Made by a program: the position numbers and the translations under genes | NCBI RefSeq assembly: GCF_021134715.1 | Contig: NC_060026.1 | Location: 372,001 to 436,000, forward strand | Direction of reading: 5' to 3' | Source: Daphnia pulex | Taxonomy: Eukaryota > Arthropoda > Branchiopoda > Diplostraca > Daphniidae | Length of the DNA stretch: 64,000 nucleotides | Notes under the pieces: generated by a model | The model's database searches: none | Told to the model about the DNA's origin: nothing | Seen by the model: the letters and a program-made list of their open reading frames with translations, nothing else | Part shown: in pieces, positions 1 to 64,000 of the stretch | Layout: every line of letters begins with the position of its first letter | Position numbering within the stretch: position 1 is the first letter of the stretch

Positions 1-27
1 TGCTGAATCTGAGAGAAAAATTCTTAC

Positions 28-144
28 CATCTGGTCAGACAATTGCTGCAACCGTTCCTCTACCGAAAGGCCACTTGCGATTGTAATAGACCCAAGACAA
101 ACTAAAATACCAACTTGTAAAAGTAAAACGAAGTTACGAGCCAT
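28..144 (-). CDS. First exon of a secreted coiled-coil protein (partial)
   Basis: The reverse strand opens with ATG at 144 and reads 39 codons to a clean GTAAGA splice donor just below 28. The peptide has a basic start and a hydrophobic core, so it looks like a signal peptide, then begins an amphipathic stretch rich in Glu, Leu and Gln typical of a coiled coil. The layout (signal peptide, short coiled coil, donor after about 40 codons) matches exon 1 of the complete C1q-like gene at 1634-3577 on the same strand, so this is probably the start of a tandem relative whose remaining exons lie left of the window. A TATA-like TTATAAGC lies about 50 bp upstream (near 195-202). Only one exon is seen, so the family is inferred from the neighbour. 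Confidence 0.6.
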
Positions 145-1633
145 TGTGTCTACCTTTTGGAAGAAAGTGCGCTAAAATGTTGAGTGTCCCTTGCTTATAA
201 CTTGAGAGCGCTTCAGAGAGATCGATAGATATGTAGCGAAGAAATTAACTTTGTGTGCGTGTTGGATTTCGTTTGTTTTACTTTTCAGGTGCAAAAGTCA
301 CTTGCGCGTATTTGTTTCTAATTCAAATGTGGGTCATGTTTGCTCTTTGATTCGGCAGGCAAATAATCGATGTAGTAGAAGTACAGATAACGTTAATGCC
401 AATCAAATTCGTGCACTTTGAATGGTCATGCAACGTAGCTTGGTGCAATCCGATTTCAAATTCCTTTTTGACCCAGTTGTTTTGTGCTTCTGCGCCAATG
501 TCAAAAACAAACAAACGAAGTCTTTTTTTTTTTACCCTGATTCAAAGAAATTTGATTTCTTCTGAATGAGTAACCAATTTTTTTATTTATTTTATGTAGG
601 TGAACAGCTGATTGTAGCAGATTGAACGCTGAAAAATCGAATCACCTTTAATTCAATCGATGTCTGGCGACTCCTTTCCCTATTTTACATTTCTTTAAAC
701 CTTATGTCCTCGTGTACATTCGTGCGAGGGCGAGTGTATTCACGAAGACGTCCTTCCTCCCTTTTTCCTGTTGGACCCACCTTCATGATCTGCAGATGGA
801 GCGTCTAGGATTTCAGGATTTCAGGTAGGTGGCAATTGACGTTCATTTTTAGTTAAATTAAAGCTATTTATCAAACCAGAGTCATTTTTGCGTGAAAGAG
901 ACGCAGACTTAACTCGGTCTTATTTGATAGCATGCATGAGACGAGTTGAATCGACAGTTAAATTACGTTGTGACACGTTTCGCTGTAGTTGCGTAGACGT
1001 AAAACATGGAGGGTATTGTGGTCTGGTCGACTTCTTCTTGCGCTCAAATCTTTCATATTCAACTGCGTCGATTAAATTTGGCTTCATATTTTTTTGCCTA
1101 AAGAAATGCGAGTACATTCAATCCACAGATGAACTTTTAATTATCAGCGACTCCCAGACTGTATCAAACGCCAGTTTTTTTTCAAACTTTTGTTGGTGTT
1201 GTTTGTCTCGGAAAGATTTCTTTCCTGAAATCAGACAGAAGTATTTTGCTGAGTCACAATTACCTTGTTTTTAAGAATCTTTAGTGGGTTAACCACATCT
1301 ATTGTGCAGTCTTTCTGCTCGCCAACGTTTTTGTTAAATTACGTCACTTTATTCTTATACTAAACACACCCGCTGTTTTACACAAACATTTTTTATCCGC
1401 GTTTTCGGTTTCAAACCGAAGAGGGAACATTTTCTTCTCGATTTGAAAGCTGGTTTTGCTATGATGCTTTATTTGATTTCGTACTAACCACAAAAAGATT
1501 TCCCAATTGAAGAGAAAATGGTCCATAGAGTTTGCAACATATACCATTTATTTCTCTACTTTAAATGTATTATCTTGCTCGGACATTTGAATCGTCTTTT
1601 GCTGAATCTAATTCTACCGTCTATAGCGATTTT
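145..1633. other. Intergenic, AT-rich; holds one exon-like repeat copy
   Basis: Spacer between the two secreted coiled-coil genes. It contains poly-T runs and one copy (about 700-790) of an exon-like element also found near 13430 and 28505. AATAAA on the reverse strand near 1547-1552 is a likely polyadenylation signal for the gene that ends at 1634. Open frames at 888-1274 (plus) and 920-1117 (minus) overlap each other and show no recognisable motif; they are treated as chance. Confidence 0.5.
700..790 (-). repeat. Exon-like dispersed element, copy A
   Basis: One of three copies (others near 13430-13545 and 28505-28615). All three hold an inverted pair built from CTCGTGTAC and its near complement. 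On the reverse strand they share a short peptide pattern, R-E-Y-(T/V) followed by (N/D)-V-H-E-(D/N). Similarity between copies A and B continues past a possible plus-strand splice donor at about 822. They may be duplicated relics of one coding exon or a small mobile element; which strand was coding is not certain. Confidence 0.45.
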
Positions 1634-3577
1634 TTAAAGTCTGTTTTTAAGCGATTGAGCCACATCCTCTTGCAGTAGCCAGCCATTGAAGTGGGTGTAG
1701 TGGCCTCCGTTGTCATAGAGGTACATCGTGTCTGCTCGATCGACCTGTATCCAAATTTCATCTCTAGCCTGGAGATACAACGTTGATTGAAGAGAGAAGC
1801 TATCCGTACTCATAGCCTGAGTCAAGTCCGCTTCGCTCATACTGATTTCTACGCCGTTCTTCCTTAAAGATACTTGAAATAATCCGTCGACAAATAACGC
1901 TGCACGCATGAAGGCGATGCCGGAGAAGGAGAAGAAGTAGGTTCCAGTGACAGGTGCCGTAAACTTGCCGCTTCCTTTGTTCATTGCATCTCCCGTGTTG
2001 ATTTTTACCTCGTCGAACGTGATCGGGGTGTGTGTCCCATAGAAACTGCGGCTTCTCTGAGCGTAGAAATAGACGGAGGCTGACTGGACACCATCCAATC
2101 CAATCCATGTCTGGGACGCTGCGGGCATTATGTGTCAGTAATTCGAAAATTAAAGTTTGAATCTAAATTATTGTTTCGAAATGCCATTAATTTTACCTGG
2201 GTCGCCCAAAGATTTAGTGAAATCGCAGTAGACAGTTTCGACCATTTTCTTTCCCATCACGGAATAAAATCCGCTAACACTGTGTCCAATTTTCAATAGA
2301 TCTTCGCAGGAAGTTGGGAATCCGGTGACGATTGCGTCGCCACTACATTCGAATCGGCCGAGGGTGTGAACTCCGGTTGAAATTTGACCAAAGTTTAATT
2401 GCGTTATTGGAAGACTTGCCTTTTTCGTTACGACACCTGCGCATTTCAATTCGGGAAAATCAAATAACACAACTGACAGTCACTTTTGCTTAATAATTGG
2501 GACTATTAACAATTCCCATTCAACATTATACCGTCGTCGTTTAACACATATGAAGCAGTTGCATCGCAATTGCATTTGACGTTAGAATCGATACAATTCC
2601 CCTCGATTCCGCATTGACAGGTGTGAACGCTCGAGTCACTCCCGGCCCAGAAATATTGCGGATTTCCATCTCTGTCATTCCACCAACTGTAAATGACTCC
2701 ATCCTTCTCTAGTGGGGCGTCGTAGCATTCGTACTAGAAAAAGAAATATATCATCGGATGTTTTACATTTGCGAAATTGTACCAGGTTTACTTTGATTGA
2801 CTGATGGCATTCGTTCGAGAGTTCAGCTAGCGTTGTCATTTGCCTCATAGTTGCGTTGTAGATAATTTCTCTGGAATAACAACCTGGATCAGTGCAATAT
2901 CCTACGTCTATCGAATCTTCGCTGTCGTGTAGGATGGTTGTTTTCCCTGTAAGTCGTTTGTTGTTGTATACGATTAATTTTTGTTAATGCGCATTACCCT
3001 TTTTTTGTACCTGTGGCCATGTCGCAGTAGACGAAAATGGGATCGTCCCCAACTCCCTGACCGTCAGGATCGATCCAATGCATTCCCATCGTCAGGGACG
3101 GATCGGCTGCACGAGCTTCGCTGCACGTTCTGTACATGACGTTCTTTGTGGCCAACTGATTTGTTTCTCTTTCCTTAGTGGCAAGCAGCTCGAGTTCTAG
3201 TCTTTGAACTTTTTCTTCTAAGATTCCCTGTTGATTGATATAATTTGAACAAGTTTTTCAATGAAATTGATCTGAAAAGTTGTTTAGTAAGAAAGAGACT
3301 TGCATGTTGCCGATCTTTTTGCTCCATAAGCTCTTCCAGTCGAGCCACTTTGCTTTCCAGGTTGATTTTAAGCGTATTCTGGAAATGGGCGAAGAACACA
3401 TTTCAGTTAAAAAACGAGTTTAACATCTTGAATTTTGTATATTACGTAGTTGGTTGTCAGTTGTTGGAGTTGATCCTGAATTTCCCCCAAGGATGGACGG
3501 TCATCTGCAGCCGAGCCAGCCGTCCATTCAGATGCGCAAATGAGTAAAGTTAAGAAAAGCGCGTAAAAGTTTGCCAT
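1634..3577 (-). CDS. Secreted coiled-coil, fibrinogen-like, C1q-domain protein (7 exons)
   Basis: Seven exons join in frame: 3446-3577, 3304-3378, 3011-3227, 2783-2946, 2532-2733, 2197-2436 and 1634-2118, giving 504 residues. Exon 1 encodes a signal peptide. Exons 2-3 encode a heptad-like coiled coil. Exons 3-6 carry two Cys-containing segments, each with a Val-Tyr-Cys-Asp motif, resembling the fibrinogen/contactin-associated type (sequence DPDGQGVGDDP before the first). Exon 7 is a C1q globular domain: TWIGLDGV start, then F(T/S)AP-V-TGTYFFSFSG and a C-terminal FNGWLL. C1q proteins form trimers and bind ligands outside the cell; a lectin-like immune or adhesion role is inferred. Exon 2 ends in a GC-AG intron (CAT then GCAAGT), required to keep frame. 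A reverse AATAAA lies about 85 bp past the stop. Confidence 0.8.
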
Positions 3578-5000
3578 TTTCACCTTCTCCCAGCGTCAGA
3601 ATAGCGCCCGTTTTCACTTGGACTGTCGCGATTTGTATCTGTTTAGTTGTACCTGTTTACTTGAGGTTTTGAACAAAACGATATTTTTTCAGGTCTGTTT
3701 GATATTTGGGATGAGATAAATAGGTGCGTGTTGGCCAGTGTGGATTGTTTTTCATGGGCTGATCTGACCGTTGATCCAAGTCAATGTCATTGGCATCTGC
3801 CTGAAGTAATAAAATCAATAGATTCAATCCATAAAATCAGTCGACTATCAGCGGAGCTTCAATTTATCTCCGATTCTCTTCGAGGTGTTGCGTACGTGTT
3901 GAAATGTTCAAAACATTTCCCCACTTTTTCTGAGTTATATTTAACCCAATATAACTTTGACGCTCATGATGAAACGAAACATTTTACTGCTACAAAAACA
4001 ATTTCGCCTTTTTTTTTATCAGAAAGGTTTTCTTTATTGAAGGGAAAGGTTTCAAATCGATGCGTAGATTTGGTTTAGAGTTAATGGGCACTGATTACAT
4101 AAGCAACTACACGTAATTCAAATAATCGACGTTTTGAAACAAAGTTTGGTGGGAAAAGACAATGCAGGACTTTAAGGTTGTTCTTGGCATTTACCTGTCG
4201 TCATGTGTTAACAGTGGAAATCGTTAATTACCTGGCCAACAGGATCAGGATACAGTGTCAGGAATGGGTTTTAAAAAACTCCGGTGGTCTTGATGTTCCC
4301 CACGTCGTAATGTTTAATGAAATGTCTGCTTATAGTAAAATTATCCTCTAGTAATTTAGCTTACGATTTTGATTCAAAGAGAGAACACTTGACTGCAAAC
4401 CGCTCAAATAATTTTCCTTTTTTTTTTCATTTGTTAAATCGGTTTCTCTTGAAAATTGGAACGAGGTTTTCAGCTGGTTTTCAGATAACCAAAGATGATG
4501 ACAATTTTACTAGTTTTGTTACTGTTTAAGTGTAGGCTATTATCTCGTTCACAGTTCACAGAACTTTGTTGTTCTTTTCAAGTCAAGGATTTGTATTTGT
4601 TTATTCCTTTGCGCTGCACTTGAGTCTTTTACCGCTTGTTATCCCCTATACAAGTCAAAAGATTAACACGACATTCCGTCTTGAGTCGGTTAAAGTTAAG
4701 GGACTGAAACCGTTTACAAAATGGATTGGACTTTTTCAATGAGTTGTTTTTGTTCCAACAGCAAATTTGGTCCGATTCCCCGGAAGTTTTTTATATTTGC
4801 TGCCAAGCAAAAAGTAATGTAGGAAGTAAAAAATTTAAAATGTTGATTATACCGTTTATTCAATGGGCGTAAATAATGAAGGATAATTAAAATTTGTTTT
4901 TAAAAAGCTAAAGAAAGTCTACCCCTTTGTGCCCTTACCCAATAATGGTGAAAACAAAATAAGTAAACAAAAAAAAAGCAGTGCGTTGCACTTGATTTCA
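3578..5000. other. Intergenic spacer
   Basis: AT-rich spacer between the C1q-type gene and the 3' end of the GTPase gene. A reverse-strand AATAAA at about 4855-4860 sits roughly 145 bp past the GTPase stop and is its likely polyadenylation signal. The 116-codon frame at 3728-4078 and the 70-codon frame at 4317-4529 show no motif or splice support. Confidence 0.5.
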
Positions 5001-7602
5001 TCAATTTAACTGTTCCATGTCTTCCCCAGCCAAATTCTCCATTGCTATCTTCAAGACCTCTTTGAGGATATTGATTCTCTCAGCGTAACCGTGTTTCTTT
5101 TCTTTCTGGTCATTGTCGATCTTCAACTGGATGTATTCGGCCGTGGTGAGCGGATCCCCGCGTAGCGCTTTACTTTTCAACAGATTTGAGCAGCTTGTGA
5201 TATCTTTCATGGCTGTGAAAATGTTGAGTTTGAAACGCTCGATTTCTGCATTTATGCTAGTTAGTGTGTCTTCAGCATTCGCCTGCTGTCCCATAGCCTC
5301 TTCGTAGCGTTTGCGCATGTCAAACAGGGTTTGTTTCTCCTCCACCTGTTGGTAGACCCAGCGTTGTCTTTCGTTGACATGAACGTCAGTTGGGCACTTG
5401 CCAGGGCAGACTTTGCACGTACGGTTTTGCGTGAGTAAATTTCTTCCTGCCTCAATAGCTACTGTAATTGTGGCCATGCTCCATACAAGTGGGTTCGGGA
5501 TAGGGACCCATGTGCTCATTCCCGTTGAGTCAACTTCCGAACTGTTTGTACAGATATCTGGTGTTTTCTTAGCTAAAGAGTCGATAATTTGATGAGTCGG
5601 AAGAGTGATCATTATCATTGCATCTGTAATATTTCCGGCAGGGAATGATAATTCCCAAAATGCTGGGCAGAAGTTCGTCCACAAAATCGGATTGCAAGGG
5701 TAATGACACGTTACCTCACATTTTCTGCAATTAAGCGCAGATTGAATGCTGTCGATTGTTTTCTTCACCTTCTTGGGTACTGTCACTGTGATCTCAAAAT
5801 TCTGGTTGCTGTCGATTTTTTCCTTGTTTTGGGCGATGATTGCCTCCGTGTTACGCAATTCATAGATTTTCGCCAGTTGTTCATCGATCATACCCCACAA
5901 AAATTCGAGTTGGATTTCGATACATTTTCTCATTTTCAAAACCTCCTTTGTCATCTGCAGCGATTGCGTCGGCATGTTGTTCAGCTCCTTGAAGAAGGAT
6001 TCAAAGCCATCCATTGACAATTTCCATTTACCGTATGACATGTAATCACCTTCCAAGGGCTTTATATCCATGGCGCCATTGTTGAATTTGAAATGACTAG
6101 GCGATCCCTTGGAATCTGTCTGACATGGAAGTTCCGCCTGTGTGATGGCATCCAAGACGTGCGGTTCAGTTTCACCTCCGTCAAAAAAGGTGACCAAGAA
6201 ATGGATATTATCTTTCATGTCATTGCCGAAAATCTTTAAAACCGATTCGAAAATGTATTTCTGCGAAGCGGTGAGACGAGCGTCTGAAGATTTCACGACG
6301 AAGCCAACAGCGTCCAATACCTGCATTGCAATTTTCGGGTATTATATAACAAATCAAATTCTCTCACATAGATTGAAATATCTACTGTACCTGAATGCCG
6401 TTGGAATGTTCAAAGAATTCTTTGATAGTTGCCGTGATTTCCTCATCGCGTTCGATCCCTCGGGTGTCTCCGAATCCCGGCGTGTCGACTATTGTCAGCG
6501 AAAATGGAATGCGGAATCCATTTTGGTAGTGCAGGTCATAGGCGGTGACTCCTTGGGTTTGGCTGTGAGCTTGGTTGCCTCCTCTGACATCTTCTTCGAT
6601 TAGCATGAACCGGAAATCATCCTCCCAGTTCACGCCCAACACGTAATTAATCATGGCATTGATCATGGTCGTCTTGCCCGATCCCGTTTCTCCCATGAGC
6701 AGAATAGTTTTCCACGGTCTGTCCATCAGTTGGTTGGGTTTTCCGAATGAGAATCGTTTGATGATGGTCGTGGCATCATCAAAAGTCGTTTCGTTCAATT
6801 CGAGTTGGTAGGAAAACGTGTTCTCTTTTAATCGTTTCAAGAATTTGCATTGGTTTTGGATTTGAATCACTAGTCTTATGTTGTCTTCACCAGTTTCCCT
6901 TTGGCGAATGTTTTGCTGCTCTCGGGCAACTGCGAACTGTTGAGACATGCATTTGGTGTCCTTTGAGTGTTGAGGCTGAGCTACTGGTACAGGTGATGAA
7001 GCGGACGCCATCGCCAATGATTCTCCGTGTTGCCGAGTCTTAGCGTTCTCTCTTTGAGAGGTCAACCAATCCATTACCATGGTTTCTATTGTCGTTGTTT
7101 GCTGATGTTCAACTAGTGTAGAAGTGGATGCCGTTGCCAAAGTTTCTCCGTGACGTTGATGAGCGTTTCCGTCTTGGATGGGCCTAGCTAATCGCATGGG
7201 TTCAACCAGCTTTTTTAAGCCTGGAATTGCTGTTGAAGAGGCCGATGCTGCTGCTGCCAAACCTAACTGATTTTTCAGCCTCCGTAAAGTGTTGACGGGA
7301 ATGGCGTTGGCCAAGACACTGCCGTTGAGCAAATCGTCTTTGACGTCTTCCAAATCAAGTAAATTATTAGCCACTAGTAAATAGCTGTAGGCTTCGACTC
7401 TATTATTTGTTAAGATGCCGACCAATTCGGGTGTCAACAGTTTAACAGCTTTTTGATTGAGGACGGGAATGATGTCATCTAACTCTGTCGAATTGAAGTT
7501 TTCGGTTAGCTTCTTGTAATATCTTATGATTTCACTGGTATTGGAATTGGCCGTGGCGAAGAGCCTTTCTAGACGATCGATTTGGTTCTGCAAGTCGCTC
7601 AT
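5001..7602 (-). CDS. Large AIG1/GIMAP-like P-loop GTPase (2 exons)
   Basis: Exon 1 (6391-7602, 404 codons) and exon 2 (5001-6320, 439 codons plus stop) are joined by a 70-bp GT-AG intron and encode 843 residues. Residues 1-115 form a helical leader, then a Ser/Thr/Ala/Gln-rich linker (about 116-235) containing a repeated HGE(T/S)LA unit. The G domain has the P-loop GETGSGKT at 304-311, the switch-II motif DTPGFGDT at 373-380 and a TFFDGGE segment at 448-454 where GIMAP-type proteins place their G4 region; a canonical N/TKxD is not seen. The second half carries two Cys clusters (CRKC..TC.YPC and CKVCPGKC), possibly metal binding, and a long charged coiled coil ending in EDMEQLN. AIG1/GIMAP GTPases regulate immune-cell survival and vesicle events in other organisms; the role here is inferred. 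The start ATG lies in a conserved block shared with the decayed copy at 14780. Confidence 0.82.
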
Positions 7603-8560
7603 TTTCTATTATCTACGTGAAATGAAATGGATTTTTAAAACACTGGAATCGAGTCCGGAAATGGAATTTAACTCGATTTAATTTCGTATTTAAACATTCT
7701 TGACTACGTTTTCCAAAAAATTCGACTTCTGACGTGACTGTCAACCGAAACCGTAAGTGCATGACATGGACTGTCATGTATTAAAAAGCAGCAAATAGAA
7801 AAATAGTGGTTTTTTTTTTTTAAACAGTAGTGCAGTGGTACTATTCACATCGCTTTTTCGATTTCAGTTCGAAATTTTATCTCTGACGTCTACCGAACTT
7901 TATCAGCATTCGTTTGTTAACGTTTGGTGCGTCATTGGTTATTTTAGAAAGATGACGAAAGATCATTTATTATTACAATAAAAGTTTAATCCTGCGTGAC
8001 TGATAACATATACGAAATGTTTTAAATTTACTGAAAAGGAATTTTGTAATTTACAGCATTATTTATAGGCATTTAGACATGTCGTAAAAGGAATAGAGTC
8101 GGGATAACTGGACAAGTATTTTCAAACATTCCACGAAAACGCCATATTTTCTTCATTGTAAAAACAACTTTTAAAAACAGTACTTACCCCAGTTATGCTG
8201 GCCAGTTTATTACTAGTCCTATTTGTTGCGGTGTCGTGAAATTTGGAACATGATCAACGTCGATAAAATTTCATCCATTCAATCTTGGCACATCTCACTT
8301 ACGAGGTGACGCGAAGTTAACTCAATTAGTTCGTTTAATAACTTCACAACTACCGTTTTGCCACGTAGCGCATTTCGTTATCTTTTTTTTATCTTTCTCT
8401 TCCAAAGAAGCGATGACGTAGTAGGGTGTTTGCCTCTGTATCTTTTAAACGGGGTATTGTATTGAACGAGTTGAGAAAACAATAAAATGTGAACGAAATC
8501 ACTCCGGGACAGGCAAAGATGGCTCGCAACGAACGACAGTTTTTATGGAGTATAACTTGC
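7603..8560 (-). promoter_or_regulatory. Upstream region of the GTPase, duplicated with the gene
   Basis: This stretch is closely matched by 14781-15640, upstream of the broken GTPase copy. Long blocks agree, for example around the sequences GAGTCGGGATAACTGG and CATTCCACGAAAACGCCAT. It marks the reach of the duplication and must hold the GTPase promoter. No clear TATA box was picked out. Confidence 0.55.
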
Positions 8561-9483
8561 AGCCTGCACTGGCCTTTCAAGGGTGACTGTGGCACAGTAT
8601 ATAGCTGGCTGGATATTGGAGTGTGTGTATTGATGGATGGGAAAGAAATTTAAAAAATGTGACTGGATCGAGCGCTCTTGTTTGACGACTTGAAAGTTGG
8701 TGCGTAGTTTTTTTTATTTTATTTTTGACAATTGAAGAATTGGAAAGGGGAAATGTTTGGCGGATTTGTTGCTCATTCAAGATCTCATAGTCAAAATTAT
8801 TCTTTTCCCTTTTTGACGCGTGATTAAAACGTTTGCAGTTCAGTTCCACGTCGAGACTTACTTTTCAGTCCCGACTTGAGCACCTGGATGATTGACTTTG
8901 GGTTTTTCAAATACTCGGTAAATTGCAAGTTGCAAAATTTGCCCCTCCCCCTCCTCTTATCCTAGCGCGCTCTGACACACATCCTCCGATCTATTTTGAT
9001 ATTTTCGCATTTTCCGATAGCAAGAACAAACCCCGGCCCTCTAGTGACCTTAAGTTGGAAACTAAACCTATAATTTCTGGAAAATTAGAGCGGGTTTCCC
9101 ACGTCATTGGCGTGAATTTTGAAATCTTTGAAAGGAAAAGTCTGACGTGAAGACAATTGGCAGGAAACGACAACTGCATCTAATTTAGCGAATTGATGAC
9201 ACATAACGAAATAAGTGGTGTCTATTACAAAGGCTGGTCTTGACTGCAAGGAAATTCAAGTGAAATGCAATCAGCAGGCGAGTCATTTGCTTGCTTCAAC
9301 TAATAACGTTTATTCAGAAAACTTTTTAATGGCTGTCCACTCGTGCAGTAAATGGCGTGGCTTGTAGTATAACTAATAATCAATATTAGTCAGCCGGCTA
9401 ATAATAATAATAATAATAACTAAAAAACCAAATTTGTGAATTTGAGAATTGGGTCGTTTCATGTTGGTCGTCGTGGATCAATT
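8561..9483. other. Intergenic spacer with TAA microsatellite
   Basis: No gene recognised. A short TAA/ATA microsatellite of about seven units lies at 9399-9419. A reverse-strand AATAAA at about 9309-9314 (context CTGAATAAACG), some 170 bp past the stop of the serine protease homologue, matches the CTGAATAAACA context of its relatives at 31998 and 47641 and is its likely polyadenylation signal. Confidence 0.5.
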
Positions 9484-11100
9484 TTATTTCATGTATGTGT
9501 CAATCCACGTCCTGTATGCCGACACTCTGGTTTTTAGGCCGTTACTAAAGCAATCTGTAACAAAAAGAAACCATCAAAACCAAATCGTCATTTAATTTCA
9601 AACCAAATATTTCATTTTCAAACACTCAATACCCTTGGTGTAGCTGTTGATTCCAACAACGGTCCAGGCTCCTGGCGACGGGAGGATGACAACTGGGCCT
9701 CCCTTGTCAATCTGTGATTTTAGCCATAATATAATTTCATCACGTAGAGAACCAAGTGAAAATGAATATTGATAGAGCCAATTATATATGTTACTTTGCA
9801 TGCGTATGGACCAGTGGAGCTAGTATCGAGGCAGATAGTCGCGTCCGTCACATATTTGCCAAATGTCGAGTCACCCTTGCACTCGGTGTTGGCCATAATT
9901 GGAATTGCAGTTTTGGTTTGTTGCAGTTTTATTACGCCTGAATCTGGAATTAAACAATTATAAGACACACTGCATCACAATTAATAATTAACAATGAGTT
10001 GGTTATTTATCGTTACCTTCGGTTCCCCAACCCATAATTATGGCATTTTCTTCGACGTATTGATCGGGGTCGGAACTGGCCGGCGGCAAACAAGCGGGGC
10101 CGACAGTCTTGGAAATAGCCACGGGCGCGTCCAGTGTTAGGATGGCGATGTCATTGGCCTGACCAAAATCAAAAGGGAGTCAATTAAATGTCAAAAATAC
10201 TAATCGTTTTTTTGTTGTTGTAGCGACTTACGTAATTGAAGGCGTTGTATTTGTCGTGGAGGACAACTTTGGTGATCCTCCTCGTCATTTGGACGTCGGA
10301 TTGGTCCGATAAATACATTCCAATCAATGCGGTCACAGACGATATCTCATACAAGGACAATCTTTACGCGCCCGAGAAAAAATAGCAGGTGAAATCATTT
10401 TGTGACACTACATTTAAAAAAAAAATGAAAACATGAATTACGCTTCGAGGCACTGGGCCGCCAGTAGGACTTTGGTGTCACTAATCAATGTTCCGCTGCA
10501 AAATAATTTACCATCAGTGCTTTTTTGCAGGGCTACCTGAATTTTGAAATGATTTAAATATGGGGCAATTAAGGGCGTATCAAGGTGCAAATCTCACAAT
10601 GAAAGGCCAAGCGCCCTTTTTGGCAACGATTGCGCCATAGACTCTTCCGCTTGCCAATCCCCCTGTCTTTGGCATTGTGGCCGGTCCGCCGCCACAAGTC
10701 GCTGCCACTTGTTTGACGTCAATCGGCTCCTCTTCCAATCGGCTAAGATATCCAGACGGATACGGCCATCCGCTGGGCTGTTGCTGCTGGCGAAACATCA
10801 TTGGGTAAGGATTGAACGATGGCACCGGAATGAATCCTGGATTGGCAATTTGGCCGTACCAGTTCTTGCCTTGAAATGGGGAAGCATATCCCGAACCATC
10901 AACTGAATTTAAATATTAAAAACATCAGACTCAGCCAATTTTAGAAATGAAAGGAAATTATTTTCAATACGATCGATGATGATGGCATCGTCAGTACGGG
11001 AGACGCGCGGAAGGATGAAATAAGAGGCCTGGCAGCAGCTCAACAGACTCACGACCGCAAGTAAGAAGGCCATCGAAAAACCCTTTTGATCGCCAATCAT
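9484..11100 (-). CDS. Secreted trypsin-like serine protease homologue, catalytically dead (SPH copy 1)
   Basis: Eight exons (10971-11100, 10598-10902, 10442-10536, 10232-10361, 10017-10158, 9795-9943, 9633-9711, 9484-9554) join in frame to 366 residues. A signal peptide is followed by a Pro/Gln/Tyr-rich pro-region and a trypsin-fold domain from about residue 105. The fold is clear: CSGTLISDTKVLL, ANDIAIL, GWGTE, GGPVV and a C-terminal R.WID helix. The triad is broken: the TAAHC position reads LAAQC (His to Gln), the Asp of NDIAIL is kept, and the GDSGGP position reads IDKGGP (Ser to Lys). It cannot be a normal protease; SPHs of arthropods act as cofactors, for instance in prophenoloxidase activation, or as binding proteins, which is the inferred role. 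The start is chosen because M-x-x-Q-K-G recurs in relatives at 30637 and 45761. All introns are short and phase-consistent. Confidence 0.88.
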
Positions 11101-11234
11101 TGCACTAAATTTACGTCGAGAAACATTTTATTGGGGCCAAGTAAATTAGAGACAGAAATCTCTCAAAAGTATTAGTACTGCTATAAGTGATATTTAGCTT
11201 CTGATAACTTTATTCTTGAAATTTCAATTAGAAA

Positions 11235-11345
11235 AAAATTTATCAATTCTTTTAATTACCTTGATTGTGTAGAAGATTGTGTTGTTTCAACTTGGACGAC
11301 ACTGGTGATTCACTAGCGAGCTGGGCTTCCTTTTTATTGCCGGAG
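11235..11345 (-). promoter_or_regulatory. SPH copy 1 promoter and 5' UTR intron start
   Basis: On the reverse strand the block CAATAAAAAGGAAGCCC (TATA-like element within 11325-11340) is followed by GTGAATCAC(C/A)AGTGTCGTCCAAG and then, near 11260, a splice donor AAGGTAATTAAAAG. The same order and spacing recur upstream of the copies at 30637 and 45761, including the donor at copy 2. I read it as a core promoter, transcription start region and 5' UTR intron that were duplicated along with the genes. Confidence 0.6.
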
Positions 11346-11420
11346 TGAAGAAGCTCAAGATGCCCTGCGGAACCGCACCCTTGTTATTCATGTCTCCATA
11401 AACTGCGTTGAATTGAGCCA

Positions 11421-12150
11421 CCGCCCTTATTAGAAGTAAACGAAAAAGGTAAAAACATTAATTGTGATTTCAATCTGGTATCTTGCGATGTCACACAAAT
11501 GGTAAGGAGATGGCCCCCAGTTAGCTCTCTTTTTCATCATCGGTTATCGAACCCTGGGACTTTCCCGTGATGTTGAATTGCGACGATTTTGCTCTCGAAC
11601 TTTGCCGCGAGCGGAATGCAAATCATGTTGTTGGCCTTCTATACTCCTTTTTTTTCATAATTTTTCTCAGCTTAGTTTTGTCACGTCCCTTCAATAGCGA
11701 TAAATCAATTGATTTTTGCCTTGTAACATCGACTGATGTGACTCGAATCTCATCACCTCAGCAGTAGTAAAGAAACATCTTACCTAAAAAACCAAACAAA
11801 TATCAAATGCAAATCAAAAGTTTTTTTTTTTTTCAACGGCAGAGGGCCGTTGTAAATGAAAAAGCGTATACCGCTCTGATTTTTTAAAAGTGGCATATCT
11901 GAAAAGTTTCCTGTACGTATGACGACAAATATTGCCATTTTTGCTGTCCATTGTGTAATCAATAATTAAAGGTTTCAATCAACAACATTTTCCAGGGTCA
12001 CCCTCAGCACCAATTCACGGTGATCGTGTTTTTCGCAACTTCTCCACGTTTTCAGATTCGATGGTTTTGGTCGACGGTACTCGACATGTTTTGACAATGA
12101 GAATGCATCGAATAAATTAACAAAAAAAAACGTGCCAAGCAGGTGCCAAG
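11421..12150. other. Intergenic spacer
   Basis: AT-rich spacer upstream of the SPH gene, with poly-A and poly-T runs near 11820 and 12121. No gene recognised. Confidence 0.4.
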
Positions 12151-12274
12151 ACGAAAACGGAGTGACTTCGTGAATGGAAGTTCTGGTTTAGACATGAAAC
12201 GCAAACTAGTTTTTTCAACTATACAGAATGAAGATGGTGCGATTACAGGAGTCAATAACCCGGCGATTCAGGTA
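12150..12274 (+). other. Possible coding exon, unrecognised
   Basis: A plus-strand open segment ends at a strong donor (CAG then GTAAGA at 12275). It reads a basic stretch (PRRKR), then a Ser/Gly/Asp segment and QNEDGAITGVNNPAIQ. The composition looks like protein rather than spacer, and the basic cluster could be a nuclear localisation signal. No start codon, acceptor or following exon could be fixed, and no family is recognised. Confidence 0.3.
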
Positions 12275-12878
12275 AGAAAGTGCAACTTAATTGGGGAACT
12301 ACAGTTTGTCTATTAATTCAAATTCAAATGTGCAGGTTTCCCTTACGTGGATCGGATAGCTACGTACATGATACATCTAGATAGCTACTACATCTAGATA
12401 TCAAATTCTCGTCAACTTATTTCCATTTGGCATTTGGCAAGCGTTAATGGCTGCACGAGAAATAGCAGAACAGATTGAAATGTTATCGCCGTGTCTCGTT
12501 TCTACTCGTAGAATAGAACTGCCATATGCACAGCTGCATACTCGCTCTTTCGAAGGTAAATTAAATAATTTTTATGATTGAATAAGAGTGAGTAATGTTG
12601 TCCAAAAATCTTCGTCCTTGAAAACCACTTGGGGGAACCGGAATAGCCAAACACACACAAAGTTTGGCCAACAACTTTTTGGGTTCTTTTTCCAATTTGG
12701 GTAAAAGGTATTCTAATAGACAAAGAAGAGATTGGTCTTAGAACAACAGGTGATTATAATGCGGAAGGGAGTAGTAGAACACCGTAGAAAAAAAGTTACG
12801 ACATAAAGTTTCTAAGTAAATGCGGAAAGTCGGAAGCCGGAAGGGAATACAAAAAGAAAGAAAAGGAAAATTCCATAC
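12275..12878. other. Intergenic or intronic spacer
   Basis: No gene recognised. If the ankyrin exon at 12879-13098 belongs to a live gene, this is the beginning of its intron, but no second exon was found on the reverse strand before the SPH gene. Confidence 0.35.
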
Positions 12879-13098
12879 CGGAACTGGCTGCCCAGAGGAG
12901 AGGTTGGCGTCCGTCTCGATCGATGACGTCCACCGGCACGCCATGGTTGATGAGTTTCTTGAGAGCCGCCAGACCCGTGTACCTTTGGCTGCTGCCTGGT
13001 CCACCTCCTCCAGTTCCTCCTCCTCCCAAATGGCCCTGGCCACCACCACTTCCGCCTCCGCTGCCCAGTCCCATGGCTTTTTTGTTGTTGCCGCACAT
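12879..13098 (-). CDS. Orphan first exon of an ankyrin-repeat protein
   Basis: From ATG at 13098 the reverse strand reads MCGNNKK, a Gly-rich linker (about residues 10-36), then one ankyrin repeat (LKKLINHGVPVDVIDRDG followed by R-x-PLLWAAS), ending in phase 1 at a GTATGG donor. The N-terminal leader and the clean donor suggest a real first exon. No matching acceptor or further repeats were found downstream in the 1.5 kb before the next gene on this strand, so it is either the start of a gene with a long intron or a fragment moved here by duplication. Confidence 0.5.
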
Positions 13099-13984
13099 TT
13101 GCTCAACGTTCTCTTATTTTGTTACTTCTTTACGATCGTAACTAGATTAAAAAGAAACAAACACTGAATTGCTTTGCTAAAATGCTTTTTTGCCAGTACG
13201 TATGCAGCAATTAAGTTCGGCTGAGTACCGCCCACGGATGAACGGTCAGCATCACTACACACTACATTGAAGAAGTACCGAACAGCTGGCCCACGTCTAA
13301 TAAGTCAAGACTATAATGTCAACTTTCTATTTCATATAGTTTACCTTTTTATTTTTTTACCAGACTTTCCAGATGCCACGAGTACTGGCTCCCACGGGCA
13401 ATTCAGATAACAGGATCAACATGTCTGCCACCAATTCTCTCTCTTCCCTGCACCCTTCTCTGTCCTCGTGTACATCCGTGTGAATGTGATGGGTGTACTC
13501 ACGAGGATTCCCTGCTGCTTCAATTTCCACCTGATGTCTGCCAACGACAGGATTCACTTGGGATGGAGCACCCAGATCTGCCGTCCAATATTCACCTTTT
13601 CAAGGTAGGACGCCGTTGATATTCCTTTTCTGTAGCTACATTTCATTTGGGAGGTTGTCTCTTTCCTTTGGCCATTTTTGGGACCTTGTCAGTCAGAAAA
13701 AACAAATAGATTTTATAGTCCATCCTTGAATTCGATGGCACAATGGTTCTATAAGGAGAGGACGTTTACGAATCTACTCGAGTAAATGTTATGTATTCAC
13801 TAATTTAGAGCTGGCAAACCGACAAGTTACGTCAATCTCTTTTCAATGGAATACATCACATTTAGCAGGTATAGGAATTGATTTGAACAAACATTTTGCG
13901 CTAGAGCTAAATAGAGTGGAAAATTAGATTGTCCAAATCGAACATCAAAGATAAGTTATTCCGTTGAAATCAAGGGACCCTGTG
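13099..13984. other. Spacer with exon-like repeat copy B
   Basis: No complete gene. It contains copy B of the dispersed exon-like element; the remainder up to the truncated end of the GTPase pseudogene shows no motif. Confidence 0.45.
13430..13545 (-). repeat. Exon-like dispersed element, copy B
   Basis: This is the longest copy of the element. The reverse strand is open across 13357-13557 and carries NPREYTHHIHTDVHEDREGC. The plus strand is also open from an acceptor-like CAG at about 13363 to a GTAGGA donor at 13605, with a Cys-rich reading. The element has an internal inverted repeat (TCCTCGTG-TACA and TGTA-CTCACGAGGA). Flanking similarity with copy A extends across the donor-like site. 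Confidence 0.45.
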
Positions 13985-14780
13985 TCATGTGTCGCCAAAT
14001 CCCGGCGTGTCAATAACAGTCAGTGAGAAAGGAATGCGGAATCCCTCGCAATAGTGCAGGTCGTAGGCAGCAGTGACTCCTAGTGTTTGGCTGAGAGCCC
14101 CGCCTCTGACAACTTCGTCGACCAATACGAAGCGGAATGGATCGTCCCATTCGACACCCAGGACATAATTGCTGACCATGGGGTTGATCCACGTCGTTTT
14201 TCCCGATCCCGTGGCTCCTACCACCAAAATAGTTTTGCCTGGTCGAGTCGCAAGGGGGTCCGGTTCGCCCAATGCAAATCGTTTGATGGTTGATGGTTGT
14301 TGACGAGTGCCAGGAAAGTTTGACTTTTCTTTCAAATTTAACACGCAAGAAAGCGCAAGTTAGTCTGAGCGCTAGCCTGGTGTTGTCTTCCACTTTAGAA
14401 ACGTCTCGGGAGTGAAGGTTGAGCGCTTGAACGCCGGTCTCCAGCGGACACAACTCGTCTTTCAACTTCCTGAAAGCGTTGGCGGGAGTGGCCTGTTTTA
14501 AAACGTCGCCTTTTAACAAATCGTCTTCCAAGTCAAGTAAATTATTAGCCACTAGCAAATAGCTGTAGTCATACAGTCGATATTTTTACAAGATGTCGAC
14601 CAATTTGGGTGTCAACATTTTAACCGCTTTTTGATTACGGACGGGAATGATGTCATCTAACTCGGTCAAATTTAAGTTTTCGGTTAACTTCTTGTAATAT
14701 CTTTTGATTTCACTGGTATTGGAATTGGCCGTGGCGAAGAGCCTTTCTAGACGATCGATGTGCTCCTGCAAGTCGCTCAT
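13985..14780 (-). pseudogene. Broken, truncated copy of the AIG1/GIMAP-like GTPase
   Basis: The first 60 or so residues (14586-14780) are almost the same as those of the intact gene, then an indel introduces a stop near 14588. The frame resumes at 14558 (LLVANNLLDLED), shifts again near 14340, and the P-loop region follows (GATGSGKT, VLGVEWDDPFRF). The copy stops right after DTPGFGDT at about 13987, so everything beyond switch II is missing. The Ser/Thr-rich linker is mostly deleted. The P-loop has Ala in place of Glu (GATGSGKT against GETGSGKT), so the copy had diverged as well as decayed. Two frame breaks and a missing C-terminal half make function as a GTPase unlikely. Confidence 0.85.
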
Positions 14781-15640
14781 TTTCTATTATCTGCGTGAAA
14801 TGAAATGGATTTTTAAAACAATTCCGGGAATAGAATTTAACTTTCTATTTAAAAAAAAAACATGCTTGACTACGTTTTCAAAAATGTCGGCTTCTGACGT
14901 CAACCGAAACCGTAAGTGCATAACATGGGCTGTCAAGTATTAAAAAGCAGCAAATAGGAAAATAATAGTTCTTTCCACCCAACGGAATTCACTTAATACT
15001 ATTCACATCGCTATTTCAATTTCAGTTCGAAATCTTATCTCGGATGCCTACCGAATTTTATCAGCGTTCTTTTGTTAACGTTTGTGGCGTTATTGTTATG
15101 TTAGAAAGATGATTTCTTATTACGATAAAAGTTTAATCCTGCGCGAATTGAATTTTGTAATTTACAGCATTATTTATAGTCATTTAGACGCGTCGTAAAA
15201 GGAATAGAGTCGGGATAACTGGATAAGTATTTTCAAACATTCCACGAAAACGCCATGTTTTCTTCATTGTAAAAACAACTTAAACAGTACTTACCCCAAT
15301 TATGTTGGCCAGTTTATTACTAGTCCTATTTGTTGCGGTGTCGTGAAATTTGGAACACGATCAGCGTCGATAAAATGCCATTTGAATCTTGGCACATCTC
15401 ACTCCGCGGCCATGTATTTATATCGCCAACTCCACAACTAGGCACCGTTTTGCCACGTAGCACATTTCATGATCTTTTTTTATCTTTATCTTCCAAAGAA
15501 GCGATGACGTAGTAGGGTGTTTGCCTGTGTATCGTTTAAACGGGTTATTGTATTGAGTTGAGAAAACCATAAAACGTGAACGAAATCACTCCGGGACAGG
15601 CAAAAATGGCTCAAAACGAACGGCAGTTTTTATGGAGTTT
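14781..15640 (-). repeat. Duplicated upstream region of the GTPase pseudogene
   Basis: This matches 7603-8560 in order and orientation, with small indels, and ends abruptly at about 15640 where the similarity to 8550 (GGCAGTTTTTATGGAG) stops. It is the outer part of a same-strand segmental duplication of roughly 1.7-2.1 kb. Confidence 0.7.
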
Positions 15641-15718
15641 GTTTTTGTACATTTATATTTACTTTTAATCGCGCCAAACTAAATATATTGATTGACGCAA
15701 AATAATATTGTTAGATTA

Positions 15719-17828
15719 TTAAAGGCACACACCGCATCGTTGGCTTTCATACGACTTGATGGATCTCTTGCCAGCAGCGTGAATTTTGACATGACGGTCA
15801 AGAGAATGCTTGGCTCCGAAGCGGGCGTCACACTACGTTACAATACAAATTGAACAACATTGATCATCTATAATATTGTGACGAGAAATTGTATAACTTT
15901 GTTTGCGGTTGATCTTATATCACCTGAGGGCATTGAAACCGATTCCCTTGATTGTGGATGTGCATATGTCTCTTCAAGGCACCACTGGAACGAAAGGTTC
16001 GATTACAGTCGTCGAGACTGCAATTGTAAGGGCGCAAGTCAGAATGGACGTTATTGAGATGAGCCTGCAACTGGGTGTTGCCACTGAACGTTTTCTCGCA
16101 CCTCGGGACAGGACAGGGCAACTTATTGACCTTCTTTTTCGTTTGGCCCGTGTGACCTTTAACGTGTTCACGCATGTTGTCCTTTCGTGAAAAATGCTTG
16201 CCGCAAAACTAGAAATTATATGCAAATCGACATTTAAGATATCGAGGGAAACAAATTAATATTTGATAAGAACCTCGCAGTTAAATTGACTTTGGGGAGT
16301 TCCATCACAGCCTCGCTGCTTCATGTGGCGAGTCATGTGAAATTTGCGACTGAATCGGCTCCCGCAACTTTTGCACTCGTACGGTTGACGAACTAAATAC
16401 AAATCTGAATTGAGAAAACATTCAACTATATGAATTATTAAAAAAAAGGTGAAGTACTAGCTAATTACTATTGTGAGAAAGGAGATGCTTGACTAGTGCT
16501 CTTTCGCTACGCAGAATAACTGGGCAATGAGGGCAGCATTTGCGATCTCGTCCCCTAACAACAACGGAATGACTCGTAATATTAGGCAGACCATCTTGAA
16601 CAATTGGGATTGGCAAAATTGTCGGCACCAAAGTCGGCATAGCAGTTGCCGAAACGGTAGGATTTGCCGAGATACTTTGGCTGCTGTAACACAATCAGTA
16701 AGATTAAATACAATTATTTCTTTTTCTATTCTAATAAGCAATTAATACTATACCTTCGAATGACGCTGTTGTTTTCTTCAGACAACGAACGACCTCCAGC
16801 GAATAAATTATTCGTGCAGCGGAAGTTAATTGGTTCACATCGAATGAAATCAGCCGCTGCCTGCGGTGAAGCTCTTGCGATCTTATCTGATAAGTAAAAT
16901 TACATACATGTATAACGCGATTTATATTAAAAAACAAAATTATTTTAAAAGAAAAACTTACCGTCAGTCGACAGGTTCAATGGCCCTGAATCCACATGGT
17001 AATACGGATAATGAAATGTAGATTCCGACTCTATTGTTCTGTCTGTATGGTTAGCGTTATTTTTGTTATCAAGTTTTGCCCGAACAATATGGCAGAATTC
17101 ACGTTTAAGCCCAGCACCGGAGGAAGAACAATAACGGCCACATTCAGGAAATATGAAGGGGTAATTCTGAGTTCGGTGTATTACACTAGCTTGTCGAGGT
17201 ATCGGTCGAATCGGGAGTTGGTGCTGCTGCTGATGATGATGAGTTTCGTTGCTGCTGGAGACAGACGCGAATGGTTGCTGATTTTGTTGAGATAAAAACA
17301 AATTGCTTGAAAATGTAGGAGGTATTGGAGCAGCTTGGATGACATCAGGAGAGGTTGATTCTTGTGAACGTTGGTGAGAATAGCTGGTGGTGTCGGGAAA
17401 GTGGGGCCAGGCAGTAGCCGAGGTTTTTTCGTTCAAATCCGCCAAGGCATAATGGCTGCTGTTTCCGAGCATGTTGCGATTGCCTACGGACCCCGTACTG
17501 TGGACCACACCGACGCCGTTTGTGACTTTACTGATGTTACTGCTATGAGTGCTTTCAATGTCATAAGGCCGGTACAAGTTTTGATGATTATTGCTCATGG
17601 CACTCTTGTGCATTGACGAGTAGTAAGAAGTAAAAGCAAACTCTTCAAGTGCTCCAATAACCCACTGCAAATCACAACGACGAAAACGGTAAAAAGTTAA
17701 AAACAGTAAAAATAAAACAAGCCAAAATGTGAAATGAAGAAGATGAAGGGAAAAATACGTCACACACGTATCGGTTAAAATGCTCGTTATTGTTCGTGCC
17801 AAAATGTGGCTGCTGTGCGTGAGCGAAG
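15719..17828 (-). CDS. C2H2 zinc-finger transcription factor, six fingers (5' end uncertain)
   Basis: Seven exons join in frame: 17768-17828, 16962-17664, 16754-16886, 16469-16683, 16274-16392, 15924-16208 and 15719-15832. The N-terminal two thirds are disordered, rich in Ser, Asn, Gln and His. The C-terminal third holds six C2H2 fingers: CPHC...H...H, YECKSC, FCGKHFSRKDNM, CPVPRCEKTF, CSLDDCNRTF and a last finger split by an intron (FQCPQ, then CDARFGAKHSLDRHVKIH). Fingers of this kind bind DNA in the nucleus. An in-frame ATG at 17863 precedes the first listed exon, but its reading is hydrophobic, and a good acceptor (TTGCAG) after it suggests the true start is further upstream. No close named family is recognised. 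Confidence 0.75.
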
Positions 17829-17863
17829 CTGCAAGCAACACAGCAAAGCAAATAAGCCATCAT

Positions 17864-18104
17864 GCAAGTTACAATCGAATACCAAAAGCACGTGTATAAA
17901 CATAAATGAAGGCAATATAATCCGAATAGAATAAATCTATCTGAATTGTAATGACATTAAGTTATAGTTCTTACCACTTTTAAACGAGCAAAGTGGGGGT
18001 GAGAGGGGGTACTGCTAAAAGACAACCATTCGATTGGACTTGCTCGAGGGTAATGAGCTAGCAAAGTGAAGATTGAAGGAGCATGCATTGTTCTATATCG
18101 TTTT
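17864..18104. other. Spacer upstream of the zinc-finger gene
   Basis: AT-rich. It may hold the missing 5' exon of the zinc-finger gene, but none could be identified. Confidence 0.3.
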
Positions 18105-18205
18105 CCGGTAGGAAAAGCTACCGAATATCACTTCTGCCAGAACGGGTAGAATTTCTACCGTCTGTTTTTGAGCGGTAGCGTGATACCCATAATCAGTATC
18201 ACAAA
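18105..18205. repeat. Cluster of short perfect hairpins
   Basis: Three nested or adjacent palindromes lie within 100 bp: GGTAG-GAAAAG-CTACC near 18111, GGTAGAA-T-TTCTACC at 18145-18159, and GTGATAC-N9-GTATCAC at 18180-18202. The motif GGTAG(C/A) recurs four times in both orientations. It directly adjoins the tRNA-like element below, so it may be part of the same non-autonomous element. Confidence 0.45.
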
Positions 18206-18228
18206 TGTTTGGTATCAATACATATTGA

Positions 18229-18314
18229 AAAAAAAAACCCAGGCGCCAGGATTCGAATCTCTAACGCCTTAGTGACTCAGTCCGACGCTCTAGCGACTCG
18301 GCTATGCTATCATA
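18229..18314 (-). mobile_element. tRNA-derived (SINE-like) element or degenerate tRNA gene
   Basis: The reverse strand has an A-box-like AGCCGAGTCGCTAGAGCG, a B box GATTCGAATCC about 30 bp later, and a run of nine T shortly after, the usual Pol III stop. The D-arm region resembles tRNA-Ser or tRNA-Leu (GCCGAGT..CTAGAGCG..GGACT). A full cloverleaf does not form: the T stem is poor and the acceptor stem does not pair, so this is more likely a tRNA-derived repeat than a working tRNA. Confidence 0.4.
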
Positions 18315-19630
18315 TTTATCTGCATGAATATTTTATGTACAAATGAATTGTTATGTTGGTTTGTTTGAATTGTCAATTTTTGCCCCTCTGTAGTTAACAA
18401 ATCAGCAACAAATTATTTCATCTAAACAATAATTGATAAGAAAACTTTTGGTTGGTTGTTCCTAAAATTGGGAAATTTCAGAATTTAATGTTAATGAAAT
18501 AAAAATGTCAAGCTATGGTTTTATTCGTACTGAACACGTATTAATTTTGATTGTGTCAACCTAAGAAGTAAGAAGCCTTTGATGACATTGAAAGAAAGCG
18601 TGAGCGATTTTGAGTAAATTTTTTTAAATTAGAAAACAAAAATTAAATGTAATTTTTAAATACTTTCCTTAGCCGAATAGCGGAAAATCTCATCATTCAG
18701 GACTCAGGAGTCAGGACACATTATCGTTTACTAATATTACAACGCATTACAAGTGACCGGATACCAGAAGATTCTTATCGCTCTTAATATGCAAATGATG
18801 TGCGTATTCTCTTTCTAACAGGGTATTGACATATGATATTGACATATGATATTGACAAATGACACCCCAGTTATTGGTCGCTCGAAGTTGTTGTGCAGAC
18901 ACGGGGATTTCACTATTTCAGACGCAGTATAAAATATCTAACGTTGTTCTTTTCGTAACTGTCAAATCGTTGAGGCAGGGCGATAGAGGCTATTCTCTAT
19001 CACTCTGGTTAAAGTAGTCAGTGCGTCAAAGCACTAGTTATTAAAGTGAATCCAGAATATTTAAAAAAAAGTTTTATTGTAGGCGTCGAGAGTGTTTTTT
19101 TGGTTGCTTTAGTCAAGTTTTCCGCGCCATTTGTCTATCAATAGCGCAACAAGACCGAACAAGACAATGTTATTTGTCTTTATGCGAAGGTTATTTATTT
19201 ATAAATGGTTTTTTTTCTGTATTATTGTTTTGTTAAAGGCTGATATTTCTATTTTGATATTACATTATTTCTACCCTCGATATACCCTAACCCAACCAGA
19301 AGAAAACGTTCATCACGAGCTTGAGTGGGTGAACCGACTAATAAAGTAAGGCGTCGATTTGGGAATCATGGGATTGAGTTCTTCAATCACAACACAATTC
19401 TTCAAGTTGCCGCTAGATGGAGATTCATGCGATTCCCCCTCCTACGCAGTTCCCACCCTTTTTAACCACAATAATGACAGCTGTCAATTCTCGATTCAAA
19501 GAATTTTGTGAGTAACGTTTTCAGTAGAACTGCAAATCAAATCACTGAAATCAGTTATCAGCAAATAGTTCGAGCTACGACAGGGTGCCCTTCTCGAATT
19601 CCCACCAACTTATATCAAAGTTTAGTCGTC
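18315..19630. other. Spacer, no gene recognised
   Basis: AT-rich. It contains a 13-bp tandem repeat (TATTGACATATGA, three units, the last with one change) at 18824-18862. The frame at 19131-19349 is AT-driven and unsupported. Confidence 0.45.
18824..18862. repeat. 13-bp tandem repeat, three units
   Basis: Units read TATTGACATATGA twice and TATTGACAAATGA once, directly adjacent. It is too short to assign a role. Confidence 0.7.
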
Positions 19631-19636
19631 TTCTTC

Positions 19637-20750
19637 TATGACTTCTAACATTGTCTCGAATAACTGGGAGGAAGTGGATAGCAAAGAGGTTCGAAACCCT
19701 GGTAATTGAAACAAACGGGAAAAAGGAAAGCATTTTAATCGAAAAAGAAGTAAGCTGACACATTGTATCGCTTTTCATAGGTTTATCACATTTAATCGAT
19801 ACCTAAATATTCTTTTCAGTGAATTTGTCTTATACCTTGATGGAATGAAAATTACCTCAATGTTTATCATTGCCTCAAATGTGGATCAACACTTTAAATA
19901 CAAATATTAACAAGATTTCCTTTCTAGGATGTGATTCTTCATGATTTGGATACAAGCATTGTATAGAAGCGGAAAGCGCTTTAATGGTCCACTAACTTTG
20001 GAAAGAATACTATTCAGTTTACGTATATCATTGAAACAAAGTATTATTTTATAAAATTCTTCTATTTTTATAGTATTCTAATGCAGCTTTATTTCTAATA
20101 GGGCCACTGATAGGAAATGGAGAGGAGGGCTTTTCCCCGGCCTACTGGTTCAGTTTGGAGATGCTACATTGAGTTGGAATTACTGAGGTTTCAAGAGAGC
20201 AAGTATCCTGAAGCAATTATCCCACCTCTACCTGGAAAAAAAGGCATCATTCACTCGCCCAAGTCAAAAGCAGTGATAATATTGATCCTGTATTTGTTGA
20301 TTGCAGAAGAGTAGGATTGGAGGTATTTCATCTGATTTTATTCAAAAACAATATTTGTGTGTCATTGTGCAATTACCTAGAACTTCCTCTTACGTGTGGA
20401 CGCCCATCCCATTTGATGCCACGATGACCAAGTCTTGCTCATGTTTCTTCAATCAGATCGCTAGTATGGTCAGATCTCGACGTTAATGCAGATGGCGGGA
20501 AATATATGTTCAGCAAGCAGAATTCAATGAGATTGAAAAGACCCGATGATAACGTGGAAGAAATTCGCCACTACAGTTCAGAACTACAGGTAGTTTTGTG
20601 TCTGGAAAAGCTAGTTGGTTGTCGTTGATAATATAACTTTGGTTTACTGCTTTTAGTCAAGTTTATTGGGGAACCTGTTGAGGCTTCGCGTCCGTCTAGC
20701 CGATCGACTCTTTGCTATCCACAAGCTACACGCTAATTATGGTAGTCTAT
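19637..20750 (+). pseudogene. Broken sorting nexin 4-like gene (PX domain and start of BAR region)
   Basis: Fragments of one protein lie in the correct order on the plus strand. At 19637-19700 a possible first exon reads WEEVDSKEV and ends in a donor. At about 19965-20040, EAE(K)R, FNGPLTLE and YIIETK match the start of an SNX4-type PX domain. At 20101-20280, YIELELLR and IIPPLPGKK follow. SDNIDPVFVDCRRVGLEVF then crosses a frame change near 20275. At about 20497-20589, RLKRPDDNVEEIRHYSSELQ follows, ending at GTAGTT. At 20657-20740, LLRLRVRLADRLFAIHKLHANYG leads into the BAR coiled coil and stops. SNX4 recycles endosomal cargo. At least two frameshifts and loss of the whole C-terminal half show it is a decayed copy; introns are retained, so it arose by DNA duplication, not reverse transcription. 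Confidence 0.75.
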
Positions 20751-20790
20751 TATTAAATGTAAAAAAAAAACTTTTCGTTTTGTTTAATTA

Positions 20791-21215
20791 GCGACTTACG
20801 TAGTTGAAGGCATTATATTTCTCGTGAAGGACAAACTTTGGTGAGCCTCCTTGACATTTGGACGTCAGATTGGTCGGCTGAATACTTCCCAATCAATGCG
20901 GTCACAGTGTTTATCTCATTCAAAGACATTCTTTACTCGCACGAGAAAAAAGCAGGTGAAATTATTTTGTTACGAACAATTTTAAATGAATAAATGAAAA
21001 ATCTTTTACTTTTCCAGGCACTGAGCCGCCAGTCCGCCAGCTAGAACTTTAGTGTCACTGTTAATCAAAGTTATGCTGCAAAATAAGAAATTTGCAGTAC
21101 TTTTTTTTTTTCAGGAATACCTAAATGATTTAATTATTTGGATATGGCGCTATTAACGCGGATCAAGTTGTAAATCAAATCGGCTCCTCTTTTTCATCTT
21201 CGTATTCAAACAACC
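20791..21215 (-). pseudogene. SPH pseudogene fragment (copy 3)
   Basis: The reverse strand matches exons 2 (end), 3 and 4 of the intact SPH at 9484-11100, including intron positions. The region near 20800-20935 equals the exon with the VTALIG, SDVQMT and KYNAFNY segments, and 21018-21085 equals the exon with SDTKVL and the AAQC region, here disrupted by an inserted repeat of CCGCCAGT. Frames are broken and other exons are missing. Confidence 0.75.
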
Positions 21216-21891
21216 AATTTTATCAAGTACAGCAGTGTACCAAACAGCAGAGAATTTATCTTGATCGTGAAATTTTTCTTTAAAATTCTTAATTCTAAAT
21301 TATTATTATCTCACCATGATCTCACGAAGAAAACCGTATAACGCCGCGGAGAAAACAATGAACTTGTAAGTAACACTTGATCGCTAGATGTCGTTTGAAT
21401 CGCAAGATGTTAAAAGGCGCGTTTTTTTAAAAGAAGCATTTTATTTTGTATTCGTTGTGGAATAATAGATTAAAGAAGACGCACAAGGTTTTCAGCTGAT
21501 TGCTCAGAAAAAAATGTTTCTTGTATTTTTACAGCCAAGATTGCAGTCATTGAATGCTTCATTTTTGTAGTGTTTTGCTTAAATTGTTGTATCACTTCAG
21601 GTGAAAGCACTTCTATATTTAAATTTCTCACCGTTTGCTTTTCATTTGATATTCATATTTTTAAGGGGAAGGGATAGAAAAATGTCGTAGTGTTTGGCCT
21701 GAAGATAGTGATACCGCCAGTCTTTTCCTGCTGGTATCTCGTCTGGGACTTTATAACGGAAAATCACGTCCGGTCAAATTTCCCGCCTAGATCTTCGTTT
21801 TCCTTTCCAAGTTCAAAATAGTAACCATCAGATAGACTTCGAACACAAAAAAAGAAACAAAAATTTGTCTTTTTCCCGGTTGTAGCACTCA
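21216..21891. other. Spacer with a second copy of a neighbouring block
   Basis: No full gene. The stretch 21730-21860 resembles 22900-23050 (shared TTCAAAATAGTAACC / TTCGAAATAGTAACC and ATAACGGAAAATCA / ATACCGGAAAATCA blocks), so part of the region around the Ig-like gene is locally duplicated. Confidence 0.4.
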
Positions 21892-22545
21892 TCACCCTCC
21901 ATTGTTTGCGGTCGGTTGCATCCATTCAATTTTGCTGAACGTCTCACTATTTAAGGCAGCACGGCCAATTGAAAGTCGATCCGCTCTGGAATATGTGAAC
22001 TTGATCCTGCATTCATCCGTGAAAATGCCCATCGTCATCATGTTGGCTCGAAGCTGGAAAACATGCAACGTAAGTTCAAATAGACAAAAGCAAACAAACG
22101 ACAGAAATAAATTTGTTTACTAGATATACAATCAATTAGGTGGTGTTGCTTGTGCCGACTGGCTGGTATCGTTCGAACCTTGACCCCCGAAGCTTCTTTT
22201 GGAACTGTCGTCCACTGGATGCGACTGACGACAGATGCAACGAAAGTGGAACCGCGATATCCTGAAAACGGTTGGTTATGTTTCATATATGTTTGGCCCC
22301 TACAATTTAAAAAAAGCACCTTTTTAGGTGGAGGGAACTATAACTATTATCTCATTTCCATTGATGCAATTTACCTGGTGGAAGGCGATTATGGTCGATA
22401 TCAACGACTGCACCGTTGGCTATCCATTGCCAAAAGAAAACAACGGGCAGCTCAGCTCTCTCTCCCGGCTCAGCACGACAATCTATTTCGAGTTGATTGC
22501 CAAGTTCCACTCTACGAGTTAACTGTGTCGCTTTGACCCCACCAC
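21892..22545 (-). CDS. Three 3' exons of a possible Ig-like domain protein
   Basis: Three exons join with matching phases: 22375-22545, 22179-22261 and 21892-22053 (stop TGA). They encode LTRRVELGNQLEIDCRAEPG, then VVFFWQW, YRGSTFVASVVSRIQW and a TDECRIKF segment. A Cys followed about 17 residues later by Trp and a later D-x-C resembles the B, C and F strands of an immunoglobulin fold, but spacing is loose. The 5' exons are unclear: the segment ending at 22833 has a good donor but two alternative readings, and 23098-23273 reads an open segment with CCSKGNWAIPHHVSDQ before another donor. The gene could be a secreted or surface protein; function is unknown. Confidence 0.5.
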
Positions 22546-22832
22546 CTGCGAATGTCAACATTTATTTCACGCAAGGTAGGAACAATTTCGATTTTTTACT
22601 AGTAGTGTCTGGAAACATTTTCCGAGTAAGACTATTATTATCAGTACCACATCTGATAGGAAAAGCTTTTCAGTGTATTGGCAGCCAAAGTTGTTTTGTT
22701 CTATTTTTCATAACAGAACTGGTCTACATTCGTCTACATTTAGAAAATCGAGGCGTTAAAGTCGATGCATTTAAATCATTTAGATCAAAACTTTAAGTTG
22801 ATCCGGTTTGCTTTTGAGAAACAAATGCCCAC

Positions 22833-23273
22833 CTTGCAGGTCCCATAGAAATATCCGAACCGTTTGATCTTTGCAGCTGTCAGTTTCTCTTCCCCAGTCT
22901 CTTCTTTGAATGGCCTGCAGGTATTTTTATCTTGTCGGATTGACACTCGTCGACTCGATACCGGAAAATCAAATCTTTTCAATTTCTCCCCTTCTTCCTC
23001 CTTTTTCTTTACTCAGTTCGAAATAGTAACCGGTCCGAATCCGAAGCTCTGAAATCCTTCGTTTATACGACTATCTTTCGGTTTTTTTTTCTTGTACCTG
23101 GTCGCTGACGTGATGCGGGATTGCCCAGTTTCCTTTTGAGCAACAGGTTTTTCCCGTTTCTATGCCTAAATCTAGATGCCATTCATCTGAGTTTGTTACC
23201 CCCCATCTTTTGGTTTGTTGAGCGGGAACCGCTGCTGTCTCGGCAGCTGATAGTTCACTGTACATTGAAGTAG
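22833..23273 (-). other. Possible upstream exons of the Ig-like gene
   Basis: Two reverse-strand segments end in splice donors: 23098 (CAG then GTACAA) and 22833 (AAG then GTGGGC). The first reads WHLDLGIETGKTCCSKGNW. The second gives either a Lys/Arg/Gly-rich frame or, from an acceptor near 22880, CKDQTVRIFLWDLQ, which resembles the end of a WD40 repeat; only that frame has the phase needed to join the exon starting at 22545. The reading is unresolved. Confidence 0.3.
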
Positions 23274-24797
23274 ATAGGGCCTCATTAAACGAGATGCATA
23301 TCTTGTTTACTGAGAAGATGCAAATGGAATAATCTTTTGTTTTCTGTCTTTTCTGGAAAACTGAACGTGACCCAGTGAACAACTAATTTGAAATTAACAT
23401 TACATAGAGGGTCTTAGTGCCATTCGGTTTGTGCAATGAGAGAAGGTAAATAATAATTAGCCGATCAGAGTGGACAATAAGCTATTTGGACACGATGAGT
23501 ATAGAAGAAGAACTTGACAAGATGAGACCTATACTGAATGACATCTTCGAAAAATTTCAAGGAATTAATCTTTGACATGCGATTCGATGGTTTCGTCAGG
23601 TTTTCTTTTTGTATCTGTTTTTGTTTGGTTATTTTTAGTTATTATAATTTTTAAAGCATCATATGAAAACTCGATGGGAGAATAGGTGAAGACAAAACCC
23701 GCTCTTCCAACCTTTTTTTTCACGCAAGGGATTGCCGCGTCATACATAAACGGGAAAGTTGAACGTAGGCGTTGACAGCGTTCACCTTACATGTCCGGGT
23801 TAGATATTTTTCAAGTCCATCTTCTGATATCAATAACTTTGCGTTCCCTCAGTATTCACCGATATAATCGTACGAAATTTAAATAGCCGTAAATAATAGT
23901 TAATATCCGTTGAATTTCTCAAGAGGATTGCAAAACACACTAAATCAAATCCCTCCCGAAAATCGTAATCAAGTTAAGCTGTTTTGTTTTTTTGTTTTTT
24001 TATCCACACAATTTACTTTGTGTATTTTTTTAAATTTATTTTTTTATTATTTTTCCGATTTTTCCCAAATTCTTGTCTTCGTTTTGTTTGCTCATATTTT
24101 TTGATCCGCATCAGTCAATCCACAATTAGTGTTTCTTTCGGAGGTCTCTTTCAAGTTTCGACTTGAATTATTCATGCAAGTCAGTAGATATAGTCGGGAC
24201 AAGTTATTTTACGGTCAGTTATTGTTAACGTGAATATTACGTGACATTTAAATATTGGAAAAACGTCAATCAAAGACGGTGTATCGCCAGTAGAAGAGAG
24301 TGGACCGCGTGTCGTGTTCGAAATGTGTGATCTGAATATGTTTAGTCATTTCGAAAAACTAAAAATAACAAAATGAAAAGAAATGAGCGACATCAGCATA
24401 ATAATAATAAGAGCTGGCGTCTAGCCTGAAAAGCTCAACATTGTTCCTGGTGAACTCGTCTCTTTGTTATGTATAGTTTGTTGGGGCTGTTGACTGGACG
24501 CATGCAATGGACGGGTTTTTTTTTTTTTCTCGGAAGTTGAAACAAATAATAAGGAGTTGTTTTCTTCTAAAAAAAATTTTGAACGTGTCCAGCGTTCACA
24601 ACAAAACGAACCGCCATCACGCATGACCCACGGCCATGGGTCATCAAAATAACCCAGGTTGGGTTGTGTCCCGGTTGGACGGAGCGAACATTAAAAAAAA
24701 AAAAATATTTTGATAAAATCTGTTGGAATTAAAAGATGCATAATGCTGTGTTTCTCCTTCTGGGAATTTAATTTAATTTTCATTTATTTATTTATTT
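23274..24797. other. Spacer, no gene recognised
   Basis: AT-rich. A tiny frame at 23494-23574 encodes MSIEEELDKMRPILNDIFEK before a stop and looks protein-like but has no partner exons. The remaining short frames are T-rich and unsupported. Confidence 0.35.
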
Positions 24798-25452
24798 TAG
24801 TTTGAGGCTATCAGTTTATCACTCAAGGCAGCAGTGTATAACTCTTCGCAATTTTCCATGAAATTGAGACGCGCGGTAGCCAAAGAGCTAACTGCTGTCG
24901 ATCAAGTGGCCAGCTGAACTCGTTTCGGAATCCCAGAAATTTTGATATCGTAATCTGACATTATAAACAAAATTAGTAGCCTGGTTTTACCAAAATCATG
25001 TTGGGCAAGGCGCCCAAAAAGTCTCAAGGGGGGGGAATAGTAGAGAAAGGGCGTTTATTACCTATATAAGGACGAGGTTATATTATTTTTTGTTCAATTT
25101 TGTATGGTTTCTACTGTGAAGGGCTGGACCCAATGAGGTCTCCATCACACAGTATAGGAAGACCGAGTCCATTGAATCGGATGGTCAATTAATAGTCTTC
25201 ATCGGCTCTTCATCGGAAAACAGTTACCCATTTATTGCGCTCCATCACTAATGGACCAACTTGGATTTTAAAAGCATCGTTGTTTGGAAGTGTTGTGCCT
25301 GAAGGATTACCAGCAGTATATAGCTTACGTGTTAGACCTCATCATGGAAAAAAGTAACACCCCAAAATTGTCATTTGCCCCACGTCGGACTTGTACAAAT
25401 TCAATTTGAAGCTCTAAAAAATGTGTTTGAAATTGTGTTGTTTGTATAGTTA

Positions 25453-26013
25453 ATTCATCGAAAGCCTCGAAACGGAAGTTGATGAGCCTATCCGGCGGAT
25501 GCCTTCTGGATCCGCACGTCGAATGCGGATTCAAGTCCAAATATTTCCCGATTGACAGCGTCTTGAGGTTTATCCTGGTGGAGGATCTCATTCTCTGGAG
25601 ACGAGGATACACTTCACACTTGGTAAAAGATTGTACATAAGAAGCTGCACTAATCATTTGAATAATAAGACTCTCGATAATCTCTTATTGACAGGAAGAA
25701 AACTTGACGAAAATTTTGCAACCGGAAGACATGATTCATATCGACACGATGATCACCAGCATTTTGCTTTGTTTGTTTTCCAAGAGTTTCGTCATTCTGG
25801 AACACTTTGGCAATTTCGAAGAAACGTTTGAAAAATCCGCCATCATTTCGACGATTTTAAGTATGATGGCATTGCCTAATAAACTGTGTTTTTCCCATTT
25901 CATTGCTTAAAATTATGTGATTTGACAATTGACAGGAACTGTAGCGAGAAAGCACGGACCCTATTTAGACGTCATTTCGTGTACATCGATCATGAAAAAC
26001 TGGTTTTATCCCA
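25453..26013 (+). CDS. Possible three-exon coding fragment, unrecognised
   Basis: Three plus-strand segments have acceptor and donor sites and compatible phases: about 25453-25621 (GGCLLDPHVECGFKSKYFPI), 25696-25859 (LEENLTKILQPED onward, helical) and 25935-26013 (NCSEKARTLFRRHF, ending in a stop). An earlier open segment at 24801-24918 (FEAISLSLKAAVYNSSQ) may or may not belong. The product is helical with Cys and hydrophobic patches. No family is recognised and no start codon was found, so this may be a remnant. Confidence 0.35.
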
Positions 26014-28504
26014 ATAAAAGTTAGTTGTAAAACTGTTATCAATTGATTATTTTTTTTTTTTTAAAAGGACTTTTCTACCTGATCATTTCAACAGAAATGT
26101 AAAAAAAAAAACTGAGAGATTATAGAAAAAGTTATGGAGGATGACTTGGTGCATGGTTTGAACTATAGTCGAGCGCCGCTCATCTTGCGTGACAACCGGT
26201 GACAACGAACTTAGGCTATCAATAGGCTACCGAAATGTGGCCGACCTGATTTCGTTCGTTGAGGGCAAGGGGTTCACAAAAATTTTTTTACTAGTATTTA
26301 AATATTATGGCCTATAGTCTAGATGCACGTGATTTAAGCAGTTTACGCAAAAAAATACGCAAATTATGCCAAATTTTCGTGCAACCAATGAGTGGTGAAC
26401 CCTTCGGTTGAGAGAAATGAACAGCAACACTGGGACGACTTGAACTTTGTGATATTAAAAGGTGATCAGATAAAGCGATAAGATTCTAGTGTGATGAAGA
26501 TTCGATAACTTCAATGGAACAAAAAGATGAGAATCATCGTCACGTTGGACGGATTCGACGTTGCAGTATATAGTTGATTAGGTTGGAGAAACGACTACAT
26601 TAATATACTCGGTCGTATGTAAAACACAAAGTAATAAACAAAAGACAAGTTGTTCTAGTTTTATTCATGCCTTTCATTTGCTCTATTTTATTATAGGTAT
26701 TCTCTCTAAATAGCTGCAGGAATAAAGGTTAATAGAAAAAATATATAGGGGCGGTCGTGTAATTAGTATTCTACCACAGAGTTCGGCATCCCACGGAACC
26801 CACACGCGCGCCACAGTACGCATTTCCAGGAATCTAGCTCCAATTAGGTTAGGTTCTTGTTTGTTTCCCCCCCCCCCTGCTATTAAAAGGAGTGGTGACC
26901 AAAACTATATTTTTTTTTCCCAACTTGTCAGTGCTGTTTCAAAGTGTATTTGGACACGTCTTAGTTAGCCTATTTAGTATATATTCGATGACTTGTTTCC
27001 AAATTACTATTCAAATCACATATACGTTAAACGTGGCGCCGGCGTCACGCGCGGTTCCCTCTCTTCTACACTGATTATACCGTTAACGAAACATCACCGT
27101 CTCTGACTGATTGACTTTTCCCAAAAAAAATTTACGTCCAGCGTTTCAGAGAAAAACCACGTTAATCGGGAAACTACGGACCGGAGAGAAGATTATAACA
27201 TGTCCCGACTCCCTTCTGTCTAAGCATGAATAAATCAAGTCGAATAAAACTATGTGGATGAGCTGAGGCGGAATGAAAATACGACAAACAAATCGAGACA
27301 AGACATTCAAAGAAAACGAATAAATAGTGTTCTCTTTTCATCCCCGAGGGTTTTGAGTTTTGAGTTATTAACCAGACTGAATCACCTGAATCAGGCAGAA
27401 TTGGCTCCTTCTTCTTGGCAAGGTACCTGAACTGAAAGCAAAACAAAACAAACAAACAGACATCTGGTGTGTCGAATATTCCGTTTCCCGCTGTACTGAA
27501 AAGTGAACGCTATGGCGGCGCGTTACACGTTGAGGGAAATGCACATTTTCAGTTGATAAACAGTAGAATAGAATTTCGAATTTGAAATAGAATTTCGAGT
27601 AGAATAGAATGTATAGGGGAAAATCCGCGATGGGCGATCGACTTTTCCGAATCGTTTCATCGTTTGTTTCTTTTAAAATTGAGTTTCACGTGATCTAGTT
27701 TGGTTTTCTATTTTGTTGTTGTCTTATTCCGTTGCAGTTTTTAAACTTGGCGGGGAGAATGGGAGAGGAAAACAAGATTACAAGAATCATAAATTTTTTA
27801 TCTGGCAGCGGTGTCAATGGCTGCACGAAAAAACCGGCAAAATCACAACAAAAAATGTGGAAAACAAGAATGTCTAATCGTGTCTCGTGTCTCGCCGTAC
27901 AAGTCGTCTGTGATAAAAATTGTTTATGAAACATGATGCTTTTATACAAGGTAAATTTGTCAAAGTTTAAAAGGTGTAATGAATAAAGTTTTGCCAATGT
28001 GAATAAGATTGATTATTGCCTTATTGGTTTGACCTTGGGTTATGCTTGAAAGCAAGTACCTAAAGTACACCTCTAGTCTAGATGCATGTTCAGTTAATCT
28101 CATTTTATGATTGCCTTTAATTTGCTTACAATCTACAATTTCTTTTTCTTTTCTGTGCAGATTTGATATTGAGCTAATACAAACACCATCTACGTTAGCA
28201 ACTAAGGCCAGGTTTGCTTGTGTCTGTATCAGCCTATCAGCAGCTGCCTCAGAACCCTCAGTCGGGTATTTATTCATTTTTATTTTCACTGTCAGGCATG
28301 TTAAGGTATGATTTGGTTACACAGCTGCAGTAGCTTAACTAAAAATTCCACATGTTTGTTCCTGACGTTTTGAGCTGTTACATCTTACTTTTCCCACTTT
28401 TTGTAGTTGCCAGTCAAATATGCAGTTGTATGTACCACCCTTAAAATTTGTTAAAACTAAATTTTTATTTTTGTTTTTGTTATGTAGGTGAACCCCATTA
28501 TTTG
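26014..28504. other. Spacer, no gene recognised
   Basis: AT-rich, with a C run near 26870. The reverse-strand frame at 27960-28289 has a protein-like opening (YPTEGSEAAADRLIQTQ) but no splice or family support. Nothing else stands out. Confidence 0.35.
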
Positions 28505-28615
28505 ATGTTGTGTCCACCGGTGTCGGCCATTTCTTCCTCACCTTTCTTTACATTCTCGTGTACGTTCATGTGAGTGTGAACGTATTCACGAGGATGACCT
28601 TCCTCCAGTTGCCAC
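28505..28615 (-). repeat. Exon-like dispersed element, copy C
   Basis: The third copy. The reverse strand reads WQLEEGHPREYVHTHMNVHE after an acceptor-like TCAG, and ends in a stop near 28500. The CTCGTGTACGTTCATGTGAG core and the inverted CACGAGGAT partner are preserved. Confidence 0.45.
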
Positions 28616-28965
28616 CTGACAGCTCTAACTGGACCTATTTCATTTCATTCTTTGCAAATGAAATGTGGAAATGCTCAGCGACATTAACCTGCCTGAAAGG
28701 TAAGGCACGATCAAAACCAATTTTTCACTATGTATATTGGTGGTCGAAAACAGTTAATTACGAGGAGATTTTAATTGCCTTTTTTGTCATTGACATTGAT
28801 TGACCATTTTCTGTTTACAAGTTCCTTCGCTGGTAAAAAGTCATTTTTCTTTACAGCAGTTTTTATTTGAAATGCGAGCAAATTTTTAACTTCCAGCAGT
28901 TGTATTCACCATAATTGCAAAAAGGGAAGTTAAAAGGAAAAATGTTTTCATAAGGTGCGTTGTTT

Positions 28966-29190
28966 TTCCACTTTTGTTTTACCTCCTCTCGGCTTATTTC
29001 TTGTGTCAAACAATTCAACACGAGTTTGAGCACATTTGGCGGGTAGCCAATCATGATGAAGCTTTAGGCGTCTTCATGGAGCAAAAGCTCTTTTGCAGAG
29101 TTATCGCCGACATATTTAAAACACTCGCATATACTATCGACAGCACATCCAAAAAATTGAAAGCCATCGCTAGCGCTTTTTATTTTCATG
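28966..29190 (+). CDS. Possible coding exon, unrecognised
   Basis: An open plus-strand segment ends in a good donor (CAT then GTAAGT at 29191). It reads HEFEHIWRVANHDEALGVF, then FCRVIADIFKTLAYTID, and is helical and partly hydrophobic. A further open stretch at 29358-29510 (MKEYLVFCLFVIYMCGIDEK) could be a membrane segment of the same gene, but the junction is not clear. A chemoreceptor-like or other membrane protein is possible; this is a guess. Confidence 0.3.
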
Positions 29191-29522
29191 TAAGTTGAAT
29201 CAGGATACGTAAAAAGTTCATCTAAAAATTCTTTGATATGTAATCACTCCAATAGCTGGATCTCGGTACTAATCGTTTAGCGTGAATGAATGTGGCTCCG
29301 TTACCTTCGTCTTCAAACACTAGGTCGTCTTTTGTCCACAGGATCCACCCCAATTAGAATGAAGGAGTATCTTGTCTTTTGTCTCTTTGTCATCTACATG
29401 TGCGGAATCGACGAGAAATATTCCCAGTCCCTCGTCACGACAATCTTTACCATTGCGCTGAATAATTCTTTTGTTTTGCATCTGGCAAAAAAAGGAAAAA
29501 ATTTGGCGTAAATGAATTTCGC

Positions 29523-29891
29523 TCTTTGGAATGAAAATGGAGTTCTGGATTCAACACTTGGAGGAGTTCTTTTTTTCCCAGTTCTTTCTTGACAGCTTTC
29601 AGAATCAATTGAAACATTTGAATATTTTCAGAAGCAATTGCCTCTGAAAGCGAACAATGCACGAATCCCTTTTCGTCTATCAAATGTTCTTCTAGTGTGT
29701 CGTCGGGGAGAACTTGTTTCAAGAAGGCCAGACATTTTGTGAAAGATTTCCTTGTGGCCACTGGCGGCAGCCACATAAAACGGCGTGAAACCTTTTTCAT
29801 CCCGAGCCATGATTTCATTTATTACTTGATTGGCAACTTCTTCTTGCTCCGGATCATTCAAATTTTGGCGAACATTTTCTCTTCTCCGCAA
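29523..29891 (-). pseudogene. Ankyrin-repeat gene fragment with one frameshift
   Basis: The reverse strand reads EEVANQVINEIMARDEKGFTPFYVAAASGHKEIFHKM, a typical ankyrin helix pair, then a one-base indel, then continues in the next frame with FLKQVLPDDTLEEHLIDEKG and LILKAVKKELGKKELLQVL. The repeats match in style the large ankyrin proteins common in Daphnia. The frame break and lack of further exons on either side suggest a relic. Confidence 0.6.
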
Positions 29892-30340
29892 ATATTAATA
29901 GCTATTTGTTCGAGTAGAATCTTGACTAAAATCAAACAAAAATCTACAGCTTCAACAGTTGAGCAGTTTTGTGTCGCTTCATTCAGATTTACAGGGTTAG
30001 GTTAGGTTACTAGTGACTCATTGAATTGAACACCCACCGTCTCATTTCCGATAAACTGACATCCTCGAAATCCTCGAAACTGACAGCCCACAGTTCGTGG
30101 GTTTATTTTCGGAAGTTCATCCAGATATCGTTGTAAACAGGTAAATTCCAGTGAAATTCCTCGACAGAAAAATACGTAGAGCAAGCACATATTATGAAAT
30201 GGTCATGAAACTTGAGTCGACTGCTCACAGTGCGATTATGTCTTACCTTTTTCGTTTACTTCAAAGGGCGTTGCCTCAATTCATCTCAGCTTATGGATAT
30301 TTGAATAGTAAAGTTGCGGTTCCGCAGAGCATCTTGAGCG
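29892..30340. other. Spacer leading into SPH copy 2
   Basis: From about 30236 the sequence matches the region upstream of SPH copy 1 (reverse of about 11380-11450), so the duplicated SPH block begins before its promoter. Two and a half TTAGG units at 29994-30010 are too few to call a telomeric relic. Confidence 0.45.
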
Positions 30341-30440
30341 TCCTCAATCCCGCAATAAAAAGGAAGCCCAGCTCTTAAGTGAATCACAAGTGTCGTCCAA
30401 GTTGAAACAACACCACCTATGCAAAAATCAAGGTAATTAA
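30341..30440 (+). promoter_or_regulatory. SPH copy 2 promoter block
   Basis: CCCGCAATAAAAAGGAAGCCC at about 30349-30369, then GTGAATCACAAGTGTCGTCC and, near 30430, the donor-like AAGGTAATTAAAAG. It is nearly identical to the blocks in front of SPH copies 1 and 4, although this gene body is broken. Confidence 0.6.
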
Positions 30441-30636
30441 AAGAATTAATATAATTTTTTTTTTAATTGAATAAGTTGAAATTTGAAGAATAATCTATCA
30501 GCAGCTAACTTTCAATTACTGCCGTTTCATATTCCATTTAAAATGTTATTGTTAAACACACTAGTTTTTAGAGAATTATTTCTCTAATTTACTTGGCCAA
30601 AACTGAATCTTTCTCTCCGTAAATTAAGGACAAGGA

Positions 30637-32005
30637 TGGACGATCAAAAGGGTTTTTCCATGGTCTTCTTATTTGCGGTCTCTGCTGAGCTGCTGCCAGA
30701 CCTCTAATTTCATCCTTCCGCGCGTCTCCCGTACTGACGATGCCATCATCATCGATCGTATTGAAAATAATTTCCTTTCATTTCTAAAATTGGCTGAATC
30801 TGATGCATTTTACATTTGAATTCAGTTGATGGCTCGGGATATGATGTCCCATTTCAAAGCAAAAATTGGCACGGCCAAATTGCCAATCCTGGATTCATTC
30901 CGGTGCCATCGTTCAATCCTTACCCAATGATGTTTCGCCAGCAGCAACTGCCTAGTGGATGGTCGTATCCGTTCGCCTATCCTAGTTCCCTTAATCCTGC
31001 AGGTGTCCCATCCAATAAGCAGTTTGATGGCGAATATGAAGAAGAAGAGGCGATCGACGTTAAACAAGCGATAGCGACGTGCAGCACCGGACTGACTGTC
31101 ATGCCCACCGCAAGGGGATTGATAAGCGAAAGGCTCGTTGGCGCAGCCAATGCCAAAAATGGTAGTTGGTCTTTCATGGTGAGTTTATTTGAATTTGCAA
31201 CTTGAATGGTTTTTTGTGGGTTACTGATTATCGTCACTAGAACTAATCGGACCATTTGAACATTTAGGTAGCCCTGAAAAAAGCTGATGGTTCCATATTT
31301 TGCAGCTTTTATTGATTAGTGACACTAAAGTCCTTATAGCGGCCCAGTGGAAAAGTATAAGGATTGTTCTACATTTATTCAAAGTTCCTTGTAGTAAATT
31401 ATTTGTCTTACTTTTTCTCGTGTACGTCAAGGATGTCTTTGATCGAGATCAATGGTGTGACCGCATTGAATGGAGTGTAATCAACGGACCAGTCAGACGT
31501 CCAGATGTCAAGGAGGATTAGCAAATTTGTCCTTCACGAGAAATACAACGCCTTCAACTACGTAAGTCGCTGAATAAGAATCAAAAGGATGCATGCATTT
31601 GATTGACTCTATTTTGATTGCCATTAGGCCAATGATATCGCCATCCTCACACCTACATATCCCGTAGTTCTTTCTAAAACTGTCTTCCCCGCTTGTTTGC
31701 CGCTGCTCAATAATGACCCCGACTAATACGTCGACACGACTGCCGTGATTTTTGGGATGGGGAGCAGGTGGTTACAAGAGAACTTGAACTGAATTATTGT
31801 TTATAAAAGAAATGGTTTTTTCAATGTTCAGCTCCAGGCGCAACCGCACTCGCTAAACTGCAACAAGCCTTAGTTGGGTTAAAATTCGGTTTAGCTGACT
31901 GATATTAAATTATACAAGCCATGCTATTTAATGTATGAGCATAGTATGAGCATGTATGTATGTATAGATAGACATGAGCATAGACATTAAAAAGTTCTGA
32001 ATAAA
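30637..32005 (+). pseudogene. SPH pseudogene (copy 2), nearly full gene with breaks
   Basis: It is collinear with SPH copy 1. Exon 1 (ATG at 30637) loses about 5 bp and runs into a stop after MDDQKGFSMVFLFAV. Exon 2 (about 30825-31178) is still open, reads like copy 1 through FNPYPMMFRQQQ and ends in a GTGAGT donor. Exon 3 (31268 on) has a one-base deletion after TTTTGCAG. Exon 4 ends in the conserved AACTAC-GTAAGT donor at about 31560. Exon 5 (from about 31629) has a CAA to TAA stop in the DPDQY segment. Only the beginning of exon 6 remains, and exons 7-8 are deleted. The 3' end and AATAAA at 32000 match copy 4. The position equivalent to the catalytic His reads AAQW. Confidence 0.85.
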
Positions 32006-32944
32006 CATTAACCCAAGCAAGTAAATCCCATTGACTGTTTTATTTCACTTTATCTTCTTAGATTGTTTGGGGTCAAGAATCAATTTGTACCAACAATTTC
32101 AAGAAAAAGTGAACAACCAACAATCTGACCAACAACAATTTTCCATTTCCACTTTAGTTTTCCTTGCATTTAAATGGCAATGTTCGATTACTCTCTCTTT
32201 AGCTTGACAGTTGACAGCTGTTTTGAATCTGACTAGGAGGCGAGTGCTTAACTTCTCAACAATACAATTATAGGCCTACATTGCTGGTATTTATTATTTG
32301 GTGTCAGAATTGTGACACCGAGGACAGCAACTGCTTTAAGCACACCTTTCACCATCTCATTTGGCAGCATCTTCATTAGCAGTCTGAACATCAATGGCCA
32401 TCGAAACCTACAAAAAAAAAAGATTTATCACAAGTAAGGCAAAGTGCAGAATGACAGAAATAATTATAAAAGTTACAAAGGTGATAGGTAAAGGTAGCAG
32501 TATACAATATTTCATCAACAATCTGGGATTACTTACAAATGCCATAGACAAGGCACATAAACGAATAACAAGCTGCACTTCTCATTGTAGTTAAGCAACC
32601 TTGGGGATTTCGTCCGTTGTGATGTGTGATGCTGCGGTGTTGGCGTGGGTGAAGACGTGATATAAATTTGGAGTGGAGAATATTACGTGAGTATCAAGTT
32701 TTTTGCCTTTGTTTGTTAGTTAGTGCTTTCAATTGAGTGTATGGCTAGAGGCCCTAGAGCGAACATTGTTATTCATGTTACTGTTGAACGTCTCTTTTTT
32801 CTGACGCTAGATTGCTAGTTTAAGGCATAGCCTTTGATCATTTTCCGCTCAGTTTATTTACATTTACTTTGCACATCTGTAGAGAAATTTCTGGCTGCTA
32901 CACAAAGAAACTTTTGGGTAATAGCTGTCAGTTTCGGTTACATC
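32006..32944. other. Spacer, no gene recognised
   Basis: AT-rich. A reverse-strand pair of segments near 32300-32590 has splice-like borders (acceptor after a T run at about 32410, donor GTAAGT at about 32540) but gives no convincing joined frame. Confidence 0.35.
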
Positions 32945-33333
32945 AACAAAGCTCACTTGTTAGATTTTCAATAATGTGTTTTTTTTTCTACTTCCGGTTT
33001 TCTCATTTCTGTCAGTAGTTCAGTAAATAATCATTCGACGCACAAAATAACCACATATTCGTGATCCTCGTCGAATTTGTGGTAAAGTTCATGTTTTGTT
33101 TTGTACGTTTTCGTACTTCCGGTTTTGAGAATTATCCTGAACTATAGTTCAGGAAAATTCTCGATTTTGGCCAAAAATTGGATTTCGTTTAAATTACACT
33201 TATTCGACCCCAAATTTCATGGAGATCACGAATCTTTGGTTTATTTTTACAGCAGCTCAATGGTTAAGGCGCTATCGCTTACTTCCGGTACATTTCCGGA
33301 AAATTTGCATAAAACTAGCAAGTGAGCTTTGTT
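32945..33333. mobile_element. MITE-like element with 19-bp terminal inverted repeats
   Basis: The left end reads AACAAAGCTCACTTGTTAG (32945-32963). The right end reads CTAGCAAGTGAGCTTTGTT (33315-33333), its reverse complement with a single mismatch. The interior is AT-rich, has no transposase, and holds a palindrome (TGAACTATAGTTCA) and repeated ACTTCCGG motifs. A clear target-site duplication was not found. A non-autonomous DNA transposon is the simplest reading. Confidence 0.65.
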
Positions 33334-34542
33334 CCCTGTAATGCTCTCATGATTTCAAGCTAGATTTAATCAAATGAAAGTGCGCTGTTCTAGCTCAAGT
33401 TGTGTCACAAAATTAATTACGTTCTTGGGACTTTTCCGAGTTTCAGAGGTGCTCAATAGATGGCGAGTGTCCTTGTTTTTCATGTAATGGCGTATTGTTG
33501 TGTTGTTGTCAAAAGTTCCTATTTTTCCACGAAATTACCGATTAATTCATAAGTAAATTCAAGTTTATTTCTGTACAACTTGTTTGATTCATTTTTCTGT
33601 GTGTGTATTGGATCACATTTGGAATGAAACAGGAGGAAGGAACGCGAAAGGAAGCATCAGCCTTCAAGTAGCTATCAACAACCCTTTCATAATCGACTTT
33701 CTGCTGAATGCATCATCCAGTTAATACAGGTAAAAACCAATGATAGCATTTTTTAATACCTCTTCTCATATTTAGTTAATATTCATCATAATTATCTGGT
33801 TTCTATTGATCTTGGTAGGTCACTAATCCCAGCGTGGACATGTATTGTTTTTTTCCGAACTTGTTTTACTACAAATGTTGCATTGACAGACAAGTATTGT
33901 ACATCTTTCAGAAATTTTAAACTTTTATTTGATGTCATAAATTGTATTTTCTGTCACAGGGAAAGCTATGGAAACATTATGTAGGACATGAGTAATCTTA
34001 GAAGTCACGTGAAAAGATGCAGGGCAGGGCACTTACCAACATATGTTCAACACTGCTGCGGCTGCCTACAGTCACAGGCAGGAATATTGCTGTCTTTCTT
34101 CAGACAATTGTAAGTTATATTTTTTTGTCATAACCCCTGTAGTTTCTTTCAATATTTTAGATTTTATGTTGTAAAGTTGACAAAATTCTAAAATAACTAA
34201 CTAAATAATTTGAATGTTCTCTCATAGGCAAAGCTATTGGAGTAATTTAGTCTTCATCCCCACTTGACTCATTTTGTCTTCTGGGTAGCTTAGGAAACCT
34301 GATTGGTGTTATCAAGGTAACTTCATTTGTCATGTCAGTGAATGTAAATGTTTTTATTCATTTTGTTTTCTCCTTGATTTAGCCATTCTGATAATGACCG
34401 AAAGGATGCGGCCCATAGACTGTGAACATCAGACGGGATCAGACTTCAGCATCTCTACGAGCCACGACATAAACGTGCAGTGACATCCTACAAGTTCAAC
34501 GCGGATCATCTTTTGTTATTGTTGGTATGAGTGTTTTGTTAG
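33334..34542. other. Spacer, no gene recognised
   Basis: AT-rich with several acceptor- and donor-like sites but no convincing frame. A short run near 33985-34100 reads NLRSHVKRC, slightly like half a zinc finger; unsupported. Confidence 0.35.
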
Positions 34543-34882
34543 TTAACCCGTTGGCTGCCACGCCTTTGTTCTCCCCCATGTTAGCTCCTTAGCACGGGCC
34601 GCACTGTTTGGTCTCTTGGTCTTATGTGCCTTGGGATCGAACAGCTGCACCTGCCCAAGATTCGCCGAAAGGCCCTGTTAGGCAATGCACCATAGGGACT
34701 TCCCCCCTTGTCGATACGGTGATGGATTCTAGAGGTTGTGCATTCCATCTTCTCCTGTCACCGTGTCAGCCCGGACTTGTCAGCAATGGCAAGTCCCACC
34801 TTGGTCATGGATCCTTCAGACGTGGCACGTAGAAAGTAGAAAACAACCTACGGGTTGTATGGCGTGGCAGCCAACGGGTTAA
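34543..34882. mobile_element. piggyBac-type MITE with perfect 18-bp inverted ends and TTAA target site
   Basis: The element begins TTAA-CCCGTTGGCTGCCACGCC (34543-34564) and ends with the exact reverse complement GGCGTGGCAGCCAACGGG-TTAA (34861-34882). TTAA duplication and ends starting CCC are the hallmark of piggyBac-superfamily insertions. The 332-bp interior is more GC-rich than its surroundings and has no transposase; the frame at 34608-34832 is chance. It would need a transposase supplied from elsewhere. The perfect ends suggest a fairly recent insertion. Confidence 0.85.
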
Positions 34883-36290
34883 CTTAAGTGTGTGTATGTA
34901 TGTATAATGTGTGTGATTGTAAAATGTGGTGGAATTGTGGGTGGAGGTGGGACAATAAAGCAATTCCAATTTATCTTGTTATTCAACGTTGTACTTGTAT
35001 TTCCAATTGGTATTACAATAAATATTTCACACTTAGCTGAAATTTCAGTTACTTATATTTAGCGTAATTGTTGAGATGGTCCACAGGTTTAGAAGTCTTG
35101 ATTTATAAAATGATTGATGTTCTTATTAACCATATTGAAACCAGTTTCACCCAGTACTTGGTTTCAAAAATATATCTTACACCAGTTAACACAAATCAAA
35201 ACAGTCTACACCATTAAATTTAACTGGTACAAACTTGAATTCAAGAAAAAATTTAGTCAAGAAAAACCATCTGTCACACATTGCAACAGTACTAAAAACA
35301 GGTAAATACAGATCTTCCTCCAAATCCACTCCATCTAGAAAAAGAAAAACTGTTAATGGTGTACTTCAATTTCTAGTAGTCTTCTATCATAACAGAGATT
35401 AAATAACTATACTTAGTAAAAAAACTGTTCATCTAAAAACAAAAACAGCACAGATTTGTTTACAACAAATCATAGACAGATAATAACAAGTTCCTATCGA
35501 TAATCACTGTTGGTGCACATCCAAGCTTCAAGTTTCTGATACAACATCAGTAGTGTTTAAGACAATCAAAGGAAAAATGCAAATATATCACATTCATCTC
35601 GATAGTGAAGTTATTTTTGAAGGTCCTTAAAAAAAGTTCCCAAATAGTTTGTTCATGGAAATTTGCTATTAAAATACAGCAATCACATTGCGACTAATAG
35701 TAATTTGACTAATTCTTTGGGTTTAAGGCTTTAAGCCTAGGCCAGAAGGAAAAAAATTTGCGCCATCGTCAGTTATTACCTCGTGGAAAAAAACGAAAAA
35801 TCCTAAAATATGTTGAGAACGGCGACAGGCGACACGTCAATCCACAATTTGTAACGTCGTCGCCATTTTGAAAGGCTCTACGGAGGGGAAGGGGCACCGT
35901 TGCGACATCATAAAAATTGCGATCAAAGGGCGAAAGGCGAATGCAAAATCGGTAAAATAAAACAATTTTAGCAGGTTGTGATTGTGAATGAAAATTTGGC
36001 TGAGGATAATCTACGAAAAAGAACAATTTGAGATTGAAACTGGATCTGTTCTTCGGAAATATCAGGCATCGCTCTTATTTCTTATCGCAGAATAAGTAGT
36101 TTTTTTTCCTAAAGTATTACCGAAATAATGACTTACTCGGTTAGATAAATCTATTGCATCTCCGACTAGCACGAAATCGTCTTCATCCGCACATCAATTT
36201 ACTATTCAACGCAATCTCCTTTTCAGTAGAGAAATTGTTGCCTGGCAACGGGAAAGAGGAGCACTGTTCGACGCATCCGTATTTCCTCCC
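34883..36290. other. Spacer, no gene recognised
   Basis: AT-rich. The reverse frame at 35769-36026 has no motif or splice support. Nothing else is supported. Confidence 0.4.
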
Positions 36291-36338
36291 AACGGTTTCT
36301 TAGTTTTTTTCTAATGGACATTTTCGAATAATCCATCT
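36291..36338. repeat. Direct repeat, copy 1 (shared with 39653-39700)
   Basis: ACGGTTTCTTAGTTTTTTTC followed by TAATGGACATTTTC and AATAAT matches 39653-39700 with a few differences. On the reverse strand both copies end an open frame with the same LFENVH-stop. Confidence 0.55.
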
Positions 36339-36720
36339 TCCATGATGTTAGGGGGAAGATAAACTGGTGACACATTCCAGTTACCACAATGGTCGAGAGC
36401 CAGAGACGATGAAGAGTTCTCGATGGTTGTTATCGCCTCAGCAATCCGGCGCTCCTGGCTGTTGAGAGCGGTTTCCGCCGCCGTCACCCATTTTATTTAG
36501 CTGCATGCTAACCACCAGAGACAAATACTCTCGCCACAATAGTCTGTTAGATGAATTATCAGGTCAAAAACTGCTACATTCCTAATGAAGCGATGAATGT
36601 TTCGTTCGTTTACCTCAATCGCTGCTCTACGTCCCAGGGTGAACGAATGGGACTCGACTGATGCCAACGGTTCAATGCCGTTGTGGTAGACTCGGCCATC
36701 ACATCTGAGAGATAAGTTCA
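36311..36720 (-). other. Possible exons of an unrecognised gene, probably decayed
   Basis: On the reverse strand an open segment of 58 codons (36311-36487) reads TAAETALNSQERRIAEAI and ends ...EDGLFENVH-stop. Upstream, 36610-36706 reads CDGRVYHNGIEPLASVES and ends in a GTAAAC donor after an acceptor-like CTCAG. The piece between them (near 36540) ends in stops in all likely joins. It shares its tail with 39676. No family is recognised. Confidence 0.35.
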
Positions 36721-37789
36721 ATAAGTAAAATTAATAAAAAATGAAAAATGTCCAACAGAGACGAATGTTACCAGTGTCTGTATCGAAATTCATTGTCTTG
36801 ATCTTCTAGAAGACAAAACGGGCGATAACATTGCGAAATTAAAATGTTGAGAGGGCTCGAGGTTACCAATTACTATAATTCACCTGAGCAGTTGAGCATT
36901 CTCTAACACCAATTTGATGAAGTCCACGTTCAGTGAATTTAGTTTCTGCTATTGCCTGAGTAGAGACAACTTTTATCTTCCCTATTCAGTTACCAGAATT
37001 GTGTGGAGTCGAATCAACCTCTTCGGGCTCCATTTTGCTTGGCAGGATTGATCTTTCAGAGGAGTCAAACTCATTGAGAGGAACTTAATTGAGCTGAGAA
37101 GAAAAGATTTCGTAAAATCATTAAATCACAATTTAAGTTGATTCAAGGGAACAACTTACTAAAATGTCTTCTGGTGCTTTGTTTCTCCTCCTGTTCTATG
37201 GTTTAGAAATAAAATGGGAAAAGCAATTCAGATAGAATGAATGTGATGGCTGTTTTAACAAGTGGTTCATTTCCCTTTATAAACACCAATGAGCTCAAAA
37301 TTAAGGTCCATTCTGAGTTTCTGGCACCCACTCGAACAGCTATAGATCCTGGCGCATTGCACATTTTATCGCAAACTAGAATATTACCATTTAGCTGTCA
37401 CAGTCTCACAGATGTTCCATCTTGCTCACAAATCGGGTGAAATGACAAAGACACAAATGATGACGTTGTTGCTTCTGCTTCTTAGTCCTTATTCGGTTGT
37501 TGAAAGAGCAGACGAAATTTCAATGTTTACCAATTATTAATCGATTATCAAATCGATGGAGAACTAAATATCGATACAATGTTGTTCCTAGTCAAATTAG
37601 ACAATTCGTTAGGAATGGAGATTGTGGGAATCAGGTATATTTAGAGCTCAATGATTTCTAGTTAGATATAGTATTTATTTATCAACATTGATCAACATCG
37701 ACATTTGATCAATCCATGTGAATAGAAAAACCAACAAACATAAACGACCCATTTTTGACACTTGATTCAATTTTGACACTTTTGACTAG
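36721..37789. other. Spacer, no gene recognised
   Basis: A reverse-strand segment at about 36885-37040 has protein-like readings (MEPEEVDSTPHNS, and KFTERGLHQIGVREC before a GTGAAT donor) separated by a stop, perhaps 5' remains of the unit at 36311-36720. The plus frame at 37237-37440 has no support. Confidence 0.35.
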
Positions 37790-38133
37790 GCCAACGACAT
37801 CGCCACCGTCGTACTGGACTTTCTCCCGTGGTTGATTTCCAGGACTGTTGCACCTACTGGTCTGCCAATGCAGACCCCGACCGACACGTGATGCCATTAT
37901 GTTGGGATGGGGAATTATATAGTTGCCATGGAAGAATGAAAATACCAAATCATTATTGATTTAACCTACTTTCCATTATTGAATTCCAGATCCACTTCCC
38001 CCTTCAAAGTTTTGCAACAAGCCAAAGTTGCGATTTTGTCAACCACTGACTACAGGTCGGACGACACCTTTGGCAAATATGTGACGGCCGCAACCACCTT
38101 TTTTATAATAATAACAAATTCTCCTGCACAGTA
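37790..38133 (+). pseudogene. SPH pseudogene fragment (copy 5)
   Basis: Two exons survive. From 37790 the ANDIA segment after an AG acceptor equals SPH exon 5 (NADPDR...GWG), with frameshifts. From 37990 the exon 6 equivalent reads VLQQAKVAI onward to FGKYVTAATT and ends at SCTV-like sequence with a GTAAGT donor. No exons with the triad His or Ser positions remain. Confidence 0.75.
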
Positions 38134-38572
38134 AGTAAAGTCTGTCTTCGCCATCATATGATCTGAAATTTAAATAAGCCGCTATAAAAATGATTGGCTG
38201 ACGTCAGCGCCCCAGTCGTCATCTTCCCGACACCAGCCAACTGAGCCAAGCAACCAGCTTGGCTACTAAAGCGTCTGTAATTGTAAACAATTTGGTAAAA
38301 ATCAAATAATCAGCGAGAACAGAAAAAACAAATAATTTGAACTTGATATTTATAGATTCTAATTCAATTAAACGTCGCCCGGAAATATAAAATAAAATTT
38401 AAATTGATATAAATTAAAAATGAAATAAAATTATTTTAAAATCAGAAAAGGAACAGAAAAAAGTTTAAATATGAACACTAAATAGCAAGGAGAGGGAGCA
38501 CATCCGCCGCTGTGTGTGTGTACTACTTGTTTTTACCAAATATTCTATAATTGATATAACAATTTTAACAAT
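38134..38572. other. Spacer, no gene recognised
   Basis: Very AT-rich, with a short GT run near 38511. Nothing supported. Confidence 0.45.
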
Positions 38573-39165
38573 GGAGTTAGATGGGCACACCGGGGAGGCT
38601 AGCGCCCGGCCATAGCAAGATATACGGATCTGAAACTAGCACAAATAATCCCTCACATACACGCATTTCACAAGTTGTTGCCCACATGATACACCGGGCG
38701 GTGTATGACAAGGACAACATTGTTGGATTCCAGCGGAAGCAATGCGCATTATGATCACTGAAGAATATTCGACTAGACGTATAGAGCAAGCACCCACTTG
38801 TATGCAACACATTCCCAATTCAACACGACGGAACAAGGCAATTAACCCAATGACTGCGCAACCAAGGGCCCTTTGCTCTGCCAGATATACAGCGCCAATT
38901 TCCCATTATTCCACATTTCATTTGCCTTTTGCGCCGACTGAGGAATATTGGACCGATCCCAATATCGACGAAAACCGTCCCCCAGCCAACCCTCCCGAGT
39001 TCCCTCTCCAGCAGCAAGTCACGGGGTCCATGTGACGCCACAGTGGCGCCATAGCGAGTGTACAACCAACCAACAAAGCTCACCACGGGGTTCGAACCCT
39101 GGTCCCAAGGTGCACCACTGCACCTACTCCTAAATGACGCCTTTTCCAATACACCAAATCGACCC
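38573..39165. mobile_element. GC-richer block, possible transposon fragment with tRNA-like B box
   Basis: About 600 bp is clearly more GC-rich than both flanks. It carries GGGTTCGAACCC (a Pol III B-box core, near 39091) and short palindromes such as CAGTGGTGCACC. Overlapping open frames on both strands have retroelement-like composition but no domain. I infer a tRNA-derived or other non-autonomous element; the borders are approximate. Confidence 0.35.
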
Positions 39166-39652
39166 CTTATGATAATTGGTAAAGTAAATCAATACTTTTT
39201 AATTTCAGTGAATGATGACCACACGAAATAGAATCCCGTTATCTTGTTGTGTCAATGATTTATGGATAGGCCTACGGGTAAAACTTTAACACACGTCGTG
39301 TAAGAAATGCGATTAATCTATCAATTTAAAAAGATTCAACCAAAAAGTCCAAACTGTACTGGTAATAGTCGATGACCGCCGACCCGACTCTTGTTCCAGG
39401 CAGTTTGTGCAACCAAAACTTTTTCTTTCCCTACTCTTTATTGAATTTTAATTCAAATTCTTTCAGTTTTTCCCTTGAATTCGATCTGTTTTCCCATTGC
39501 GTACTTTATTCTGCTGTTAAAATTTTGATGGTCACAGTTGGTTATTGGCTTATTGCCAACAGACTGCACATGGAACGAACAAAAATCAATATTAAAAATT
39601 TGAAACGGTTGCTTGCCACTTTAAGTTCACGCTAAATACCGGATCGGTATTT
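39166..39652. other. Spacer, no gene recognised
   Basis: AT-rich. The frame at 39372-39635 is F/L/N-rich and unsupported. Confidence 0.4.
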
Positions 39653-40066
39653 GCCAGCGGTTTCTTAATTTTTTTCTAATGGACATTTTCAAATAATTCA
39701 TCTCCCTCGAAATTAAAAGGTCTCTGTCATTCTCGTTTATAGGCGCAACGCTCTGAGAATCATCTGTGTTGTGCGCAAAACGGACCCGGTTTTCTAATGC
39801 ACGTTTCCAGGTTTACGATGGATTCGTCTAAAAATGGAATACAAAAGAATCAATTATTACTATTTTACAGTAGAGCGAAATTATATTTAATCACCAATTG
39901 TATAGAGTCTCGGATGTGGGCTGAATACTGAAAGCCGGTCGAGCTGTGGCGGATTACCGGAAGTCCGGAAGTACCATTAGAAGTCGGCAATAATAGGTGG
40001 TCCCGGTGTCAAAGTCGGGTAGATGGAAAGGATTAGGAGGATCGCAGAAGTTGTTGGAGTTCCCAT
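39653..40066 (-). other. Direct repeat copy 2 and possible decayed gene
   Basis: 39653-39700 repeats 36291-36338. The reverse strand opens with ATG at 40066, reads a signal-like MGTPTTSAILLILSIYPTLT and stops within 30 codons. An acceptor-bordered segment near 39757-39827 gives DESIVNLETCIRKPGPFC. The last frame ends GDELFENVH-stop at 39676, like the unit at 36311. It is probably a broken relative of that unit. Confidence 0.35.
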
Positions 40067-41945
40067 CTTAGAAACAGAAAATTATTGAAAACGGAAGGCA
40101 AGCAATATTAAGGCAGAAAATACTTCAGTAAATACGAGCAAGAACACCTTGATTAGGAGGGGCCTTACGTCGATTTTCTCACGCAAGATACAATACGCTT
40201 CGTCACATCTGAGACTGCAATTTTTTTTGAAATGTACGCTGAAAGAAAACGGAAATTCAGTCGACTGTTACTGAGCCCCGAAGGCCCTGCAACATGCGTG
40301 GAAATAAAGGTTTATTGACGTCATCGCTAGCAGCTTGCCATTTCAAAGGCAAAGCTGCAGAAAGAAAAATACCGTAACCAGGCAGATCGTACATGAGAGC
40401 AGCTTCATTAGCTCTTTTTAATCCATGTAATGGAGAAACAAAAACTTCGTCATTGTTTTCATCTCAACTTGTGCAACATTTCAACCCCAAGACGGTGCTG
40501 GCAGGCGAGTTAACTCTTGAATCTGTACTTTCCCTTATTCCTCTTTCAAGGTACAGTGAATTTAAATTAAATTTGTGTTATTAGCAGAGCATATTAAATA
40601 GATGTGATTCAATCAGAAAAAAATAGTAGTTAGCGAAGGAATGCGGAGTTGGGGTTTTACTTCAACAGGCCAAGGGGGATCATTTCCTTAAACAATTGTT
40701 GTACGTACAACACACTGAAAAAGAAAAGAACATGTTCTGCGATGCTATTTCTTCAACAACATTTACTAGCTAACCCAGAGCTAACCGCAAAATATTTTCC
40801 GATTTGAAGTTTACGGCCTTGTTGAGGAATCCTACAGCAAATTTCGGCATTTTAAAATCATCATTAAAAGATAGGATCACCTTCACATAAATGAAGATGG
40901 ATAGACTCCCCTTATTCTAGTATTACGCACTGAATTAAAAATCAGAACAGGGGATCTATTTCCAATGTCGAATACGCCACTTCGCGGCTTTCCCAGAAAA
41001 TCTGTTTAGGATAATTCCAAAACAAAATCATCGACATAAAAGCAAAAGACGAAATTTGATAAAACGCACTATAAGCTGAACCCACATTAAATCGAACATT
41101 GCATTTAGGCAGCTATACTCAAAGAATTAAAAGTTTCAAAGCAACCTACGGTAAATCTTTATGTAGGGAAGTTGTTATTTAAATTTTCCTCTGCATACGT
41201 AACATTCTCTCGAGTGACAAGCACAAGAAAATTCGCCTAAAGGGTTTTACAGCTTTCGTTTCTACGCATGTCGTTTTGGTATTTTCATTATTAGCCTTGC
41301 ACCTCTTAAACCTAAACCAGCATTCTAATAGTCGGTAAAACAAAGACGCTTAAAAGTAGTACCCATCAACAAAGCTCGATAGTTTTCTCGTTCAAAATAC
41401 AAGAAGGGGAGGATGATGAAGCTTGATCACAACTTCTTTTACAATACTTAAGTAGACAGATCTTACCTAAAGCTGAATATTCATTCATGTCATTTATCTG
41501 AGGTAGGCTTTCTGGGTGGGCCGTGCAGCGGAATTGGTTACAGCTTCACACCATCGACCAACAATGGGTTAGAACTATATCTTTCGGGAAATTGAAATAA
41601 TTTTAACAATTAATTGAATAAATTATAACCTTAAATAAATACCTCTTCGTGTGACAAGAATGAAACTTTTGACAAATCGACCAAGAATCTTTTGTGTAGC
41701 ATATCTTTGTGGATCTTGCCTTTTAATCTGTTGAAGAAGGAAATGTTACAATTAGTTTATAAAATAATTTGAAACCTTCAGTTGTAGACTACATGTTTAA
41801 AATATGACGACTGACAATATAACAATGTAACTAATGCTGTGGCATTTCTGACACTGGCGAAGTATGACACACCATTTCGATTAAGGATATAATAAAGGTT
41901 CTTCAGAACTACGAATACCTCACACTATAGTGGCTGCTGGGTTTC
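40067..41945. other. Spacer, no gene recognised
   Basis: AT-rich with scattered short frames (for example 40393-40584) lacking motifs or splice support. Confidence 0.4.
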
Positions 41946-42659
41946 GAATCGACGCAAACAGGAAACACAAAATGACGGATTTCCAATAGCAATCGTGAAA
42001 ACCGAAACACAATAACTACTCCTATTTCCGTCAAAACAATAACGCGTTCTTCCCCGAGAACACGTTTTTCAGTCAAGGTTAAACACAGTTACTAAACTCT
42101 TGTACAATAAAAAACAGAGTGGAGCAACGAATGAAATCAACTGGGTGAATGGCGAAATGTTTTCATTCCGCTGCAAGAGGAAACCGATTTTACCGCGTAG
42201 CAATATCATCCGAATAATCGTGGTTAACTGGCACAGATAGCGACGAACGTGCGGTTATAGGAAGGATAGAACGCGGCTTGGAAAAATTAAACGGAAATCC
42301 AATAGAATCAATGTACTATTACCATGGTAACGACTTTTCCAACATCCGTCATGGATTCCGCGTTTTCCCCTACGAGCGCACTCGATGGTTAACTTCCTTC
42401 CGAAACCCCAAAAGTTTAATGTTACGCGGTTGACAATAATAACGGAAATTTTCACGTGCAGCACTCCTGGAAATCCTGTCGAGACGGCAAACAATGTTTG
42501 GGGGACGTAAAATGAGGCAACGCGCGTCATAAAAACTAATGGAAAATTGGGATGGGCATCATCGAACGTAAAAGAATAATTTGTAGAAACCTCCTGCAAT
42601 TACTAAATTGTGCTAAATAAATGCGGAGATCAACATCCTTGAACCTTTTCCATTTGTCG

Positions 42660-42710
42660 TCTTTAATTCTCATATAAAGACGGTCGATTCGAGAACTGAA
42701 TCCATCACAA
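42660..42710 (+). promoter_or_regulatory. TATA-box promoter of IL-17-like gene 1
   Basis: TATAAA at 42673-42678 lies about 100 bp before the start codon, inside a block (TCTCATATAAA..CGATTCGAGAACTGAATCC) nearly unchanged in front of gene 2. Confidence 0.6.
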
Positions 42711-42778
42711 CCACTTTGAACTCGGCTCATAGTTACTCCTCTGAATTAGTCCCAGAACTTTCAATCATTGACATGACG

Positions 42779-43246
42779 ATGAAAACTATCTTGCTGTTGG
42801 TTACGTTTTTCGTTTCCGCAGCTCATTGCCTGGTCCTACCAAGCACTGCCGCAACTGGTTCCGGTCAACTTGGACAGCCTGAAGAAGAAGACAACGTGGT
42901 CCAGTATCGCACCGTTTCCATCGTGGACGAACTGCAGGAACTCGGCCGACATTCCCAAACTGTTTGTTCTTTCAAAGTGGAAAACAAAACTGTAGAAAAC
43001 GACCATCCACTGGGAAATGTTGTCGTCACCATCGACGAAATCGTTTGCTCAGGAACCTGCAAAAATGAAAATTGTAGCGGGACAGGAGGTAGTTGCAAAC
43101 AGCTGATGACAACTCTACAGGTTTCCATTAGGAATCCGGCGACCGGTCTACCTGAAAAGATCATCTCCACTAACGTCGCAGCTGGATGTAGCTGCACACC
43201 ACAAGATACTGGAGCTCTGGGCGAGGACGTTTTAAGAGCGAGATGA
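42779..43246 (+). CDS. IL-17-like secreted cystine-knot cytokine, gene 1
   Basis: A single exon of 155 residues. MKTILLLVTFFVSAAHC is a signal peptide. The mature part has seven Cys in the order C, C-x3-C-x3-C, SC and a terminal GCSC. The layout fits IL-17: a segment with ENKTVENDHP before the first core Cys (IL-17 has a similar P/N-x-P stretch), then C-x3-C, then SCKQLMTTLQVSI (IL-17: S-V-x6-VLRR position) and a final AAGCSCTP that mirrors the VGCTCVxP ending. One clear N-glycosylation sequon (NKT) and a possible N-C-S are present. Invertebrate IL-17s signal in gut and immune defence; the role here is inferred. The start is the Met shared with gene 2; an in-frame Met two codons earlier is unique to this copy. 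AATAAA is at about 43391. Confidence 0.65.
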   Translation: MKTILLLVTFFVSAAHCLVLPSTAATGSGQLGQPEEEDNVVQYRTVSIVDELQELGRHSQTVCSFKVENKTVENDHPLGNVVVTIDEIVCSGTCKNENCSGTGGSCKQLMTTLQVSIRNPATGLPEKIISTNVAAGCSCTPQDTGALGEDVLRAR

Positions 43247-43850
43247 CCGATGGATCAAATTTTGTTGACGGTTCTGCTTCAAGTCGACATTAGTAATACA
43301 CTCAAAGTATTATTACGCAATAATGCCCTGTTGAAATAACTAAAAATGTACAAGTTTTCCTTTATGAAATGTAACAAACATTGATTAGCAAATAAACTAG
43401 TGTACCCATTGAATATCCAGTTGTGATCATTGATGTAAAGGTTGCTGAACTCGGAGAAAAGTGAGCACACAGTAGCTTCATACCTAGTTGATACACCAAG
43501 CCTATTATCATTTTCAAAAGTAGTCAAGCTCATCAAAATGTTATTTGTTAAAAAATGTTGGTATACCTCACAACAAAAGTTATTTAATAATTGCACTTGA
43601 AGCATGTTGAAGTTGTCCCATTGTTTAACGGTTTCTTGGAGTCAGCAAAAATACTGAAAGGACAACAACATACAAAGCTGCTATTAATTTATGGTTTATC
43701 TTAATTTATTACCTTGGCACACGTGACAAAGCTTTGATAAGAGGCAAAGTTTGGAATTAACTTTTCGTGGATATGGTGTATCTCTTAATCTCTTTCCTGT
43801 CAAATCCGAAGTTGTTTCAATGGACCAATTGTGCATGGAATATGTTGAAA

Positions 43851-45152
43851 AAAACAGAGATGTATTTATATCTTAGAACATTATAATCACTTTTGAAACA
43901 ATACTTATAGTTGTTGGATTTGCCCAACTGGAATCCAATTGAAAACAGGCAAAGCAAGGAAGGCTACCACAGAAAAAACTGTTTCTTAGGTGGTCAGGAT
44001 ATTATCATTATATAATCTGAATGGCTCACTACAATGACTACATCTATAGAAAGAGGCTAATAAGAGTTGCTGAGCTAAAAGCAATGTAAATTTTTACTTT
44101 CGAGTTTTTCGTCGACGGACGAAATCACACGAGTCATTAGTCACACCTTCACACTAATCGAATGAAGAATCGAGGAGGCGGGGTGGGGGCCGTGGCGTGG
44201 GGGTGGGGGGCTATTAAATATCGATACACTGTTTCAATATACAAAGTTTCAAATGTCGATTTGCTTCATTCTCATAATCAATTGAATCAATTCGATTGCT
44301 ACATTTACATAATGTTGAAAATAGTAGATGATCAACTTTATTTTGTTTTGGGTTTTGAAAAAAAAAAACAACACGAAAATGGCCGTGTCATGGCAGCACA
44401 CATGTAATTCAACGAAGATTCCAGTTTCATCGGTTTCATGCAAAGGGACATTGAACGCCCTTGCAGCTCTACATGTTCGTGTCATAAATAACAAAGTAAC
44501 AGCAACTCAAGTTTAATCTCCTTGAATTGTCTTTCTCCACTAATACCCTCGAACCCAACCATAATTGGCGTACAACCGTCTAAAAGCCCAAAAGGGAAAA
44601 TTTCCATATTTTAATCAAGTAACTAAATTGTCGCACTGTTGATCGCATTTGGAACTTAACCGATCGTATCGCCCAGTCTCTGCTGCCAAATTTCCAGTTA
44701 TTGTGAACGTGCTGAGCTCCATCTCCATGTTAGACAACTTTTCTCGACCGGAGAGTTATTTTGCATTTCTGTGGCGTTTTGCGTTTCTTTTTGGAGTTGC
44801 AAGTCCTCGAGCAATAATTGTGATTGCAACTTCCCTCAATGTCATTTGTGTTCGAGCGCTTCCATATTTGTTAAAGCAGAAGCACCATAATTAAACGAAT
44901 CCAGTTCTAGCGAAAGATCACGTTGATTTATATTCTCGGATTCAAAACAGCTCCTGTAACAAATTAAAATATTCCAGGGTTAATTTTCTTTTTAAATTTT
45001 AACAATATCAACAAACGTGATAACAATTTTAGCATATTGGCGATTCTTAAATCTTTAGGCTAATTTGCATGACGAAAATATTCTTTCGCTGGAAACCTTT
45101 AGCTTAGCATTCAAAAGAATCTCATTCGGCCAATAAAAATACACCACTAAAG
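43851..45152. other. Spacer, no gene recognised
   Basis: AT-rich, with a G-rich run near 44176-44210. The frames at 44162-44407 and 44649-44894 have no support. Confidence 0.4.
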
Positions 45153-45418
45153 GTAATGTATTTAAACAGGTGGATAACTTTTATCAACAACCAACAAGAA
45201 ATGAGACCCGAATCAACTCCCCGATTGAAGGGTATAATAGAAGGCCGAAACTTGATTTGCATTTCGCTCACGACGAAGCTCGACAGCCAAAAAGTCGCAA
45301 TTCAAGATCACGCGGGGAATTTGGCGGGTTCAATAATCGACGTTGGACTGAGGGTTCTCCTTATCACTCGGGTGACACCTCAAATCAGTATAACCTTGAA
45401 ATGCGTAATTTACATTGA
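45153..45418 (+). other. Possible coding remnant, Arg/Asn/Gly-rich
   Basis: An open frame without a start codon follows a possible acceptor (AACAG at 45168) and ends in TGA. It reads VDNFYQQPTRNETRINSPIE, then RNSRSRGEFGGFNNRRW, like the tail of an RNA-binding protein. It lies just upstream of the SPH copy 4 promoter. It may be the last exon of a displaced gene. Confidence 0.3.
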
Positions 45419-45499
45419 TTAGGTATTCTTTTTCATTTTCAAAAGGCGTTGGCTCAATCCAATGGAGTTTAACAAGTACGAATGATATGGGCGGTGCTT

Positions 45500-45600
45500 C
45501 TTCCCGGCGTCTTCAATCCCGCAATAAAAAGGAAGGCCAGCTCGACAGTGAATCACAAGTGTCGTCCAAGTGCACCTGCAACAACCATGGTAATATCGAT
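45500..45600 (+). promoter_or_regulatory. SPH copy 4 promoter block
   Basis: CCCGCAATAAAAAGGAAGGCC at about 45518-45538, then GTGAATCACAAGTGTCGTCC. A donor-like ATGGTAATATC near 45589 sits where copies 1 and 2 have AAGGTAATTAAAAG. Together with those copies it defines a conserved core promoter plus 5' UTR intron. Confidence 0.6.
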
Positions 45601-45760
45601 TTAAAACTTAGAAAATTTTTGATTTAGCAAGTAAATTGAATCCTAGTTATAATTACATTTTCAATGTCCTGCTGTTTCATTTCAATGACAATGGCTGATC
45701 ACAAAAGTTTTAGAGAATTAAAATCGTTAATTTAATTATTTCTTACATAATGTGATTTAG

Positions 45761-47434
45761 ATGGGCTACCAAAAAGGGAAAATCATCCTCTTCTTTGCGA
45801 CGGTGACTTTCCTGAGCTGCTGCAACCCTGCCGCTAGTTCCGTCCTTCCGCGTGTCACTCGAACAGATGACGCCATCATCGTTGATTGTAAATTACAAAT
45901 GATTTCTTTCTTTACAAATATTTGCTAAAAAATGTGACGAGTTGTTTAGTTGCTGATTCTCCCATTCAAAGCAAGAACTACAACGGAGAAACAATCATTC
46001 AGCTGCCAGGGTTCAATCCTTACGCAATCATGCAACAGAAGCCGCAGAAGGTTTTCTACGAAGGATGGCCTTTTTTCTTCGGATATCCTACTCCTACTGG
46101 CCCATCTACTAGGCAGTTTGAAGAAGTGCAACTACGGCAGCAGGTAGGAGTTGCCCCGGCCCCAACTACAACTAAAGCTCCAACTCCGGCTCCAACTCCA
46201 GCTCCAACTCCGGCCCCAACTCCGGCAACGTGCGGCCGTGGGCCAGCCAAATTTCCTGGAACACGGTCATTGATTAGCGGAAGGGTCACCACGGGCGCGG
46301 ACGTAACCAAAGCCAAAAATAATGCTTGGCCTTTCATGGCAAGTTTATTCATTCCTGTTAACTACTAAATAAATACTAAAATACTTTTTAATTAATTCGA
46401 TTACAGGTAACCCTTAAAAATAGTGCAGGTACATTGTTTTGTAGCGGTGCTTTGATTAGTGACACTAAAATCATCACAGCGGCTCAATGCTTTGAAAAGT
46501 AATAAGATTTTAAAATAATCACTCACCGTTTCATTTCAGCAAAGCAATTCTCTTTTTCTTGCATGCTTAAAGAATGTCTGCATTTGAAATGCAAGGTGTG
46601 ACCGTATTGATTGGCATGACGAGCCTAACAGACGTTCAGATGACGAGGAGAACGACTAAAATTATCCTTAACGGCAAATTTAATGCGTTTACCTACGTAA
46701 GTTGAGCCAAAAAACAATGGATTATCATTTCTTAATTTTACTTTTGAGATTAGGCCAATGATGTGGCCATCGTAACAATGGACTCGCCTGTGATTATATC
46801 CAATACTGTTCAACCTGTTTGTTTGGCAGCGGCTAATCCCAATCCCAACCCCGACCCCGACCAATATGCCGGCCAGGATGCCATCGTCTTGGGATGGGGA
46901 ACGGCAGGTATAACAAATAATCACCAACTGTTTGTCACTGAATGAACTAAGACAATTTAGCGTTTCTTTTTCCTTACTTTAATTTCCAGACATAACAAAA
47001 CCTAGTGCTACTTTGATGCAAGGTAAAGTTGGAATTGTGGCCAACTCTGAATGCAGGGTTGAGCCGGCGTTTGGCAAATATGTTTCCGACTCAACCATCT
47101 GTGTCGCTTCTACGACCGCCTTCAGCTGCGCAGTAAGAAATTAATTCTCTGTGAACCTTTTTAAAACTTTTCAACAAGACAATGAAATAAAAATGTTACG
47201 TAATTTTAGGGTGACGTCGGCGGTCCAGTAGTTATTCTTTCGGCGCCAGGGACTTGGACCTTGGTTGGAATCAACAGCTACACCAAGGGTGAGTATCTAA
47301 ATGTATACAAGGCATTTGGTTACAATCAATTAACGAGCCGTTTTTGTTGTTTAATGACAGCTGATTGCAGTGCTACTGGCCTTAAAACTGCTATTTCGGC
47401 TTTCAGGGCCTGGATTGATCTGTATAAGAATTAA
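45761..47434 (+). CDS. Secreted trypsin-like serine protease homologue, catalytically dead (SPH copy 4)
   Basis: Eight exons (45761-45887, 45950-46338, 46407-46498, 46573-46696, 46754-46907, 46990-47132, 47210-47288, 47361-47434) give 393 residues with every junction in phase. A signal peptide is followed by a Tyr/Pro/Gln pro-region, a PTPAPTP-type linker built from a 12-bp minisatellite (46184-46232), and the protease fold from about residue 130. Triad positions: AAQC (His to Gln), NDVAI (Asp kept) and GDVGGP (Ser to Val). It is therefore inactive, like copy 1 but with a different Ser replacement. Exon 2 ends in a GC-AG intron (ATG then GCAAGT) where copies 1 and 2 use GTGAG. A second small repeat (NPNPNPDPDP) sits in exon 5. 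AATAAA is at 47643. Role inferred as a non-enzymatic extracellular cofactor or binding protein. Confidence 0.88.
46184..46232 (+). repeat. In-frame 12-bp minisatellite in SPH copy 4
   Basis: Units of GCTCCAACTCCG and close variants are repeated about four times and encode the Pro/Thr/Ala linker. In-frame repeats like this readily change length between alleles. Confidence 0.75.
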
Positions 47435-47649
47435 AATCAAAAGGATAACGACGACAACCAACAAGAAAACAAAATTTAGAACTAACTCTTCTTTTTTGGT
47501 TATACTGCTGGTTAGATTTTGGTTAGATTGGCGTTTGGTTCTTATATTTGTTTAAAATTCAGTTTCGGCAGACTAATATTGATTATTACAAGCCATGGTA
47601 ATAAATGCACTATTGCATACCATTAAATTAAACCAGTTTCTGAATAAAC

Positions 47650-48129
47650 ATGAGACAAAAGTATTTACCAGCTCACTCGTCTGCTGAATTGATTCGACAA
47701 TTTTATAAGAGTCCAGTACCCCCACCATAATCGGAAAGGCCAAGATAACAAGAATTATTAAAATTATTAATGGAAAGAGCAGTGGTGCTAGATCACGTAA
47801 TCATAACCAGTTAATGTCTTCCAAAATACCTAGACAGAAATGCGACGTGCCAAAAATAACTTCAAAATTTACTGTGAATTGAACAAACAGGCCAGAATTC
47901 TAAATTTACAACATCTAAAAAAAAAAAAAAAAACCCAAGGGCAGAACAAATTTGCCATTCCAGAACTGAACATTAAACGTGGGTGATTTAAAAATATATA
48001 TATATGCTAAACAACCTACAGATGTACAGAAAGATAAATCAACCATCTCTCTACTAGAACCGGCGGGATATGATCTGACATTTTAAATAAGGATGTTAAG
48101 GATCCGAAATTATTTCTGGAAAATCATCG
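47650..48129. other. Spacer, no gene recognised
   Basis: AT-rich with an A18 run near 47917 and a short AT repeat near 47993. Nothing supported. Confidence 0.5.
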
Positions 48130-48924
48130 CACAAGCGCAAACGCGGGAAACACATAATTACGGATTTCCAACAGCAATCGTGAAAACAAACTCACAACAC
48201 TATTCCGTTTCCGTCAAAACAATAACCTATACGGTTTCTTCCCCCCAATTTTCAATTAAGGTAAAACACAGCTGCTAAACTCTTGTACAATAAAAAACAC
48301 AATTGAGCAACTGATGGATTCGACTGGGTCAATGGCGAAATGTGTTTAATCCCGCTGCAAGAGGAAACCGATTTAACCACGTCGCAATATCATCCGAATA
48401 ATTGCGGTTAACTGGCACAGATACCGACGAACGTGCGGTTGGAAAGGATAGAAAGCGTCATGGAAATACTAAACAGGACGGCGAAAACAACAAGCACGTA
48501 TCTCCAATAGAATCAATGTACTATTACCATGGTAACAACTTTTCCAACATCCGTCACGTATTCCGCATTCCCCCCCTCCCTTCGTGATTTCCCTTACGAG
48601 CGCACTCGATGGTTAACTTCCTTCCGAAACCCCAAAAGTTTAATGTTTCGCGGTGAACAATAAACGGAAATTTAAACGTGCAGTAGGCTACTGCTGAAAG
48701 ACCTGGCGGATAAAGGATCAACCACATTTCGGGAAGGTAAACAATGTTTGGGCGACCTTCATCAGTAGAACGTTATAAATGAATTTTTTAATGACGTAGA
48801 GCGACGCGCCTTGCGTCACTAAATCAACGGAAATATTAAACGGGGAATCCGCTAACAGAGAAGAATGATTTGCAAAAACCTCAAACAGATGTGATATGTG
48901 CTGCGGATATTGACATCCTTGAAA

Positions 48925-48975
48925 CTTTCAATTCTCATATAAAACCGATCGATTCGAGAACTGAATCCATCACAA
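48925..48975 (+). promoter_or_regulatory. TATA-box promoter of IL-17-like gene 2
   Basis: TATAAA at 48938-48943, in the same block as in gene 1 (GATTCGAGAACTGAATCC follows in both). Confidence 0.6.
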
Positions 48976-49046
48976 CCACTTTGAACTCGGCTCATAGTTA
49001 CTCCTCTGAATTACTCCCAGTCCTTCTTTCAATCATTACCTTGACG

Positions 49047-49499
49047 ATGAAAACAATCTTGCTTTTGGTTACCTTTTGTGTCTCCGCAGCTCATTGCCTG
49101 GTCCTACCAAGCACTGGCGCAATTGGTTCCGGTCAACTTGGACTGCCTGAAGAAGAAGACGACGTGGTCCAGTATCGCATGGTTTCCATCGTGGACGAAC
49201 TGCAGGAACTCGGTCGACATTCCCAAACTGTTTGTCCTTTCAAAGTGGAAAACAAAACCGTAGAAAACGATCATCCACTGGGAAATGTTGTGGTCGCCAT
49301 CGACGAAATCGTTTGCTCAGGAACCTGCAAAAATGAAAATTGCGGGACAGGACGCAGTTGCAAACAGCTGATGACGACTCTACAGGTTTCCATTAGGGAT
49401 CCGGCGACCGGTCTACCTGAAAATATCATCTCCACCAGCGTCGCAGCTGGATGTAGCTGCACACCACAAGATACTGGAGCTCTGGGCGAGGACATTTAA
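49047..49499 (+). CDS. IL-17-like secreted cystine-knot cytokine, gene 2
   Basis: A single exon of 150 residues, almost identical to gene 1. Signal peptide MKTILLLVTFCVSAAHC. The mature Cys pattern is the same (C, C-x3-C-x3-C, SC, terminal GCSCTP). One residue is lost in the CKNENC loop relative to gene 1, which removes the N-C-S sequon, and the tail ends at LGEDI where gene 1 continues with four more residues. Upstream codons are open but contain only a Met in an implausible 5' extension, so the Met at 49047 is taken. Same TATA block as gene 1. AATAAA is at 49652-49657. Confidence 0.65.
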   Translation: MKTILLLVTFCVSAAHCLVLPSTGAIGSGQLGLPEEEDDVVQYRMVSIVDELQELGRHSQTVCPFKVENKTVENDHPLGNVVVAIDEIVCSGTCKNENCGTGRSCKQLMTTLQVSIRDPATGLPENIISTSVAAGCSCTPQDTGALGEDI

Positions 49500-50050
49500 G
49501 AGCGTGATGAGGTGATTCGTGGCTCAGATTTTGTTGAAATGTGTGTTCTGCTTTAAGTTGACATTACACTCAAAGTATTATTAGCCATTCCCTGTTAAAA
49601 ACTTTTAAAATGGCTTGTTATATTTGAAAAGTAACACACACCGAACCAGCAAATAAATTATGTACCACTGAATATCCAGTTGATTTGATTGATTTCAAGA
49701 CTGCTAAACTGAGAGTAGAGTTTATCCAGTATACAGCAGTCTCTCACCAAGCCTGTTGTAATTTTCAAAAGTAGTATAGATCATCAACGTTATTTGCTAA
49801 AAAAGAGAATAGTTGTCATTGAAATCCTAAACATACCCTTGCTTGATGGTTCCTTAGGGAGCAACAAAAATACTGAATAGACAACAGCATTAAACAGTTA
49901 TTCCTTCTGAAAATGTTACATATTTCAAACAGTTTTGATTGACACCAATACTGGAAAACCAAACTTTTCACGGTTGTGTAACATATCTTTCCTGTCATCT
50001 GTACCATATGAATTAGTTAAAAAAATTTTGCCAATTGTGCAAATAATGTG

Positions 50051-52100
50051 AGGAAAATTATTAGTGTACTCACCAGTCAGGAGACGCCTCTTTCCCACCA
50101 TTTTGGGAAAGGAAAAACAATCAACCGAATAACTTGTGTGCACAAACGTAAATTGCGTACTGGTGTTTATCATTGGCACATGCATTGGCACGACAACGTT
50201 TGGCAGTTTTGAATCAGACGACCATTTCAGAGGAGAAGGCAGGCAGGTAAGAAAATCCATCATGGCCGCCATCCATAGCAGAATCCCCTGTATCATTGTG
50301 CTCTACGTGTGTAAGGCCTTGCCTCGTGTCGGGTGCGGTCGTGTGTGTGTTTCTTCTGTCGAGTGTGCGCATGTTCAGAAATCTAAAATTGAAATTTCCA
50401 ATTCCGATTTCAAACGTCCTCCACGTTACTGGATTGTTATTCTTGACGAAAGTTTTGTTTTTAAATCTCTGGTTCGAAGAATCACAGGCCTTTCCTTTTC
50501 AGACGTGGAGGTAGGGTAAGGAAATGAATCCATAATGGCCGCCTTCCACTGCGGAAATCCTCCTAAATGGCGGGAATAGTTTTTGGGGCGTTGCCACTAC
50601 CTTATTATTAGTCTACAAGTCAGACTAATTTAATTCTAATAAAAACACCGGGAATGTATACGTTAAGTGAGTGGAAAAATTTCCAACTACTGTCAGAATA
50701 AACTAGCTGCATCTGCTCTTGTCCAATGAAAAGCAGAGTTTGACAGAATGCCATGCAGACTGCAACTCTGTTTAAACTAGGAAAGTCACAGCAGTTTTTA
50801 GCGACCTTTCATCCATTCCTTTCAAGATCCACGTGATGTCTACGACGTCAAACTCCTCGCGGTAAAATAACGAAAATTCGTTTGTTAATTTTTTCATAGC
50901 ATTCTTTTTGTCCAGACCGGTCCAGAGATTTTTTATTGTAAATTTGCAAGTCATTAAATTTGGTTTTTGAAAAAACACGAATGCACAGTGGTGACGACAA
51001 CTTTTCAGAGAAAGTAGAAACACAACCAACTAGAATTTATTCGTGCAAGCTACAAATAGGTAAAATGTTAAACTTGCGATGCGTTTTACATAACGTGACT
51101 TGTAAGTTGTAATAACACACAAGCAAGGCAAGTCGTTCACCAGCAAGGTGGAATGATTGGCTGATTAAAATAAAAACAGTTCGAAACAAACGGACTAAAA
51201 TGTGTAAATAATCAATTTTGTGTCAAACGAGTTACTCCCTAAGACTTGGATCTTATTTTTGTTGCAAAGCATGTTGTTACATTATGTGTTGATTGTTGTG
51301 ATTGGAATAAAATGCAGGGTATATTATTTTTGAGAAAAATTAATTTAGTAGTAATAATTGTTTAGTAAAAAGGGTATACAAGACGAAGAATTGCAGGTTT
51401 AAATAAAGCACGTGAATGGGAAATGATTCATTTATTTTGTTGTTGTTGTTTTTCAATTTCTCGCGCGGTTGTTGGCGTTGCCACCGCCACTCGAGCTGAT
51501 ATGCAAATAGCCAAATAATGATTTTAAAAATCATATTTCATTCTACTGTCTTTTAATAATTTACATTATTTTTAAATTTCTTTATTAAGTTTTAATAAAT
51601 GAAGTAGCCTAGTCGATTCAAATATTCTAAACTATATCTATTACGCCGGTAGCCCGGTAGGGGAAACCTCTTCGATGTCAAAGGGTGACGACGACATTTG
51701 TATTCAGTCGAACTTTCACCACCAGTCCTAGAAGATGCACTGCAAGTTGTGGTTTGAAGAAAACATAATTTCAAGGTTACTGTATATTTCATTCCGTTTT
51801 ATTGTTGGATAATGATTCTGTGACGGATTTGAGTGTTCTGATAGCTAAACTAATTGTATCATGTGTAGTCGGAGTCATATTCGTTGCTGATCTGCAACCA
51901 CATGCTGGCCATGCGTCCTAAACGTGGTGAGTAGCTAGCCGGGTTTCCTGCATTTAGTTTATCACGATGATAATTCGAGTATCGTTCGTATGAATTTGAC
52001 AGGGTCAATTTATTGATTCTAACTTTTATCTACCACTGATTTTTAAACAACCAATTTCAAATTTTTCCGCTGTTCTAGACAAAGCTAATTAATCTGTCTA
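50051..52100. other. Spacer, no gene recognised
   Basis: AT-rich. The frames at 50136-50519 and 50296-50514 overlap on the same strand and look like chance. Nothing else supported. Confidence 0.4.
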
Positions 52101-52109
52101 TTTCTTAGA

Positions 52110-54840
52110 TGATTCCAGCATGGGTTATGACTGTGGGACTAGTTTCGGTCTTTAGTTCAGGCAAGTTTACTTTCATTCCGTATAGCTATGCACAAATGTG
52201 ATGAAATAACGATTCCACTCTGAGGTGCAATGATGTATTACTCAATTCATCCTTACCTACATTCTCTGAAGCATTCTTCAATTTTAAAATATCTTGCTGT
52301 CCATTCTTATACTTTATTTATTTCATAGGTTGTACGTCTCGACAATGTGTGTACTATGGAAAAATGGCTTGAAAGGTGTGTATTGCTCTCTTTCGAATTC
52401 CTTTCTGTTTTATGATGATTTGTTATCCCTGTCATACTAAACCGTGGTGATAGTTAAACAATGGTAACTAAAAATTCTGAGAACATTGAAAGTTTAACTG
52501 TTAATTTATTTTTCTTGAATTTTGTGGAATTTTAAAAATTGTTATTTGTCCTCAGGGCTCATGCAGTTGGAAGGCCCGCGTTTCTCTTGTCTGCAGCCTG
52601 TCCCGTAGGTAATATTAATGTCTCGTAATAGGAAATTTTGTTACGAATGATTATTTTTTTTTACCGCCCCAGTCTGAAGGACAGTGTTGATTGGTTTATC
52701 ATCAATGACATTTTATATGATGGATATTACTTTTTAAATCTATTTGAAGGTCTGAACTTAGTTTTTTTTTACAGGATTTCCGATATTTTGATGGTTTCCA
52801 TATTCATCATATACTGTCCGGTAATTTTAAAATTAGTTACATATCTAGTTTTTATAGCTGTAATTTATGATAGCCAAGTACGATGCATCCGTTATACGCT
52901 TTTAAATAATTCTGTTTTATTTCAGGTTGGTTATTACCCTGAATGTCACTTTTTTCCTCACGTGATGGATGTGGACATTTTTGATGGTATGTCCATGAAT
53001 ATCGAATATGTAGCAGAATTATTTAGAGCTCTGATGATCACAAGCATATGCCTGATTAACCGCAAGGGGTTGATGTTAATAAGGATACTGAGCTCTTTTG
53101 TTGCATTTATTATTTGTTTTCGGCAACTTGCCATCCGTTTCTAAAGCTAATGTTTTTGCGTCTTAGGTGCTGGTGTGCAGTTTTCACGTTCCCTGTTGGA
53201 TGTTTTCCTATGGTAATTATGAGCATTCGTCATTTAAATTTTATCCCGATCGCCACGCCTCCTTCTTAATCGATGGGAAGGGAGGTGCCAAAATTACGAA
53301 CGGGGAAATTAATGGTCACGTAGGAAGTAACTGAGATCGACCTGGTCTACAGGTTGTGCCTTAAACGGAGATTACATTTGACTTCAGTTTCGACATTTCG
53401 TTTTTCTGTTTTACTCAAAATATTTTTGTTTACAGATTCCTGCCAAGCTGTAGATTCCTCCGTTACTGAACTGTTTGCGTCAATCGGGTATTACATCTTT
53501 CTCTTCACATTATTTTTACCACTTGGTGTTTCAAATGATTTTTCATCTTTCGGGTCTGAATGTTTTTTGGATGACACCTTATTATTTGCTGATGAAACAT
53601 TTGGTTGAACTTTTCGTCTCTACTTATAAAATTGTTTAACGCCTTGCTTCTTTCTACAGGTGTACTGTGGTGGGGTTTCCTTTTTCTTGTGTCGGTGTCT
53701 TCTAACAGGTAATTGAACTTTCTAGTATTAAGTCTAAAGTTTAGTGTAGTGATGAGTTGCTTATTGGTCCGTGTTTATGATTCAATGATTTTAAATAATT
53801 CAGTAAGCTCTGAGAAATTATAATGTTAAACGTGAAATTGTTATCGGTCGAGTAGTAACACTATTTTGGTTTCAGGTGTTTTATCCGCTTGACCCGTTGA
53901 TGGAAGTTTAGCTGCAGTCTGTTGATCGTGATGTGAGTTTTGTTTAGGCTTCATGTTTTGTGGGTTTTATGATGAAATTCTAACATTTAGAGCATTGGGT
54001 TCTGAAGTTTAGTGATTGTTGTTATTTCTGAACGATTTTCGTTGTGTTGGTATTTCATAGTTTGGTTGGAGTTTTTACAGTTTTTTTTTTTTCAATTGCG
54101 TTAGGTATCGGATTGTTACTCCTTGGATTACTTTCTTTGCCCATTGTGACTTGCCTTTTGTCTGAACGAGTGAGGCAGTTATGATTGAAAAAAATGAAAT
54201 GCCATTCGGATGAAAACAAGATCGGTCTATACAAATGTGGTCCAACTCATATTCAGTATAAATTATTCTTTTTAACTGATTTAACATGTTCTGTAATAAA
54301 ATTTGCTCGAAATTTGCAGGTGGTGGTTAAATGGTTTCGTTTGACGGCTATGACAGACACCGATAGGAGGTTTGAATTTGTGTTGTAATTTCGTGCTGAA
54401 ATTGTCTTTTGTCTTCAGGCGTTGTATTTGACATATACAACAAGTTAATCATGTTACATTTCCCTGTTCACGTTTGTACACACCCTGAAGTAGGAACTAG
54501 GAAATGTGTAATTTACTTTTCGAAACGGAACGTAACTTGTCATTTATGCCGTAATTGAAAATATGATTTCGATGTTACGGACGATATATTCATGTTTCCC
54601 GCTTTTTGAAAATAAATACGACTTCACATTTTTAGCAATTCAAGTAATCCTTTGGGGTTTCAGCTGAAAGTTTCAGTATCAGATTATCTTATGCCGTGAT
54701 TATTACAATTTATTCTCATTTTTCAATCATGCTAAATCGCTCATGTTTTATTGATTGTTCAGATTATGTGCAGGTGTCGAGCGTTGAGGCGATCGGATGA
54801 AGATGAGCGAATAGAAATGGAGCGGACAGTAAGAACAAAA
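52110..54840 (+). other. Series of short splice-bordered segments, unresolved
   Basis: Several short plus-strand pieces sit between AG and GT or GC sites: 52110-52160 (MIPAWVMTVGLVSVFSSG, signal-like, then GCAAGT), 52330-52375 (CTSRQCVYYG then a stop), about 52557-52600, 53166-53210, 53440 on, 53662-53700, 53877 on, and 54773-54829 (RCRALRRSDEDERIEMER before GTAAGA). They hint at an old multi-exon secreted or membrane gene, but stops interrupt most joins. The 168-codon frame at 52638-53144 is AT-driven and probably chance. Confidence 0.25.
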
Positions 54841-55029
54841 GTATGAGCAACATTGAAATTAAAGTGATTGAATAAGCTTATAGATAAGTAAGTTAATGCG
54901 TGTCTATTGTTCTAGCTACTAAACAATCCGTTAAATCTTATTATCTGACTTAAAACAGGTTTGAGAAAGCATAAAAGCATGGAGTGAAAAATGCGACCAA
55001 CTTTCGATTCCAGCCTACCAGTAATTGAA

Positions 55030-55620
55030 CGTGGCAGTGAATCAGAGAATCGATGTCAAAAAGCGTGCTTGTGGCTTTTAATGGTAAATTAATTAAGTCA
55101 AAACTTGTACGTATCGCGTTGGTTATTGATCATCATCTTACAAATGGCTTTATGTTTTCAAAACCTGTAAATTTAGGTAGTCCTTAAAATGCAGTGTGGA
55201 TGGTTTCTTGTTTTGCCGAGGAGCTTTGATTTGTGACTCCAACGTCCTGTTGGCGGTTCATTGCATGGCAAAGTATTTTACAATTGCATACGTTGTTCCT
55301 TTTTAATTTCGTTGTAGTTAATCTTTAATCATCTTCTTTTATGCTCAGAGTGTCTCTGTTTGAGATGTCTGGTGTGACCATATTTATTGGGATGACGAGC
55401 TTAACAGACGTCCAAATGACGAGGAGAGTCAGCAAATACAGATTTCACAGCAAACAACAGTGTTGAGAACAGTGGTTATTTATTTTTGGTGGGAACTACA
55501 ATTTAATCTTCTGATTGATTCTCATTTGAATTTGTTTGCCAACGACATCGCCATCCCAACAATGGCTGCATTTGTCCCCAGTACTGCTACACCATTTCTT
55601 CATTTGACATGGTGAGATGA
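55030..55620 (+). pseudogene. SPH pseudogene fragment (copy 6), catalytic His retained
   Basis: The order follows SPH exons 2 to 5. Near 55045-55080 the end of exon 2 is recognisable. The exon at 55177-55272 reads DGFLFCRGALICDSNVLLAVHC after a one-base shift. The exon from about 55350 reads RVSLFEMSGVTIFIGMTSLT and ends in a stop. A piece from about 55540 keeps NDIAI. Unlike every other copy in the window, the triad position reads AVHC, with the ancestral His. Later exons are missing. Confidence 0.75.
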
Positions 55621-56820
55621 AATTTTTATGTCTAACATTAGTTCAATGTTTGAGTTCTTTTTCTTCACTCTTTTGTTCTTTATTCGATTAATCCCTTGGT
55701 AAAAGGAACGAATGTTTCACCACCCTCTATGTTGTACGGACTCGCTTGAAATCCCACGTTCGCCTTTCAAATACCGAGACGGGCAAACCGGTTTTAGTCA
55801 TAGATAGACATGTCTGTGGGTCTTTTGGCGTTTCCCCATGAGCTGTTCGTCTGTCACGCTCTTAACGTTCATATTACATCCAATTCCTATCAAGGCCACC
55901 CAGTAAATATTGTGTCTATAATAACCGGTCTTATATTAGGTCGTCCGTACTGATCCCAATATACACAAGGTCCATCTTTCCAATTTAATACTTGACAATC
56001 CGATAAATCCGGTAAACCCCCTCTTTGTTTGCTAAAATGACCAATTGTTTTTTAGTGGGAAAGGTATGCTTTTCTCATTTAAATTTCGTGTTTCGCCCCT
56101 TTCATTTGTGTTGTCAATTAAGAGGTTGGGTCATCAAAATATCGTTTGGAAATCGTATCGTATGGTATCGATTACACATGTAACAGTCAAAACATAGGCT
56201 GTGGGTGGGTTTGGTATTGGAATAATTGTGAGGGCGTTATATACAGCAAGGATTGTAACCTAATTCAATGTGAGTGTCCATATTTGGTCGTGTGGACTGC
56301 TTCTTTCAGACAAGAATTTTATGTCGTCTATTTTCTTGCTTGGTTTTTTGTAACTTTTCTGACAGGCGAATATGGAATTGGCAAATGTTCTTAGAAACGA
56401 ATGGGCAAGTCTTAATTTTTTGGGCTGCCTTCGTTTATGGGTCACAAACATTGGGGATATACAAAATATGTTTAGAAAGAAAATATTGACATTCTTGTGT
56501 ATTTTGTAATATTTAATCGGCGGGTAATTACCGTGTTATTCACCTATTTTATTCTTTCAGTTCCTTCAACACTCATTTAGGAATTTTTCCAATTTTGTTT
56601 TTCTTTTACTAGGCTTTTTTTTCTGTACGTGTTTCCGATACCCGGCGTAGATCGAAATAGTTAAATGTGCAGGTTGAAATCCAATGTATCCAAGTAAGTG
56701 TCGCAATGAATTCCAAGTGCGCTTCCAAATAGCATATGATGATTTTATAGGGTGAAAGTAATTCTAAACTAGGGGAAATTAAGTGAATAGGTATAAGTTA
56801 AATTTTGAAAAATTCCCAAG
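55621..56820. other. Spacer with a repeat shared with 62.1 kb
   Basis: 55865-56010 resembles 62130-62280 (shared ATTACATCCAAT.CTTATCAAGG and ATAACCGGTCT blocks). The plus frame at 56146-56394 has no support. Confidence 0.4.
55865..56010 (+). repeat. Dispersed repeat, copy 1
   Basis: Related to 62130-62280 in the same orientation, with many substitutions. The source is unknown; an old transposon piece is likely. Confidence 0.5.
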
Positions 56821-58878
56821 TTATTCGAGGATGATGGTTGTTTCTTCTGTCTCATTGGCTTCTTCTGTCTTGGGTGATACCTTGACAAAGTGTTTCCGTT
56901 GTAGCAACTCATTAACTTTGCGAATACGAAGTTTACGTAGAAAAATAATTTTTTCGCCAAGAAAAGCCAAAAGGGAAAGGCTCGATCCAACTAACAAAAC
57001 AACAAAAGCACCGGTCAAATTTTTAATTGAAAGGGGCGACAGTTTCTTTTTCTGTCCACTTTGGGGTTTTCCGGTACATTGGGGAGGCATTGGGCGAAAC
57101 CACGTGTCCCAAAAGTCGACCAGTCCAGTTTCTTGCAGATTTAATGTTCTATTTCGTCGTGACAATTTGAATGAAATTAAATCACAACGATTAATGGCGA
57201 GTAATTTTATCTTGCAGCAGTAGCTACTACTTACGCTAGTTGAATGATTTGCGTGTGGGGACTGTTTTTCTGTAGAACAAGCGTACACATGATGGAGATA
57301 AATGCTTCTTTTGCCATTTGAAAGTTGCAGTTTCCAGTTTTGTTAAAATCTTTTCTGATTGTATCCAGTAGGTAAACGTTTGCCTAATTAATGATCAGAA
57401 ATTCTTGTGAAATTAAAGAATAAAAAACCCCCGGCAAACCGTTACCTCAAGGAAGACGTTTCCATATTCTGATTTGACGGGTTCAGCGCAGTTCGTCAAC
57501 GATCCACATTGAGAGTTTGGGTAGGTGTCCAGTCTTCTTCTTAAATTCCCGAATAGCCCCGTGTAATTGTTGGTCTGTTGAAATTCGAGTAAGTTTTAAT
57601 AAGTTGTGAAAGTCTTGACATTTGATTGACTTGCCGTTAGTAAAGTATTCATAAACCCCGTTTCCCTGACTATTAATTTGATATCGGGATTGTCAACAAC
57701 GTCGTAGACTGAATTGATTAGCGGTTCACTGATTGGCGTCACGACGTATGTGAAGAGAGTCGACGTGTAGGCCTGGACGAAGATGAAAGCGGCCAGGGTC
57801 CAAACGCCAGCGACTAGTCGATAGGGTAATCTTTTCGACATACAAGGGCCGCCTAATTAATAATTTAAAAAAACAAAAAGGTTTAAAATAATTAATTTGT
57901 ATCTTGGGCCAGTTGGATTTCCTTATAAGCAAACCTTGTGATAGTAAATTGCCGAAAACGTAAAGATATTGTTTTCCCGTTTCTCCTTTGGTGATAATTT
58001 TGTCAGCCGGTGGTTTGTCGATTGGTTTTAGTGGTGTTTCAATTACGAATCGATATTGCAAGTAGCGTTGGATCAAATTCAAAACTGTGATGACGCAAAC
58101 GATTGATATTCCAAGTCCTAACCAAATCTGAAGTGATGGAATCCTTTTGAATACGAAATATTACATTTAGTGCGTTATTTCAGTTTTCTAACCGGCCATT
58201 GAAATGGTTTGGCGACGGCGTTGATGTTGGCCGATTCATCAGGGATTGGGATGAGGAAACTGTAATAAGCGTAAATCCATGGCAGTGAAAAATCGACGAC
58301 TGAACTGTACTGGTAGTTGGCGATCGTATCGTGGACCAGCAAATCGGCTTTCTGTGAAAGTTTACATCATTATAATTTTACATCAGATTTGTCTTTCTAA
58401 CTATCATTTATTATTTCTTTTCAAATAGAAAATGGAATGAACTTTACTTGATTCCATAAATAGCTGAAAAGTCCTGGGGCTTTTTCCGATGGCTCCAGTT
58501 TGTCTTCCGTCACTCGAACCATTTCGTACCTGTTGGGACAATGGATATAGTTAGGTAATCAGTCAAAGAGCAGTTGAGTGAAATTCTTATTTTTGTCAGT
58601 TAATTACGTGAAATTCAAACGTTTCGTCAAGAATTTGAGGATCTCTCCGCCTTTGAGCGGTCCAACTATTCCTTTAGGGTTTCCACTCCAAAGTGTCTGG
58701 TATACGCATCATTTAATGACAGGTTAATTGAATTCTATTTTCAACGTTTGCGTTATTCTCTTACCCATATGACGCGGATGTGTTGGCCGTTGAGCGTGTT
58801 TGGCGTTGATGAAGAACAGCTGTCAATCAAAATAAAGAGCCAAATGGGAAAAGTTAAGAGATTAGGCAAGAGGGACAT
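56821..58878 (-). CDS. Ionotropic receptor (iGluR-related chemoreceptor), complete, 9 exons
   Basis: Nine exons (58765-58878, 58608-58696, 58448-58529, 58193-58351, 57935-58127, 57635-57852, 57446-57574, 57235-57383, 56821-57148) join in frame to 486 residues. A signal peptide comes first. The S1 ligand-binding lobe follows (GPLKGGEILKFLTKRLNF, then VVDFSLPWIYAYYSFLIP), then TM1 (IWLGLGISIVCVITVLNLI), the pore and TM2 (LVAGVWTLAAFIFVQAYTSTLF), the S2 lobe and TM3 (GAFVVLLVGSSLSLLAFLGE) with a charged cytoplasmic tail. The long amino-terminal domain of true glutamate receptors is absent, and the length fits the divergent IR class. IRs form cation channels in arthropod sensory neurons. The TM2 motif is the A-YT-x-L-x-T-Y-V type, close to SYTANLAAFLT. 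The intron after exon 6 is GC-AG (ACG then GCAAGT). The ligand is unknown. Confidence 0.87.
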
Positions 58879-59514
58879 TGCGATTCAGTCGAAGGTATGA
58901 TGAGCTGCCAGATTAGTATCTATAGTGTCTATCTTGCCAGCAGCGACGATGCCTTAAATAGCCGATCGTTCAAAGTCAAGATGCGTAGCAGTTGGCTGAC
59001 TTGAAGCTAACCGTTTGTTGTGGAAACGGCAGAACCAATCGTGGGAATCATTTCAGAATTCCAGGATTGCCATTGAAATGTTAACAATGCTAATGCCCTC
59101 CAAGTCATCCGGAGTAGATTTGTCCAACCGTAGAAACTCGTCAACTATTTTGAATGTCCTTTTCCATTTGTTTACATCGCGTGCAAGACCTTGCGTAGTG
59201 TACAAGTTTAATAACTCGTTTGGACTCTTCGTATTTTATATACTGCCGTGGTCGTTTCATGGGGCATTTGAGGGCATTTGGGGCTAAGGTTACGTTATCA
59301 GAAACTTATGGGACTCTCGTCTACAGCAGGATATGTCCACTTTATTCTACACGATTCAATCCAATGGGTTTCATTCCCTCAGCATGAATAACTAGTCTGC
59401 TATAATATTTAACCTCATCTGCCGCTGACGTCGATGTGAGTTTTTGATCGTCGTACACGTAATCTCAAGTAGTCTCGGTTCCAATTTTCCAGTTTGTGCT
59501 TTTTATTCCAGCCT
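58879..59514. other. Spacer upstream of the ionotropic receptor
   Basis: No gene recognised. The plus frame at 59015-59287 has no motif. Confidence 0.4.
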
Positions 59515-59610
59515 CGGTCAGCATCGTTGACGCTGAATGTCGACTGAAAAGTTGTTGTGAACAATTCGAATTCAATTTACCCCAGCAGCAGACCTGGCCT
59601 GATTGGGGTG
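59515..59610 (+). other. Possible coding exon, unrecognised
   Basis: After a TTCCAG acceptor, the plus strand reads SVSIVDAECRLKSCCEQFEF and ends WPDW at a GTGAGT donor (59611). Cys-rich and Gln-rich. The next candidate exon is near 60508-60643, where two overlapping frames are open. It could be a small secreted peptide gene, but start and end are not fixed. Confidence 0.3.
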
Positions 59611-60507
59611 AGTAAGCTGTGTATTCATTTAATATCTCTTGGTGTGTGTTTCAATCACTTACTCGCCTCCAGCGTTTTGACTTGAGATATTGGATTGACA
59701 GTTCGTTAATAGCCATAAAGTTTTAGGAAATAAGGTCCGCCTTTTCTTGGCGACCAAGTGGTTCAAGTTGATTTGATATTTTGTTCATTTGACTAAACTT
59801 TAGAAATTTTTGATGGTGACTATATTATGCAAGTTATCTGCTCAGCTCCGAAATGGACGGCGGGAATGTGATGAGAAAATATCGTTCCCGGCTCTTGAAT
59901 ATTTGAATATCGGGACCAGAGCGGAGGTAGTGCGGGTTTCCATCTGTTGTCATTCATTAATTATGAGGGGCAGTTCGTGAGTCCCTGCACGACAGGTCAA
60001 GTATTGCCCTCTGCACTGCCCACCCATGTTGTCAAACCGAGTTTGTATTTAAATAGGGAGAGAGAAAAATGTGGCTGACACGTATATGCAACAGTAAACG
60101 GTATAATGGAGAATGTATATGCATTTCCTTTCTCTCTTTATGAATATCCAACGATTGTATGGGAGTCGCATCGGCTTCCAGCACCATGAATTATGTGTAT
60201 CAGCAACGGCGCAGTTGTTGGTGATTCTTTAAATCGATCCCATGCAGCGTAGGATTGAACGAAATTTAAATTTTTATATTTGACAGGTCGATTTGTTGAG
60301 ACTCTAGTGTCTCTTGGATTTGTTCATCACTAAGAAAAAAAGGAGCGACAAGACAGCATTAGAATGATAATTAATTCTTTAATAATCAACTTGTTTTTTG
60401 CTTGGTAATTGTGTCGTGATTTATTTTCGGTAATGATCAACTGTGCTGAGATTGGATTTCAAACGGAAACCAAATAATTCAATTCTAATCTTCTTTTTGG
60501 CGTTTAG

Positions 60508-60643
60508 AAACCAGTCGAGTGTCCAACGCCCATCGTCAATCACGCGTGCAAGTGAAAGTGACAACGTCGGAAACAGCAGAAATAATAAAAGAGATGAAAT
60601 GACCGAATTTATAACGGAACAAACAGCCGAAGGAAAGCCATGA
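60508..60643 (+). other. Possible 3' coding exon, unrecognised
   Basis: Following an AG acceptor (GTTTAG), one frame reads NQSSVQRPSSITRASESDN and ends EGKP-stop. Joining in phase to the exon at 59515 would instead use the frame ETSRVSNAHRQSRVQVKV, which ends at a TGA near 60600. Both are hydrophilic. No family recognised. Confidence 0.3.
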
Positions 60644-62640
60644 CAGGGTACTTTTGTCCATGTCTCATTTCTCGTCTAATTAGTTGTTAACTTCTTAATT
60701 GGCTTCACGGTATAGAGGAACAAGGCGATCGTTCCATTATTCCGCTCACGGAATATTCCAAAGACTCGTATGGCTGCATCACATCTTGTGTTGGGTACAC
60801 CAATTCGCCTTGTCCGATGGCCGTATTTAAAACGTTTATGTAATTTTTTGTTTTTTTGTCAACTTCTAGAACATCTCCAAGTTATGCAAAGTGTCGCCAT
60901 TTTATGCATTATGATTTTGGGCTTTTTTGAGAGAACCTTCCGTCTTTTGGTTTGTGTCGAATCGTCCTGACCTTTCTCCCTTTTCGTTGCGACACAAATA
61001 TCCTGCCGCCCACAACGGTCTGTTAAGTGGAGAGGTTCTGGGTGCATTTCGATCGATATCTCGTCCCGTGAAGGGTCCGCGAATTGGTTTCGACGGGTTT
61101 CGATGATTCTAGTTGCGGCCTTTACGTTAGTGCTGCACGTGATGGGTATAGAATTTGTGTCTAATCGTCGTGTATATCGATTTCATCTTCGGTTATCTAG
61201 TGCTTTATTTAGTGATCCAGTAGCTTTGCAAATCAATTTTCATCCCAAATAGGACGTCATCACTACCTGTTATGATGATGTGTTCCTATATTGCATCCCT
61301 AAAGATAGTCTGTGTCTTTGTCGGTAGCAAGGATTCCTTAAATTTCCGTGCGTAATCTGAAGTGATTTATTAAATTGATTTGAAACGAAATGTTTGTTTT
61401 GAAGACTGCTGTCTGCCCATTAATGTGAATAATTCCATAATTCGTGCGTCTTGTGATACGTTGTTAAAATAAACTAAAGATTGAGTAGAAGAAAAATTGT
61501 CATTGTAAAAATTGCATTCTTTTTTTACAAAGAAATGCAACGAACTGCAAATTATTGAAAATATTAGTCTTAACAATTGCAACTTCAACCGACTTCAACT
61601 AAATACGTCGGGTTAATACATCCCCCCCCCCACGGTTTTGTTTTTGTTTTCATTTATATTTCGCCCTCTGATGACGTTTTAGTCCACAGAAAAACCTTAT
61701 CCCCCAATTTCCAGTTCATCTACTGAGCAAACGAATTTTTTGACTTTTATAACATCGACTAAATATTTTTAAAAATAATTTTACACCACAACAACTTGCA
61801 TCAGCATGTATCCACAAAGTGCGTGTAAGCAGTTAATAAGACGTTCCAGCAATTTAAAATTTGTTAAATGGACGGTTTTTCCAGGATTTGAAAATAAGTA
61901 ATTATATTTAAAAGAGACCAATTATTTATTTTTCCTTTCTTTCTTTTAGTTTCTTTAATATATTGATGGTTGGTAATGGAACGGACCTTTCCCTTTCCTT
62001 AAACTGTTATCCGGCTCCGATTGAAATCAGACCTTCGCCTTCGAAAAGAAAAGGAAAACCGGCCGTTGGCAGACAGTCGCATCCAGACAGGTCCTAGAGG
62101 CACATGTTGAATGTTCCCCGTGTTGGGGCGGGCATTCCATTCCTAACGGTCGTATTACATCCAATGCTTATCAAGGTCACAAAATCAATGTGTTGTCTCG
62201 GCCGTAATAACCGGTCTCGTATCGGGTCGTCCTCAGGAGTTCACCTTTCCGACTTTTGTCTGGCCCCTTCAATACTTAACTATACACAATTCAAATGCTT
62301 TGATTCTTTCGTATAATATATATACTTTATTATTTCAATCTTCGACTTTTATTTAAAAAAAAAAAGAAAATTTCTGTCCGGTGAACCCGTCTGACAATCC
62401 TGTATACCTGTATTCTATAGTGCAGATATCGCTTTGGCTTTCATGTGTCAATCAAGGCGGAGAACATTTATTTACACAGATTCAAATCGTTCTACGTGGA
62501 AACCCATGCACATCTGTAGACAGGTAGGCTTCGAGCCCTAATTAGACCGGAATTCTACACAGACTGTATAAATGCCTGAATTCCTAATACACTCTCGGCG
62601 AAAGTAAAAACTATATAAAAGACTTTGGTTAGTCTGTATA
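60644..62640. other. Spacer with repeat copy 2
   Basis: AT-rich. 62130-62280 is the partner of the repeat at 55865-56010. The frames at 60770-60970 and 62104-62316 have no support. Confidence 0.4.
62130..62280 (+). repeat. Dispersed repeat, copy 2
   Basis: Related to 55865-56010, including CGTATTACATCCAATGCTTA and AATAACCGGTCTCGTAT blocks. Confidence 0.5.
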
Positions 62641-62649
62641 TGTCTAATG

Positions 62650-62700
62650 CCACCGTATATAAGAACCGAACCTCTTTGTAACGTCTTCATCAGTCACCAA
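62650..62700 (+). promoter_or_regulatory. TATA box and arthropod initiator
   Basis: TATATAAG at 62656-62663 is followed about 35 bp later by ATCAGTC (62689-62695), matching the arthropod initiator TCAGT. The start codon of the next gene is about 90 bp downstream. Confidence 0.6.
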
Positions 62701-62779
62701 AGTCATTTTCACCCAAAGGGACTAGACGTGGTTTTGTCCCTTTTTCAAGTTCATTTGAAAGCACCGCAGAGAGAAAACA

Positions 62780-64000
62780 ATGTTTTCCAACATTTATTTT
62801 GTTTTATGTAAAACACGCTTAACCCTTTATTTTATACCCAGCACATTCAATTTAATTCCATGGAAATTTCAACTGACCAGGTGTATTGGCGACTGAAGTG
62901 AATAGCATTCCAAGTATTCAGCAATTTCGGTCGAAATCAGCAACTGCCGAACCGTTGCTTCGATTCCCGTTCGTCCACACGTTGGCCAATCCCTGCGGTT
63001 TCCAACTGGAACCTGCATCACCTAATAATCTGGTGACTGTTGATGCTGAGCGACAGAATCCGGCCAATCATGTCGACACTTTGGCTCGACACAGATTAGC
63101 GCTGGCGCCGTTAAGGGACGTCAGGGAAGACATTTCGCTGGACCAGCAGGTCCTCGATTTCCTCGGCCCGTTTCGGGAGCTCATCACATCGGTTAATCAG
63201 CACTCGTTGAACGAGACGAAGATGAATAAGGAGCAATCCCGTCAAGAGTTGCAGCTCGTCGTTTCACAAGCCTTGCTCTTAATCCGCCGCATTTACTCGC
63301 CATCGGTTAGTCAACTTGAATTTTATTCTTGTATGAAATTGCATATGTATAATGTTATTTTACTACACTATAAAGGGGCTACGTAAATGCAAAGGCTTCC
63401 AGTTGGAGTCACTATCACGCAATAATTTATCAGTCGTTTTCTCCCGCAAGGTGAAAATGATTTCATTTTCAGTTATTAGTTTCAATTTGTTATGACGCAT
63501 TATTCTTGGACGCAGGGTATTCAATTAGAAGAGCTCTATGGCACTCTGATGATTATTTCGGCTCATTTGCATGTTATGGTTCGGGATGTTCATGATTCGA
63601 CCAGATTTTGTCCATTAGAAAATTTTGCCAAACTTCAAATCCTGCGGCAGTGAGACAACAATTTCATCCATTTGCTGATAACAACATGGGTTTTAATTGA
63701 TTTACTTTTTGTAGATTGGCGGGTACATTGGAAACGACCATGTGCCTCATATTACATTCTGCCATTGTGACCGAAAAATACGAAAATTTGAATTATTTCA
63801 CAGTCACTCGGAATGTCCTTCAGTCGTACGTGCACCGTTATTACACCTGCTCCGCAAGGTATATCTTTTTCCTATTTCCTCAATTGAACACCTGAGATAC
63901 ACGTTCAGATCTGACTTTTGCTTTTAACAGGGAGATTCAAAGCTGTCTGGTGTTACGCAATGCGTGCAAAATATTTAAATTCATTAAAAGACACTTTCAG
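62780..64000 (+). CDS. Secreted protein of unknown function (partial, runs off the window)
   Basis: Exons 62780-62807, 62881-63305, 63516-63649, 63715-63858 and 63931 onward join in phase to about 267 visible residues. The tiny first exon and start of the second encode MFSNIYFVLCVLATEVNS, a typical signal peptide; this join explains why no long single-frame start is seen. The mature part has a disordered, Asn/Pro-rich segment, then a helical region (LDQQVLDFLGPFRELI, QELQLVVSQALLLIRRIY, ELYGTLMIISAHLHVMV, LAGTLETTMCLILHSAIV) with a few Cys (CLILHS, YYTCSA, SCLVLRNACK). It may fold as a helical bundle. No family is recognised. A good TATA plus initiator precedes it. The C-terminus lies beyond the right edge. 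Confidence 0.7.

Follow-up and report, generated by a model that had tools for sequence, protein, structure and literature searches.

An apparently single-origin family of intact serine protease homologues in Daphnia pulex that shows signs of continued selection

Serine protease homologue genes in the window

The window is a stretch of 64,000 nucleotides of the Daphnia pulex genome (C10:372001-436000; the genome comprises 133.19 Mb in 13 contigs). It holds two intact genes, A and B, and remnants of all four broken relatives (20.8, 30.6, 37.8 and 55.0 kb) that the original prediction had placed there. The features are listed by position in the window, with triad residues in chymotrypsin numbering.

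9484..11100, minus strand: gene A, intact serine protease homologue of 366 aa (spliced alignment and Pfam Trypsin); eight exons, 11100-10971, 10902-10598, 10536-10442, 10361-10232, 10158-10017, 9943-9795, 9711-9633 and 9554-9484 (with stop)
9703..9705, minus strand: codon 195 of gene A, AAG, Lys replacing Ser
10453..10455, minus strand: codon 57 of gene A, CAG, Gln replacing His; motif AAQC
11277..11340, minus strand: promoter block of the family type for gene A, its start lying 240 bp from the ATG; the GT donor that follows probably belongs to an intron in the 5′ UTR
20800..21120, minus strand: decayed copy with two exons left, a frameshift and a stop; Gln at 57
30352..30416, plus strand: promoter block of the family type, retained ahead of the decayed copy at 30.6 kb
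30642..31770, plus strand: decayed sister of gene A in which exons 1-5 can be read, with three frameshifts and two stops; Gln57
37790..38241, plus strand: decayed copy in which exons 5-7 remain, with frameshifts; position 195 is Val
45521..45585, plus strand: promoter block of the family type for gene B, its start likewise 240 bp from the ATG; a GT donor follows
45761..47434, plus strand: gene B, intact serine protease homologue of 393 aa (spliced alignment, Pfam Trypsin, chymotrypsin match); eight exons, 45761-45887, 45950-46338, 46407-46498, 46573-46696, 46754-46907, 46990-47132, 47210-47288 and 47361-47434
46485..46487, plus strand: codon 57 of gene B, CAA, Gln replacing His; motif AAQC
47216..47218, plus strand: codon 195 of gene B, GTC, Val replacing Ser
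55181..55454, plus strand: decayed copy reduced to two exons; residue 57 is His (CAT), within a degenerate AVHC; its residue-195 exon was not found

Spliced alignment gave reading frames with no stops and no frameshifts for A and B, and the same intron phases (1,0,2,0,1,0,1) in both. The Pfam Trypsin match is near full-length, covering positions 6-220 of 220 in A (E 1.5e-39) and 5-220 of 220 in B (E 1.7e-38). The claim that both genes keep every splice phase and the trypsin fold was thus borne out. Gene B also aligned with chymotrypsin (E 2.7e-27) through the active-site segment. Intron 2 of gene B (46339-46406) is of the GC-AG type; the remaining introns of both genes are GT-AG. GC-AG introns also occur in the family gene models at C10:111, 685, 688 and 702 kb, and some such introns of family models, lying in linker regions, may be aligner artefacts.

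The prodomain of A and B is about 90-110 residues long and has no Pfam match. A Pfam search up to E = 1 found no clip domain in either protein, Trypsin and DUF1986 being the sole matches. The N-terminus, judged by eye, is signal-like.

Triad states were read from the family alignment, and those of B also from the alignment with chymotrypsin. Gln57 in both proteins, Asp102 in both, and Lys195 in A or Val195 in B all hold as originally described; residue 193 of A is Ile, not Gly. Judged from their sequences, A and B are serine protease homologues: they are homologous to the full trypsin domain and come from intact genes in which one or more triad residues have been replaced.

The family in the genome

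The catalytic parts of A and B, together with one prodomain, served as queries against the genome, and spliced models were then built from matching stretches. A set of six copies, as first described, turned out to be far too small: the same genome holds at least 24 intact paralogues including A and B, of which 23 lie on C10. Besides A and B, the matches listed contained 21 intact members on C10, ten at 93-146 kb, one each at 184 and 573 kb, five at 678-702 kb, and one each at 824, 832, 1404 and 12966 kb. One intact member lies elsewhere, on C8 at 5838 kb. Additional broken copies were found on C3, C11, C12 and at C10:294 kb.

Residue counts were based on the catalytic domain only; the short extra first exons of some models (e.g. 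117, 122, 184 and 694 kb) are probably aligner artefacts. Models with stops or frameshifts (C10:294 kb, C11, C12, C3, C10:12971 kb and C10:12979 kb) were left out of triad counts and tree; the broken models at 12971 and 12979 kb show AAHC and GDSGGP. C10:12942 kb was also left out of both, its model being incomplete, with His57, Asn at 102 and residue 195 not modelled.

His57 and Ser195 are both replaced in 24 of the 24 intact genes, and none has an intact triad. Residue 57 is Gln in 17, Ser in six and Thr in one; residue 102 is Asp throughout; residue 195 is Val in 11, Ile in ten, and Leu, Met and Lys in one each, the Lys being that of gene A. The eight catalytic relatives in the set have His, Asp and Ser, with an AGY codon for Ser195 in 8/8. 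The family codon at this position is ATY or GTY in 20/24; a single step separates ATY from AGY, and likewise GTY from ATY.

Two further observations concern the surroundings of the family. C10:184 kb and C10:1404 kb, separated by 1.2 Mb, are copies in inverted orientation with 91% identity over 3.9 kb; each carries an intact family gene, and dS between the two genes is 0.025. In four catalytic relatives, three at C10:12.95-12.99 Mb and one at C10:694 kb, IVGG is present but residue 15 is Gly or Ala rather than Arg or Lys; activating them may therefore take a protease that is not trypsin-like.

Phylogeny and the loss of catalysis

The tree was built from 33 proteins and 242 columns after columns 57 and 195 had been taken out. 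All 24 family members form one clade (support 100/100, stem 0.66). Among the 33 proteins its sister is the catalytic gene at C10:122.7 kb (support 98/97); the nearest catalytic gene in the tree thus lies in the same genome. Triad-bearing relatives scattered among the set would have spoken against the original prediction, and among these 33 proteins those with both His57 and Ser195 all fall outside the clade. The whole tree requires at least four changes at residue 57 and at least ten at residue 195. One of the changes at residue 57 is unrelated to the family loss: it belongs to C10:12962 kb, a gene that lies within a cluster of catalytic relatives and was inactivated separately (Ser57 and Asn195, with Asp102 retained).

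The original prediction proposed two different Ser losses, in A and in B, after a common loss of His. The differing residues at 195, combined with the same Gln57, are what such independent inactivations would leave. However, A groups with three Val195 genes (144, 184 and 1404 kb; support 87/75), and its wider seven-gene group has five Val, one Ile and A itself; the group partners of B are a Val gene and two Ile genes (93/92), both forks being below the star level of the tree tool. The decayed copy at 37.8 kb likewise carries Val, and a Ser195 ancestor would require many parallel changes from Ser to a hydrophobic residue. On the tree and the residue table we rejected two independent Ser losses, which we regard as very unlikely. 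As residue 195 is Val or Ile in 21/24, and with the tree, a single ancestral loss is favoured: the simplest reading of the sequences is that Ser195 was lost once before the split of A and B, was followed by interchange among hydrophobic residues, and became Lys late, in A. Most likely, catalysis was lost a single time rather than independently in A and B.

The His57 and Ser195 losses both map to the same stem branch, which gives no support to the claim that His went first. No intermediate with one of the two losses was present among the genes modelled. Nor is residue 195 free to change, as had been supposed: it is Val, Ile, Leu or Met in 23/24, and A alone departs.

Substrate pocket and zymogen frame

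Position 189 is Phe in 14 and Tyr in six of the 24 family genes, and Asp in 7/8 catalytic genes. Position 216 is Thr in 16/24 and Gly in 1/24, and Gly in 7/8 catalytic genes. After Cys220, all 24 have a shorter segment than the catalytic genes do. Gly193 is retained in 10/24. With these residues the S1 pocket looks plugged.

Asp194, Ser214 and eight cysteines are kept in 24/24, and residue 15 is basic in all (22 Arg, two Lys). Residue 16 is Ile or Val in 21/24, with one Leu, one Lys (685 kb) and one Asn (688 kb). As Ile, Val or Leu is lost in these last two genes, the N-terminal insertion switch cannot hold for all members. The pattern of conservation suggests that fold, disulphides and cleavage site matter and that ordinary substrate binding does not.

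Selection on the intact copies

dN/dS was estimated with our own maximum-likelihood code under a one-ratio codon model, which gave 0.49 for the 24 family genes (IQ-TREE also gave 0.49) and 0.30 for the eight catalytic genes. On the terminal branch of B dN/dS was 0.31, below 1 (LRT 26.2) and lower than the rest (LRT 4.4). The terminal branch of A had 0.60, marginally below 1 (LRT 4.1) and not different from the rest (LRT 0.8). When the decayed sister at 30.6 kb was included (238 codons, seven sequences), A had 0.46, again marginal (LRT vs 1 = 4.8), and the sister 0.92 (LRT vs 1 = 0.07), part of whose branch may predate decay. Values near 1 on the intact copies, which would have counted against the predicted selection on a family without a triad, were thus not what we obtained: dN/dS is below 1 for B and, marginally, for A. 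The dS between A and B is 0.92; dN/dS of seven younger pairs ranged from 0.26 to 0.58.

Site models favoured a class with dN/dS 1.7-2.0. The comparison of M8 with M8a gave 2dlnL of 39.6 for the 218 ungapped codons and 15.7 for a strict set of 145 codons away from gaps; two halves of the family, each with its own tree, gave 19.9 and 15.8, and the catalytic control gave 5.5. All 40 null simulations stayed below 15.7 (the largest value was 11.0, followed by 3.9; slightly negative values were optimiser noise). Thirteen ungapped sites had a posterior above 0.9: 17, 39, 62, 72, 73, 153, 154, 163, 166, 172, 192, 223 and one past 238. Nine of these (39, 62, 72, 73, 153, 154, 172, 192 and 223) we take to lie on loops round the cleft. 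Site models thus give a signal of diversifying selection in the family, in a test that gene conversion and misalignment in paralogue data can inflate.

A conserved block upstream of the family genes

The promoter block of both A and B starts GCAATAAAAAGG. Between A and B 47/51 of its positions are identical, against a synonymous divergence of 0.92; beyond about 10 bp on either side identity falls to 0-6 of 10 in an ungapped comparison. More of the upstream flank is common to A, the genes at 832 and 824 kb and the decayed copy. A GT splice donor follows the block in 12/13 copies compared, which suggests a 5′ UTR exon.

Matches to a 69-base consensus number 21 across the genome and lie without exception on C10: 15 precede intact family genes, five precede decayed copies, and one is at 682.5 kb, where only a remnant lies, on the other strand and about 1.4 kb away. 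This list is incomplete, as a looser scan adds blocks before the genes at 144 and 702 kb and a decayed copy on C12. Allowing up to three mismatches, a 21-base core gave 33 matches (19 on C10, 14 elsewhere) against 18 for the reversed control; the seven matches with 0 or 1 mismatch are all on C10. Within 900 bp upstream, 22/24 intact genes outscored the best of 100 shuffles, those at 184 and 1404 kb only slightly; in the same scan the block was not found before the genes at 130 and 134 kb. It preceded 0/9 non-family genes, of which only those at 694 and 122 kb had the full 900 bp, both with uncertain first exons. The block is indirect evidence for transcription and common control.

Four block copies at C10:293.7, 308.0, 322.4 and 339.5 kb have equal match scores and N-terminal gene fragments nearby. 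Spaced 14-17 kb apart, they look like a tandem duplication of a decayed copy.

Discussion

We propose, with a probability of about 0.7, that A and B are secreted, cleavable, non-enzymatic binding proteins and belong to a pseudo-zymogen clade of at least 24 members with a single origin. Since the cutting machinery was lost and the genes are nevertheless apparently kept by selection, their function is probably binding rather than cutting. To the sequences, phylogeny, dN/dS below 1 and conserved promoter block described above, the proposal adds secretion, cleavage, a fold switch and binding, which we infer from the conservation pattern and from what is generally known of zymogen chemistry. A trypsin-like ancestor would have exchanged His57 for Gln and Ser195 for Ile or Val on one stem branch. 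Filling in of the pocket by Phe or Tyr189, usually Thr216 and the shortened 220 loop would have left a protein that neither cuts nor holds the usual side chain. The zymogen frame would have been retained, with a signal-like start, a prodomain (in A and B), the Cys1-Cys122 pair, basic residue 15 and Asp194. A trypsin-like protease would cleave after Arg15, the prodomain would remain tethered, and the cleaved domain would adopt the mature shape, with changeable loops around the closed cleft binding a partner. The role might be that of a cofactor or a decoy in an extracellular protease cascade. The cofactor idea comes from the insect homologues in the accessible text of PMC3764210, and the decoy or inhibitor idea from the mite SMIPP-S in that of PMC5956821.

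A specific form of this proposal, possible but doubtful, is an immune cofactor that, by analogy with clip-domain homologues, helps a protease activate prophenoloxidase or a complement-like protein. Such homologues are documented cofactors in insects, and Anopheles SPCLIP1 regulates TEP1 deposition and melanisation (PMC3764210, in part); the basic residue 15 and the tethering cysteines present in 24/24 would suit this role. However, A and B have no Pfam clip domain, and the part of the D. pulex immune survey available to us (PMC2685406) contains no word starting with "clip" or "masquerade". More speculatively, the family may be a lineage-specific recognition repertoire, in which at least 24 pseudo-zymogens, mostly with one promoter type, would use diversifying rim loops on a closed-site scaffold for binding microbial, dietary or self protease targets.

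Two rival readings were considered. Inactive copies secreted in the gut might soak up cyanobacterial protease inhibitors from the diet and so spare the real trypsins. Daphnia digestive proteases do meet such inhibitors, duplicated proteases are discussed as an adaptation in the portion of PMC2873468 that we could use, and the copy number is large; but a sponge should keep the S1 pocket, and with Phe or Tyr189 in 20/24, Gly216 in one and Gly193 in ten we rejected this reading on the pocket residues as quite improbable. The family might instead be decaying under relaxed constraint, A and B being copies that as yet have no stop. The mean dN/dS above that of the catalytic relatives, the many decayed copies and the marginal result for A agree with decay. 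Against it stand 24 intact genes including splits as old as that of A and B, the low value for B, the value of 0.46 for A next to 0.92 for its sister pseudogene, the invariant cysteines, Asp102 and Asp194, and the conserved promoter block. We consider relics unlikely, and rejected them on dN/dS of A and B compared with the decayed sister.

Binding proteins with a closed site, as we propose, can be set beside three known systems. Clip-domain homologues such as SPCLIP1 and CLIPA8 share with the Daphnia family a chymotrypsin-like domain without a working triad. According to the available text of PMC3764210, SPCLIP1 is clustered among 12 further clip or protease genes, and the present family is also clustered; CLIPA8-type proteins are cleaved, and the present family keeps a basic residue 15; all three triad residues are replaced in SPCLIP1, whereas Asp102 is kept in 24/24 here. 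Clip-domain homologues carry a clip domain; A and B have a prodomain of their own instead. The hydrophobic residue 195 and mostly aromatic residue 189 also set the present family apart.

SMIPP-S, in the accessible part of PMC5956821, is a one-species set of 32 copies with triad mutations beside a catalytic relative. Both it and the present family are thus large one-species inactive sets beside a catalytic relative. SMIPP-S come from a parasite and are relatives of the group 3 mite allergens, and some of them inhibit the complement of the host; the present set belongs to a free-living crustacean, and A and B differ by a long prodomain, in a comparison made with SMIPP-S by description. An S1 site that is blocked or altered is a known feature of the expanded SMIPP-S set.

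In D. pulex itself, the TRY and CHY proteases have the same S1 fold as the present family and are likewise expanded. The proteome paper counts more than 200 serine-peptidase loci, and the five TRY/CHY detected there keep the triad and the usual S1 residues, unlike the present clade (PMC2678069, from the text available). A search by title or start of abstract, mostly outside the subscription literature, found no described Daphnia family of this kind. The published inactive protease families that we found belong to insect immune cascades and to a parasitic mite. The large, old and apparently single-origin Daphnia set provides a system in which to ask why dead enzymes are kept, and Daphnia permits both knock-outs and the use of natural variation for asking why they persist.
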